Shown here in pieces: positions 1 to 64,000 of a stretch of DNA of 64,000 nt. This DNA comes from Siphonodentalium dalli. Taxonomy: Eukaryota > Mollusca > Scaphopoda > Gadilida > Siphonodentaliidae. The DNA lies in the NCBI GenBank assembly GCA_032622095.1, contig CP136064.1, positions 252,962,484 to 253,026,483 of the forward strand. Direction: 5' to 3'. Position 1 is the stretch's first letter, and each line of letters opens with the position of its first letter. The notes under the pieces are model-generated. The model ran no database searches. It was not told the origin of the DNA and worked only from the letters and a program-made list of their open reading frames with translations. The translations under genes and the position numbers were made by a program.

Positions 1-689
1 AACCAATGTATACATTTCGATCATGCTATTTTCGTCCCGTTTCATCATAAATCCATTTCATCGGTGCATCGTAAGCACCTCCTCTTAAAGAGTTCGTGTT
101 ATTTCCATGTTGCACTCCGCAACAAATGACAAATAAATGGAAAATAGTAACAACATCCCAACGTCTGCTAGATAATAATTACATCTTCATTTGTTGGTCA
201 TAAAGCGAAATCACATTGCACCAGGATTATTCGAAACAGTAATAGTTGTTCATGGTGTAGCATCAAAATTGACTCACCACGTGGGCTTACGACGGCAAGC
301 TGACATAAAACAGCGGATTAACAAACGGAGTGCACTGACTTGCAACGTAATGCATGCAGTACACATGAAAACGTATGGCTGTACTAAAGACAGTATAATA
401 TATATATACGACGACCACAGACATATGTACTGCCATATAATACTACTTCCAAGAGATATGTATTACCTTGTATTACCATGCATAGAGTACACCTTGAATG
501 TTACTATTACAAAACAATGGTGTGTGTTCATCTTTACATACAGGTCCAAGCCGAATTTAGATCCCCCACAAGTACCATTATAACCGTGATACGAATTTGT
601 GAAACGATCTTGTCGGCATCCCAGTCTGTTTGCAATGGAATTAGAGAAACTATGTCATACATTCATTAAATAAAAAAAGCACACAAAAA
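1..689. other. Unassigned sequence at left edge
   Basis: AT-rich sequence with no recognisable gene, RNA or repeat. The longest open frame (191-583, +) begins at a TTG codon, shows no domain or composition signal I recognise, and is most likely chance. Confidence 0.5.
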
Positions 690-873
690 TTTAAATAAGC
701 ACACTAGGGCTTATTTCATAATAAAATAAGTCGAATATGAACCTTTGTGAATATATAGGTCCAAATGTGCGCGAAACGCACACTGGGCCGTATGCCCCTA
801 ACGCACAAAGGGACCACATTCCCCTCCGACGCTGAATAAAGACTCCCGAAGGGAGGGATCCTGTTTCAGGTAG
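690..873 (+). mobile_element. Helitron-like element, 3' fragment
   Basis: The segment from about 707 is clearly homologous to 12,342-12,447: both carry the words AATAAAATAAGTCGAATATG and CCAAATGTGCGCG. Near its right end is a short hairpin (CTCCCGAAGGGAG, 843-855), then about 14 nt ending TTTCAGGTAG before a T. This matches the hairpin-plus-CTRR-T end of Helitrons except that the first C is G. The 5' terminus is not present here, so I read it as a truncated non-autonomous copy related to the one at 12 kb. Confidence 0.45.
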
Positions 874-1420
874 TCATTAATAACTATATTCACGGCATGC
901 AATTATATCTATATAGGATAGGACCACGGGTGTCGCAGCACCGGTAACCACAAATCACCAATCACAAATCATCAGTTAATATTGTTGGGAGAGGGGCTGC
1001 ATTAAGTTGTTATTACTTGTGTCCCAATCCCTTGTAACTTGTGTTGCAATAAAGATGTTCAAACCAAAAACCTGTAAGGCCTGGTATCATGAACATGAGA
1101 CCAATTTCTATTCAATAAGATTAATAAGTTAATTCTCGTAAAACAATCTCTAGTTTTATTTCTAACATTTCGGTTCATGCAGTCAAATTATTTATACTTG
1201 CTATATATAAACAAGTAAACCAATGTCAGAAATGGTAACGCGCTCAAGATCATATATTATATACCCATGATTGTAATTATAGAATATAAAATATATTGGT
1301 TTCGCGAATGACCAACTCAGAATTCCGTTAAAATAACAATAACAACCAGCACCTAATTAACGAACCGGCGGCCGACTCCGCCGTCTCCGACCACAACGCC
1401 CAGTGGGCTGCAGAACGAAA
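874..1420. other. Unassigned intergenic sequence
   Basis: No coding signal. An AATAAA word near 1,050 sits in a stretch resembling the 3' end of a retroposed sequence, but nothing upstream supports a transcript. The sequence becomes GC-richer just before the LINE fragment that follows. Confidence 0.4.
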
Positions 1421-1429
1421 AAAGTCTAT

Positions 1430-1990
1430 AAAAGTTGAAATATAAGACTTACAAAAGAGGGGTGCGATTCATCGAAAACAACTACCACGCAAGAACAAAA
1501 GGGGCCGTAACTGAAATGCTAATGGAACAACTTATGGAGCCACTACATCAAAGAAGAAACACGATGAGAATGAAGCTGTTCGGCAGAGTAGTGGATGGGC
1601 TGGTGCCGGCTATTCGATCAAAAGACATACTAATACCAAAAAAGAAAGGAAGGAAAATAAAGGCGAAAAGGTACCCAGGCTATATAACATCAAACCTGTC
1701 GAAAAGGAGGAGTGTATTAACTCTAACTCCATCGAAAGGATACTAGCTAACACGGCGCAATTCAGACACTCGTTCTTTGTTCGAGCTATCGAGGAGTGGA
1801 ACAGCCTGGAGGATAGCACATGCGAGGAAACAACGGATAAAACAGCATAGTCCTCCCACAGCGCAAACACAGTCGAGAGGCTCCAGCGCTGAAACACATA
1901 CAGATACAGATACTTACAAATTATCTTTTTCCTTTCTTTTATTTGTAATTGACAAAGTTTATAGTTTGTTGACATAAAGTTAATTAACGA
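1430..1990 (+). mobile_element. Non-LTR retrotransposon (LINE) 3' end, reverse-transcriptase C-terminal tail, frameshifted
   Basis: The conceptual translation has the conserved region found after the polymerase domain in many CR1/L2/Jockey-type LINE ORF2 proteins. From about 1,459 it reads RFIENNYHARTKGAVTEML followed by EPLHQRR (the alignable 'SVTEML..L.W.PL..RR' block). Further on, in a different frame, is HSFFVRAIEEWNSLE near 1,765-1,812, the family hallmark '(N/H)SFF.R.I..WNSLP'. A stop (TAG, 1,848-1,850) closes that frame. The two blocks lie in different frames, so there is at least one frameshift near 1,680-1,700, and a TAA in the first frame lies just upstream at 1,429-1,431. The catalytic RT and endonuclease domains are absent, which fits the usual 5' truncation. 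About 140 bp of AT-rich 3' UTR follows. It is a dead copy. The family-level assignment within LINEs is uncertain. Confidence 0.8.
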
Positions 1991-2930
1991 CAATAAACGA
2001 AATTGAAATTCCCAACTACACCTTTTACCGGACTCGACCTCCGGCTCACAGTTCGACTTTTAATCATCCCGAAAATTCCCATTCTATAAATAAAACACCC
2101 ATGGTTAATGTCAGCGCCCACAGCTCTCTAGAACAAGTCACAGTAGTGATCAATTCTTTGCTTCGTTCTTTTCATAATTGTTTAAATTACAACGCGTCTC
2201 TCAATTGTCGCTTAAAGGTGCACTTTAGTTAATCAGATAAGGCGCTAATTTTGGGCCATTAATCAAGGTGACGTTTGTGGCTTTTCATATAAATAGCCGA
2301 TGATTTTCAAAATATTCGGTTACCTTAGAAAATAAACGCTGCTCCAGTGAGCAAATTAAGTCATCTGCATGGTAAATCAATCCATATTCATAGATCAAAC
2401 ACAAACAAGCTGGATTTCAAATAAAAACATTAAAAAATTTACACCATTGTTAACTGTGAGATAATATTGACATGTAGTTCCTACACCTTTGTTCTAACCG
2501 TTCTTTGACAAAGAAAATCTTCAGATAATGTTTCATTGTTTTCCGAATAGAATAGAAATTTATGTATTTCTGTATCTGGATGTGTACGCCCAAGTAACCA
2601 AGTTTGGTATGATAGGACGGGCGATGGGCCATGTTATTACGCGGCGCCAGCAGCGGCCGCAGATGTTTTAGATAGTGCAGCTGAAAGCATTGGATACAAA
2701 CAAACGAATTTCATCATGAATGGTACATTTCCCTGGTAAACCACCCTGTGTACATACACGAACTACCGCTTTCGTATCACTTATAGCGTCTGTGACGCAT
2801 TTGTGTGCGCGAATTTAAAAGTGGGATAAAATTATTTCATCCACGAGAAAGGAAGTAGCGCATTTGATGCTCGCATCGCTGTATTATTGTATATCAACCA
2901 ACGGGATGTCTGCATGCGGCGTTTGCCCCC
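1991..2930. other. Unassigned sequence
   Basis: No gene, RNA or repeat recognised. A short GC-rich patch (2,640-2,662, containing GCGGCCGC) stands out from the AT-rich surroundings but has no companion feature. Confidence 0.4.
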
Positions 2931-3262
2931 CGTAGCCTCATCTGGCATTTAAACACAGGTGGGTCCTACTGATTTTATCACACAAACTCTCGGTATATCG
3001 CGCGTACTTCCCGATCAAGTGCACACCTGGCAGCCCATGTAGCACTGTATGTACCGTTATGCGGGGAAACATTTCCCTGCTGACTTGCCAGCATACCCCA
3101 TAACATCGCCGCGGAGTGTTCACAGTGTTTGTATGTGCGTGGTGTATCGTATCATTCCACCGTTCCGATGGGCTTCTGGATTTCATTGAATAAACGCCAT
3201 AAAGTAAATTTCTCAGCGACAGAACAGCATGCTCGATTCCCCCTTATATACACACGATGCCA

Positions 3263-3484
3263 TGAATGAATTTTTACCAGTTAATGAAGGCGTCTAACCC
3301 GTAACGTATATCGATACTTGAATGAAATTTTACCAATTATTGAAGGCGTCTAACCCGTAACGTGTGTGATACTTGAATGAAATTTTACCAATTATTGAAG
3401 GCGTCTAACCCGTAACGTGTGTGATACTTGAATGAAATTTTACCAATTATTGAAGGCGTCTAACCCGTAGAGTATGTCGATACT
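3263..3484 (+). repeat. Tandem repeat, 55-56 bp unit, 4 copies
   Basis: Four consecutive units each begin TGAATGAA and contain GGCGTCTAACCCGTA. Unit lengths are 56, 55, 55 and 56 bp. The middle two units are essentially identical; the outer ones differ at a few positions. The same word occurs singly at about 4,403-4,445 and inverted near 5,118-5,160, so this is a local expansion of one part of the larger repeat family. Confidence 0.85.
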
Positions 3485-3596
3485 TGACTAGACGCTGGCT
3501 CTATGAGGTTACGTTGCTTTACAATGCACACTGCCATGACGGCGAACAGAGCAGAGCTTCCGGGCATCAACCCTTTACCCAACAGAAGTGCCCTGT

Positions 3597-3665
3597 GCCA
3601 ATGCATTCTCTTATATATGCGAGTCGACCATAGGTCGCCTCGCATATATAAGAGAATGCATTGGC
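3597..3665. repeat. 69-bp palindrome (MITE A, left)
   Basis: Both 26-bp arms carry CAATGCATTCTCTTATATAT and its complement, and the centre has its own small palindrome CGACCATAGGTCG. Only one central base pair is mismatched. Confidence 0.9.
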
Positions 3666-3744
3666 TTAACACATTAAAAATTATAAAATTGTTAAAGAAT
3701 GTAAGAAAAAATGGTAAAAAGTGTTAAAAAAAGATTTTGTTTAG

Positions 3745-3813
3745 GCCAATGCATTCTCTTATATATGCGAGGCGACCTATGGTCGACTCGCATATATAAG
3801 AGAATGCATTGGC
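3745..3813. repeat. 69-bp palindrome (MITE A, right)
   Basis: This is the exact reverse complement of the palindrome at 3,597-3,665: its centre reads CGACCTATGGTCG in place of CGACCATAGGTCG. The pair can therefore fold either as two hairpins or as one large stem. Confidence 0.9.
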
Positions 3814-4159
3814 ACAGGGCATAACTGTAACTATCACAATGTGGTCAAGGAGCCGGTTCCAATGATATCCATATGTGTATGGTTCTATTGAGACAGACCG
3901 AAGATATTTTAGGCTGTTGAATCCGGTTTTGGCCGGTTTTGGCCGGTTTGTTGGGTAAAGGGTTAAGGAGCCAGGTCTAGTCGAAATCGATACCGATGTG
4001 ATTTTACTGAGACTAGACTCGACCATGACGCATGTGTGATCCACAAAGAAAAAACTAAAGTTAGCAATTCTCGACCAATCAAAATGCGTGCTATACAGAG
4101 AAAAATATTCAACTTGAATTACATTTGATTTTAGACACTCGCTCTGTGCTCAAGGCTAA

Positions 4160-5406
4160 GTCGTTTCACTCTGCGCACCGTCATGGTGGCGAACACCGCA
4201 GAGTTTCGGAGCTTTACGATGTCATGTTACATTTCCTCAGACTAGACACGACCGTGACTCATAGGTGATACACAAGGACGTTGTCGCTCTGTAACGTACC
4301 ATGCATGCCCTATAATAAAATGATGCACTTAAAGTAAATTTATCAACAACAGAACAGCATCCCTGATTCCGCCACCACTCTTATATACGACGATGCCATG
4401 AATGAAAAACTGCAGCCATTGAAGGCGTCTAACCCATAACGTTGTATCTAGATAAAAGTACTCTATTCAGTCGTATATTCGGGATTCAAGCATGACACAG
4501 TTTGCGAACTAACCGGCTTGCTCATACATGTATGTTAAGAACTTTTCGAATCCACGAATGTCCAGCGAAACGGGATACGTTTATCTCCAATGTAATTCAA
4601 TCCACCAAATAAATCAAAAGAAATTACGAAATGTGCTTTTTATCGGCATTGCATGCCATGGGTGATATCTTTTTTCGGTAATCAAACTTCTGGGTACGTT
4701 CTATTGGTTTACTCGGAACAGCACACGAACACCTTCCTGTCAATGGTATATATACATGTAGTAACTATATGTGAGCTGTTACATGTAACTCGATTACGAG
4801 ACTCCTGATTGCGCGGTGGCGTATTTAACGCTCAATTGCATGACGTGGCGCTCCATTCAAAATGTGTTAACCGATCAGCGACCGATGATGGTGAATCGGA
4901 AACTAAAGTTAGCAACTCTCGCCCAATCAGAATGCGTGTATCAGAGACAAATATTCAACTTGATGTCTATTATTATGGCTAAGTCGTTTCTCTCTGCACA
5001 CCGTCATGGTGGATTCGAAAAGTTCTTAACATACATGTATGAACAAGCCGGTTAGTTCACAAACTGTGTCATGCTTGAATCCCGAATATACGACTGAATA
5101 GAGTACTTTTATCTAGATACAACGTTATGGGTTAGACGCCTTCAATGGCTGGCAGTTTTTCATTCATGGCATCGTCGTATATAAGAGTGGTGGCGGAATC
5201 AGGCATGCTGTTCTGTTGTTGATAAATTTACTTTATGTGCATCATTTTATTATAGGGCATGCATGGTACGTTACAAAGCGACAACGTCCTTGTGTATCAC
5301 CTATGAGTCAGGGTCGTGTCTAGTCTGAGGAAAATGTAACATGACATCGTAAAGCTCCGAAACTCTGCTGTGTTCGCCACCATGACGGTGCGCAGAGTGA
5401 AACGAC
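4160..5406. repeat. Large inverted repeat, nearly 400-bp arms, 453-bp spacer
   Basis: The left arm 4,160-4,555 and right arm 5,009-5,406 are reverse complements with only scattered mismatches and one-base indels. The arms include GTCGTTTCACTCTGCGCACC at the outer end and the TCGAATCCAC word at the inner end. The spacer carries a further partial direct copy of sequence found just outside the left arm, so the structure arose by inversion and duplication within the local repeat complex. There is no obvious target-site duplication to mark it as a single transposon. Confidence 0.85.
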
Positions 5407-5640
5407 CACCGTCATGGTGGCGAACACTGTGAACACTCCGCGGCGATGTTATGGGGTATGCTGGCAAGTCAGCAGGGAAATGTGCGAAAATAGCACATCT
5501 TCGGAACAAAAGGAGCCAGTTTCTAGTCAATATCGACTCCCGACGATTTTACTTTGACCTCTGACGAGACTCGACCCTGGCTCATATGTGATCCACAAGG
5601 ACGCTAACGCTCTGTAACGTGCCCAAAGCAGAGCGATAGC

Positions 5641-6585
5641 AAGTCTTACATGTATTATCCGGGGACCAGTCTAACCTCACACTTGACGGACATGACGAAT
5701 ACTTATCAGCGACATTGATGGCCGCACCTCAGATATAATTACATATCGTATGATTTCAGAGTCTTTTGTCAACGAGAACCCGACAACCAGGACGGTATTT
5801 TAGGTAAATAATATTATACAAAAGAGAGAAGCAAGTGGAACGATTATACACTGGCGATGTATGAGGCTACGTCGTTTGATTGGACGTCTCATGTTGGCAA
5901 AAATGGTTGCAATATACCAAATTATTTGCATAGGCCTTAGTGTTGACAAATGCCGCTGGCCTGAATTCGCAGGAAATGGTTGACACTGCACGAGTATCAA
6001 AATTTAAAGAACGTCCTTTTAGACACACGAAAATGTGCCCCAAAGTACTTGTCAACGTATTGCGTCACACTGCAGTTTTGACAAACGTCACACTACCCTT
6101 AAAATGGGGGGGGGAATGACATCTAACACCAACCCCTCCATACATTTTTCGCAAATTTGACAGCCGTAACCGTTCAACATGTGGCTATATTTGATGTTTC
6201 TCGTCGGGAAACACGTTTGTGCATTTTTTCGTGCACTTTTCATTAATGTATCATTGACCATTCAGCTGCCAGGATTTTTTTTATGCTGATCCTAGCTTGG
6301 GGGAGCAAGGGAAATCACTCTACTAATTTGTATTTGGTGTATTGTAACCAAATAAGGCCGGGCGCAACGTCACAAGATGTCTCACATCGATGTAATTATT
6401 CGTCGTTTTCTTCACCTAGATAAATAACTCGACCGAAAATAGAGAGTGAATGAGCTATGTACCAATTTTTGCTAGCTCGCTATGATTCCCGTACCCATGT
6501 AAATATGATTGTTGAGAACATATAAGTGTTCAAGTTATTTTGGTCACCAGTTTTCGAGGTTGTGAAACTTAACGTCAAAATCTCT
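5641..6585. other. Unassigned sequence
   Basis: No coding or repeat feature is recognised; there is a G-run near 6,109. Short minus-strand frames here are not convincing. Confidence 0.4.
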
Positions 6586-6738
6586 TTAACCATTAACCCA
6601 ACAAACCGGCCAAAACCGGCCAAATAAAGCTTCAACAGCCTAAAATATCTTCGGTATGTCTCAATAGAACCATACAAATATGGATATCATTGGAACCGGC
6701 TCATTGACCACATTGTGATGGTTACAGTTATGCCCTGT

Positions 6739-6807
6739 GCCAATGCATTCTCTTATATATGCGAGTCGACCATAGGTCGCCTCGCATATATAAGAGAATG
6801 CATTGGC
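6739..6807. repeat. 69-bp palindrome (MITE B, left)
   Basis: It has the same sequence as the palindrome at 3,597-3,665, centre CGACCATAGGTCG. Confidence 0.9.
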
Positions 6808-6886
6808 CTACAAAAAATCTTTTTTAAACACTTTTTATCATTTTTTCTTACATTCTTTAACAATTTTATAATTTTTAATGTGTTAA

Positions 6887-6955
6887 GCCAATGCATTCTC
6901 TTATATATGCGAGGCGACCTATGGTCGACTCGCATATATAAGAGAATGCATTGGC
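6887..6955. repeat. 69-bp palindrome (MITE B, right)
   Basis: It is the reverse complement of the palindrome at 6,739-6,807, separated from it by about 80 bp of T-rich DNA. Confidence 0.9.
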
Positions 6956-7025
6956 ACAGGGCCCTTCTGTTGGGTAAAGGGTTAAAACAAATCCGTTCGA
7001 TAATCGGTTTTTGAAGCAACCGAGA

Positions 7026-7118
7026 TGAGTTGTTGTGGTAGCCCACTAGTCTGATATGAGTTGTTATGGTAGCTCACTTGTCCGATATGAGTTGTTATGG
7101 TAGCTCACTTGTCTAATA
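7026..7118 (+). repeat. Tandem repeat, 31-bp unit, 3 copies
   Basis: Three units each begin TGAGTTGTT and contain GGTAGC and CACT, spaced exactly 31 bp apart (7,026, 7,057, 7,088). It lies just right of MITE B. Confidence 0.85.
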
Positions 7119-7287
7119 GTTTGCTGATATCAAAACTAATTTTGAAAATGCCAGGCGTGATATATGGCCGCATATTCCGAGTAAATGACTCCCTCAGTGC
7201 TCAAGCGTCCGTACACACCCCCTCGTCCCTGCTCCAAGCTCCCCGTTGTTAACCCTTCCTTGATTGGAGCTTCCTGACATTTTGCGA

Positions 7288-7318
7288 AAGCCTCGCATTT
7301 ATAAGAGAATGCATTGGC
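7288..7318 (+). mobile_element. Solitary half of the MITE palindrome
   Basis: The words CCTCGCATTTATAAGAGAAT and GCATTGGC match the right half of the 69-bp palindrome, with one change in the TATATA stretch. No partner arm is present next to it, so it is a relic of another copy. Confidence 0.6.
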
Positions 7319-7539
7319 CTAACAATATTAGCCTTGACCATGTAAGGCATGTAGTGCATCTCCTCCCATCTGAGTGTTACAGTTCTAGATCCAAAGGTAA
7401 TGGGGTAAAGTAGATGCACATTGTTGTAAATTTGCTTCGAGGGGTTGCCATTGGACCCAAGGTGGACACATCATCTCCATCGAAGACAATATCTACGTTC
7501 CTGCAATATAACATTGCAAATCACTCGGAGAACTGTTCC

Positions 7540-8060
7540 TCATCATCATCATCATCGAATAGGGGGATTAAGTCGCCACGACTTCTACCCCGTTAATGTA
7601 TACAGTTATGGTATTGAATTATAGTAATTAGAGTTGTAATATTATAGTGTTTGTAAGCTGAGTACGATACTTATGAGTTATTAGTCGTATAGTTGTATTT
7701 CTGGTCCCAGAACGTGTTGTCAAATTGTTTTTGAATGTCTTCACAGAATCTGCCGCTTCATGTAAAGCGTTCCGTTCGGCAATAACTCTTTTGCTGAAGA
7801 AGTGTTCAAGTACACCTTTAGTTGCTTGGTGTTTCTGCAATTTATAACTGTGCCCGCGTGTTCCTTTGTACAATACATCCTCAAAGAAGTCATGTCTGTT
7901 TATGTTATAGAGGCCGTGTGTGATCTTATGTATACCTCTATCGTGTCCCCTCGAGTTTAAGGGACATGAGACCTGTTTAACAAGGTGCTCTCAGTGTGTC
8001 ATGTTCCAGAATGCAGCGATCATTTTGGTGGCACGTCTCTGGACCTTAATTAGATCGCAC
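7540..8060 (-). mobile_element. Non-LTR retrotransposon (LINE) 3' end, reverse-transcriptase C-terminal tail, one in-frame stop
   Basis: On the minus strand the translation starts near 8,057 with LIKVQRRATKMIAAFWN, the classic '(I/L)E.VQRRATK.I' block downstream of the RT domain in CR1/L2-type LINEs. It continues through IHKITHGLYNINRHDFFED and GTRGHSYKL to FFSKRVIAERNAL, the counterpart of 'FF..R....WN.LP', and ends at VKTFKNNL. A single TGA (7,991-7,993) interrupts an otherwise open frame down to about 7,628. The usual W of the last motif is R here. The non-coding 3' part ends in a short ATG/GAT run (7,540-7,556), the type of microsatellite tail seen on many LINEs. The RT catalytic core is missing (5' truncation). 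It is dead but less decayed than the copy at 1.4 kb and belongs to a different subfamily. Confidence 0.85.
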
Positions 8061-9160
8061 GGAAAAGTTTACAAAATCGAGACCGAAGTGGAAAATGCTA
8101 CATTCACATGGTGGAAAGCTGCACTGAAACGAGAATCGCTTTCCATTCATAACAGTATACCCTCGATGTATCACTTTGATGACACCTAATTGCGTGCGCT
8201 CGCGCAACAGTATGGCGATCAGACAGATTCGTAGGTTGGTGTCACTCCATGACGTCACCAAAAACGACGTAAAACCTCGTGGCGTTCTGACATTTTTACT
8301 GTGCCGCGTTTTTGCTATGTTTATTTTATGTGTTGTTTTCGATTATTTGTTTGTCGCCGATATCGCCATTTGTCGGGATTCCCTGTTTCTATATTTAAAA
8401 CTGGCATGCTCGTTGTGAGCCTCGATTTCGATTTTTTCTCCCAGGTCAAAATACGTCAGAGTTATGACAAAAATAGATCGACCTACATTTTCTCCATCAG
8501 AACTCTACATCAAAGAGTCTATAGACTCCTTCGGGACCTACATAGACTCCTTCATTTGGGTATTTTTACTTATAATTGGGAAGTTTTATCATTTTTGGTT
8601 CGTGCGAAGACCTCTTTTTATCGTGCGGTGAAAGAGAGACATTCAAAACGCGATTTCGTAATTCGACGCAATAGGCTGAATAACCTAACCTTCAGCCGAG
8701 TTCCGGGTCAAATACGACGAATGACGTAACACAAAACAAAACGCATTTGTTGACACAAACACCGTTTGAAGAGTTTATTATTACATAAAATGATCGTTAT
8801 TGATTAATTATTGATTAATTTATTGATATTTATTGTTGCATATTGGCTGCTATCAATATTTACACAAATAGTATTAATTATTTCTTATAATTGCTCCTTT
8901 GGTCAACTTTGACTATCGGAAAATGAAAATCAAAATATGCCGCTGAAAAAAATGTAATCGATATTAAAGTCTCATCCTTTCGGCAACATGGAATTGGTTT
9001 TAATTACTTAAATGATTAATATAGTAATTTGCATTTATCTGTGATGAAATGAGAAATGGTAATTTTTCTAACATTAAATTAAATTAAATAAATTAAGTAA
9101 AATACAGTGAAATTATTTTTTATATTATTGTTTATTACATTTTTGCGCACGTTGGCATCT
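8061..9160. other. Unassigned AT-rich sequence
   Basis: There is no recognisable gene. A plus-strand frame at 8,301-8,729 (142 codons from an ATG) has no motif I can name. A CRE-like TGACGTCA occurs at about 8,249. From 8,740 on the sequence is very AT-rich with repeated ATTGATTAATT words. Confidence 0.4.
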
Positions 9161-9166
9161 CTCTGA

Positions 9167-9211
9167 GTGCATTCTAGTTCTCTTATCATTCGTATTCATA
9201 AGAGAATGCAC
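9167..9211. mobile_element. Degenerate MITE palindrome relic
   Basis: GTGCATTCT...TCTCTTAT and the complementary ATAAGAGAATGCAC form a weak hairpin that matches the outer arms of the 69-bp MITE palindrome. The centre is lost and no terminal repeats are visible. Confidence 0.5.
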
Positions 9212-10240
9212 TGACACGTGGTATGCAATGCGCCACCAGCGCAGCTTCCGTCATGAAATGGTTTTAAACTGCGGGGAGCTAACAAGAACCGGATAACAAC
9301 GCATTCACTTTCTTTCTTATTATGAAAGCGACTAATATTTTTTACGTCGCAGATGACAAACGCGATGAGTCGGTGTGATATTCCAATCACCAGCAGGAGA
9401 CCAGCAGTACACTATACAGGAAACGAGATCTCGCACAGTCGGTAGCCGGGTTATTTCGCAATCTACTGAAAGACAAAAGCTTGCACTCCATACGATATGC
9501 TTTGAACTGGTTTCATTCGTTTGAAATGTCGATTGGCGAAGTCTGGATAACTATTCCAAAGCATATCAGCCGACTCTGATTGTGCACAAAGTATATGTTA
9601 CAAGTATATTGCTTTAGCAGTAAGCTGCGCTCCTCGGCCCATGTAATGATCAAATTAGAAACGAATTAGAAATCGAAGTCAGTCGTGTAAGATAATGTAC
9701 TTTCATTGCGTTCACCCCTTCGGACTCACATACTTGTGCTATCGAAATATAAACTGCACTCGGGGTCGCAGTATCTATGTCAGTGAATATGCATGGCTCC
9801 CACGCATCATTCGCAATGAATTTGCCAGAAGTTCCGCCTGACACGTTTAGCATATGTAGTTGAGGCTGACAAGGCTGCGTTCTGAATGGATATCCCTAGT
9901 CCTTGATTCCACCAATTGGTAACTGATCAACATTCTTATGCACGTTTGATAATAATCCGCTGTACGAACGGAGAAAGGACGCAGTTGTTTCTGCCCCGTA
10001 AGCTTGGAATTTTCTGCCCTGCAGTGAGATGATTGTGAGGTATTCTATGCGATAACGAAAGTGCTATATACCCGAACTTCTGGTGATCAACTGTGCCTGG
10101 CATTCCTCCTTGTTATCGGCCATGCATACTGCTCGCGTGCGAGGGATTATAGAGAATTGTATGCGCGCGCAGCGTGTAGCATGGTGTAAATCCGTGATTT
10201 TCACGCAGTCCGTTTTCACACGCATGGGCACATTCCTAGC
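9212..10240. other. Unassigned sequence
   Basis: No gene, RNA or repeat recognised. All open frames are short and unremarkable. Confidence 0.4.
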
Positions 10241-10244
10241 TTCC

Positions 10245-10352
10245 GAGGCCCCAGCTAGCTGAGTCGGTAAAGTCTTGGCGCATTGAAGATGTCTAGCGTG
10301 GCGAAGTCGGTTCTATTCCCACTGAGTGCGGATTAGTATTTCACACAAATGG
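10245..10352 (+). mobile_element. tRNA-derived SINE head (partial)
   Basis: A tRNA-like block begins GAGGCCCCAGCTAGC. It has an A-box-like TAGCTGAGTCGG (10,256-10,267) and a B-box-like GGTTCTATTCC (10,309-10,319) with one mismatch to GGTTCGANTCC. The A-to-B spacing is about 42 bp, as in tRNA genes, but there is no foldable acceptor stem, so it is a SINE head and not a working tRNA gene. The body and tail beyond about 10,352 cannot be identified. Confidence 0.5.
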
Positions 10353-11991
10353 AAGATAATATATACACATTTTCAGGACAAATCGTAAGATAACGACGTG
10401 TTTTTCATCCGTAATTAGTAAGAAAAAAATAAAACCTTGTAATTTGGAGAATATCAAAGTAGCGATAATAATTTAAAACTCAAGTGACATGATAATACTT
10501 TGTCAAGTGGCCAAAATCTCATAACGGAACATCTTCTGGCAATGATCAGTGTTGAAAGTTGATCGTTAACGCTATCGGCAGAACACATCTGTGTTTTAAT
10601 CAGTATATACAAGTCATATATATATAGAACATATGGGGGTGTTCATAGTGTTGGCAGAACGAACAAGCTTCAAGTTAAACGTAAACTTATTTAAAAGCAA
10701 GCTGTGGTATTAGCCAGGGTGATATATTTTCGTTTTCCAATTAGTTTTCTTGTAAATTTCTTGACTGTCAAAATATTGTCAAAATACGTGTTCATGTAAT
10801 GTGGTGAGCTGGATATTTCCAGTAGAGCTATAGCTTGTACGCTACGTTGATTGGTATTTTGTATGTAACTTAGTTTGGTTTGTTTGGGATTATATATCAT
10901 ATGGTAGTTTCAGCCTCTGGGCCTTATTACGGTATTTTGTTGACGGAGGTTATGGTCAATTTATCACCTCAGCAGATAGAAACTATCAACAGGCCGAACA
11001 GGGCCGTATAGTCTGGTGGTATAAAATACTACAGTTAGTGCTTCAGCCGGACAGTCGTCGACTCGGGCAGATATAATGTAAATTTTGTCATATGAAGAGT
11101 TTTTTGCAATTAATGCCAAGTCATATTTTTCCCGACATAATACTAAAATTGAACGCCTGTAGAAAACGTAAACGAAATTGCCCAAAACAAAGACATAAAT
11201 AGTATACAAATCAGTATAGCATCCCATTAGAATTTAGTAAATTGGCCCGATCTGTATTGCGCAGTTTTCTAAATGTTTTGGCTGGGCAGGCTTGTCAAAT
11301 TGTTTTATGAGATTCTAATACTGTCCTATACAACACAGTCAAGTTTAACATCAAAGACTTTAGATTCGGTGTAAATTCCAAGAATGCCCATTTTGCTACA
11401 TGATGAGTACACATTGTATTATTTGTATACATCCTCGTCATACCGGTGGTGGCCTTGATGGTGCACATACGGGGAGGTGAGATTATTCAGGATATCCCCA
11501 GCTCAGGCATCGGTCTTCAATATAGTACTCTTCAGTATGTCAAATTTTAACGTCGAGCAATTTGGCGGAGACGTTGGGCGAGGATACATTACACCTCCTT
11601 AATATTTTGGGTTACGGGCCTGACTTACAACCCCTGATATGCATCCGATATGCTGACAAATTGGGCAAATAGCACAATACTGTACATCATGGGTATCTTC
11701 CGTGCAAAACGAATTTCATATTCCATTGAATATGATAATCTATTATTTGATATATATATGCTAGGCATTTAGAAGTATGGACCTCCTGATTTATCCAGGG
11801 AAAAATTTAGATTAATCGTTAAAATGTTCCTACATTGGAGCCCTGTCGGTGTCCGTATTGCATGTTCCATACACAGGTAGTAATAATAGTACACATTTAA
11901 ATATTCAATGTTATTAAACGTTGTGTGTAACTAAAAAGGCCGACCTGTATTCTTGTTTGAACATATTTTATTTGAACCAAGTTTACATCAA
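10353..11991. other. Unassigned sequence
   Basis: No gene or repeat recognised. Minus-strand frames at 10,691-10,900 and 10,964-11,227 lack motifs and are probably chance. Confidence 0.4.
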
Positions 11992-12447
11992 TCTATATCT
12001 ATAAAAGAGTCGGATCTGTTTGTTTGTCTGTCTGTTCGGATTTTTCTCCCAGACCCCTAGACCGATTTAAACCAAATTTGGTGTGGTGACTCGGGGCATC
12101 CCGGTGGAGGTAATAACGGCGTTAGTTTTTCAAAAATTTGATCTGAAACAATTTAATTACATAAATAAAAAAACACAAATCAAAATAAGCTCATTGTGGG
12201 CCTATTTCAGAATCATATAATTGTGAATATTTAGGTTCAATGTGAACCTATTTGCAGACCAGATGTACGCTCTCAATATGTGTTTTCACTATGGCCCGCG
12301 CCATGCAACAGAATAACGGGTATATGTCCACCATGGGCTTGGCTTATTTCAGAATAAAATAAGTCGAATATGAACATATGTGACTATTTAGATCCAAATG
12401 TGCGCGATGCAAAAAGAGGCCGCAGGCCCCTCCGATGTTTCAGCTAG
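11992..12447 (+). mobile_element. Non-autonomous Helitron-like element (456 bp)
   Basis: The left end is TCTATATCTATAAAAGAG preceded by A. The block that follows (TGTTTGTCTGTCTG, then CCGATTTAAACCAAATTTGG) resembles the conserved 5' end of invertebrate Helitron/HINE elements. The right end has a GC-rich imperfect hairpin (GAGGCCGCAGGCCCC, 12,414-12,430) about 13 nt before CTAG, followed by T. TC...CTRR inserted between A and T, with no target duplication and no TIRs, is the Helitron signature. No Rep/helicase ORF is present. The 3' part is shared with 707-873. Confidence 0.6.
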
Positions 12448-13275
12448 TACCTTATATACTTTAACAAATATAGTCTGAAATAAGATATGTGGCTGCCTTT
12501 TCAGAAAAGGGAACAATTGAGATTCCGAAGGCAACAACAAATTGTAAAAGTGACCAAAACAGAAACAATTTTACAATTATAGGACAATCAAGTGCAAGCT
12601 AAATTACCAGCATATATATATAGATCTATTTCATTTTAACAATATTTTTAAGAATTTTCAGCCATTCGGGGATTTTTGGAAGGGCAGTTTCTGTGTCCCT
12701 TTGTTGTAAGGCGAGAGGGGCAGCTGCTCACTCAGCCGCATACTTCCGGTACCAGTGCACGTATGTTCTCTTTATCGTCTGCAAAATCACGTTGCTCTAG
12801 CCAACTAATGCACTTCTACTCCACCCAATACTCACCATGGACCGTATGCAGAACCATTTCGGTCTCCAGCCTATGTTGATTCCTCCGTTTTATTATATCG
12901 ATGAAACAACGTCAAACCGTGAGGAGATATTTATGGCTTTCTCCGGAGGAAGGCGTTAACAAGCTCGTTATGTGAGTCATTCTTTCACGGCTAATGCTTA
13001 GGAATTACATGTTCAGTCTACATCAATCCATGTCAAGGGTAAGATACAGTCTACAAGACTACTACACTCTGAAATATATTACTCAGTGCCATGTGTAGTT
13101 TGTATTTTAGATGTATGTATGATAAGAGCTCATTCAACGTGGAGTTTCTTCCACATCCTTCCCTTCAAATTGCGTAAGATGATGTCCTATATAAGTGGAA
13201 CCATTTGTCAGAAAAAGTTGCACCAAAGCAACTAATGATGGGTGCTCTGATTTTGTTAAATTTATCCCTTGCTAT
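12448..13275. other. Unassigned sequence
   Basis: No gene recognised. A 67-codon plus frame at 12,676 has no support beyond being open. Confidence 0.4.
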
Positions 13276-13276
13276 A

Positions 13277-14147
13277 CAAAACAGTCATTGACGAGTAGTT
13301 CCCTTAAGAAATGTTCAGATAATAAGTTCAACATACGACCATATGTCCCATACAATTAATATGAATCCTTCAGCATATGTATTATCTTTTCAAGTGACTG
13401 TCGTCTTCTAATTTATCCTGATCACCCCTCCAAATGAACACTAGACAATTCCAATGAATACTTGTGTAACTGAGTGGGATAATCCATTTAGTATAGAAAG
13501 TGATAAATTCGTTTTATTACAAGTTGTTTAATCGTATGCATAAACAAGTATGATATTCCCATGCAAGGGGTTACTAGCGCACGGTTGCTCTACTCAGTAA
13601 CAATATAGTCACAAAGTATACAAACACAACACAACTACGATCAACCATCGTTGGCACTTCCGGTCATGTGATCGTTGAAAAGTCACGTCTGTTTTTCATT
13701 TCCAGAAACATCACTAAATTGTCAAATATCACACAACCTGAAGCGCCAGTAACATTCTGGTCGCGATGATTAGAGTCCGTAATAAAACTACCAGTAATAG
13801 TTCATATCGTAAGCGCATAACATATCTGTCACATCCCCAAACCACACTATGACCAAATACAAATGTCATATATTTCGATCTCAATTTAACCATTTCTATC
13901 CTAAATACTCATTGATGAGTAGATCCCTTTGGAAATGCTCAGATAAGTTCAACAAACGTTTGTTGAACTTATTATCTAAACATTTTCCTCCAATGAGTAT
14001 GAAATGAATCCTTCTGCACTTGTATTAGCCTTTCGTCGTGCTGTCGTCTGCTTTTTAATTACCCGAACATCCTTCCAAATGAAGAATAGACCATTCCAAT
14101 ATAGACTTATATAAATGAGTGGGAGAATCCATTTAGTATAGAAAGAG
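13277..14147 (+). repeat. Diverged direct repeat, about 240 bp, two copies
   Basis: Copy 1 (about 13,277-13,520) and copy 2 (about 13,895-14,147) share ordered words: CATTGA-GAGTAG-TCCCTT, CAGATAA, GAATCCTTC-GCA, TGTATTA, CTGTCGTCT, CCAAATGAA, CAATTCCAAT-type text, GAGTGGGA-AATCCATTTAG. Identity is moderate, roughly three quarters by eye. Copy 2 runs straight into the TIR element at 14,152. Confidence 0.7.
13943..13972. repeat. 30-bp perfect palindrome
   Basis: A perfect self-complementary stretch centred on AACGTT (13,955-13,960), with GTTCAACAAACGTTTGTTGA at its core. It lies inside copy 2 of the direct repeat; copy 1 has only the left half, so it arose after the duplication. Confidence 0.8.
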
Positions 14148-14151
14148 TTAA

Positions 14152-14591
14152 AGGCCCACTTAATTTTCGAACCACCAGATCACATTATATATAACTTATT
14201 CCATATTATATACCATCTAAAAGAGGAAGCTCCAAAACATTGTATTATCAACTGATCCGGTCGAATAAACTGGGAACATATTGTTTTGTCGAGGTACTGA
14301 GGTGTGTTCTGTGATTAATTTTGATCCAGACTGTACTATAAAGTCTATTATTCTCAATGGAAGGAGAATAACTCTTATCTCTTAGTTGAATTCTGATGCA
14401 TTCTGGGTTGACAAGGGGGGAGTCTTGGAATGAATCTGAGAATCTCTGCCACTTAGTGGACACTCCAAGGCCACAGCTGTTCCGTATTCTAGTGGAATAT
14501 ATATATATATTTGGTTCCTCTTCCAAATGGTATATAATATGGGATATGTTGTGTATAATGTAATCTGGTCATTCGAAAATTAAGTGGGCCT
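14152..14591. mobile_element. TIR transposon, non-autonomous (440 bp), TTAA target
   Basis: Long imperfect terminal inverted repeats start AGGCCCACTTAATTTTCGAA on the left and end TTCGAAAATTAAGTGGGCCT on the right, extending about 70 bp with the shared word ATTATATACCAT. Both sides abut TTAA (14,148-14,151 and 14,592-14,595). Paralogous sequence in direct repeat copy 1 near 13,500 (AGTGATAAATTCG) resembles the empty site AGAGTTAAATCGG. TTAA suggests a piggyBac-like target, but the end sequence is not typical and TTAA is self-complementary, so a TA target is also possible. The interior has no transposase. Confidence 0.75.
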
Positions 14592-17085
14592 TTAAATCGG
14601 CATATAATCTCCAATCACCAAATAATAAACCATTGCTTTTGTTACATTCCTCAGATTAAATAGGTCAACATAATCGTGATACTGTTATTCGGTAGTTTCT
14701 AACATGGAGGGTCAATGGGAGTGTTGCCATTTAAACTATAGAGCCCTATATTAATTGGAAATCCCAACATGTTCGTTAACAGACAGATAGAGCGGTATTG
14801 CGTTGTTGTAGTTTTCCATGGTGTTTCCAGAAGAAATGAGTTTGGGAAATTAACTGTTTTAATGAACACGAACAGCATCCATATAATAGCAAGAAGTTGA
14901 TATACACAGTATATACATACATACAAATTGTACACACTTGACGTCAATTAAAACAACTCCACAACATAACGAAATTCTCAGTCTGGAGCCGAAGCCACCA
15001 GGCCGACGTCCAGAAATCAAATGTGGTGTGTCCAGTAAACATTTTTCGGAGCATCTTCTCTAAAGAAAACACGTTTGCTTTATATATATCCATACCATGT
15101 TGCTGACCAAACACTGCTCGAGGCATACTATTGACAAAACGTTGTAATTAGCAACGCAACCTTATCGACGTGTTTAGACGCATGACAAGCATGTGTACTA
15201 AATGTGTCACAATGTAGCTTTTGGCTGAAACACATATATGAAATATGTTATAAAATTTCTTACTGACCTCTCACATAAATACGATTATACCAGCAACATG
15301 TGTTGCCCATATGCAATAATAAACTGGATCAATATGTTTTTTATTGAAAATTATCAATAATAACCATGTCGTGATGGAATGAATATTGTTTTCTCTAAAT
15401 CTTATTGTTAATTACTTGTATAGTCGAAGTTATATACTAATACTTAAATGGGAGACAATCCACTATGTTAGTCCTCGTAACAATAGTTATCCAGATGAAT
15501 ATGTATATACATGTGAACTTGTGTCTATTATCTATTTCCATGTATAGTCTGCAATATTATGTATTAATCTCAAACTCTGTATTTACAGTTATATGAGAAA
15601 TATACATATTGAAATGTATGTGCACAATTATTTATCATTGGAATGAGGACTTGGGTGGTGATGACGTGACGTTTTGCTGTTAGGGACACTAAGAACTGAT
15701 AATGGCGAGTGGTTCACTGGGTACCTCACTGTTATACATAAATCAGAAGTAAACTGGAGAACCAGTCGCTTGGGGCGATCAGTGACTTAGCATGCAACTA
15801 GCAGACTACATCTAACGCAGGTTGTTAGAAATACGTCAATGATAAGTAGTACAACTGCTTTCATGTTCACCTCTGGAATTTCTCCCCAATAATCCAAAGG
15901 GCAGCCTATTAATGCGGCGCTGTTTGTTGGTACATTGCATCGTGACGCAATGTGTTGATGCGGGCTGGGTTGTTCTTCCAAGGGAGAGAAAACAAACAAA
16001 ACTTGCCTATAGAAACGGTCGGGTAGTACGAGACGAGTACTATAATCCTCTAAACGAGAATGCTCATGAAAATCGGATTCCGTGTACGTAACTACGCTGC
16101 GGTGTGACGTTATTAGACTAAATATCTTTCATCACCCAGCTTCGGACATTTGCCGTGATAACCGCTAGAATCGCAAGTCGTGTGTCTGTTATTGTATACT
16201 TTATATATGCACAGATGTTTTTCCTCGTGTAATTTCTTAAAGGCACGGGCGGCGTTCGTTGCAGAAATATTCATATTTGTTCAAATCGCCATCAACAGAA
16301 GGAATATTAAAATATATATAGTTTTGTTCATATGCCAAACATAATCAGCGCGTAAATGGTATATTGTCACCAAGACGTACAATGGTGCACGTAAACAAGA
16401 GCCTGCTCGTGTTACAGAAGTTTTGCTTCTGTTTACATAACACAGCGCAATTCTATTGGTTAATCACACACAAATGATATAAACGCTCTTCATTATTTCC
16501 ATATCAGAAAAACAGTAACAAATAACACTCTTTATGTTTACCATATCAGGATCTAAACAAAAGCCAGGTTCCGTATTGTTTTTTGCTTTTGTTTACATAA
16601 CAAAGGAAAAGCATTTGACAATAACATATTGTTTATGCCATATTTCTGATTTGTATAAGAACAAAGTCTGTCTATATTTTACTATTATTTCTGTTTATGG
16701 CGGTTTTTGACGGATGTGAATATTTTAACAGCATACCCATCGCCAACGCCGTCCGTATCATTAATTTCAGCGAATAACCGAAGGCGAAGCATCAAATGCA
16801 TGATTCCCTGAGATATCGCGCAGTTTATCATGCATGCACTATCTATAGATTCCCATAATTAACCTTTAAGGTTTAATAATATACGGATGTGTCTATACGT
16901 GTAAATTAACAGTAATTTATATTATGCTGATTTATCCTGCCGTACAACGTGGATATACATTTATGTGTCATATTCAACTTAACGAATACCTGATCCACCG
17001 ACAATTGCATGGAATGCTAGACGAATCGTGTTTCAGAACCAGGGTTTTTTTCGCCATCTAATTATTCGGCACTTTATACAATCTG
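14592..17085. other. Unassigned AT-rich sequence
   Basis: No gene or RNA recognised. A short diverged direct repeat (TTTTGCTT.TGTTTACATAAC) occurs at about 16,422 and 16,581. Minus-strand frames near 14,699-15,126 and 15,787-15,999 are short and featureless. Confidence 0.4.
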
Positions 17086-17098
17086 CACGTATTTAAAC

Positions 17099-18660
17099 CA
17101 TTACACGATTGCATATATTAATCATGTCAAAAATAGAAAGGAAACAAAGTGCCGAAAATTCATAGACGAAAAGCCTGAGATTAGATGGCGAAAAGTCAAA
17201 AAGTCGACAAGCAGGTGCGGAAGCGTCTCTGTTCCGGTCCTGAACAGTGCAGGCTCCGCAAATTCCTGCACCCCCGTAAAATTGCCTGACATAATACATG
17301 CATGGTGTATAATAACTGACACGCAACAGCTGTATTGTACTTTAGGATTGCCAGAAGAAAGATACTGTTTACGACCATGTTTTCTTTCGACAACGTTGAC
17401 TGAAAGTGCATGGGGGTAATGTATGGGTGCGTTTGAGGAAATATAGTTTTATTGCCACCTGTACCAACAAGAAATGGCCGTAAACCACGCTCGGTTTCTA
17501 TCGAGGAAACATCTACAGGGCGTCTGTCAACAAAGAGCATTATCATGCATTGCTGCACCCGGGGAATGATAGGCATCGTTGTACCCAGGTGTGTCAATTG
17601 AGACGGGCAACGTGTGTGTAATAAAATGCACGTTGGACGATTCGGCAGCTGAAAGTATTTGAACCATTACAAAAACTACGTATATTCAATCTTGTAAAAA
17701 TAGGATACTAGTATATAGGAACAACGCGTCGAAGCTTCTTAGATGAAAACATCCGCGTGTAGAGGCAGAAACAAAAAAGTGCGTGCCAAAAAGCAAGAGT
17801 TCCCATTCGACTCGAAACTCGGGAACCGAAACATCCAGGTCAAGCACCATCCTTCATCCCCACAAGGTTGCCTCACATAATTTATACAAGCTACAGTAAT
17901 GCTCTAATTAATCGACCTCTTAACCAAAGCAGAATTATGGGTAACTTTTCAGGATTTAGTCGGAAATATGGCTTGTTGCCATTCATCGGAAAGCTCTCGG
18001 GGAGAGCTTTCCGATGAATGGCAACAAGCCATATTTCCGACTAAATCCTGAAAAGTTACCCATAATTCTGCTTTGGTTAAGAGGTCGATTAATTAGAGCA
18101 TTACTGTATATATTAATTGACATGAAAGCTGCTGCATTGTGCTCCAGAGTTGCCAGAAAGAAGATACTATTTACGACCATGTATACTTTCGACAACGTTG
18201 ACTGAACGTGCATGGCGGTAATCATGGTAATGTATGGGTTCGTTCAAGAAGATTGAGTTTTGTTACCACCTGTTATGACAAGAAATGGCCGTAAACCACG
18301 CTCGATTTCTATCGAAGAAACATCTACAGGGCGTCTGTCAACAACGTGCAGTATCATTTCCGCACCCGAGGAATGATGGGCATTGTAGTACACAGGTTTG
18401 TCAAATCGAGACGTGTGTGCTATGTGTAATATCATTCATGTTACATGCATGTTAAAGTATTTGAACCATAGTACAAACTGGGTAGATTCATCTTGTCAAT
18501 ATAGAATACAGGAACCATTTGCCAAACAAATCAGGTTCCGAGTCTCGAAAAGTTGGTACTTAAACTACCAGCTGCCGCAACATCATGCAGGCCCGCAAAA
18601 TTGCCTGACATACAACGTAATACATACTTGGTATAATATGATAATATGCAAGGCATATAG
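17099..18660 (+). repeat. Tandem repeat of about 570-bp unit, nearly three diverged copies
   Basis: Units are recognisable by the ordered words TGTCAAAA.TAGAAA, GCCTGACATA, CTGTTTACGACCATG, TTTCGACAACGTTGACTG, AAATGGCCGTAAACCACGCT, ACATCTACAGGGCGTCTGTC and GTATTTGAACCAT. They recur with starts near 17,126, 17,690 and 18,494; the second unit is lengthened by a MITE at 17,892. A minus-strand frame recurs in copies 1 and 2 with the same residues (RRPVDVSSIE.ERGLRPFL), but copies carry stops and DNA identity alone explains it. The same family appears at 24,757. Confidence 0.8.
17892..18108. mobile_element. Mariner-type foldback MITE, near-perfect palindrome (217 bp)
   Basis: TA|CAGTAATG...CATTACTG|TA: TA at 17,892-17,893 and 18,107-18,108 flank a 213-bp body. 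Arms of 107 bp (17,892-17,998 and 18,002-18,108) appear exactly complementary around a 3-bp GGG centre. TA target duplications and CAGT-starting ends are typical of Tc1/mariner. The lack of visible mismatch implies recent insertion or continued homogenisation. It interrupts the second 570-bp repeat unit after ATACAAGC. It has no transposase. Confidence 0.85.
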
Positions 18661-19160
18661 AACGACCCCGTCATAATAGTAAGAATTAAATTTTTATTGA
18701 ATACGGGTGCTTTACATACTCATTATGATATAGTTAAACATTTATAAATGAACACCATTGATTTGAAGTGGGATGTAGTAAACATAAACATCGTATTGGC
18801 TGCTGACTTCAGAAACAAGAAATTCAATTAATTGAGGAAAAACACCCACTGTCCCGAGTGGTATTGATAAGCTATTGGAGGGTCTTCCACTTCGCATGCA
18901 AAATAGCAAAATATTATTAATTGATGACTGATGTACATGTACAGTACACACATAGTAATAACAATTAACGTTATGATTTGAAACTAACCATGATAGGATA
19001 TTGACAGTACTAGTAAGGTGGTATTAACTACTACGAGTGGTATTAGTAATAATAGTACCATTCTAGCATAATATATGTGTACATGATGTATGGGAAATAT
19101 TAAAGGACAAAACAATAGTTACAATACAATTAGAATTTTTTTTTAATTAATCGCAAGAAG
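18661..19160. other. Unassigned AT-rich sequence
   Basis: Nothing recognised apart from a weak duplication of GAGTGGTATTA-like words at 18,855 and 19,036. Confidence 0.4.
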
Positions 19161-19164
19161 AGCT

Positions 19165-19640
19165 AATTGTGCTTAAGCACAATAAGGGAATCTCTATTGT
19201 GCTTAAGCGCAATAAGGATATATTTAACTGTGCTTAAGCGCAATAATGGAATTTACAAATTGCGCTTATATAATAAAACCCAATAAGGAATCTCTTAATA
19301 AGGAATATATTATATATAGTACATAAACTCCCTATAATTCAGGTGGTGTAGTCCATCTCCATGGTACAATGGGTGGAACAAATATAGGATTATTCTACTA
19401 TTTGCACAAGGGTGATCTAATGAGAGATATTAATTGCGCTTAAGTGCAATATTGATGTAATTTCGCTTACGTGTAATAAGGAATGTCTTATTACACTTAA
19501 GCGCAATAAGAATATTCCTTATTGCACAGGAATATCACATTGTGCTTAAGCGCAATAAGGTATCTCTAACTGCGCTTAAGCACAATAACTGAAGGAATAT
19601 TCTTATTGGGCTTGAGCTCAATTAGAGATTCCTTAAGTTA
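19165..19640. repeat. Cluster of small hairpin repeats centred on CTTAAG
   Basis: About ten diverged copies of a palindromic core (T)TG(T/C)GCTTAAGCGCAA followed by TAAGG occur at roughly 19,169, 19,197, 19,228, 19,258, 19,433, 19,461, 19,491, 19,539, 19,567 and 19,604. Several carry GAATCTCT or GAATATTCC after the hairpin. Spacing is irregular, about 30 bp where tight. There is a gap of non-repeat DNA at 19,320-19,425. Confidence 0.8.
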
Positions 19641-19990
19641 TTGCAGTTAATCGAAATTGTCTATTAAATGTCAAGTTGGTTTCCCATAGAGATCATCAAC
19701 GATGTCTATGCGCAAGGGACCTACGCCAGTCTTCTCTGTTGGGATTCCAATTGTTGGCTTATTAAATATGCACATATGCTTAAGATACAGTCGTGCGCGA
19801 AGCGTGCTCCCGTAGGTCGGGTTTTGTATCCCAGTGAATTAAAATATCATTGAAATAATCGGTCCCCCCCCCCATCCAATAAACATCCATATATTGAATA
19901 TACATGTTTTTGGAGCAGAATTAGATAGTCCATATTGGACGCCATCATGGAATTTAATTTTTTTATTTAATTTTCACACATAGTTATTAG
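19641..19990. other. Unassigned sequence
   Basis: No gene recognised. A C-run lies at about 19,863-19,872. Confidence 0.4.
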
Positions 19991-20310
19991 TTATGTGGAT
20001 GGCGTTATCATTAAACATCACACCCGTATATTGATTATGTGGATAGAGTTATCATTAAACCTCACATCCTTATATTGGTTACAGTAATGCCCAAAGTAAT
20101 TGACCACTTAACCAGAGCAGAATTATTGGTAATTTTTCAGGATTTAAAATCCTGAAAAATTACCCATAATTCTGCTGTGGTTAAGTGGTCAATTACTTTG
20201 GACATTACTGTATGTGGATGGAGTTATCATTACACCTCACATCCTTATATTGGTTAGGTTATGTAGATGTGAGTTATCATTAAACCTCACATCAGTGTGT
20301 TGGGGATTTT
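19991..20310 (+). repeat. Tandem repeat, 44-bp unit, 4 copies, split by a MITE
   Basis: Units begin TTATGTGGAT and contain GTTATCATTA and CTCACATC. Starts are at 19,991 and 20,035, then 20,079 (interrupted after TTA by the MITE and resumed at 20,213), and a fourth diverged copy near 20,264. The spacing 19,991 to 20,035 to 20,079 is exactly 44 bp. Confidence 0.85.
20080..20212. mobile_element. Mariner-type foldback MITE (133 bp)
   Basis: TA|CAGTAATG...CATTACTG|TA with an almost perfect palindrome, arms about 64 bp meeting at an AT-rich centre (GGATTTAAAATCC). The outer sequence is related to the 217-bp element at 17,892 (shared TTAACCA.AGCAGAATTAT and TTTTTCAGGATTT), but the inner part is shorter. 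The interrupted 44-bp tandem unit supplies the empty site: removing the body plus one TA restores TTATGTGGAT. Confidence 0.9.
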
Positions 20311-20514
20311 GGACCTTGACTTGGGACCTTTGGTTTTTAACGCAACAAATGCGAGTACACCTTATACACAAGTTTCTTGGATAAGATGAGTTTGAAGCCT
20401 GCTTACATTTCGAAATGTTGTCAGTTTTGTATCGTCTGCAACAGAACTCGGCATGTTGAAGCAAAAGTTACAAGAGATAAAATATGTACGTAACGAGACT
20501 ATAATACAAATGAA

Positions 20515-21310
20515 AAAATAAATTGAGGGAGGAGTGGGCGATACAGGGAACTAAGGGTTGAACCGATATAAATTTGTAGAGCGATAACGACCAATGTTGA
20601 CATATCATGCATCTCAACTCTACTGTTGCAACAAGGCTATAAAATGGGGGGGGGTTGTAATAATCTTCGTTATCTCTATATAGTGCCAGAATAGTCATTT
20701 ATGGACTTCTATAGTGGTACAATGCAAATTGGAATCAAATGATAAAAATATGTATGTAACACAACTACGGTATACCGATGAAAATAATTTAGGCCGGGTT
20801 TAGATGTTGGGTTGGTTAAATAGACTCGGAGAAAAAGGGGAACGATGAACTGACATAAATTAGTAGAGCGATAGCGATCAATGTTGCCATGTGATGCATC
20901 GCGACTGTACTGTAGCGGCAATGATATAAAATTGGGGGAGGGGTCTGAAATTATCTCTTACTCTATAGATGGCACCAGGATTATATAGAAAGGAATAGCA
21001 ATTGATATATGTATACCGTATACTATAGTAATACCATAGACATATAAGTAAAATTATCACGTGATAAAATATTACGTAACTTGACTATAGCGATGAAAAA
21101 AAAAAAAAATTGGACCGGGATTAGAGGTTCGGTTGGTTATATGTGGATAATTGGATATGGAATTCATACCGATGAGACGATTAAAATTAGTGGAGCGATA
21201 AAGACCAATGTTGACACTTAGTCAGGCTACATGGGGGTTGATACGATAGACCGAAATAAATTTGTCGGGTGATAATGACCAATGTTGACGTATAAAGTAA
21301 CGCGACTGTA
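20515..21310 (+). repeat. Diverged tandem repeat, about 290-330 bp unit
   Basis: The word GAGCGATAACGACCAATGTT and close variants recur at about 20,579, 20,866 and 21,193, plus a short-spaced copy at 21,271. Each is preceded by AAAT-rich text and followed by a GATGCAT/ACTGTACTGT block and a G-rich run (20,646-20,654). Spacing is 287, 327 and about 76 bp. All short frames across it are incidental. Confidence 0.7.
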
Positions 21311-21410
21311 CTGTTGCACAATTATCAAGTAGAACCTGTCAAATATAGACTCTGTTGGCCAATATGGAACAGCTCAGAAAACATTCGCAGGGCCCTAAAA
21401 TTTATTATTT

Positions 21411-21937
21411 AACATGGGATCTGCCATTAAAATTGATTTATGTCGATAAAATTCTTATTTTTCAAAATTTTAAGCTGAGACTTGGTGTGTCTGTGTGGAA
21501 TACTTATATATTCCTAAAATGACAGGGTACAGCACGTAATTATTTTTTAGATGGAAGAAATTAATTTTTTTCGATGATAAATTTTAACATGGGATTTGCT
21601 ATTCAAATCGATTTATGTCGATAAAACTCTTATTTTTCAAAATTTTAAGCTGAGACTTGGTGTGTCAGCGTGGAATACCTATATATTCCTAAAATGACAG
21701 GATACAGCACGTAATTATTTTTTAGAGGGAAGAAATTATTTTTTTTCAATGATAAATTTTAACACGGGATTTTCCCATTCAAATCGATTTATGTCGATAA
21801 AACTGTTATTTTTCAAAATTTTAAGCTGAGACTGAGGTATGTCTGCGTGGAATACTTATATATTCCTAAAATGACAGGGTCCAGCACGTAATTATCTTTT
21901 AGATGGAAGAAATTGATTTGTTTCCATGATAAAAATC
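21411..21937 (+). repeat. Tandem repeat, 175-bp unit, 3 copies
   Basis: Three successive units start with AACATGGGAT or AACACGGGAT at 21,411, 21,586 and 21,761, exactly 175 bp apart. Each contains ATTTATGTCGATAAAA, TTTTAAGCTGAGACT, CTTATATATTCCTAAAATGA and CAGCACGTAATTAT. Identity is high, with a handful of substitutions per unit. Confidence 0.9.
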
Positions 21938-23263
21938 GAGCGTGTACTGTGCCGCAGGCAGTGTGCGCTCAAAATGTAAACAACTTTCTCAAGTGTCGTT
22001 TTGGTCAACATATCGCTTTCTCGACGGGGAGATCTGATCCGAATAATAGCTAAGATGTATTTAGATAGAATTATTGAAAGAATTTGACCGATTATTGTGC
22101 ATTTTGACTCGAGAATCGAGTGGAGAAAACGTTTAGTCAAACACGCGAATTCTGCCAATTGCAGTTGCAGACGAGTCACGAGCGCTGTCAGAATCAGATA
22201 ATACAGATTGACAACAAATCGTCAAATGCAGGCCTGAAACTCACCTTTTTGGGAGGTAAATCCCACTTATTAGATATCAAAACAATCCTTCCTAAGCACA
22301 TTCCACAAGTTGCTAATATCTTAGGACACAGTAACAGTCAAAATGAATGAATTTAAATCACGATTCCGAGACGAAGCGAGACATGTACTGTGTACGATTT
22401 TTGACTCATTTTGAGTCGCCTTGTTTTCGATGACGTCATTTGCGTTGCCCCACAACCTTAACCCTTTCCAATTACAGCGGCATTTCAATTGGTTGAAATT
22501 AAAAATTTCTCAAGTTCTAGCTCAACCTGAATCTAGTTACCCAATTGGTAGAATTACTTTAGCAGTACAATTTAGTTTTATCAATTATAACTATAATTTT
22601 ATTGACGATATGAGCTCAACATCATAATATGAAACTGTTTATGGCGGTGTTATCCAAACGTGTGCTTTGATAATGGTTATAATTTTATTTTGCGATCAAA
22701 CGTCAGTGCAGCTCAGCAGAAACGCATAGGCACTATTTCAATTCAGCAGAAACGCATGAGTCCTACGATAATAGTACACCCACTGAACGCGCTTCGCGCG
22801 TTGGTCAGTGGGTGAAAAATCAACACTTCGCTGCATTTACATATAAAACTTGATGTGATATGTTAATTAACTCAGATTACGTGTGTTTGAGCACGGATTA
22901 AACGCTCAATCAATACACCAATCAATATATGGCTAATCTATAGTGAGGTGACATCAGTTGTCCGCGAAGACGACATGACACGTTCAGCCATGTCTGGATT
23001 CTGGCGCGCAGAGACAAATGACGCCTTTACGTCATTACGCCGTAACTGCCTTCATTTTGTTAACAAATGAAACTGATATAATATGAACCTATGTAAGACA
23101 TATTCATAACAACTTACTGTTTATAAATAAATAAATACATCAGTTGTCCATTGCCACATATCAGAAGTTGTGAAGTAGAAAATTCGTTTCATATCTGATT
23201 CCGCGATTTTGTGAAACCACTGCCGGAAGTCACGTGATTTTCACGAAAATGTTGTGTGAATAA
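21938..23263. other. Unassigned sequence
   Basis: Mixed AT-rich sequence with no gene recognised. A direct duplication of CAGCAGAAACGCAT occurs at about 22,715 and 22,744, and a strong hairpin at 22,775-22,814 is listed separately. Confidence 0.4.
22775..22814. repeat. Hairpin, CACCCACTGA...TCAGTGGGTG
   Basis: The outer 10-bp stem CACCCACTGA / TCAGTGGGTG and inner stem AACGCG / CGCGTT surround a CTTCG loop-like centre. It is short and isolated and could be the relic of a terminal structure of a mobile element. Confidence 0.6.
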
Positions 23264-24235
23264 GGTGACACTCCACAGTTTCGAATGATCAGTAGGGGTA
23301 AATTTCTTAGTGCCACCGCACACGCTGCGATTAAAATCGTAAGTGGGGAAAATCGCAGGAGGAAGCATCCAATGCGCATGCCCACGACAATATCGTAGCC
23401 AAATCGTAGCAATCAAGCACTGTTTGATTTTACCAGGAAAATCGTGGCGTGACTTTGGCAACGCGCGCGATCGTAGCTGTCACATGACCACTGTCGCACT
23501 GGTCATGTTGTAAATACCACGAAAATCGTAGCTGCAAAGATCGCAGCACCGTAGCGTCTGCGGGCAAGCTACGATTTCTCCACCTACGATTTTCCCCACT
23601 TACGATTTTAATCGTAGCGTCTGCGGTGGCACTTAGAATAGAGTACCAGTGTTTTCTGTCACCATGGGTGTGGTATGTTTATTGAGAGAAGGTTAGTTAT
23701 GAATTTGTGGATTTTTAGAGGATGTCTTTGAGTTTTGAAAAATATTGTTTCAGGTGACCTTGACCCCACCAGTATGAAGTAGTAGCGATTTCTGCGAAAC
23801 AGTGGCTCCAGACACCAGCGTGACTTTTTAGCACCTAAAATTTGTCATCTGCATGAAAAAATTTTTTTTTTAAATTACAGTGGTGAGAAGTTTGAAATTT
23901 TTTGATATTTTGGTGAGGAAACAGTGTTCTTCCAGACAACATAGGCGACTATACCATAGATTGTCTGGTTTTTGTGTCCCATGGGCCTGAAAATCGCTTA
24001 TTTTGGCCATTTTTGCATCAAAATTTCATTTTTCAGGCACACAATCAAGGGGCATAACTCTTGCTACCCCCATTAAAATGACAATTCTGTACCAAAATCT
24101 TTAAGCCTAGTATGTGCTCAACCCAGGTATGTATACATTGTATATGTGTTGTGGGATCACATTTCAGTTATTTTTCATTGAATTGGTGCCCCCTTATTTT
24201 TGCACCAATCCCTGCAGAAACTGTGGAGTGTCACC
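23264..24235. mobile_element. PIF/Harbinger-like TIR element (972 bp), containing a nested element
   Basis: Perfect 18-bp terminal inverted repeats GGTGACACTCCACAGTTT (23,264-23,281) and its complement (24,218-24,235). The flanking trinucleotide TAA is duplicated (23,261-23,263 and 24,236-24,238). TWA target duplications are typical of PIF/Harbinger. The interior has no transposase-length ORF, so it is non-autonomous. A second TTA-flanked element occupies 23,310-23,632. Confidence 0.75.
23310..23632. mobile_element. Nested PIF/Harbinger-like MITE (323 bp)
   Basis: TIRs begin GTGCCACCGCA and include ACGATTAAAATCGTAAGTGG, matched on the right with two changes over about 50 bp. TTA flanks both ends (23,307-23,309 and 23,633-23,635). 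The interior is made of repeated ATCGTAG-type words. It sits just inside the left TIR of the 972-bp element, so it inserted later. Confidence 0.75.
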
Positions 24236-24309
24236 TAAAAGTTTCTCCTTCACGGTATACTCTAATTTATGTGTGACGTCACAAATACGCACGCCCGCCT
24301 GTTACCTAT

Positions 24310-24344
24310 ACACGACCCGAGCTCGGGCGCGCCGAGCGGGGTCG
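24310..24344. repeat. GC-rich imperfect hairpin
   Basis: CGACCCGAGCTCGGGCGCGCC with GAGCGGGGTCG forms an imperfect GC-rich stem immediately left of MITE copy C. This composition is very unlike its AT-rich neighbours. Confidence 0.5.
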
Positions 24345-24497
24345 TTAACCCTTTACCCAACAAACCGGCCAAAAACGCCCAAATAAAGCTTCAACAGCCT
24401 AAAATATCTTCGGTCTGTCTCAATAACACCATGCAAATATGGATATCGTTGGAACCGGTTCATTGACCACATTGTATTGGTTACAGTTATGCCCTGT

Positions 24498-24566
24498 GTC
24501 AATGCTTTCTCTTATATATGCGAGTCGACCATAGGTCGCCTCGCATATATAAGAGAATGCATTGGC
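24498..24566. repeat. 69-bp palindrome (MITE C, left)
   Basis: It is the same as at 3,597 and 6,739 apart from two substitutions in the left arm (GTCAATGCTTTCTC). Confidence 0.85.
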
Positions 24567-24657
24567 CTAAAAAAAATCTTTTTTTAACACTTTTTACCAT
24601 TTTTTCTTATAATATTTTCTACATTCTTTGACAATTTGATCATTTTTAATGTGTTAA

Positions 24658-24726
24658 GCCAATGCATTCTCTTATATATGCGAGGCGACCTATGGTCGAC
24701 TCGCATATATCAGAGAATGCATTGGC
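24658..24726. repeat. 69-bp palindrome (MITE C, right)
   Basis: Reverse-complement partner of the previous palindrome; one substitution (ATATCAGAGA for ATATAAGAGA) in the right arm. Confidence 0.85.
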
Positions 24727-24756
24727 ACAGGGCCCTTTTGTTGGGTAAAGGGTTAA

Positions 24757-25530
24757 TATATTAATTGGAACTAAATCTGCTGCATCCTGCTTCTGGATTG
24801 TCAGAAGAGAGGTTCTGTTTACGACCGTGTATACTTTCGACACCGTTGACAGAACGTGTACGACTATATGGGTGCGTTCGAGACAATCGCGTTTATATAC
24901 ATAGAGCTATTACATGCATGACAAGACATATCCTTCAACCACGCTCGGTTTCTATCGAATAAACATCTACAGGGCATCTGTCAACAAGGTGCAGTATCAT
25001 TGCCGCACCCGAGGAACGATAGGCATTGATGTACCCAGGTGTGTCAATCGAGACTGGCATGATGTGTGTAATAAAATGCACATTGAGTGATTCGGCATCT
25101 GAAAGTATTTGAATCATTGGATATATTTATCATGTCAAAACTAGAAAAGGAACCAAATATCAAAAGAACCAGGTTCCCAATCGTCTCTACAATCGCATGT
25201 GCTTAAACGTCCAGCTGCCGCAACATCATCCACCCAAGCACATTTGCCTGACAATATACAAACAATTCATAGTTTAATTGACACGAAATCTGCTGCTTCC
25301 TGCTTCAGAAGACATATCCTGTTTACGACCATGTATACTTTCAACAGCGTTGACTTAACGTGAATGGGGGCAATTTATGGATGAGTCTCAGAAGATTGAG
25401 TGTTGTTGCCACCTGCTATGGCAAGCCATTGTCATAAAATACGCTCTGTTTCTCTCGAAGAGTAATGTAAGGGCGTCCGCCTATACAACGTGAAGAATAA
25501 TTACCGCATGTATATTCAACTGTCTTTATA
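24757..25530 (+). repeat. 570-bp repeat family, second locus (about 1.4 copies)
   Basis: It shares with 17,099-18,660 the ordered words TATATTAATTG, CTGTTTACGACC.TGTATACTTT, CCACGCTCGGTTTCTATCGA, ACATCTACAGGGC and TGTCAAAACTAGAAAAGGAAC. A second, more diverged partial unit starts near 25,132. The left edge coincides with the right TTAA of MITE copy C. Confidence 0.75.
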
Positions 25531-25551
25531 GGCACAATGGACAATCTACTA

Positions 25552-25860
25552 TTGATTGATTGATTGATTTGGGGTTTAATGTCGCTTTCTGCAACTAAGG
25601 CCATATCACGACATTGCCATTCTTAGTGGTGGAGGAAATCCGCGCACTTACGGCTAATCTAACAGTGTTTCAATGGCTGATAAACTCGTCGACTGTGTGC
25701 GGCAAACCATCGGCCATTGGCGAGTAACTGGCAACTCCACCAGATAACGATTTCGAGTTACAAAGTCCACGGTGGAAACATGTGGATTTGAACCCTCATC
25801 GCCAGCGTCGGGGGGAGAAACGGAGTTGTACCCTAACAGATTGAGCCACCGAGGCCCCCA
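25552..25860 (-). mobile_element. tRNA-derived SINE (about 309 bp)
   Basis: On the minus strand the head reads GGGGGCCTCGGTGGCTCAAT, with an A box TGGCTCAATCTG (25,837-25,848) and a B box GGTTCAAATCC (25,784-25,794), one mismatch from consensus. A body of about 230 bp follows, ending GCGACATTAAACCCC and a (CAAT)n tail (TTGA repeats on the plus strand, 25,552-25,570). Length, internal pol III promoter and short-repeat tail are those of a complete tRNA-derived SINE. Its tail type is familiar from mollusc genomes, which supports the lineage guess. Confidence 0.85.
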
Positions 25861-25988
25861 CTATATACTATGTATTGTTACGTATTTTCATATGATCGTA
25901 TCAGGATAGGGCAACTTGCAAGTTGTATAACTTGTGCCCCTATCCCTATATATGTATATGTGATTTTGATATATTAAAATATGTTTAA

Positions 25989-26335
25989 AGGGGGACTGTA
26001 TACTAAAATCCGGCCAATTATGGCACCATCTCCTTTTTATACTCAACAGAATATATGCAACAAATGAATGCATTTGAGCCATGAATTATTTAAAAATATA
26101 CTCATTTGCTCTAGGAAAGATACAAACAACATGGTAATTATAATGAAAATGAGTTCGTGACTCGAGTGATAAACTAATTTTCATTATAAATACCATGGTG
26201 TTTGCATCGTTCATAGAGCACATGAGTGTATTGTTTACTAATGCATGGCTCAAATTCATCCATGTGTTGCATCTGTTTTGTTGAGTATTAAAGGAGATGG
26301 TCCCATAAATGGCGGGAGTTGTATACAGTACACCT
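25989..26335. mobile_element. TTAA-flanked foldback TIR element (347 bp)
   Basis: The left end AGGGGGACTGTATAC pairs with the right end GTATACAGTACACCT, and complementarity continues, imperfectly, through most of the element (for example GGCACCATCTCCTTT with AAAGGAGATGGTCCC, and AATGAAAAT with ATTTTCATT near the centre). TTAA lies at both edges (25,985-25,988 and 26,336-26,339). It has no ORF. It shares TTAA|AGG ends with the element at 14,152 but is otherwise unrelated. Confidence 0.8.
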
Positions 26336-26339
26336 TTAA

Positions 26340-27178
26340 CGTAAACAAGTATAATTGGATTTATTGATTGAAAAGCTGGAGCGCTTAACTATGTGCAAGC
26401 ATTTTTTTGTGTGTGTGAAAATATGTCGTTGTGTCATTTGAAACACTTTCTCAAAACGATACTTCCCGGTTTAAAAGACAAAAACATTCTGTCCAAGGAA
26501 AATCAATTTAATTGAACTAACAAAGTAATGGGTGCGCTAAAGAACAATATTTACTTTCACTTTTTCTTGATTTTCTAAAGAATTTAACAGCAGCGCATCA
26601 TAATTTGGTTTTGAGAAATATTTTTTTTTCTGATAAAAACATGTCCCCATAATTCTTAGCTATGAAATATTTCCCTTTGAACTTCAACAGTACTTATCAT
26701 TCAGATAATATTTCTGGTTTATTAAGAATGCATCTCGGTTGCACCAAATAGTTTTAAATTTAATCTGCGAACAACCATTACTGCACATTAGTAGAATTTA
26801 TTATCCTTTCCACTAGAGTGCGAGTAAGTTAATATAAATTGGCTATTGAAACAGGACGGCGCACTCAACCACCGACGGAATTAGATCAAAGACTAGGTAT
26901 ATTTTGTTCCGATGACGCTGTTGAAGACGAAATGTACTTTCTCCTTAATTCCTCTCCTTACCGCACACAACGCCTTGATCTCGTTAACCTGTTGAATATA
27001 CATTTCTGAGACGTCGAAAGCATGACCCAAAATGAATAGCTTGTCAAAATCTTATCCAACAATATCCCTAATATATGCCATTCAATTTGTCATTATGATC
27101 CGCAGATTATTCTCGGTACGTAAAGAGCATCGTATAATTATTAATAACCAATGATTATGTAAACGAGACTACACTTTG
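26340..27178. other. Unassigned AT-rich sequence
   Basis: No gene, RNA or repeat recognised. Confidence 0.4.
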
Positions 27179-27431
27179 CAAGCCTTGAAATAGGGTGTCT
27201 GTCATTTGCAGAATGAGGTCCCCAGAGGGTGGATTTAGTGATGCTACCCCGCATAGCGGCTAGCATCACCAAATTCACATTCTGTGGACCTCATTCTGCT
27301 TACACCTCAGCAGAATGAGGTTCCCAGAGGGTGAATTTTGTTATGCTAGCCCGCTATGCGGGGTAGCATCACTAAATTCACCCTCTGGGGACCTCATTCT
27401 GCAAATGACAGACATCCTATTTCAAGGCTTG
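27179..27431. repeat. Double-hairpin foldback element (253 bp)
   Basis: Outer arms CAAGCCTTGAAATAGG (27,179) and CCTATTTCAAGGCTTG (to 27,431) enclose two hairpins of about 92 bp (27,208-27,299 and 27,310-27,402). Each begins GCAGAATGAGGT and ends with the complement ACCTCATTCTGC. The hairpins carry the shared words CCAGAGGGTG and TAGCATCAC in opposite orders. This is the same hairpin-inverted-hairpin plan as the piggyBac-like MITE, with unrelated sequence. No clear target duplication is visible. Confidence 0.8.
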
Positions 27432-27974
27432 ACCCTTTGCACGTTCAGCTTCCATGAAGTTATGCATTACCTAATTTACCTTCTATTAATATATTTTATA
27501 CTGTTTACTACACAGTGTACATGTATATGTTATTATGTCTGTATACTATACTCATCAGGATGTTTTGCCATTAAACTTATATTATCAAATATTATCTGAG
27601 CTCCACCTTAAGCAACACATTCGACAATAGCAGTATATATATAACGTACGGCATCGAACAGGAATTCCCCCCGATTCTTCTTTTGATATATATGTCTGGA
27701 TCTAATTCATTAGATGGTAACTGTCCGTTGTGATTGATGGTTCGTTAAATCAGACCTGACCTTCGGCGTTGTGCTGTTATTTGCTTTATAAATGTTGCAG
27801 AAAATTGCGCCTGCATGCACACGAGAAAGTTATTTTCACGTGCTGATTGGAACGTGGTTTGCTGTTGTTTTCTATAACATTGTTTTATCCAAATTACTAA
27901 AGGAATGTACCTTCATGCTCGGTATTTGTCGTTCCTACACCTTTGCTAAGCTTTCTTGGTGAGTGATTGCTGAT
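27432..27974. other. Unassigned AT-rich sequence
   Basis: No recognised feature. A 94-codon plus frame that crosses the hairpin above (27,315-27,599) is incidental. Confidence 0.4.
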
Positions 27975-27976
27975 GA

Positions 27977-28482
27977 TCACGATGGGGTATCACGTGGTAT
28001 CGAGGTTGATGAGTACCACGCATTCAAAATGGCTGAGGCGAGCGCAAACGTACAAAAACCTAATATATGAAGAACTGACACAACACATATCATTTTATCA
28101 TTTAAACTGTTACGAGCATATGCTTGTTTATTTTTAAAACAAGTTGATACCTTTTTTAGTTTTTTTAGTTGTTTTCTATAACATTCTTATCAAAGTTTCC
28201 AGTCGGAGGTTCGTGAAATACACCAGTCGATATACATCTAGGAAAATCCTTCGTCTGACAACTTTTGGTTAGAATATTAGGGCAAACAACTGTGAGTTTG
28301 GACACAAATGAGGTGTCAGCTTGTTTGAAATATAGTATAGCATATCCTCGTTACTGCCACAATACTATGTAATATGTCATATCCTAGTTTATTACCTTTT
28401 TCCTCGTTTCTGGTCGCGTTTGCGATCGCCTCAGCCATTTTGAATGCATCATCAACTCGAAACCACGTGATTCCCCGCCGTG
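27977..28482. repeat. Inverted repeat of about 74 bp carrying an E-box and an ATG context
   Basis: 27,977-28,050 and 28,409-28,482 are inverted copies. Each contains CACGTG (27,991-27,996; 28,464-28,469) and, about 30-40 bp downstream on its own strand, AAAATGGCTGAGGCG. On the minus copy the ATG (28,438-28,436) opens MAEAIANATRNEEK and meets a plausible splice donor AAAG|GTAATA (exon end 28,396). On the plus copy (28,029) the frame stops after 13 residues. It could be a promoter plus first exon that was duplicated and inverted, or simply a TIR. Confidence 0.5.
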
Positions 28483-28564
28483 AGAAATGTTAGGTCTAAA
28501 GTTTGACCTATTTTGATAACCGGAACCGGAAAGGGGTGTAACAAAAAATGTGTTGAAAATATAG

Positions 28565-28706
28565 AATATACGCATAGTGTTTCTGAATAACAAATTTAAT
28601 CCACGAGTGGGATTGGCGATTTACACCACGAGCTTCAGCGAGTGGTGTAAATCACCAATCCAACGAGTGGATTAAATTTGTTATTCAGAAACACTATGCG
28701 TATATT
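28565..28706. repeat. 142-bp palindrome
   Basis: Left and right arms share AATATACGCATAGTGTTTCT and continue through GAATAACAAATTTAATCCAC to GATTTACACCAC, closing around GAGCTTCAGCGA. Mismatches are few. It contains repeated GAGTGG words and lies about 80 bp from the right arm of the E-box inverted repeat. Confidence 0.8.
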
Positions 28707-28708
28707 TT

Positions 28709-28874
28709 GTTTATGCCATGATCTTTACAATGCGATGGATAAACACTTTTCCGTTCAAATTGTATGGAGAAAGTTTAATCCACTCTGCGAAGTTTATGCC
28801 ACGATCTTTACAATGCGATGGATAAACACTTTTCCGTTCAAATTGTATGGAGAAAGTTTAATCCACTCTGCGAA
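28709..28874 (+). repeat. Tandem duplication, 83-bp unit, 2 copies
   Basis: 28,709-28,791 and 28,792-28,874 differ at only one position (GCCATGATC against GCCACGATC). Each ends ATCCACTCTGCGAA, and similar AGTTTAATC text continues to the right. The unit is not a multiple of three, so the duplicated short frame here is not meaningful. Confidence 0.9.
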
Positions 28875-29435
28875 GTTTAATCAACAGTAGGCACGTTTAA
28901 TCAACAGGTGTTGATTAAATGTAAAATTTAAACCGATGGCTTTATTTATATAGTAAAATAGGCGATCGTGGTATATACAAGCATCACCAGATATGTTCAA
29001 ATAATGTATTCTTAAACCAAATATATACCGTAATATATAGAGACACAACATATCAACACCCCCCCCCTCCCCATTTCATTTTCATATATAATTTTCATGT
29101 ATAGTTATGAATGTTCATTTATCTGAAGTAACTCTATTCACATGGAGTGGGCGATGCCGATAATTAATAGTTCGCATGCTGCGGCACACAAATATATATA
29201 TACACGGACATATATTTTTTTGAATGTATATGCATATTATAGACGTGAATATTCGGTATTTTCCATCAAAATGATATATATTTTGTCTTTCTGATGTGAC
29301 CAAATGACAGGTGTTATACATCCGCCCACACAAGGTATGTTTAATAATTGTGTTATAGTTCGTAAAAAAATCGCTTACATTTATTTTTCATGTAGAGACG
29401 ATCCCCTCCCTTCGACACTGTTACTATACATTCAC
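28875..29435. other. Unassigned AT-rich sequence
   Basis: Contains C-rich (29,059-29,072) and ATATAT runs only. Confidence 0.4.
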
Positions 29436-29439
29436 GTCC

Positions 29440-29641
29440 GAATTGCTCAACAATAAATACTACCATGTCATGCATCTTTAAACGGGTCAGGCCAACGTAG
29501 AAGCGAACACCATCAGTTCGCAACAGACGGTCGCGTATCGGGATTCGAACTAAACAGACTATATATATATATATCCATCGCTGGGCGCCTTATGTTGTAT
29601 TTATGCGCCATGCGGATTACTATCTGCCCCACCGACGCCCC
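29440..29641 (-). mobile_element. tRNA-derived SINE, probable, with TA-repeat expansion
   Basis: The minus strand starts GGGGCGTCGGTGGGGCAGAT near 29,641 and has a B-box-like AGTTCGAATCCC at 29,540-29,551. Between the two boxes a (TA)n run (29,561-29,575) lengthens the spacing well beyond that of a tRNA. The body continues for about 100 bp. The A box is weak. I read it as a decayed SINE from a family different from those at 10.2 and 25.6 kb. Confidence 0.45.
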
Positions 29642-29825
29642 ATATTAACCGGGAAACTAGTTGAGCAAACACGAAGCATGTGACATTGACACCGATATGG
29701 CCATATGTGCAGAAAGGACCAGCAATGCAGGCAGTTTTTATGCAAAAGTTTTGAAATCAATTACACCGTATAATATATGATATGTGTAATGTAAATATGA
29801 CACCTGATTCGCTACACTATGGTCG

Positions 29826-30330
29826 TTTAAAAACTTTGAAAACACTTCTTCAAATATGGAAACGCTCATTAAAAACACTTCTTCAAATATCTCAGTTAAT
29901 TTTGGTCAATAGTAATCCTCGATTAATCCAAAGGTCAACCTTAAAAACACTTCTTCAAATATCTCAGTTAGTTATGGTTAATATTAATCCACGATTAATC
30001 CTAATGTCAACCTTAAAAATACTTCTTCATATATCTCAGTTAGTTATAGTCAATAGTAATCCTCGATTAATCCTAATGTCAACCTTAAAAACACTTCTTC
30101 ATATATCTCAGTTAGTTATAGTCAATGGTAATCATCGATTAATCCTAAGGTCAACCTTAAAAACACTTCTTCATATATCTCAGTTAGTTATAGTCAATAG
30201 TAATCATCGATTAATCCTAATGTCAACCTTAAAAACACTTCTTCATATATCTCAGTTAGTTATAGTCAATAGTAATCATCGTTCAAATATATCAGTTAGT
30301 TATAGTCAATAGTAATCCTCGATTAATCCT
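29826..30330 (+). repeat. Degenerate left edge of the satellite
   Basis: The first units are shortened and irregular (two partial units before 29,890; another truncated one at 30,280-30,300). They carry the rare CTTCAAATATC variant, also seen at 30,353 and 31,146 but not in the rest of the array. Decayed terminal units are expected where homogenising exchange is less effective. Confidence 0.8.
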
Positions 30331-30331
30331 A

Positions 30332-33300
30332 ATGTCAACCTTAAAAACACTTCTTCAAATATCTCAGTTAGTTATAGTCAATAGTAATCCTCGATTAATC
30401 CTAATGTCAACCTTAAAAACACTTCTTCATATATCTCAGTTAGTTATAGTCAATAGTAATCATCGATTAATCCTAATGTCAACCTTAAAAACACTTCTTC
30501 ATATATCTCAGTTAGTTATAGTCAATAGTAATCATCGATTAATCCTAATGTCAACCTTAAAAACACTTCTTCATATATCTCAGTTAGTTATGGTTAATAG
30601 TAATCCTCGATTAATCCTAAGGTCAACCTTAAAAACACTTCTTCATATATCTCAGTTAGTTATGGTTAATAGTAATCCTCGATTAATCCTAATGTCAACC
30701 TTAAAAACACTTCTTCATATATCTCAGTTAGTTATGGTTAATATTAATCCTCGATTAATCCTAATGTCAACCTTAAAAACACTTCTTCGTATATCTCAGT
30801 TAGTTATGGTTAATAGTAATCCTCGATTAATCCTAATGTCAACCTTAAAAACACTTCTTCATATATCTCAGTTAGTTATGGTTAATAGTAATCCTCGATT
30901 AATCCTAAGGTCAACCTTAAAAACACTTCTTCATATATCTCAGTTAGTTATGGTTAATATTAATCCTCGATTAATCCTAATGTCAACCTTAAAAACACTT
31001 CTTCATATATCTCAGTTAGTTATAGTCAATAGTAACCATCGATTAATCCTAATATCAACCTTAAAAACACTTCTTCATATATCTCAGTTAGTTATAGTCA
31101 ATAGTAACCATCGATTAATCCTAATGTCAACCTTAAAAACACTTCTTCAAATATCTCAGTTAGTTATGGTTAATAGTAATCCTCGATTAATCCTAAGGTC
31201 AACCTTAAAAACACTTCTTCATATATCTCAGTTAGTTATGGTTAATAGTAATCCTCGATTAATCCTAATGTCAACCTTAAAAACACTTCTTCATATATCT
31301 CAGTTAGTTATAGTCAATAGTAACCATCGATTAATCCTAATGTCAGCCTTAAAAACACTTCTTCATATATCTCAGTTAGTTATAGTCAATAGTAATCATC
31401 GATTAATCCTAATGTCAGCCTTTAAAACACTTCTTCATATATCTCAGTTAGTTATAGTCAATAGTAATCCTCGATTAATCCTAATGTCAGCCTTAAAAAC
31501 ACTTCTTCATATATCTCAGTTAGTTATAGTCAATAGTAATCCTCGATTAATCCTAATGTCAGCCTTAAAAACACTTCTTCATATATCTCAGTTAGTTATA
31601 GTCAATAGTAATCCTCGATTAATCCTAATGTCAGCCTTAAAAACACTTCTTCATATATCTCAGTTAGTTATAGTTAATATTAATCCTCGATTAATCCTAA
31701 TGTCAACCTTAAAAACACTTCTTCATATATCTCAGTTAGTTATAGTCAATAGTAATCCTCGATTAATCCTAATGTCAACCTTAAAAACACTTCTTCATGT
31801 ATCTCAGTTAGTTATAGTCAATAGTAATCCTCGATTAATCCTAATGTCAGCCTTTAAAACACTTCTTCATATATCTCAGTTAGTTATAGTTAATATTAAT
31901 CCTCGATTAATCCTAAGGTTAATCTTAAAAACACTTCTTCATATATCTCAGTTAGTTATAGTCAATAGTAATCCTCGATTAATCCTAATGTCAGCCTTAA
32001 AAACACTTCTTCATATATCTCAGTTAGTTATAGTCAATAGTAATCCTCGATTAATCCTAATGTCAACCTTAAAAACACTTCTTCATATATCTCAGTTAGT
32101 TATAGTCAATAGTAATCCTCGATTAATCCTAATGTCAGCCTTAAAAACACTTCTTCATATATCTCAGTTAGTTATAGTCAATAGTAATCCTCGATTAATC
32201 CTAATGTCAACCTTAAAAACACTTCTTCATATATCTCAGTTAGTTATAGTCAATAGTAACCATCGATTAATCCTAATGTCAACCTTTAAAACACTTCTTC
32301 ATGTATCTCAGTTAGTTATAGTCAATAGTAACCATCGATTAATCCTAATGTCAACCTTTAAAACACTTCTTCATGTATCTCAGTTAGTTATAGTCAATAG
32401 TAATCCTCGATTAATCCTAATGTCAACCTTAAAAACACTTCTTCATGTATCTCAGTTAGTTATAGTCAATAGTAACCATCGATTAATCCTAATGTCAACC
32501 TTTAAAACACTTCTTCATATATCTCAGTTAGTTATAGTTAATAGTAACCATCGATTAATCCTAATGTCAACCTTTAAAACACTTCTTCATATATCTCAGT
32601 TAGTTATAGTCAATAGTAACCATCGATTAATCCTAATGTCAGCCTTTAAAACACTTCTTCATATATCTCAGTTAGTTATAGTTAATAGTAATCATCGATT
32701 AATCATAATGTCAACCTTAAAAACACTTCTTCATATATCTCAGTTAGTTATAGTTAATAGTAACCATCGATTAATCCTAATGTCACCCTTAAAAACACTT
32801 CTTCATATATCTCAGTTAGTTATAGTCAATAGTAACCATCGATTAATCCTAATGTCAACCTTTAAAACACTTCTTCATATATCTCAGTTAGTTATAGTTA
32901 ATAGTAATCATCGATTAATCATAATGTCAACCTTTAAAACACTTCTTCATATATCTCAGTTAGTTATAGTCAATAGTAATCATCGATTAATCGTAATGTC
33001 AACCTTAAAAACACCTCTTCATATATCTCAGTTAGTTATAGTTAATAGTAATCCTCGATTAATCCTAATGTCAACCTTAAAAACACTTCTTCATATATCT
33101 CAGTTAGTTATAGTTAATAGTAATCCTCGATTAATCCTAATGTCAACCTTAAAAACACTTCTTCATATATCTCAGTTAGTTATAGTCAATAGAAATCCTC
33201 GATTAATCCTAATGTCAGCCTTTAAAACACTTCTTCATATATCTCAGTTAGTTATAGTCAATAGTAACCATCGATTAATCCTAATGTCAGCCTTTAAAAC

Positions 33301-35986
33301 ACTTCTTCATATATCTCAGTTAGTTATAGTTAATAGTAACCATCGATTAATCCTAATGTCACCCTTTAAAACACTTCTTCATATATCTCAGTTAGTTATA
33401 GTTAATAGTAACCATCGATTAATCCTAATGTCAGCCTTTAAAACACTTCTTCATGTATCTCAGTTAGTTATAGTCAATAGTAACCATCGATTAATCCTAA
33501 TGTCAGCCTTTAAAACACTTCTTCATGTATCTCAGTTAGTTATAGTCAATAGTAATCCTCGATTAATCCTAATGTCAGCCTTTAAAACACTTCTTCATAT
33601 ATCTCAGTTAGTTATAGTCAATAGTAATCCTCGATTAATCCTAATGTCAACCTTAAAAACACTTCTTCATATATCTCAGTTAGTTATAGTCAATAGTAAT
33701 CCTCTATTCATCCTAATGTCAACCTTAAAAACACTTCTTCATATATCTCAGTTAGTTATAGTCAATAGTAATCCTCGATTAATCCTAATGTCAGCCTTTA
33801 AAACACTTCTTCATATATCTCAGTTAGTTATAGTCAATAGTAATCCTCGATTAATCCTAATGTCAGCCTTTAAAACACTTCTTCATATATCTCAGTTAGT
33901 TATAGTTAATAGTAACCATCGATTAATCCTAATGTCAGCCTTTAAAACACTTCTTCATATATCTCAGTTAGTTATAGTTAATAGTAACCATCGATTAATC
34001 CTAATGTCAGCCTTTAAAACACTTCTTCATATATCTCAGTTAGTTATAGTTAATAGTAACCATCGATTAATCCTAATGTCAGCCTTAAAAACACTTCTTC
34101 ATATATCTCAGTTAGTTATAGTCAATAGTAACCATCGATTAATCCTAATGTCAGCCTTAAAAACACTTCTTCATATATCTCAGTTAGTTATAGTCAATAG
34201 TAACCATCGATTAATCCTAATGTCAGCCTTTAAAACACTTCTTCATATATCTCAGTTAGTTATAGTCAATAGTAACCATCGATTAATCCTAATGTCAACC
34301 TTAAAAACACTTCTTCATATATCTCAGTTAGTTATAGTCAATAGTAACCATCGATTAATCCTAATGTCAACCTTAAAAACACTTCTTCATGTATCTCAGT
34401 TAGTTATAGTCAATAGTAATCCTCGATTCATCCTAATGTCAGCCTTTAAAACACTTCTTCATATATCTCAGTTAGTTATAGTTAATAGTAACCATCGATT
34501 AATCCTAATGTCAGCCTTTAAAACACTTCTTCATATATCTCAGTTAGTTATAGTTAATAGTAACCATCGATTAATCCTAATGTCAACCTTAAAAACACTT
34601 CTTCATATATCTCAGTTAGTTATAGTCAATAGTAACCATCGATTAATCCTAATGTCAACCTTAAAAACACTTCTTCATGTATCTCAGTTAGTTATAGTCA
34701 ATAGTAATCCTCGATTCATCCTAATGTCAGCCTTTAAAACACTTCTTCATATATCTCAGTTAGTTATAGTTAATAGTAACCATCGATTAATCCTAATGTC
34801 AGCCTTTAAAACACTTCTTCATATATCTCAGTTAGTTATAGTTAATAGTAACCATCGATTAATCCTAATGTCAGCCTTAAAAACACTTCTTCATATATCT
34901 CAGTTAGTTATAGTCAATAGTAACCATCGATTAATCCTAATGTCAGCCTTAAAAACACTTCTTCATATATCTCAGTTAGTTATAGTCAATAGTAACCATC
35001 GATTAATCCTAATGTCAGCCTTTAAAACACTTCTTCATATATCTCAGTTAGTTATAGTCAATAGTAACCATCGATTAATCCTAATGTCAACCTTAAAAAC
35101 ACTTCTTCATATATCTCAGTTAGTTATAGTCAATAGTAACCATCGATTAATCCTAATGTCAACCTTAAAAACACTTCTTCATGTATCTCAGTTAGTTATA
35201 GTCAATAGTAATCCTCGATTCATCCTAATGTCAGCCTTTAAAACACTTCTTCATATATCTCAGTTAGTTATAGTTAATAGTAACCATCGATTAATCCTAA
35301 TGTCAGCCTTTAAAACACTTCTTCATATATCTCAGTTAGTTATAGTTAATAGTAACCATCGATTAATCCTAATGTCAGCCTTTAAAACACTTCTTCATAT
35401 ATCTCAGTTAGTTATAGTTAATAGTAATCCTCGATTCATCCTAATGTCAGCCTTTAAAACACTTCTTCATATATCTCAGTTAGTTATAGTCAATAGTAAT
35501 CATCGATTAATCCAAATGTCAGCCTTAAAAACACTTCTTCATATATCTCAGTTAGTTATAGTTAATAGTAACCATCGATTCATCCTAATGTCAGCCTTTA
35601 AAACACTTCTTCATATATCTCAGTTAGTTATAGTTAATAGTAATCATCGATTAATCCTAATGTCAGCCTTAAAAACACTTCTTCATATATCTCAGTTAGT
35701 TATAGTCAATAGTAATCATCGATTAATCCAAATGTCAGCCTTAAAAACACTTCTTCATATATCTCAGTTAGTTATAGTCAATAGTAACCATCGATTCATC
35801 CTAATGTCAGCCTTAAAAACACTTCTTCATATATCTCAGTTAGTTATAGTCAATAGTAATTCTCTATTAATCCTAATGTCAGCCTTTAAAACACTTCTTC
35901 ATATATCTCAGTTAGTTATAGTTAATAGTAACCCTCGATTCATCCTAATGTCACCTTTAAAACACTTCTTCATATATCTCAGTTAG
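30332..35986 (+). other. Long open frame made by in-phase 72-bp units (1,884 codons); probably not a gene
   Basis: Because the unit is 24 codons and one frame has no stop, this stretch reads as about 78 repeats of a 24-residue motif, LKTLLHISQLVIVNSNPRLI plus a short linker (ILMST). The other five frames all have stops in each unit. Most frequent variants change the amino acid (T/A/P, L/F, P/H, L/F, I/V); only GTC/GTT and AAT/AAC are silent. There is no signal peptide, no cap or non-repeat domain and no recognisable promoter. The frame ends by a one-base deletion at about 35,952. The 24-residue period recalls leucine-rich repeats, but the asparagine position does not fit. I regard it as a by-product of unit length. 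Confidence 0.75.
34080..35390 (+). repeat. Segmentally duplicated block inside the satellite
   Basis: The diagnostic CATGTATCTC unit followed by a TTCATCC unit recurs at 34,388, 34,676 and 35,180, that is 288 bp (4 units) and 504 bp (7 units) apart, with the same order of neighbouring variants. This shows recent unequal exchange of multi-unit segments. Confidence 0.75.
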
Positions 35987-37599
35987 TTATAGTTAATAGT
36001 AACCATCGATTCATCCTAATGTCAGCCTTAAAAACACTTCTTCATATATCTCAGTTAGTTATAGTTAAATAGTAATCATCGATTCATCCTAATGTCAGCC
36101 TTTAAAACACTTCTTCATATATCTCAGTTAGTTATGGTTAATATTAATCATCGATTAATCCTAATGTCAGCCTTTAAAACACTTCTTCATATATCTCAGT
36201 TAGTTATAGTTAATAGTAATCCTCGATTAATCCTAATGTCAGCCTTAAAAACACTTCTTCATATATCTCAGTTAGTTATAGTTAATAGTAACCATCGATT
36301 AATCCTAATGTCAGCCTTAAAAACACTTCTTCATATATCTCAGTTAGTTATAGTTAATAGTAACCATCGATTAATCCTAATGTCAGCCTTTAAAACACTT
36401 CTTCATATATCTCAGTTAGTTATAGTTAATAGTAATCCTCGATTAATCCTAATGTCAACCTTAAAAACACTTCTTCATATATCGCAGTTAGTTATGGTTA
36501 ATAGTAACCATCGATTAATCCTAATGTCAGCCTTTAAAACACTTCTTCATATATCTCAGTTAGTTATAGTCAATAGTAACCATCGATTAATCCTAATGTC
36601 ACCCTTTAAAACACTTCTTCATATATCTCAGTTAGTTATAGTCAATATTAATCCTCGATTCATCCTAATGTCAGCCTTTAAAACACTTCTTCATATATCT
36701 CAGTTAGTTATAGTTAATATTAACCATCGATTAATCCTAATGTCAGCCTTTAAAACACTTCTTCATGTATCTCAGTTAGTTATAGTTAATATTAATCCTC
36801 GATTCATCCTAATGTCAGCCTTTAAAACACTTCTTCATATATCTCAGTTAGTTATAGTTAATAGTAACCATCGATTAATCCTAATGTCAGCCTTAAAAAC
36901 ACTTCTTCATATATCTCAGTTAGTTATAGTTAATAGTAACCATCGATTAATCCTAATGTCAGCCTTTAAAACACTTCTTCATATATCTCAGTTAGTTATA
37001 GTTAATAGTAACCATCGATTAATCCTAATGTCAGCCTTTAAAACACTTCTTCATATATCTCAGTTAGTTATAGTTAATAGTAACCCTCGATTCATCCTAA
37101 TGTCACCCTTAAAAACACTTCTTCATATATCTCAGTTAGTTATAGTGAATAGTAACCATCGATTCATCCTAATGTCAACCTTTAAAACACTTCTTCATAT
37201 ATCTCAGTTAGTTATAGTCAATATTAATCATCGATTCATCCTAATGTCAGCCTTTAAAACACTTCTTCATATATCTCAGTTAGTTATAGTCAATAGTAAC
37301 CATCGATTCATCCTAATGTCAACCTTTAAAACACTTCTTCATATATCTCAGTTAGTTATAGTCAATAGAAACCATCGATTCATCCTAATGTCAGCCTTTA
37401 AAACACTTCTTCATATATCTCAGTTAGTTATAGTCAATAGTAACCATCGATTCATCCTAATGTCACCCTTAAAAACACTTCTTCATATATCTCAGTTAGT
37501 TATAGTCAATAGTAATCCTCGATTCATCCTAATGTCAGCCTTTAAAACACTTCTTCATATATCTCAGTTAGTTATAGTCAATAGTAATCCTCGATTAAT

Positions 37600-38400
37600 C
37601 CTAATGTCAACCTTAAAAACACTTCTTCATATATCTCAGTTAGTTATAGTCAATAGTAACCATCGATTCATCCTAATGTCACCCTTAAAAACACTTCTTC
37701 ATATATCTCAGTTAGTTATAGTTAATAGTAATCATCGATTCATCCTAATGTCAGCCTTTAAAACACTTCTACATATATCTCAGTTAGTTATAGTCAATAG
37801 TAATCCTCGATTCATCCTAATGTCAGCCTTTAAAACACTTCTTCATATATCTCAGTTAGTTATAGTCAATAGTAATCCTCGATTAATCCTAATGTCAACC
37901 TTAAAAACACTTCTTCATATATCTCAGTTAGTTATAGTCAATAGTAACCATCGATTCATCCTAATGTCACCCTTAAAAACACTTCTTCATATATCTCAGT
38001 TAGTTATAGTCAATAGTAATCATCGATTCATCCTAATGTCAGCCCTTAAAACACTTCTTCATATATCTCAGTTAGTTATAGTTAAATAGTAACCATCGAT
38101 TAATCCTAATGTCACCCTTAAAAACACTTCTTCATATATCTCAGTTAGTTATAGTCAATAGTAATCCTCGATTAATCCTAATGTCAACCTTAAAAACACT
38201 TCTTCATATATCTCAGTTAGTTATAGTCAATAGTAACCATCGATTCATCCTAATGTCACCCTTAAAAACACTTCTTCATATATCTCAGTTAGTTATAGTC
38301 AATAGTAATCATCGATTCATCCTAATGTCAGCCCTTAAAACACTTCTTCATATATCTCAGTTAGTTATAGTTAAATAGTAACCATCGATTAATCCTAATG
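37600..38400 (+). repeat. 289-bp higher-order repeat (three 72-bp units plus one 73-bp unit)
   Basis: The order of CAACC, CACCC and CAGCC units ending in a GTTAAATAG unit repeats with a period of 289 bp: the open frames starting at 38,109 and 38,398 begin at equivalent positions and end at the same TAG. The extra base shifts frame once per higher-order unit. Confidence 0.75.
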
Positions 38401-40749
38401 TCACCCTTAAAAACACTTCTTCATATATCTCAGTTAGTTATAGTTAATAGTAATCATCGATTCATCCTAATGTCAGCCTTTAAAACACTTCTACATATAT
38501 CTCAGTTAGTTATAGTCAATAGTAACCATCGATTCATCCTAATGTCAGCCTTTAAAACACTTCTTCATATATCTCAGTTAGTTATAGTCAATAGTAATCA
38601 TCGATTAATCCTAAGGTCAGCCTTTAAAACACTTCTTCATATATCTCAGTTAGTTATAGTCAAAAGTAACCATCGATTCATCCTAATGTCACCCTTTAAA
38701 ACACTTCTTCATATATCTCAGTTAGTTATAGTCAATAGTAACCATCGATTCATCCTAATGTCAGCCTTTAAAACACTTCTTCATATATCTCAGTTAGTTA
38801 TAGTTAATAGTAACCATCGATTAATCCTAATGTCAGCCTTTAAAACACTTCTTCATATATCTCAGTTAGTTATAGTTAAATAGTAACCATCGATTAATCC
38901 TAATGTCAGCCTTTAAAACACTTCTTCATATATCTCAGTTAGTTATAGTCAATAGTAACCATCGATTCATCCTAATGTCAGCCTTTAAAACACTTCTTCA
39001 TATATCTCAGTTAGTTATAGTCAATAGTAACCATCGATTCATCCTAATGTCAGCCTTTAAAACACTTCTTCATATATCTCAGTTATTTATAGTTAATAGT
39101 AACCATCGATTAATCCTAATGTCAGCCTTTAAAACACTTCTTCATATATCTCAGTTAGTTATAGTTAATAGAAACCATCGATTCATCCTAATGTCACCCT
39201 TTAAAACACTTCTTCATATATCTCAGTTAGTTATAGTTAATAGAAACCATCGATTCATCCTAATGTCACCCTTTAAAACACTTCTTCATATATCTCAGTT
39301 AGTTATAGTTTAATAGAAACCATCGATTCATCCTAATGTCAGCCTTTAAAACACTTCTTCATATATCTCAGTTAGTTATAGTTAAATAGTAACCATCGAT
39401 TCATCCTAATGTCAGCCTTTAAAACACTTCTTCATATATCTCAGTTAGTTATAGTTAAATAGTAACCATCGATTCATCCTAATGTCACCCTTTAAAACAC
39501 TTCTTCATATATCTCAGTTAGTTATAGTTAATAGAAACCATCGATTCATCCTAATGTCACCCTTTAAAACACTTCTTCATATATCTCAGTTAGTTATAGT
39601 TAAATAGTAACCATCGATTCATCCTAATGTCAGCCTTTAAACACTTCTTCATATATCTCAGTTAGTTATAGTTAAATAGTAACCATCGATTAATCCTAAT
39701 GTCAGCCTTAAAAACACTTCTTCATATATCTCAGTTAGTTATAGTTAAATAGAAACCATCGATTCATCCTAATGTCAGCCTTTAAAACACTTCTTCATAT
39801 ATCTCAGTTAGTTATAGTCAATAGTAACCATCGATTCATCCTAATGTCAGCATTAAAAACACTTCTTCATATATCTCAGTTAGTTATAGTCAATAGTAAC
39901 CATCGATTAATCCTAATGTCAGCCTTTAAAACACTTCTTCATATATCTCAGTTAGTTATAGTCAATAGTAACCATCGATTCATCCTAATGTCAGCATTAA
40001 AAACACTTCTTCATATATCTCAGTTAGTTATAGTTAATAGTAATCCTCGATTCATCCTAATGTCAGCCTTTAAAACACTTCTTCATATATCTCAGTTAGT
40101 TATAGTTAAATAGAAACCATCGATTCATCCTAATGTCAGCCTTTAAAACACTTCTTCATATATCTCAGTTAGTTATGATTAAATAGTAATCATCGATTCA
40201 TCCTAATGTCACCCTTTAAAACACTTCTTCATATATCTCAGTTAGTTATAGTTAATATTAATCATCGATTCATCCTAATGTCAGCCTTTAAAACACTTCT
40301 TCATATATCTCAGTTAGTTATAGTTAAATAGAAACCATCGATTCATCCTAATGTCAGCCTTAAAAACACTTCTTCATATATCTCAGTTAGTTATAGTTAA
40401 TAGAAACCATCGATTCATCCTAATGTCAGCCTTTAAAACACTTCTTCATATATCTCAGTTAGTTATAGTTAATAGTAACCATCGATTAATCCTAATGTCA
40501 GCCTTTAAAACACTTCTTCATATATCTCAGTTAGTTATAGTTAATAGTAACCATCGATTCATCCTAATGTCAGCCTTTAAAACACTTCTTCATATATCTC
40601 AGTTAGTTATAGTCAATATTAACCATCGATTCATCCTAATGTCAGCCTTTAAAACACTTCTTCATATATCTCAGTTAGTTATAGTTAATATTAACCATCG
40701 ATTCATCCTAATGTCAACCTTAAAAACACTTCTTCATATATCTCAGTTA

Positions 40750-41640
40750 GTTATAGTCAATAGAAACCATCGATTAATCCTAATGTCAGCCTTTAAAACA
40801 CTTCTTCATATATCTCAGTTAGTTATAGTTAATAGTAACCATCGATTCATCCTAATGTCAGCCTTTAAAACACTTCTTCATATATCTCAGTTAGTTATAG
40901 TTAATAGTAACCATCGATTCATCCTAATGTCAGCCTTTAAAACACTTCTTCATATATCTCAGTTAGTTATAGTCAATAGTAATCCTCGATTCATCCTAAT
41001 GTCAGCCTTAAAAACACTTCTTCATATATCTCAGTTAGTTATAGTCAATAGAAACCATCGATTAATCCTAATGTCAGCCTTTAAAACACTTCTTCATATA
41101 TCTCAGTTAGTTATAGTTAATAGTAACCATCGATTCATCCTAATGTCAGCCTTTAAAACACTTCTTCATATATCTCAGTTAGTTATAGTTAATAGTAACC
41201 ATCGATTCATCCTAATGTCAGCCTTTAAAACACTTCTTCATATATCTCAGTTAGTTATAGTCAATAGTAATCCTCGATTCATCCTAATGTCAGCCTTAAA
41301 AACACTTCTTCATATATCTCAGTTAGTTATAGTCAATAGAAACCATCGATTAATCCTAATGTCAGCCTTTAAAACACTTCTTCATATATCTCAGTTAGTT
41401 ATAGTTAATAGTAACCATCGATTCATCCTAATGTCAGCCTTTAAAACACTTCTTCATATATCTCAGTTAGTTATAGTCAATAGTAATCCTCGATTCATCC
41501 TAATGTCAGCCTTTAAAACACTTCTTCATATATCTCAGTTAGTTATAGTCAATAGTAATCCTCGATTCATCCTAATGTCAGCCTTTAAAACACTTCTTCA
41601 TATATCTCAGTTAGTTATAGTTAATAGAAACCATCGATTC
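40750..41640 (+). repeat. 288-bp higher-order repeat (four 72-bp units)
   Basis: The rare TAGAAACCATCGATTAATCC unit occurs at 40,761, 41,049 and 41,337, exactly 288 bp apart, with identical intervening variant order. Confidence 0.85.
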
Positions 41641-44600
41641 ATCCTAATGTCAGCCTTTAAAACACTTCTTCATATATCTCAGTTAGTTATAGTCAATAGT
41701 AACCATCGATTAATCCTAATGTCAACCTTAAAAACACTTCTTCATATATCTCAGTTAGTTATAGTTAATATTAACCATCGATTCATCCTAATGTCAACCT
41801 TTAAAACACTTCTTCATATATCTCAGTTAGTTATAGTTAATATTAACCATCGATTCATCCTAATGTCAACCTTAAAAACACTTCTTCATATATCTCAGTT
41901 AGTTATAGTCAATAGAAACCATCGATTAATCCTAATGTCAGCCTTTAAAACACTTCTTCATATATCTCAGTTAGTTATAGTCAATAGTAATCCTCGATTC
42001 ATCCTAATGTCAGCCTTTAAAACACTTCTTCATATATCTCAGTTAGTTATAGTTAATAGTAACCATCGATTCATCCTAATGTCAGCCTTTAAAACACTTC
42101 TTCATATATCTCAGTTAGTTATAGTCAATAGTAATCCTCGATTCATCCTAATGTCAGCCTTTAAAACACTTCTTCATATATCTCAGTTAGTTATAGTCAA
42201 TATTAATCCTCGATTCATCCTAATGTCAGCCTTTAAAACACTTCTTCATATATCTCAGTTAGTTATAGTCAATAGAAACCATCGATTAATCCTAATGTCA
42301 CCCTTTAAAACACTTCTTCATATATCTCAGTTAGTTATAGTTAATAGTAATCATCGATTCATCCTAATGTCAGCCTTTAAAACACTTCTTCATATATCTC
42401 AGTTAGTTATAGTTAATATTAACCATCGATTCATCCTAATGTCAGCCTTTAAAACACTTCTTCATATATCTCAGTTAGTTATAGTTAATATTAACCATCG
42501 ATTCATCCTAATGTCAACCTTAAAAACACTTCTTCATATATCTCAGTTAGTTATAGTTAATAGTAACCATCGATTAATCCTAATGTCAGCCTTTAAAACA
42601 CTTCTTCATATATCTCAGTTAGTTATAGTCAATAGTAATCATCGATTAATCCTAATGTCAACCTTAAAAACACTTCTTCATGTATCTCAGTTAGTTATAG
42701 TCAATAGTAACCATCGATTAATCCTAATGTCAACCTTAAAAACACTTCTTCATATATCTCAGTTAGTTATAGTCAATAGAAACCATCGATTAATCCTAAT
42801 GTCAGCCTTTAAAACACTTCTTCATATATCTCAGTTAGTTATAGTCAATAGTAATCCTCGATTCATCCTAATGTCAGCCTTTAAAACACTTCTTCATATA
42901 TCTCAGTTAGTTATAGTCAATAGTAATCCTCGATTCATCCTAATGTCAGCCTTTAAAACACTTCTTCATATATCTCAGTTAGTTATAGTTAATAGTAAGT
43001 CTCTATTAATCCTAATGTCAGCCTTTAAAACACTTCTTCATATATCTCAGTTAGTTATAGTCAATAGAAACCATCGATTAATCCTAATGTCACCCTTAAA
43101 AACACTTCTTCATATATCTCAGTTAGTTATAGTCAATAGTAACCATCGATTAATCCTAATGTCAGCCTTAAAAACACTTCTTCATATATCTCAGTTAGTT
43201 ATATTCAATAGTAACCATCGATTCATCCTAATGTCACCCTTTAAAACACTTCTTCATATATCTCAGTTAGTTATAGTCAATAGTAACCATCGATTCATCC
43301 TAATGTCAGCCTTTAAAACACTTCTTCATATATCTCAGTTAGTTATAGTCAATAGTAACCATCGATTAATCCTAATGTCAGCCTTAAAAACACTTCTTCA
43401 TATATCTCAGTTAGTTATAGTTAATAGTAACCATCGATTAATCCTAATGTCAGCCTTAAAAACACTTCTTCATATATCTCAGTTAGTTATAGTCAATAGT
43501 AACCATCGATTAATCCTAATGTCAGCCTTAAAAACACTTCTTCATATATCTCAGTTAGTTATAGTTAATAGTAACCATCGATTCATCCTAATGTCAGCCT
43601 TAAAAACACTTCTTCATATATCTCAGTTAGTTATAGTTAAATAGTAACCATCGATTAATCCTAATGTCAGCCTTAAAAACACTTCTTCATATATCTCAGT
43701 TAGTTATAGTCAATAGTAACCCTCGATTCATCCTAATGTCAGCCTTTAAAACACTTCTTCATATATCTCAGTTAGTTATAGTTAATAGTAATCATCGATT
43801 CATCCTAATGTCAGCATTAAAAACACTTCTTCATATATCTCAGTTAGTTATAGTTAAATAGTAACCATCGATTCATCCTAATGTCAGCCTTAAAAACACT
43901 TCTTCATATATCTCAGTTAGTTATAGTCAATAGTAACCCTCGATTCATCCTAATGTCAGCCTTTAAAACACTTCTTCATATATCTCAGTTAGTTATAGTC
44001 AATAGTAACCCTCGATTCATCCTAATGTCAGCATTAAAAACACTTCTTCATATATCTCAGTTAGTTATAGTCAATAGTAACCCTCGATTCATCCTAATGT
44101 CAGCCTTTAAAACACTTCTTCATATATCTCAGTTAGTTATAGTTAATAGTAATCATCGATTCATCCTAATGTCAGCATTAAAAACACTTCTTCATATATC
44201 TCAGTTAGTTATAGTCAATAGTAACCATCGATTCATCCTAATGTCAGCCTTAAAAACACTTCTTCATATATCTCAGTTAGTTATAGTTAAATAGTAACCC
44301 TCGATTCATCCTAATGTCAGCCTTTAAAACACTTCTTCATATATCTCAGTTAGTTATAGTTAATAGTAATCATCGATTCATCCTAATGTCAGCATTAAAA
44401 ACACTTCTTCATATATCTCAGTTAGTTATAGTTAAATAGTAACCATCGATTCATCCTAATGTCAGCCTTAAAAACACTTCTTCATATATCTCAGTTAGTT
44501 ATAGTTAATAGTAACCATCGATTCATCCTAATGTCAGCCTTTAAAACACTTCTTCATATATCTCAGTTAGTTATAGTCAATAGTAATCCTCGATTAATCC

Positions 44601-46659
44601 TAATGTCAGCCTTTAAAACACTTCTTCATATATCTCAGTTAGTTATAGTTAATATTAACCATCGATTCATCCTAATGTCAGCCTTTAAAACACTTCTTCA
44701 TATATCTCAGTTAGTTATAGTTAATAGTAACCATCGATTCATCCTAATGTCAGCCTTAAAAACACCTCTTCATATATCTCAGTTAGTTATAGTTAATAGT
44801 AACCATCGATTCATCCTAATGTCAGCCTTAAAAACACTTCTTCATATATCTCAGTTAGTTATAGTTAATAGTAACCATCGATTAATCCTAATGTCAGCCT
44901 TTAAAACACTTCTTCATATATCTCAGTTAGTTATAGTTAATAGTAACCATCGATTCATCCTAATGTCAGCCTTTAAAACACTTCTTCATATATCTCAGTT
45001 AGTTATAGTCAATAGTAATCCTCGATTAATCCTAATGTCAGCCTTAAAAACACCTCTTCATATATCTCAGTTAGTTATAGTTAAATAGTAACCATCGATT
45101 AATCCTAATGTCACCCTTAAAAACACTTCTTCATATATCTCAGTTAGTTATAGTTAAATAGTAACCCTCGATTCATCCTAATGTCAGCCTTTAAAACACT
45201 TCTTCATATATCTCAGTTAGTTATAGTTAATAGTAATCATCGATTCATCCTAATGTCAGCATTAAAAACACTTCTTCATATATCTCAGTTAGTTATAGTT
45301 AAATAGTAACCATCGATTCATCCTAATGTCAGCCTTAAAAACACTTCTTCATATATCTCAGTTAGTTATAGTTAAATAGTAACCATCGATTAATCCTAAT
45401 GTCAGCCTTTAAAACACTTCTTCATATATCTCAGTTAGTTATAGTTAAATAGTAACCATCGATTCATCCTAATGTCAGCCTTAAAAACACTTCTTCATAT
45501 ATCTCAGTTAGTTATAGTTAAATAGTAACCATCGATTCATCCTAATGTCAGCCTTTAAAACACTTCTTCATATATCTCAGTTAGTTATAGTTAATATTAA
45601 CCATCGATTCATCCTAATGTCAGCCTTTAAAACACTTCTTCATATATCTCAGTTAGTTATAGTTAAATATTAATCCTCGATTCATCCTAATGTCAGCCTT
45701 AAAAACACTTCTTCATATATCTCAGTTAGTTATAGTTAATAGAAACCATCGATTAATCCTAATGTCAACCTTAAAAACACTTCTTCATATATCTCAGTTA
45801 GTTATAGTTAATAGTAACCATCGATTAATCCTAATGTCAGCCTTTAAAACACTTCTTCATATATCTCAGTTAGTTATAGTTAATAGAAACCATCGATTAA
45901 TCCTAATGTCAACCTTAAAAACACTTCTTCATATATCTCAGTTAGTTATAGTTAATAGTAACCATCGATTAATCCTAATGTCACCCTTAAAAACACTTCT
46001 TCATATATCTCAGTTAGTTATAGTTAATAGAAACCATCGATTAATCCTAATGTCAGCCTTTAAAACACTTCTTCATATATCTCAGTTATTTATAGTCAAT
46101 AGTAACCATCGATTCATCCTAATGTCAGCCTTAAAAACACTTCTTCATATATCTCAGTTAGTTATAGTCAATAGTAACCATCGATTCATCCTAATGTCAG
46201 CCTTTAAAACACTTCTTCATATATCTCAGTTAGTTATAGTTAATAGTAACCATCAATTCATCCTAATGTCAGCCTTAAAAACACTTCTTCATATATCTCA
46301 GTTATTTATAGTCAATAGTAACCATCGATTCATCCTAATGTCAGCCTTAAAAACACTTCTTCATATATCTCAGTTAGTTATAGTTAATAGTAACCATCGA
46401 TGAATCCTAATGTCAGCCTTTAAAACACTTCTTCATATATCTCAGTTATTTATAGTCAATAGTAACCATCAATTCATCCTAATGTCAGCCTTAAAAACAC
46501 TTCTTCATATATCTCAGTTATTTATAGTCAATAGTAACCATCGATTCATCCTAATGTCAGCCTTAAAAACACTTCTTCATATATCTCAGTTAGTTATAGT
46601 TAATAGTAACCATCGATTAATCCTAATGTCAGCCTTAAAAACACTTCTTCATATATCTC

Positions 46660-48130
46660 AGTAAGTTATAGTTAATAGTAAGTCTCTATTAATCCTAATG
46701 TCAGCCTTTAAAACACTTCTTCATATATCTCAGTTAGTTATAGTCAATAGTAACCATCGATTCATCCTAATGTCACCCTTAAAAACACTTCTTCATATAT
46801 CTCAGTAAGTTATAGTTAATAGTAAGTCTCTATTAATCCTAATGTCAGCCTTTAAAACACTTCTTCATATATCTCAGTAAGTTATAGTTAATAGTAAGTC
46901 TCTATTAATCCTAATGTCAGCATTAAAAACACTTCTTCATATATCTCAGTAAGTTATAGTTAATAGTAAGTCTCTATTAATCCTAATGTCAGCCTTTAAA
47001 ACACTTCTTCATATATCTCAGTTAGTTATAGTTAATAGTAAGTCTCTATTAATCCTAATGTCACCCTTTAAAACACTTCTTCATATATCTCAGTAAGTTA
47101 TAGTTAATAGTAAGTCTCTATTAATCCTAATGTCAGCCTTTAAAACACTTCTTCATATATCTCAGTTAGTTATAGTTAATAGTAACCATCGATTCATCCT
47201 AATGTCACCCTTTAAAACACTTCTTCATATATCTCAGTAAGTTATAGTCAATAGTAAGTCTCTATTAATCCTAATGTCAGCCTTTAAAACACTTCTTCAT
47301 ATATCACAGTTAGTTATAGTTAATAGTAACCATCGATTCATCCTAATGTCACCCTTTAAAACACTTCTTCATATATCTCAGTTAGTTATAGTTAATAGTA
47401 AGTCTCTATTAATCCTAATGTCAGCCTTTAAAACACTTCTTCATATATCTCAGTAAGTTATAGTTAATAGTAAGTCTCTATTAATCCTAATGTCAGCATT
47501 AAAAACACTTCTTCATATATCTCAGTAAGTTATAGTTAATAGTAAGTCTCTATTAATCCTAATGTCAGCCTTTAAAACACTTCTTCATATATCTCAGTAA
47601 GTTATAGTTAATAGTAAGTCTCTATTAATCCTAATGTCAGCCTTTAAAACACTTCTTCATATATCTCAGTTAGTTATAGTCAATAGTAACCATCGATTCA
47701 TCCTAATGTCACCCTTAAAAACACTTCTTCATATATCTCAGTAAGTTATAGTTAATAGTAAGTCTCTATTAATCCTAATGTCACCCTTAAAACACTTCTT
47801 CATATATCTCAGTTAGTTATAGTTAATAGTAAGTCTCTATTAATCCTAATGTCAGCCTTTAAAACACTTCTTCATATATCACAGTTAGTTATAGTTAATA
47901 GTAACCATCGATTCATCCTAATGTCACCCTTTAAAACACTTCTTCATATATCTCAGTAAGTTATAGTTAATAGTAACCATCTATTAATCCTAATGTCAGC
48001 CTTTAAAACACTTCTTCATATATCACAGTAAGTTATAGTTAATAGTAACCATCTATTAATCCTAATGTCACCCTTTAAAACACTTCTTAATATATCTCAG
48101 TAAGTTATAGTTAATAGTAACCATCGATTC
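46660..48130 (+). repeat. Satellite domain dominated by AAGTCTCTATTAATCC and CAGTAAGTT variants
   Basis: From about 46,660 the CCATCGAT and CCTCGAT variants give way to AAGTCTCTAT, and CAGTTAGTT to CAGTAAGTT. In the reading frame used further left this introduces a stop (CAG TAA) each time, so long frames disappear. Isolated AAGTCTCTAT units occur earlier (about 42,997), and a possible precursor (AATTCTCTATTAAT) at about 35,860. Confidence 0.8.
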
Positions 48131-48289
48131 ATCCTAATGTCAGCCTTTAAAACACTTCTTCATATATCTCAGTTAGTTATAGTTAATAGTAACCATCGAT
48201 TAATCCTAATGTCACCCTTTAAAACACTTCTTCATATATCTCAGTTACTTATAGTTAATAGTAACCATCGATTAATCCTAATGTCACCC

Positions 48290-49800
48290 TTTAAAACACT
48301 TCTTTATATATCTCAGTTACTTATAGTTAATAGTAACCATCGATTAATCCTAATGTCACCCTTTAAAACACTTCTTCATATATCTCAGTTAGTTATAGTT
48401 AAATAGTAACCATCGATTCATCCTAATGTCACCCTTTAAAACACTTCTTTATATATCTCAGTTACTTATAGTTAAATAGTAAGTCTCTATTAATCCTAAT
48501 GTCACCCTTTAAAACACTTCTTCATATATCTCAGTTAGTTATAGTTAATAGTAAGTCTCTATTAATCCTAATGTCACCCTTTAAAACACTTCTTTATATA
48601 TCTCAGTTACTTATAGTTAAATAGTAACCATCGATTCATCCTAATGTCACCCTTTAAAACACTTCTTTATATATCTCAGTTAGTTATAGTTAATAGTAAG
48701 TCTCTATTAATCCTAATGTCACCCTTTAAAACACTTCTTTATATATCTCAGTTACTTATAGTTAAATAGTAACCATCGATTCATCCTAATGTCACCCTTT
48801 AAAACACTTCTTTATATATCTCAGTTACTTATAGTTAAATAGTAACCATCGATTCATCCTAATGTCACCCTTTAAAACACTTCTTTATATATCTCAGTTA
48901 GTTATAGTTAAATAGTAACCATCGATTCATCCTAATGTCACCCTTTAAAACACTTCTTTATATATCTCAGTTAGTTATAGTTAATAGTAAGTCTCTATTA
49001 ATCCTAATGTCAGCCTTTAAAACACTTCTTTATATATCTCAGTTACTTATAGTTAATAGTAATCCTCGATTCATCCTAATGTCACCCTTTAAAACACTTC
49101 TTTATATATCTCAGTTACTTATAGTTAAATAGTAACCATCGATTCATCCTAATGTCACCCTTTAAAACACTTCTTTATATATCTCAGTTACTTATAGTTA
49201 AATAGTAACCATCGATTCATCCTAATGTCACCCTTTAAAACACTTCTTTATATATCTCAGTTAGTTATAGTTAATAGTAACCATCGATTCATCCTAATGT
49301 CACCCTTTAAAACACTTCTTTATATATCTCAGTTACTTATAGTTAAATAGTAACCATCGATTCATCCTAATGTCACCCTTTAAAACACTTCTTTATATAT
49401 CTCAGTTAGTTATAGTTAATAGTAAGTCTCTATTAATCCTAATGTCACCCTTTAAAACACTTCTTTATATATCTCAGTTACTTATAGTTAAATAGTAACC
49501 ATCGATTCATCCTAATGTCACCCTTTAAAACACTTCTTTATATATCTCAGTTAGTTATAGTTAATAGTAACCATCGATTCATCCTAATGTCACCCTTTAA
49601 AACACTTCTTTATATATCTCAGTTACTTATAGTTAAATAGTAACCATCGATTCATCCTAATGTCACCCTTTAAAACACTTCTTTATATATCTCAGTTAGT
49701 TATAGTTAATAGTAAGTCTCTATTAATCCTAATGTCACCCTTTAAAACACTTCTTTATATATCTCAGTTACTTATAGTTAAATAGTAACCATCGATTAAT
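48290..49800 (+). repeat. Satellite domain with TTCTTTATAT and GTTACTTATAG variants; 145-bp dimers
   Basis: Units use CACCCTTTAAAA, TTCTTTATATATC and often GTTACTTATAG. The 73-bp units recur at 48,475, 48,620, 48,765 and at 49,201, 49,346, 49,491, 49,636 and 49,781, mostly 145 bp apart (73 + 72), with a few spacings of 73 and 217. Confidence 0.85.
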
Positions 49801-52800
49801 CCTAATGTCAGCCTTTAAAACACTTCTTCATATATCTCAGTTAGTTATAGTTAAATAGTAACCATCGATTAATCCTAATGTCAGCCTTTAAAACACTTCT
49901 TCATATATCTCAGTTAGTTATAGTTAATAGTAACCATCGATTCATCCTAATGTCAACCTTTAAAACACTTCTTCATATATCTCAGTTAGTTATAGTTAAT
50001 AGTAACCATCGATTCATCCTAATGTCAGCCTTTAAAACACTTCTTCATATATCTCAGTTAGTTATAGTTAATAGTAAGTCTCTATTAATCCTAATGTCAG
50101 CCTTTAAAACACTTCTTCATATATCTCAGTTAGTTATAGTTAATAGTAAGTCTCTATTCATCCTAATGTCAGCCTTTAAAACACTTCTTCATATATCTCA
50201 GTTAGTTATAGTTAATAGTAAGTCTCTATTCATCCTAATGTCAGCCTTTAAAACACTTCTTTATATATCTCAGTAAGTTATAGTTAATAGTAAGTCTCTA
50301 TTAATCCTAATGTCAGCCTTTAAAACACTTCTTCATATATCTCAGTTAGTTATAGTTAATAGTAAGTCTCTATTCATCCTAATGTCAGCCTTTAAAACAC
50401 TTCTTCATATATCTCAGTTAGTTATAGTTAAATAGTAACCATCGATTAATCCTAATGTCAGCCTTTAAAACACTTCTTTATATATCTCAGTTAGTTATAG
50501 TTTAATAGTAACCATCGATTCATCCTAATGTCAGCCTTTAAAACACTTCTTTATATATCTCAGTTAGTTATAGTTAATAGAAACCATCGATTCATCCTAA
50601 TGTCAGCCTTTAAAACACTTCTTTATATATCTCAGTAAGTTATAGTTAATAGTAAGTCTCTATTCATCCTAATGTCAGCCTTTAAAACACTTCTTTATAT
50701 ATCTCAGTAAGTTATAGTTAATAGTAAGTCTCTATTCATCCTAATGTCAGCCTTTAAAACACTTCTTTATATATCTCAGTAAGTTATAGTTAAATAGTAA
50801 GTCTCTATTCATCCTAATGTCAGCCTTTAAAACACTTCTTTATATATCTCAGTAAGTTATAGTTAAATAGTAAGTCTCTATTAATCCTAATGTCAGCCTT
50901 TAAAACACTTCTTCATATATCTCAGTTAGTTATAGTTAATAGTAAGTCTCTATTCATCCTAATGTCAGCCTTTAAAACACTTCTTCATATATCTCAGTTA
51001 GTTATAGTTAATAGTAAGTCTCTATTCATCCTAATGTCAGCCTTTAAAACACTTCTTCATATATCTCAGTTAGTTATAGTTAAATAGTAACCATCGATTA
51101 ATCCTAATGTCAGCCTTTAAAACACTTCTTTATATATCTCAGTTAGTTATAGTTTAATAGTAACCATCGATTCATCCTAATGTCAGCCTTTAAAACACTT
51201 CTTTATATATCTCAGTTAGTTATAGTTAATAGAAACCATCGATTCATCCTAATGTCAGCCTTTAAAACACTTCTTTATATATCTCAGTTAGTTATAGTTA
51301 ATAGTAACCATCGATTCATCCTAATGTCAGCCTTTAAAACACTTCTTCATATATCTCAGTAAGTTATAGTTAATAGTAAGTCTCTATTCATCCTAATGTC
51401 AGCCTTTAAAACACTTCTTTATATATCTCAGTTAGTTATAGTTAATAGTAAGTCTCTATTAATCCTAATGTCAGCCTTTAAAACACTTCTTCATATATCT
51501 CAGTTAGTTATAGTTAATAGTAAGTCTCTATTCATCCTAATGTCAGCCTTTAAAACACTTCTTCATATATCTCAGTTAGTTATAGTTAAATAGTAACCAT
51601 CGATTAATCCTAATGTCAGCCTTTAAAACACTTCTTTATATATCTCAGTTAGTTATAGTTTAATAGTAACCATCGATTCATCCTAATGTCAGCCTTTAAA
51701 ACACTTCTTTATATATCTCAGTTAGTTATAGTTAATAGAAACCATCGATTCATCCTAATGTCAGCCTTTAAAACACTTCTTTATATATCTCAGTTACTTA
51801 TAGTTAAATAGTAACCATCGATTAATCCTAATGTCAGCCTTTAAAACACTTCTTCATATATCTCAGTAAGTTATAGTTAATAGTAAGTCTCTATTCATCC
51901 TAATGTCAGCCTTTAAAACACTTCTTCATATATCTCAGTTAGTTATAGTTAAATAGTAACCATCGATTAATCCTAATGTCAGCCTTTAAAACACTTCTTT
52001 ATATATCTCAGTTACTTATAGTTAAATAGTAACCATCGATTAATCCTAATGTCAGCCTTTAAAACACTTCTTCATATATCTCAGTAAGTTATAGTTAATA
52101 GTAAGTCTCTATTCATCCTAATGTCAGCCTTTAAAACACTTCTTCATATATCTCAGTTAGTTATAGTTAATAGTAAGTCTCTATTCATCCTAATGTCACC
52201 TTAAAAACACTTCTTCATATATCTCAGTAAGTTATAGTTAATAGTAAGTCTCTATTCATCCTAATGTCACCTTAAAAACACTTCTTTATATATCTCAGTA
52301 AGTTATAGTTAATAGTAAGTCTCTATTAATCCTAATGTCAGCCTTTAAAACACTTCTTCATATATCTCAGTTAGTTATAGTCAATAGTAAGTCTCTATTA
52401 ATCCTAATGTCAGCCTTTAAAACACTTCTTTATATATCTCAGTTAGTTATAGTTAATAGTAAGTCTCTATTAATCCTAATGTCAACCTTTAAAACACTTC
52501 TTCATATATCTCAGTTAGTTATAGTTAATAGTAAGTCTCTATTCATCCTAATGTCACCTTAAAAACACTTCTTCATATATCTCAGTAAGTTATAGTTAAT
52601 AGTAAGTCTCTATTCATCCTAATGTCACCTTAAAAACACTTCTTTATATATCTCAGTAAGTTATAGTTAATAGTAAGTCTCTATTAATCCTAATGTCAGC
52701 CTTTAAAACACTTCTTCATATATCTCAGTTAGTTATAGTCAATAGTAAGTCTCTATTAATCCTAATGTCAGCCTTTAAAACACTTCTTTATATATCTCAG

Positions 52801-54568
52801 TTAGTTATAGTTAATAGTAAGTCTCTATTAATCCTAATGTCAACCTTTAAAACACTTCTTTATATATCTCAGTTAGTTATAGTTAATAGTAAGTCTCTAT
52901 TAATCCTAATGTCAACCTTTAAAACACTTCTTCATATATCTCAGTTAGTTATAGTTAAATAGTAAGTCTCTATTAATCCTAATGTCAGCCTTTAAAACAC
53001 TTCTTCATATATCACAGTAAGTTATAGTTAATAGTAAGTCTCTATTAATCCTAATGTCAGCCTTTAAAACACTTCTTTATATATCTCAGTTAGTTATAGT
53101 TAATAGTAAGTCTCTATTAATCCTAATGTCACCCTTTAAAACACTTCTTTATATATCTCAGTAAGTTATAGTTAATAGTAAGTCTCTATTAATCCTAATG
53201 TCACCCTTTAAAACACTTCTTTATATATCTCAGTTAGTTATAGTTAATAGTAAGTCTCTATTCATCCTAATGTCAGCCTTTAAAACACTTCTTTATATAT
53301 CTCAGTAAGTTATAGTTAATAGTAAGTCTCTATTAATCCTAATGTCAGCCTTAAAAACACTTCTTCATATATCTCAGTAAGTTATAGTTAATAGTAAGTC
53401 TCTATTCATCCTAATGTCAGCCTTTAAAACACTTCTTTATATATCTCAGTAAGTTATAGTTAATAGTAAGTCTCTATTCATCCTAATGTCAGCCTTAAAA
53501 ACACTTCTTCATATATCTCAGTTAATTATAGTTAATAGTAAGTCTCTATTAATCCTAATGTCAGCCTTTAAAACACTTCTTTATATATCTCAGTAAGTTA
53601 TAGTTAATAGTAAGTCTCTATTCATCCTAATGTCAGCCTTAAAAACACTTCTTCATATATCTCAGTTAATTATAGTTAATAGTAAGTCTCTATTAATCCT
53701 AATGTCAGCCTTAAAAACACTTCTTCATATATCTCAGTTAGTTATAGTTAATAGTAAGTCTCTATTAATCCTAATGTCAGCCTTAAAAACACTTCTTCAT
53801 ATATCTCAGTAAGTTATAGTTAATAGTAACCATCGATTAATCCTAATGTCAGCCTTTAAAACACTTCTTCATATATCTCAGTTAGTTATAGTTAAATAGT
53901 AAGTCTCTATTAATCCTAATGTCAGCCTTTAAAACACTTCTTTATATATCTCAGTAAGTTATAGTTAATAGTAAGTCTCTATTAATCCTAATGTCAACCT
54001 TTAAAACACTTCTTTATATATCTCAGTAAGTTATAGTTAATAGTAAGTCTCTATTAATCCTAATGTCAGCCTTTAAAACACTTCTTCATATATCTCAGTT
54101 AGTTATAGTTAAATAGTAAGTCTCTATTAATCCTAATGTCAGCCTTTAAAACACTTCTTCATATATCTCAGTTAGTTATAGTTAAATAGTAAGTCTCTAT
54201 TAATCCTAATGTCAGCCTTTAAAACACTTCTTCATATATCTCAGTTAGTTATAGTTAATAGTAACCATCGATTAATCCTAATGTCAGCCTTTAAAACACT
54301 TCTTCATATATCTCAGTTAGTTATAGTTAATAGTAACCATCGATTCATCCTAATGTCAGCCTTTAAAACACTTCTTTATATATCTCAGTAAGTTATAGTT
54401 AATAGTAAGTCTCTATTAATCCTAATGTCAACCTTTAAAACACTTCTTTATATATCTCAGTAAGTTATAGTTAATAGTAAGTCTCTATTAATCCTAATGT
54501 CAACCTTTAAAACACTTCTTTATATATCTCAGTAAGTTATAGTTAATAGTAAGTCTCTATTAATCCTA

Positions 54569-55270
54569 ATGTCAGCCTTTAAAACACTTCTTCATATATC
54601 TCAGTTAGTTATAGTTAATAGTAACCATCGATTAATCCTAATGTCAGCCTTTAAAACACTTCTTCATATATCTCAGTTAGTTATAGTTAATAGTAACCAT
54701 CGATTAATCCTAATGTCAGCCTTTAAAACACTTCTTCATATATCTCAGTTAGTTATAGTTAATAGTAACCATCGATTCATCCTAATGTCAGCCTTTAAAA
54801 CACTTCTTCATATATCTCAGTTAGTTATGGTTAATAGTAACCATCGATTCATCCTAATGTCAGCCTTTAAAACACTTCTTCATATATCTCAGTTAGTTAT
54901 AGTTAATAGTAACCATCGATTCATCCTAATGTCAGCCTTTAAAACACTTCTTCATATATCTCAGTTAGTTATGGTTAATAGTAACCATCGATTCATCCTA
55001 ATGTCAGCCTTTAAAACACTTCTTCATATATCTCAGTTAGTTATAGTCAATAGTAACCATCGATTCATCCTAATGTCAGCCTTTAAAACACTTCTTCATA
55101 TATCTCAGTTAGTTATAGTTAATAGTAACCATCGATTCATCCTAATGTCAGCCTTTAAAACACTTCTTCATATATCTCAGTTAGTTATAGTCAATAGTAA
55201 CCATCGATTCATCCTAATGTCAGCCTTTAAAACACTTCTTCATATATCTCAGTTAGTTATAGTTAAATAG
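54569..55270 (+). repeat. Near-homogeneous 72-bp block
   Basis: About ten successive 72-bp units, almost all CAGCCTTTAAAA with CCATCGATTCATCC, differ by only single substitutions (GTTATGGTTAAT at 54,828 and 54,972). It interrupts the variant mosaic around it and gives a 233-codon open frame. It looks recently homogenised. Confidence 0.7.
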
Positions 55271-55410
55271 TAACCATCGATTCATCCTAATGTCAGCCTT
55301 AAAAACACTTCTTCATGTATCTCAGTTAGTTATAGTTAATAGTAACCATCGATTCATCCTAATGTCAGCCTTAAAAACACTTCTTCATATATCTCAGTTA
55401 GTTATAGTTA

Positions 55411-58100
55411 AATAGTAAGTCTCTATTAATCCTAATGTCAGCCTTTAAAACACTTCTTCATATATCTCAGTTAGTTATAGTTAATATTAATCCTCGATTC
55501 ATCCTAATGTCAGCCTTTAAAACACTTCTTCATATATCTCAGTTATTTATAGTTAAATAGTAAGTCTCTATTAATCCTAATGTCAGCCTTTAAAACACTT
55601 CTTCATATATCTCAGTTAGTTATAGTTAATATTAATCCTCGATTCATCCTAATGTCAGCCTTTAAAACACTTCTTTATATATCTCAGTTAGTTATAGTTA
55701 AATAGTAAGTCTCTATTAATCCTAATGTCAGCCTTTAAAACACTTCTTCATATATCTCAGTTAGTTATAGTTAATATTAATCCTCGATTCATCCTAATGT
55801 CAGCCTTTAAAACACTTCTTTATATATCTCAGTTAGTTATAGTTAAATAGTAAGTCTCTATTAATCCTAATGTCAGCCTTTAAAACACTTCTTCATATAT
55901 CTCAGTTAGTTATAGTTAATAGTAAGTCTCTATTCATCCTAATGTCAGCCTTTAAAACACTTCTTCATATATCTCAGTTAGTTATAGTTAATAGTAAGTC
56001 TCTATTCATCCTAATGTCAGCCTTTAAAACACTTCTTCATATATCTCAGTTATTTATAGTTAAATAGTAAGTCTCTATTAATCCTAATGTCAGCCTTTAA
56101 AACACTTCTTCATATATCTCAGTTAGTTATAGTTAAATAGTAAGTCTCTATTCATCCTAATGTCAGCCTTTAAAACACTTCTTCATATATCACAGTTAGT
56201 TATAGTTAATAGTAAGTCTCTATTCATCCTAATGTCAGCCTTTAAAACACTTCTTCATATATCTCAGTTAGTTATAGTTAATATTAATCCTCGATTCATC
56301 CTAATGTCAGCCTTTAAAACACTTCTTTATATATCTCAGTTATTTATAGTTAAATAGTAAGTCTCTATTAATCCTAATGTCAGCCTTTAAAACACTTCTT
56401 CATATATCTCAGTTAGTTATAGTTAATAGTAAGTCTCTATTCATCCTAATGTCAGCCTTTAAAACACTTCTTCATATATCTCAGTTAGTTATAGTTAATA
56501 TTAATCCTCGATTCATCCTAATGTCAGCCTTTAAAACACTTCTTTATATATCTCAGTTAGTTATAGTTAAATAGTAAGTCTCTATTAATCCTAATGTCAG
56601 CCTTTAAAACACTTCTTCATATATCTCAGTTAGTTATAGTTAATAGTAAGTCTCTATTAATCCTAATGTCAGCCTTTAAAACACTTCTTCATATATCTCA
56701 GTTAGTTATAGTTAATATTAATCCTCGATTCATCCTAATGTCAGCCTTTAAAACACTTCTTTATATATCTCAGTTATTTATAGTTAAATAGTAAGTCTCT
56801 ATTAATCCTAATGTCAGCCTTTAAAACACTTCTTCATATATCTCAGTTAGTTATAGTTAATATTAATCCTCGATTCATCCTAATGTCAGCCTTTAAAACA
56901 CTTCTTTATATATCTCAGTTAGTTATAGTTAAATAGTAAGTCTCTATTAATCCTAATGTCAGCCTTTAAAACACTTCTTCATATATCTCAGTTAGTTATA
57001 GTTAATATTAATCCTCGATTCATCCTAATGTCAGCCTTTAAAACACTTCTTTATATATCTCAGTTAGTTATAGTTAAATAGTAAGTCTCTATTAATCCTA
57101 ATGTCAGCCTTTAAAACACTTCTTCATATATCTCAGTTAGTTATAGTTAATAGTAAGTCTCTATTCATCCTAATGTCAGCCTTTAAAACACTTCTTCATA
57201 TATCTCAGTTATTTATAGTTAAATAGTAAGTCTCTATTAATCCTAATGTCAGCCTTTAAAACACTTCTTCATATATCTCAGTTAGTTATAGTTAATATTA
57301 ATCCTCGATTCATCCTAATGTCAGCCTTTAAAACACTTCTTTATATATCTCAGTTAGTTATAGTTAAATAGTAAGTCTCTATTAATCCTAATATCAGCCT
57401 TTAAAACACTTCTTTATATATCTCAGTAAGTTATAGTTAATAGTAAGTCTCTATTCATCCTAATGTCAGCCTTTAAAACACTTCTTCATATATCTCAGTT
57501 ATTTATAGTTAAATAGTAAGTCTCTATTAATCCTAATGTCAGCCTTTAAAACACTTCTTCATATATCTCAGTTAGTTATAGTTAATATTAATCCTCGATT
57601 CATCCTAATGTCAGCCTTTAAAACACTTCTTCATATATCTCAGTTATTTATAGTTAAATAGTAAGTCTCTATTAATCCTAATGTCAGCCTTTAAAACACT
57701 TCTTCATATATCTCAGTTAGTTATAGTTAATATTAATCCTCGATTCATCCTAATGTCAGCCTTTAAAACACTTCTTCATATATCTCAGTTATTTATAGTT
57801 AAATAGTAAGTCTCTATTAATCCTAATGTCAGCCTTTAAAACACTTCTTCATATATCTCAGTTAGTTATAGTTAATATTAATCCTCGATTCATCCTAATG
57901 TCAGCCTTTAAAACACTTCTTCATATATCTCAGTTATTTATAGTTAAATAGTAAGTCTCTATTAATCCTAATGTCAGCCTTTAAAACACTTCTTCATATA
58001 TCTCAGTTAGTTATAGTTAATATTAATCCTCGATTCATCCTAATGTCAGCCTTTAAAACACTTCTTTATATATCTCAGTTAGTTATAGTTAAATAGTAAG
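55411..58100 (+). repeat. 145-bp higher-order repeat (73 + 72), with 217-bp trimers
   Basis: The AATAGTAAGTCTC unit (73-bp form) recurs at 55,411, 55,556, 55,701, 55,846, then 56,063, 56,136, 56,353, 56,570, 56,787, and again every 145 bp from 56,787 through 58,092 (for example 56,932, 57,077, 57,222, 57,367, 57,512, 57,657, 57,802, 57,947). Spacings are 145 or 217, with one 73. The companion unit carries AATATTAATCCTCGATTCAT. This is the most regular part of the array. Confidence 0.9.
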
Positions 58101-61100
58101 TCTCTATTAATCCTAATGTCAGCCTTTAAAACACTTCTTCATATATCTCAGTTAGTTATAGTTAATAGTAAGTCTCTATTCATCCTAATGTCAGCCTTTA
58201 AAACACTTCTTCATATATCTCAGTTAGTTATAGTTAAATAGTAAGTCTCTATTAATCCTAATGTCAGCCTTTAAAACACTTCTTCATATATCTCAGTTAG
58301 TTATAGTTAAATAGTAAGTCTCTATTAATCCTAATGTCAGCCTTTAAAACACTTCTTCATATATCTCAGTTAGTTATAGTTAAATAGTAAGTCTCTATTA
58401 ATCCTAATGTCAGCCTTTAAAACACTTCTTCATATATCTCAGTTAGTTATAGTTAATAGTAAGTCTCTATTCATCCTAATGTCAGCCTTTAAAACACTTC
58501 TTCATATATCTCAGTTAGTTATAGTTAAATAGTAAGTCTCTATTAATCCTAATGTCAGCCTTTAAAACACTTCTTCATATATCTCAGTTAGTTATAGTTA
58601 ATATTAATCCTCGATTCATCCTAATGTCAGCCTTTAAAACACTTCTTCATATATCTCAGTTATTTATAGTTAAATAGTAAGTCTCTATTAATCCTAATGT
58701 CAGCCTTTAAAACACTTCTTCATATATCTCAGTTAGTTATAGTTAATATTAATCCTCGATTCATCCTAATGTCAGCCTTTAAAACACTTCTTCATATATC
58801 TCAGTTAGTTATAGTTAATAGTAACCATCGATTAATCCTAATGTCAGCCTTTAAAACACTTCTTCATATATCTCAGTTAGTTATAGTTAAATAGTAAGTC
58901 TCTATTAATCCTAATGTCAGCCTTTAAAACACTTCTTCATATATCTCAGTTAGTTATAGTTAATAGTAAGTCTCTATTAATCCTAATGTCAACCTTTAAA
59001 ACACTTCTTCATATATCTCAGTAAGTTATAGTTAATAGTAAGTCTCTATTAATCCTAATGTCACCCTTTAAAACACTTCTTCATATATCTCAGTTAGTTA
59101 TAGTTAATAGTAAGTCTCTATTCATCCTAATGTCAGCCTTTAAAACACTTCTTCATATATCTCAGTTAATTATAGTCAATAGTAAGTCTCTATTAATCCT
59201 AATGTCACCCTTTAAAACACTTCTTCATATATCTCAGTTAATTATAGTCAATAGTAACCATCGATTAATCCTAATGTCAGCCTTTAAAACACTTCTTCAT
59301 ATATCTCAGTTAATTATAGTCAATAGTAAGTCTCTATTAATCCTAATGTCAGCCTTTAAAACACTTCTTCATATATCTCAGTTAGTTATAGTTAATATTA
59401 ATCCTCGATTCATCCTAATGTCAGCCTTTAAAACACTTCTTCATATATCTCAGTTAGTTATAGTTAAATAGTAAGTCTCTATTAATCCTAATGTCAGCCT
59501 TTAAAACACTTCTTCATATATCTCAGTTAGTTATAGTTAATATTAATCCTCGATTCATCCTAATGTCAGCCTTTAAAACACTTCTTCATATATCTCAGTT
59601 AGTTATAGTTAAATAGTAAGTCTCTATTAATCCTAATGTCAGCCTTTAAAACACTTCTTCATATATCTCAGTTATTTATAGTTAAATAGTAAGTCTCTAT
59701 TAATCCTAATGTCAGCCTTTAAAACACTTCTTCATATATCTCAGTTAGTTATAGTTAATATTAATCCTCGATTCATCCTAATGTCAGCCTTTAAAACACT
59801 TCTTCATATATCTCAGTTAGTTATAGTTAATAGTAACCATCGATTAATCCTAATGTCAGCCTTTAAAACACTTCTTCATATATCTCAGTTAGTTATAGTT
59901 AAATAGTAAGTCTCTATTAATCCTAATGTCAGCCTTTAAAACACTTCTTCATATATCTCAGTTAGTTATAGTTAATAGTAAGTCTCTATTCATCCTAATG
60001 TCAGCCTTTAAAACACTTCTTCATATATCTCAGTTAGTTATAGTTAAATAGTAAGTCTCTATTAATCCTAATGTCAGCCTTTAAAACACTTCTTCATATA
60101 TCTCAGTTAGTTATAGTTAAATAGTAAGTCTCTATTAATCCTAATGTCAGCCTTTAAAACACTTCTTCATATATCTCAGTTAGTTATAGTTAAATAGTAA
60201 GTCTCTATTAATCCTAATGTCAGCCTTTAAAACACTTCTTCATATATCTCAGTTAGTTATAGTTAATAGTAAGTCTCTATTCATCCTAATGTCAGCCTTT
60301 AAAACACTTCTTTATATATCTCAGTTAGTTATAGTTAATAGTAAGTCTCTATTCATCCTAATGTCAGCCTTTAAAACACTTCTTCATATATCTCAGTTAG
60401 TTATAGTTAAATAGTAAGTCTCTATTAATCCTAATGTCAGCCTTTAAAACACTTCTTCATATATCTCAGTTAGTTATAGTTAAATAGTAAGTCTCTATTA
60501 ATCCTAATGTCAGCCTTTAAAACACTTCTTCATATATCTCAGTTAGTTATAGTTAAATAGTAAGTCTCTATTAATCCTAATGTCAGCCTTTAAAACACTT
60601 CTTCATATATCTCAGTTAGTTATAGTTAATATTAATCCTCGATTCATCCTAATGTCACCCTTTAAAACACTTCTTCATATATCTCAGTTAGTTATAGTTA
60701 ATAGTAACCATCGATTCATCCTAATGTCACCCTTAAAAACACTTCTTTATATATCTCAGTTAATTATAGTTAATAGTAATCATCGATTCATCCTAATGTC
60801 AGCCTTTAAAACACTTCTTCATATATCTCAGTAAGTTATAGTTAATAGTAAGTCTCGATTAATCCTAATGTCAGCCTTTAAAACACTTCTTCATATATCT
60901 CAGTTAGTTATAGTTAAATAGTAATCATCGATTCATCCTAATGTCAGCCTTTAAAACACTTCTTCATATATCTCAGTTAGTTATAGTTAATAGAAACCAT
61001 CGATTCATCCTAATGTCAGCCTTTAAAACACTTCTTCATATATCTCAGTTAGTTATAGTCAATAGTAACCATCGATTAATCCTAATGTCAGCCTTTAAAA

Positions 61101-64000
61101 CACTTCTTCATATATCTCAGTTAGTTATAGTCAATAGTAACCATCGATTCATCCTAATGTCAGCCTTTAAAACACTTCTTCATATATCTCAGTTAGTTAT
61201 AGTTAAATAGTAACCATCGATTCATCCTAATGTCACCCTTTAAAACACTTCTTCATATATCTCAGTTAGTTATAGTTAATAGTAACCATCGATTAATCCT
61301 AATGTCAGCCTTTAAAACACTTCTTCATATATCTCAGTTAGTTATAGTTAAATAGTAACCATCGATTCATCCTAATGTCACCCTTTAAAACACTTCTTCA
61401 TATATCTCAGTTAGTTATAGTTAATAGAAACCATCGATTCATCCTAATGTCAGCCTTTAAAACACTTCTTCATATATCTCAGTTAGTTATAGTCAATAGT
61501 AACCATCGATTAATCCTAATGTCAGCCTTTAAAACACTTCTTCATATATCTCAGTTAGTTATAGTTAATAGAAATCATCGATTCATCCTAATGTCAGCCT
61601 TTAAAACACTTCTTCATATATCTCAGTTAGTTATAGTTAATATTAACCATCGATTAATCCTAATGTCAGCCTTTAAAACACTTCTTTATATATCTCAGTT
61701 AGTTATAGTTAATAGTAACCATCGATTCATCCTAATGTCACCCTTTAAAACACTTCTTCATATATCTCAGTTAGTTATAGTTAATAGTAATCCTCGATTC
61801 ATCCTAATGTCACCCTTTAAAACACTTCTTTATATATCTCAGTTAGTTATAGTCAATAGTAACCATCGATTCATCCTAATGTCACCCTTTAAAACACTTC
61901 TTTATATATCTCAGTTAGTTATAGTCAATAGTAACCATCGATTCATCCTAATGTCACCCTTTAAAACACTTCTTCATATATCTCAGTTAGTTATAGTTAA
62001 TAGTAATCCTCGATTCATCCTAATGTCACCCTTTAAAACACTTCTTTATATATCTCAGTTAGTTATAGTCAATAGTAACCATCGATTCATCCTAATGTCA
62101 GCCTTTAAAACACTTCTTCATATATCTCAGTTAGTTATAGTTAATAGTAATCCTCGATTCATCCTAATGTCACCCTTTAAAACACTTCTTCATATATCTC
62201 AGTAAGTTATAGTTAATAGTAAGTCTCTATTAATCCTAATGTCAGCCTTTAAAACACTTCTTTATATATCTCAGTTAGTTATAGTTAATAGTAAGTCTCT
62301 ATTAATCCTAATGTCAGCCTTTAAAACACTTCTTTATATATCTCAGTTAGTTATAGTTAATAGTAACCATCGATTCATCCTAATGTCAGCCTTTAAAACA
62401 CTTCTTCATATATCTCAGTTAGTTATAGTTAATAGAAACCATCGATTCATCCTAATGTCAGCCTTTAAAACACTTCTTCATATATCTCAGTTAGTTATAG
62501 TTAATAGAAACCATCGATTCATCCTAATGTCAGCCTTTAAAACACTTCTTCATATATCTCAGTTAGTTATAGTTAATAGTAAGTCTCTATTAATCCTAAT
62601 GTCAGCCTTTAAAACACTTCTTCATATATCTCAGTTAGTTATAGTTAATAGTAAGTCTCTATTAATCCTAATGTCAGCCTTTAAAACACTTCTTCATATA
62701 TCTCAGTTAGTTATAGTTAATAGTAAGTCTCTATTAATCCTAATGTCACCCTTTAAAACACTTCTTCATATATCTCAGTTAGTTATAGTTAATAGTAACC
62801 ATCGATTCATCCTAATGTCACCCTTTAAAACACTTCTTCATATATCTCAGTAAGTTATAGTCAATAGTAATCCTCGATTCATCCTAATGTCAACCTTTAA
62901 AACACTTCTTCATATATCTCAGTTAGTTATAGTTAATAGTAAGTCTCTATTAATCCTAATGTCAGCCTTTAAAACACTTCTTTATATATCTCAGTAAGTT
63001 ATAGTTAATAGTAAGTCTCTATTAATCCTAATGTCAGCCTTTAAAACACTTCTTCATATATCTCAGTTAGTTATAGTTAATAGAAACCATCGATTAATCC
63101 TAATGTCAACCTTAAAAACACTTCTTCATATATCTCAGTTAGTTATAGTTAATAGAAACCATCGATTCATCCTAATGTCAGCCTTTAAAACACTTCTTCA
63201 TATATCTCAGTAAGTTATAGTCAATAGTAATCCTCGATTCATCCTAATGTCAACCTTTAAAACACTTCTTCATATATCTCAGTTAGTTATAGTTAATAGT
63301 AACCATCGATTCATCCTAATGTCAGCCTTTAAAACACTTCTTCATATATCTCAGTTAGTTATAGTTAAATAGTAACCATCGATTCATCCTAATGTCAGCC
63401 TTTAAAACACTTCTTCATATATCTCAGTTAGTTATAGTTAATAGTAACCATCGATTCATCCTAATGTCAGCCTTTAAAACACTTCTTCATATATCTCAGT
63501 TAGTTATAGTTAATATTAATCCTCGATTAATCCTAATGTCAACCTTAAAAACACTTCTTTATATATCTCAGTTAGTTATAGTTAATAGTAACCATCGATT
63601 AATCCTAATGTCAGCCTTTAAAACACTTCTTTATATATCTCAGTTAGTTATAGTTAAATAGTAACCATCGATTCATCCTAATGTCACCCTTTAAAACACT
63701 TCTTCATATATCTCAGTTAGTTATAGTCAATAGAAACCATCGATTCATCCTAATGTCAGCCTTTAAAACACTTCTTCATATATCTCAGTAAGTTATAGTT
63801 AATAGTAAGTCTCTATTAATCCTAATGTCAGCCTTTAAAACACTTCTTCATATATCTCAGTTAGTTATAGTTAATAGTAACCATCGATTCATCCTAATGT
63901 CAGCCTTTAAAACACTTCTTCATATATCTCAGTTAGTTATAGTTAAATAGTAACCATCGATTCATCCTAATGTCAGCCTTAAAAACACTTCTTCATATAT

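What the first reader, a model, noticed from the sequence alone, without database searches (positions are those of the whole stretch)
29826..64000. A >34-kb uninterrupted 72-bp satellite with domain structure and several higher-order repeat forms
The array has no transposon insertions although the flanking 30 kb is full of them. It is partitioned into domains by shared variants, with higher-order periods of 145, 217, 288 and 289 bp in different places. This is the organisation expected of an active centromeric or heterochromatic satellite. I do not recognise the unit as a described satellite.
Basis: partly seen in the sequence, partly recalled or inferred. Interest (0 to 1): 0.75.

Follow-up and report, generated by a model that had tools for sequence, protein, structure and literature searches.

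The report
Transposon unit expanded into 59-kb satellite
A 72-base piece of an old dispersed transposable element has been multiplied about 815 times at one chromosomal site, giving a young satellite-like array caught close to its birth rather than a repeat shared by the centromeres of the genome.

Summary
The array is real: 470 complete 71-73 bp monomers in the window, one strand, no inserted element. With the adjoining genome it is 58.9 kb, C4:252,992,341-253,051,275, with 813 complete monomers. The centromere reading gains no support. Of 668 exact copies of a unit 25-mer in the 2.23-Gb, nine-contig genome, 661 lie in this array; the other 7 are single truncated copies on C1. Both edges are remnants of a dispersed non-autonomous element found on all nine contigs; the 27 other copies examined outside a C9 cluster hold one to a few units, none an array. 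The parental unit lies between two 16-bp direct repeats, a ready substrate for tandem duplication. Both edges keep parent-like alleles and share a deletion junction absent between them: a short founder array probably grew from the inside. Within the 72 bp, variants assort almost freely (76 of 91 site pairs show four combinations); simple simulations favour short-tract conversion over unequal exchange alone. Higher-order repeats are short and local. New member of a known kind: a transposon-internal repeat expanded into a satellite.

The parts
29801..29857 (+). Left remnant of the carrier element: its 12-base 5' end CACCTGATTCGC at 29801-29812, then internally deleted element sequence and a degenerate partial unit
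   Evidence: Exact 12-base match to the 5' ends of dispersed copies L034, L037 and L044, one mismatch in L039. CCTGATTCGC has 7 hits in the 340,978 bases held, which are 5 separate places: four element copies and here. The flank alignment as a whole scores no better than shuffles (24 against a shuffle maximum of 25), so the case rests on the exact terminal motif and its place.
29858..64000 (+). 72-bp satellite array; it continues outside the window to C4:253,051,275 (58.9 kb in all, 813 complete monomers)
29858..31250 (+). Left edge zone with parent-like alleles (GTCAAT, AATCCTCG) and AAGGTCA, shared with the right edge
30242..30353 (+). Truncated monomer (44 + 68 bp); its deletion junction recurs only at the right edge (2 copies, 58 kb away)
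35754..39800 (+). Local 4-mer higher-order repeat (288/289 bp)
   Evidence: Lag-4 z -3.1 to -4.4 against shuffled monomer order
45856..63196 (+). Most derived domain: GTCTCT subtype (20-85% per bin) and, in most bins, 73-bp (extra A) monomers
54519..58900 (+). Local 2-mer higher-order repeat (145 = 72 + 73 bp)
   Evidence: Lag-2 z -3.3 to -4.3 with lag-1 z -0.2 to +3.3 in the bins starting 54519-57413; one search gives lag-2 z -2.5 to -3.4 with lag-1 z +1.0 to +4.0

Best explanation
This is a single-locus satellite array that grew out of one copy of an old, dispersed, roughly 500-bp non-autonomous element. In the element a unit of about 70 bp lies between two copies of a 16-bp direct repeat (TTAAAAACACTTCTTC). 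Inferred step 1: out-of-register exchange or slippage between those repeats duplicated the unit. Inferred step 2: unequal exchange or break-induced replication enlarged the array from within, so that the two ends of the founder array now lie 59 kb apart and still carry parent-like alleles and a shared deletion junction. Inferred step 3: frequent short-tract gene conversion keeps re-sorting a small set of variants among monomers, which keeps the array uniform; turnover would also clear insertions. Shown: single locus in the assembly, element sequence at both ends, single or few units in the other copies examined, parent-like edges, very low linkage within monomers. Not shown: any function. The sequence gives no sign of a conserved protein-binding box or of coding, so I take it to be a selfish or neutral by-product of recombination.
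For: 661 of 668 genome-wide exact 25-mers lie in this array; the other 7 are single truncated copies. The right flank query, starting 8 bases past the array, matches 40 scored places including itself, of 4,466 first-look candidates, on all nine contigs; the 39 others are 75-89% identical. I fetched 14 of those 39, chosen among the longest matches; 14 of 14 carry one to a few partial units and no array, partly by design because the query itself contains degenerate unit pieces. Thirteen loci from the unit search, outside the C9 cluster, show the same. The direct repeats, some decayed, flank the unit in the 13-copy alignment (one of them from the C9 cluster). The element's 5' terminal 12-mer lies left of the array and its 3' end TATAAGAATGGCCTG right of it. 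The shared deletion junction occurs 3 times: 30280, 88460, 88572, none between. AAGGTCA: 5 left edge, 1 inside, 5 right edge. Parent-like allele score 0.80 / 0.59 / 0.83 for first 20 / middle 200 / last 20 monomers. Association between sites is 0.036 up to 10 bp and 0.031 beyond, outside the 35-40 block (0.476), with four combinations in 76 of 91 pairs. In simulations 0 of 24 unequal-exchange-only runs reached the observed 160 distinct monomers (maximum 145) or a longest run as short as 8 (minimum 9), while the 24 runs with added short conversion bracket both.
Against: The rotation test for the edge-to-centre gradient is not significant by itself (7.5% of 199 rotations as extreme); the first gradient used alleles that I chose by eye. 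The simulations are a simple neutral equilibrium model of 470 units with numbers of variants matched only roughly; no single setting matched all observed measures, and linkage alone did not separate the models (one exchange-only setting reached 0.040 against 0.042 observed). In earlier unmatched runs exchange-only settings with 159-215 variants did reach 160 or more distinct monomers, and one a longest run of 7. Only the 9 contigs held were searched; unplaced or collapsed satellite would be missed. The 25-mer search is exact, so arrays of a diverged form elsewhere could be missed; the looser 15-mer search did not complete. The DNA search did not list even the home array because very common words are skipped. 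The left flank is a short remnant. The direction unit-in-element to array is inferred; an element that picked up a unit from an array would leave a similar picture, though the wide spread and divergence of the dispersed copies speak against it.
Confidence: 0.82

Rival explanations
1. Centromeric satellite of chromosome C4 only: the array seeds a kinetochore on this chromosome, with the layered structure expected of centromeric expansions.
For: 58.9 kb uninterrupted, AT-rich, local higher-order repeats and a derived centre with parent-like flanks, which resembles the layered expansions described for alpha satellite (PMC12321929, passages). It lies about 84.5% along a 299-Mb contig.
Against: Only 1 of 9 contigs has it. 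No CENP-B box in the window. No excess of invariant columns (27 of 72 against 31.1 expected from 60 random variants). The centromere position of C4 is unknown.
Confidence: 0.07
2. One visible piece of a genome-wide heterochromatic satellite whose other arrays are missing from the assembly.
For: Assemblies often omit or collapse satellite; only nine chromosome-scale contigs are held.
Against: The array is closed, with element-derived sequence beyond each edge, and no further tandem copy of the exact 25-mer is placed anywhere else in the nine contigs; the seven C1 copies are single.
Confidence: 0.07
3. Assembly artefact: a short true array inflated or wrongly joined.
For: No reads could be checked.
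Against: 273 distinct monomer sequences among 813, parent-like edges and local higher-order domains do not look like artificial duplication; the longest exactly repeated block is 11 monomers.
Confidence: 0.04

Closest known systems
Helentron-associated interspersed elements with central satellite-like repeats (Cg_HINE of Crassostrea gigas; PMC7492417, abstract and passages)
   Same: A dispersed non-autonomous element with end modules and an internal repeat related to a satellite.
   Different: Here the dispersed copies carry one or a few units of about 70 bp rather than arrays of 100-500 bp units, and one locus has about 815; the longest array in their set has 29.3 monomers. Helentron ends, target sites or a helicase were not shown here.
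Tetris / DINE-TR1 of Drosophila and terMITEs (named in PMC12628747, passages and references; details recalled)
   Same: Internal tandem repeats of a transposon expanding into satellite arrays; short direct repeats proposed as the duplication substrate.
   Different: Different element and sequence; as I recall, there many loci carry arrays, here one.
CgiSat01 of C. gigas (PMC8268682, passages)
   Same: Element-linked satellite with a long stand-alone array (232 monomers, about 40 kb, with an assembly gap).
   Different: 164-166 bp monomers, mostly element-associated extractions in that genome.
PcH-sat of the limpet Patella caerulea (PMC11121367, abstract and passages)
   Same: Satellite sharing a segment with a dispersed element (Nin-SINE).
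   Different: 118 bp of SINE-like sequence; by FISH pericentromeric on five chromosome pairs.
Palorus subdepressus 72-bp pericentromeric satellite (PMC8122249, passage)
   Same: Monomer length.
   Different: It makes up 20% of that genome, lies on all 20 chromosomes and is built of T2A5T octamers and 22-bp inverted repeats; not so here.
Layered expansions of alpha satellite (PMC12321929, passage)
   Same: Derived centre, ancestral-like flanks, local higher-order repeats.
   Different: Single 59-kb locus, no evidence of centromere function.

Membership tests
Satellite array derived from a transposon-internal repeat | Unit present inside dispersed copies of a mobile element | tested here: met
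   13-copy alignment; 14 of 14 flank-matched copies carry unit sequence (partly by design, the query contains degenerate units)
Satellite array derived from a transposon-internal repeat | Array flanked on both sides by that element | tested here: met
   Right flank strong (itself plus 39 other scored places); left flank a deleted remnant with the exact 12-base end, its wider alignment no better than shuffles
Centromeric satellite of the genome | Present on most or all chromosomes | tested here: not met
   661 of 668 exact 25-mers in one array on C4; 7 singles on C1
Centromeric satellite of the genome | Bound by CENP-A | not testable with these tools
   No chromatin data
Centromeric satellite of the genome | CENP-B box (not required in all lineages) | tested here: not met
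   0 matches with up to 3 mismatches in the window; consensus recalled
Helentron / HINE | Subterminal inverted repeats, 3' palindrome, no target-site duplication, insertion at a fixed dinucleotide | tested here: inconclusive
   Palindromic TTAGATAT...ATATCTAA near both ends seen by eye output; ends and target sites not mapped systematically
Helentron / HINE | Autonomous Rep-helicase partner | not tested
   Not searched
Higher-order-repeat satellite | Multi-monomer unit repeated with high identity over long stretches | tested here: not met
   Only local periodicities; lags up to 12 (window) and 8 (whole array); longest exact block 11 monomers
Coding repeat | Frame kept open through the array | tested here: not met
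   A 1906-aa open frame exists because 72 = 3 x 24, but 121 monomers of 73 bp break the frame; no Pfam match for a 457-aa piece

The most novel reading that the evidence does not exclude
Inside-out, layered growth with short-tract conversion, a pattern known from centromeric satellite, also builds a satellite from a single transposon-internal unit at a locus with no sign of centromere function; so layering and higher-order repeats are products of recombination alone and not marks of a centromere. The locus would be a satellite seen before it has spread.
Probability: 0.4. Interest if true: 0.55.

Novelty: new member of a known kind. Interest (0 to 1): 0.38.

Why it matters
Most satellites are seen after they have spread to many chromosomes, when origin and growth can no longer be read. 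Here the parental unit, the 16-bp repeats that could have started the duplication, what look like the two ends of the founder array and about 815 descendants are all in one assembly, so models of satellite birth (unequal exchange, break-induced replication, gene conversion) can be fitted to one closed case. It also warns that length, uniformity, domains and local higher-order repeats in a sequence window do not by themselves indicate a centromere.

Tried and rejected
Searches that led nowhere: unit 25-mer in viral contigs and genome contigs, 0 matches each; Rfam 0 and tRNAs 0 in the window; Pfam 0 families for ten open frames, nine of them in the left flank; six unit k-mers in the paper library, 0 papers; 'satellite DNA' + '72 bp' + mollusc + 'tandem repeat', 0 papers. 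Of the seven papers listed I opened one. The organism was not identified.

Rejected: coding repeat (frame broken by 73-bp monomers). Conserved protein-binding box: invariant columns are not in excess (27 of 72 against 31.1 expected). Long-range higher-order repeat satellite. First simulations did not match the observed number of variants and were replaced; several exchange-only runs with 159-215 variants reached 160-267 distinct monomers, and one a longest run of 7. The by-eye ancestral allele set was replaced by the alignment-based set, which left out sites 18, 57 and 62 (fewer than 8 aligned copies or no 70% majority); the rotation test there gave 7.5%.

Not answered: a looser 15-mer search for diverged arrays elsewhere (CTCAGTTAGTTATAG).
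Full report
What is there. TRF finds period 72 over 30282-64000 (467.1 copies, 95% matches) with a short neighbour at 29869-30281. Cyclic alignment from 29900 gives 474 rows, of which 470 are complete monomers of 71-73 bp on one strand. I extended the array with adjoining genome. The window is C4:252,962,484-253,026,483 of a 2,226,750,531-base genome in nine contigs; C4 has 299,223,332 bases. The array starts at window position 29858, ends at C4:253,051,275 and spans 58.9 kb. The alignment of 58,912 bp gives 819 rows: 679 of 72 bp, 121 of 73, 13 of 71 and 6 partial or odd rows at the edges and at the truncated-monomer places; in complete monomers the largest insertion is one base. The array therefore holds no inserted element, whereas a TTAACCC-type MITE lies about 0.6 kb beyond its right edge (L030 5391-5781) and three copies of that family lie in the left 30 kb.

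Is it a genome-wide satellite? The exact 25-mer AAAACACTTCTTCATATATCTCAGT occurs 663 times forward and 5 times reverse in the genome. The array holds 661. The remaining 7 are on C1 at 196.6-198.7 Mb; they are single truncated copies inside stretches that are about 96-100% alike in their main alignments. So this assembly has one array. The limits are that the search is exact, that only nine contigs are held, and that a looser 15-mer request did not complete.

Where it comes from. A 301-bp piece of the array finds 38 scored places of 169 candidates, at 72-88% identity, each covering one to about two units; the array itself is not listed, because the tool skips very common words. In the 13 loci fetched from these outside the C9 cluster (L034-L041, L044-L048), the main match is one to about two units long. 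A cluster at C9:133.234-133.304 Mb is a macrosatellite-like series with spacings of about 3.06, 3.83 and 6.25 kb among others, the copies read holding one unit at 79% identity to the array consensus. In 13 aligned dispersed copies, one of them from that cluster, the unit lies between two copies of TTAAAAACACTTCTTC, some of them decayed, with a spacing near 70 bp, two bases shorter than the array unit. The sequence just right of the array matches 40 scored places, itself included, of 4,466 candidates on all nine contigs; the 39 others are 75-89% identical. I fetched 14 of the 39, all long matches, and all 14 carry unit sequence, one to a few partial copies and no array; the query holds degenerate unit pieces itself, so their presence is partly built in, but the lack of arrays is not. 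The element's 3' end is found at L030 5780-5817, after a MITE and another insert shared with L041 at 81%. Its 5' end, CACCTGATTCGC, is found exactly at window 29801, followed by an internally deleted remnant. That left alignment scores no better than shuffles (24 against a shuffle maximum of 25), so it rests on the exact terminal motif, whose 10-base core occurs in the held sequence at four element copies and here.

How it grew. With ancestral alleles called from the dispersed copies at 12 sites, the parent-like score is 0.80 in the first 20 monomers, 0.59 in the middle 200 and 0.83 in the last 20; the rank correlation with distance to the nearest edge is -0.52, but 7.5% of 199 rotations do as well, so this test alone is not decisive. 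Stronger is shared detail: a deletion junction occurs at 30280, 88460 and 88572 and nowhere between, and AAGGTCA occurs 5 times at the left edge, once inside and 5 times at the right edge. The simplest reading is a short founder array whose interior was expanded.

How it is kept uniform. 45 of 72 columns vary at all, most of them rarely, and invariant columns are not in excess (27 against 31.1 expected for 60 random variants), so there is no evidence of a conserved box. Association between sites within a monomer is low: 0.476 inside the 35-40 block, 0.036 for other pairs up to 10 bp and 0.031 beyond (rotation null mean 0.013, 95th percentile 0.036, window part). Four combinations occur in 76 of 91 site pairs (69 of 91 in the window part). 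In simulations matched roughly for the number of variants, 24 runs with unequal exchange alone never reached the observed 160 distinct monomers (maximum 145) or a longest repeated run as short as 8 (minimum 9), while the 24 runs with short conversion tracts bracket both. No one setting matched every measure, and linkage alone did not separate the models. The model is simple, so this favours conversion but does not prove it. Break-induced replication (PMC12321929, passages) is an alternative way of growth that I did not model.

Function. None is shown. There is no CENP-B box in the window; no Rfam or tRNA match and no Pfam match for the frames tried; the long open frame is broken by 73-bp monomers. 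I take the array to be a selfish or neutral product of recombination. A centromere confined to C4 cannot be excluded.

Known or new. Expansion of transposon-internal repeats into satellites is reviewed in PMC12628747 (passages) and described for Helentron-type elements in oyster (PMC7492417, abstract and passages; PMC8268682, passages). Six unit k-mers have no match in the held papers, and the one 72-bp satellite that the phrase search turned up, in a beetle, is different (PMC8122249, passage). I file this as a new member of a known kind, with the unusual merit that parent, founder ends and descendants seem all visible at one locus.

Noticed in passing
window 3569-3970, 6582-6983, 24334-24757; L030 5391-5781: MITE family with TTAACCCTTTACCCAACA-type ends and two internal palindromes (CCAATGCATTCTCTTATATATGCGAG...); a further copy is inserted in the carrier element right of the array. 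Pieces also occur in L006 and L007.
   Followed up: partly
G000 C9:133,234,323-133,304,531 (L028, L042, L043): Macrosatellite-like cluster with spacings of about 3.06, 3.83 and 6.25 kb among others; the copies read contain one unit each, 79% identical to the array consensus. A second, quite different route from this element to tandem DNA.
   Followed up: partly
G000 C1:196.60-196.88 and 198.60-198.67 Mb (L049-L055): Seven stretches about 96-100% alike in their main alignments, five in one orientation and two in the other, each with one truncated unit: a recent segmental duplication or larger repeat.
   Followed up: partly
window 17892-18108 and 20080-20212: Near-perfect palindromic elements beginning TACAGTAATG; the first has 107-nt arms that are 100% complementary.
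   Followed up: no
window 4160-5406: Nested inverted repeat about 1.2 kb long with arms 98-99% complementary around a 453-nt centre.
   Followed up: no
window about 25548-25860: Looks like a tRNA-derived SINE on the minus strand (GGTTCAAATC box, ATCA-type tail); mollusc-like by recall only, not tested.
   Followed up: no
window 21408-21933, 3263-3487, 28709-28879: Small tandem repeats of 175 bp x 3.0, 55 bp x 4.1 and 83 bp x 2.1.
   Followed up: no
array unit positions 39-40: The single CpG of the consensus unit is hardly decayed to TpG or CpA: C39 in 471 of 471 and G40A in 2 of 471 window monomers, G40A in 3 of 813 over the whole array; either little methylation or great youth. G40T, linked to the GTCTCT type, is common.
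   Followed up: no
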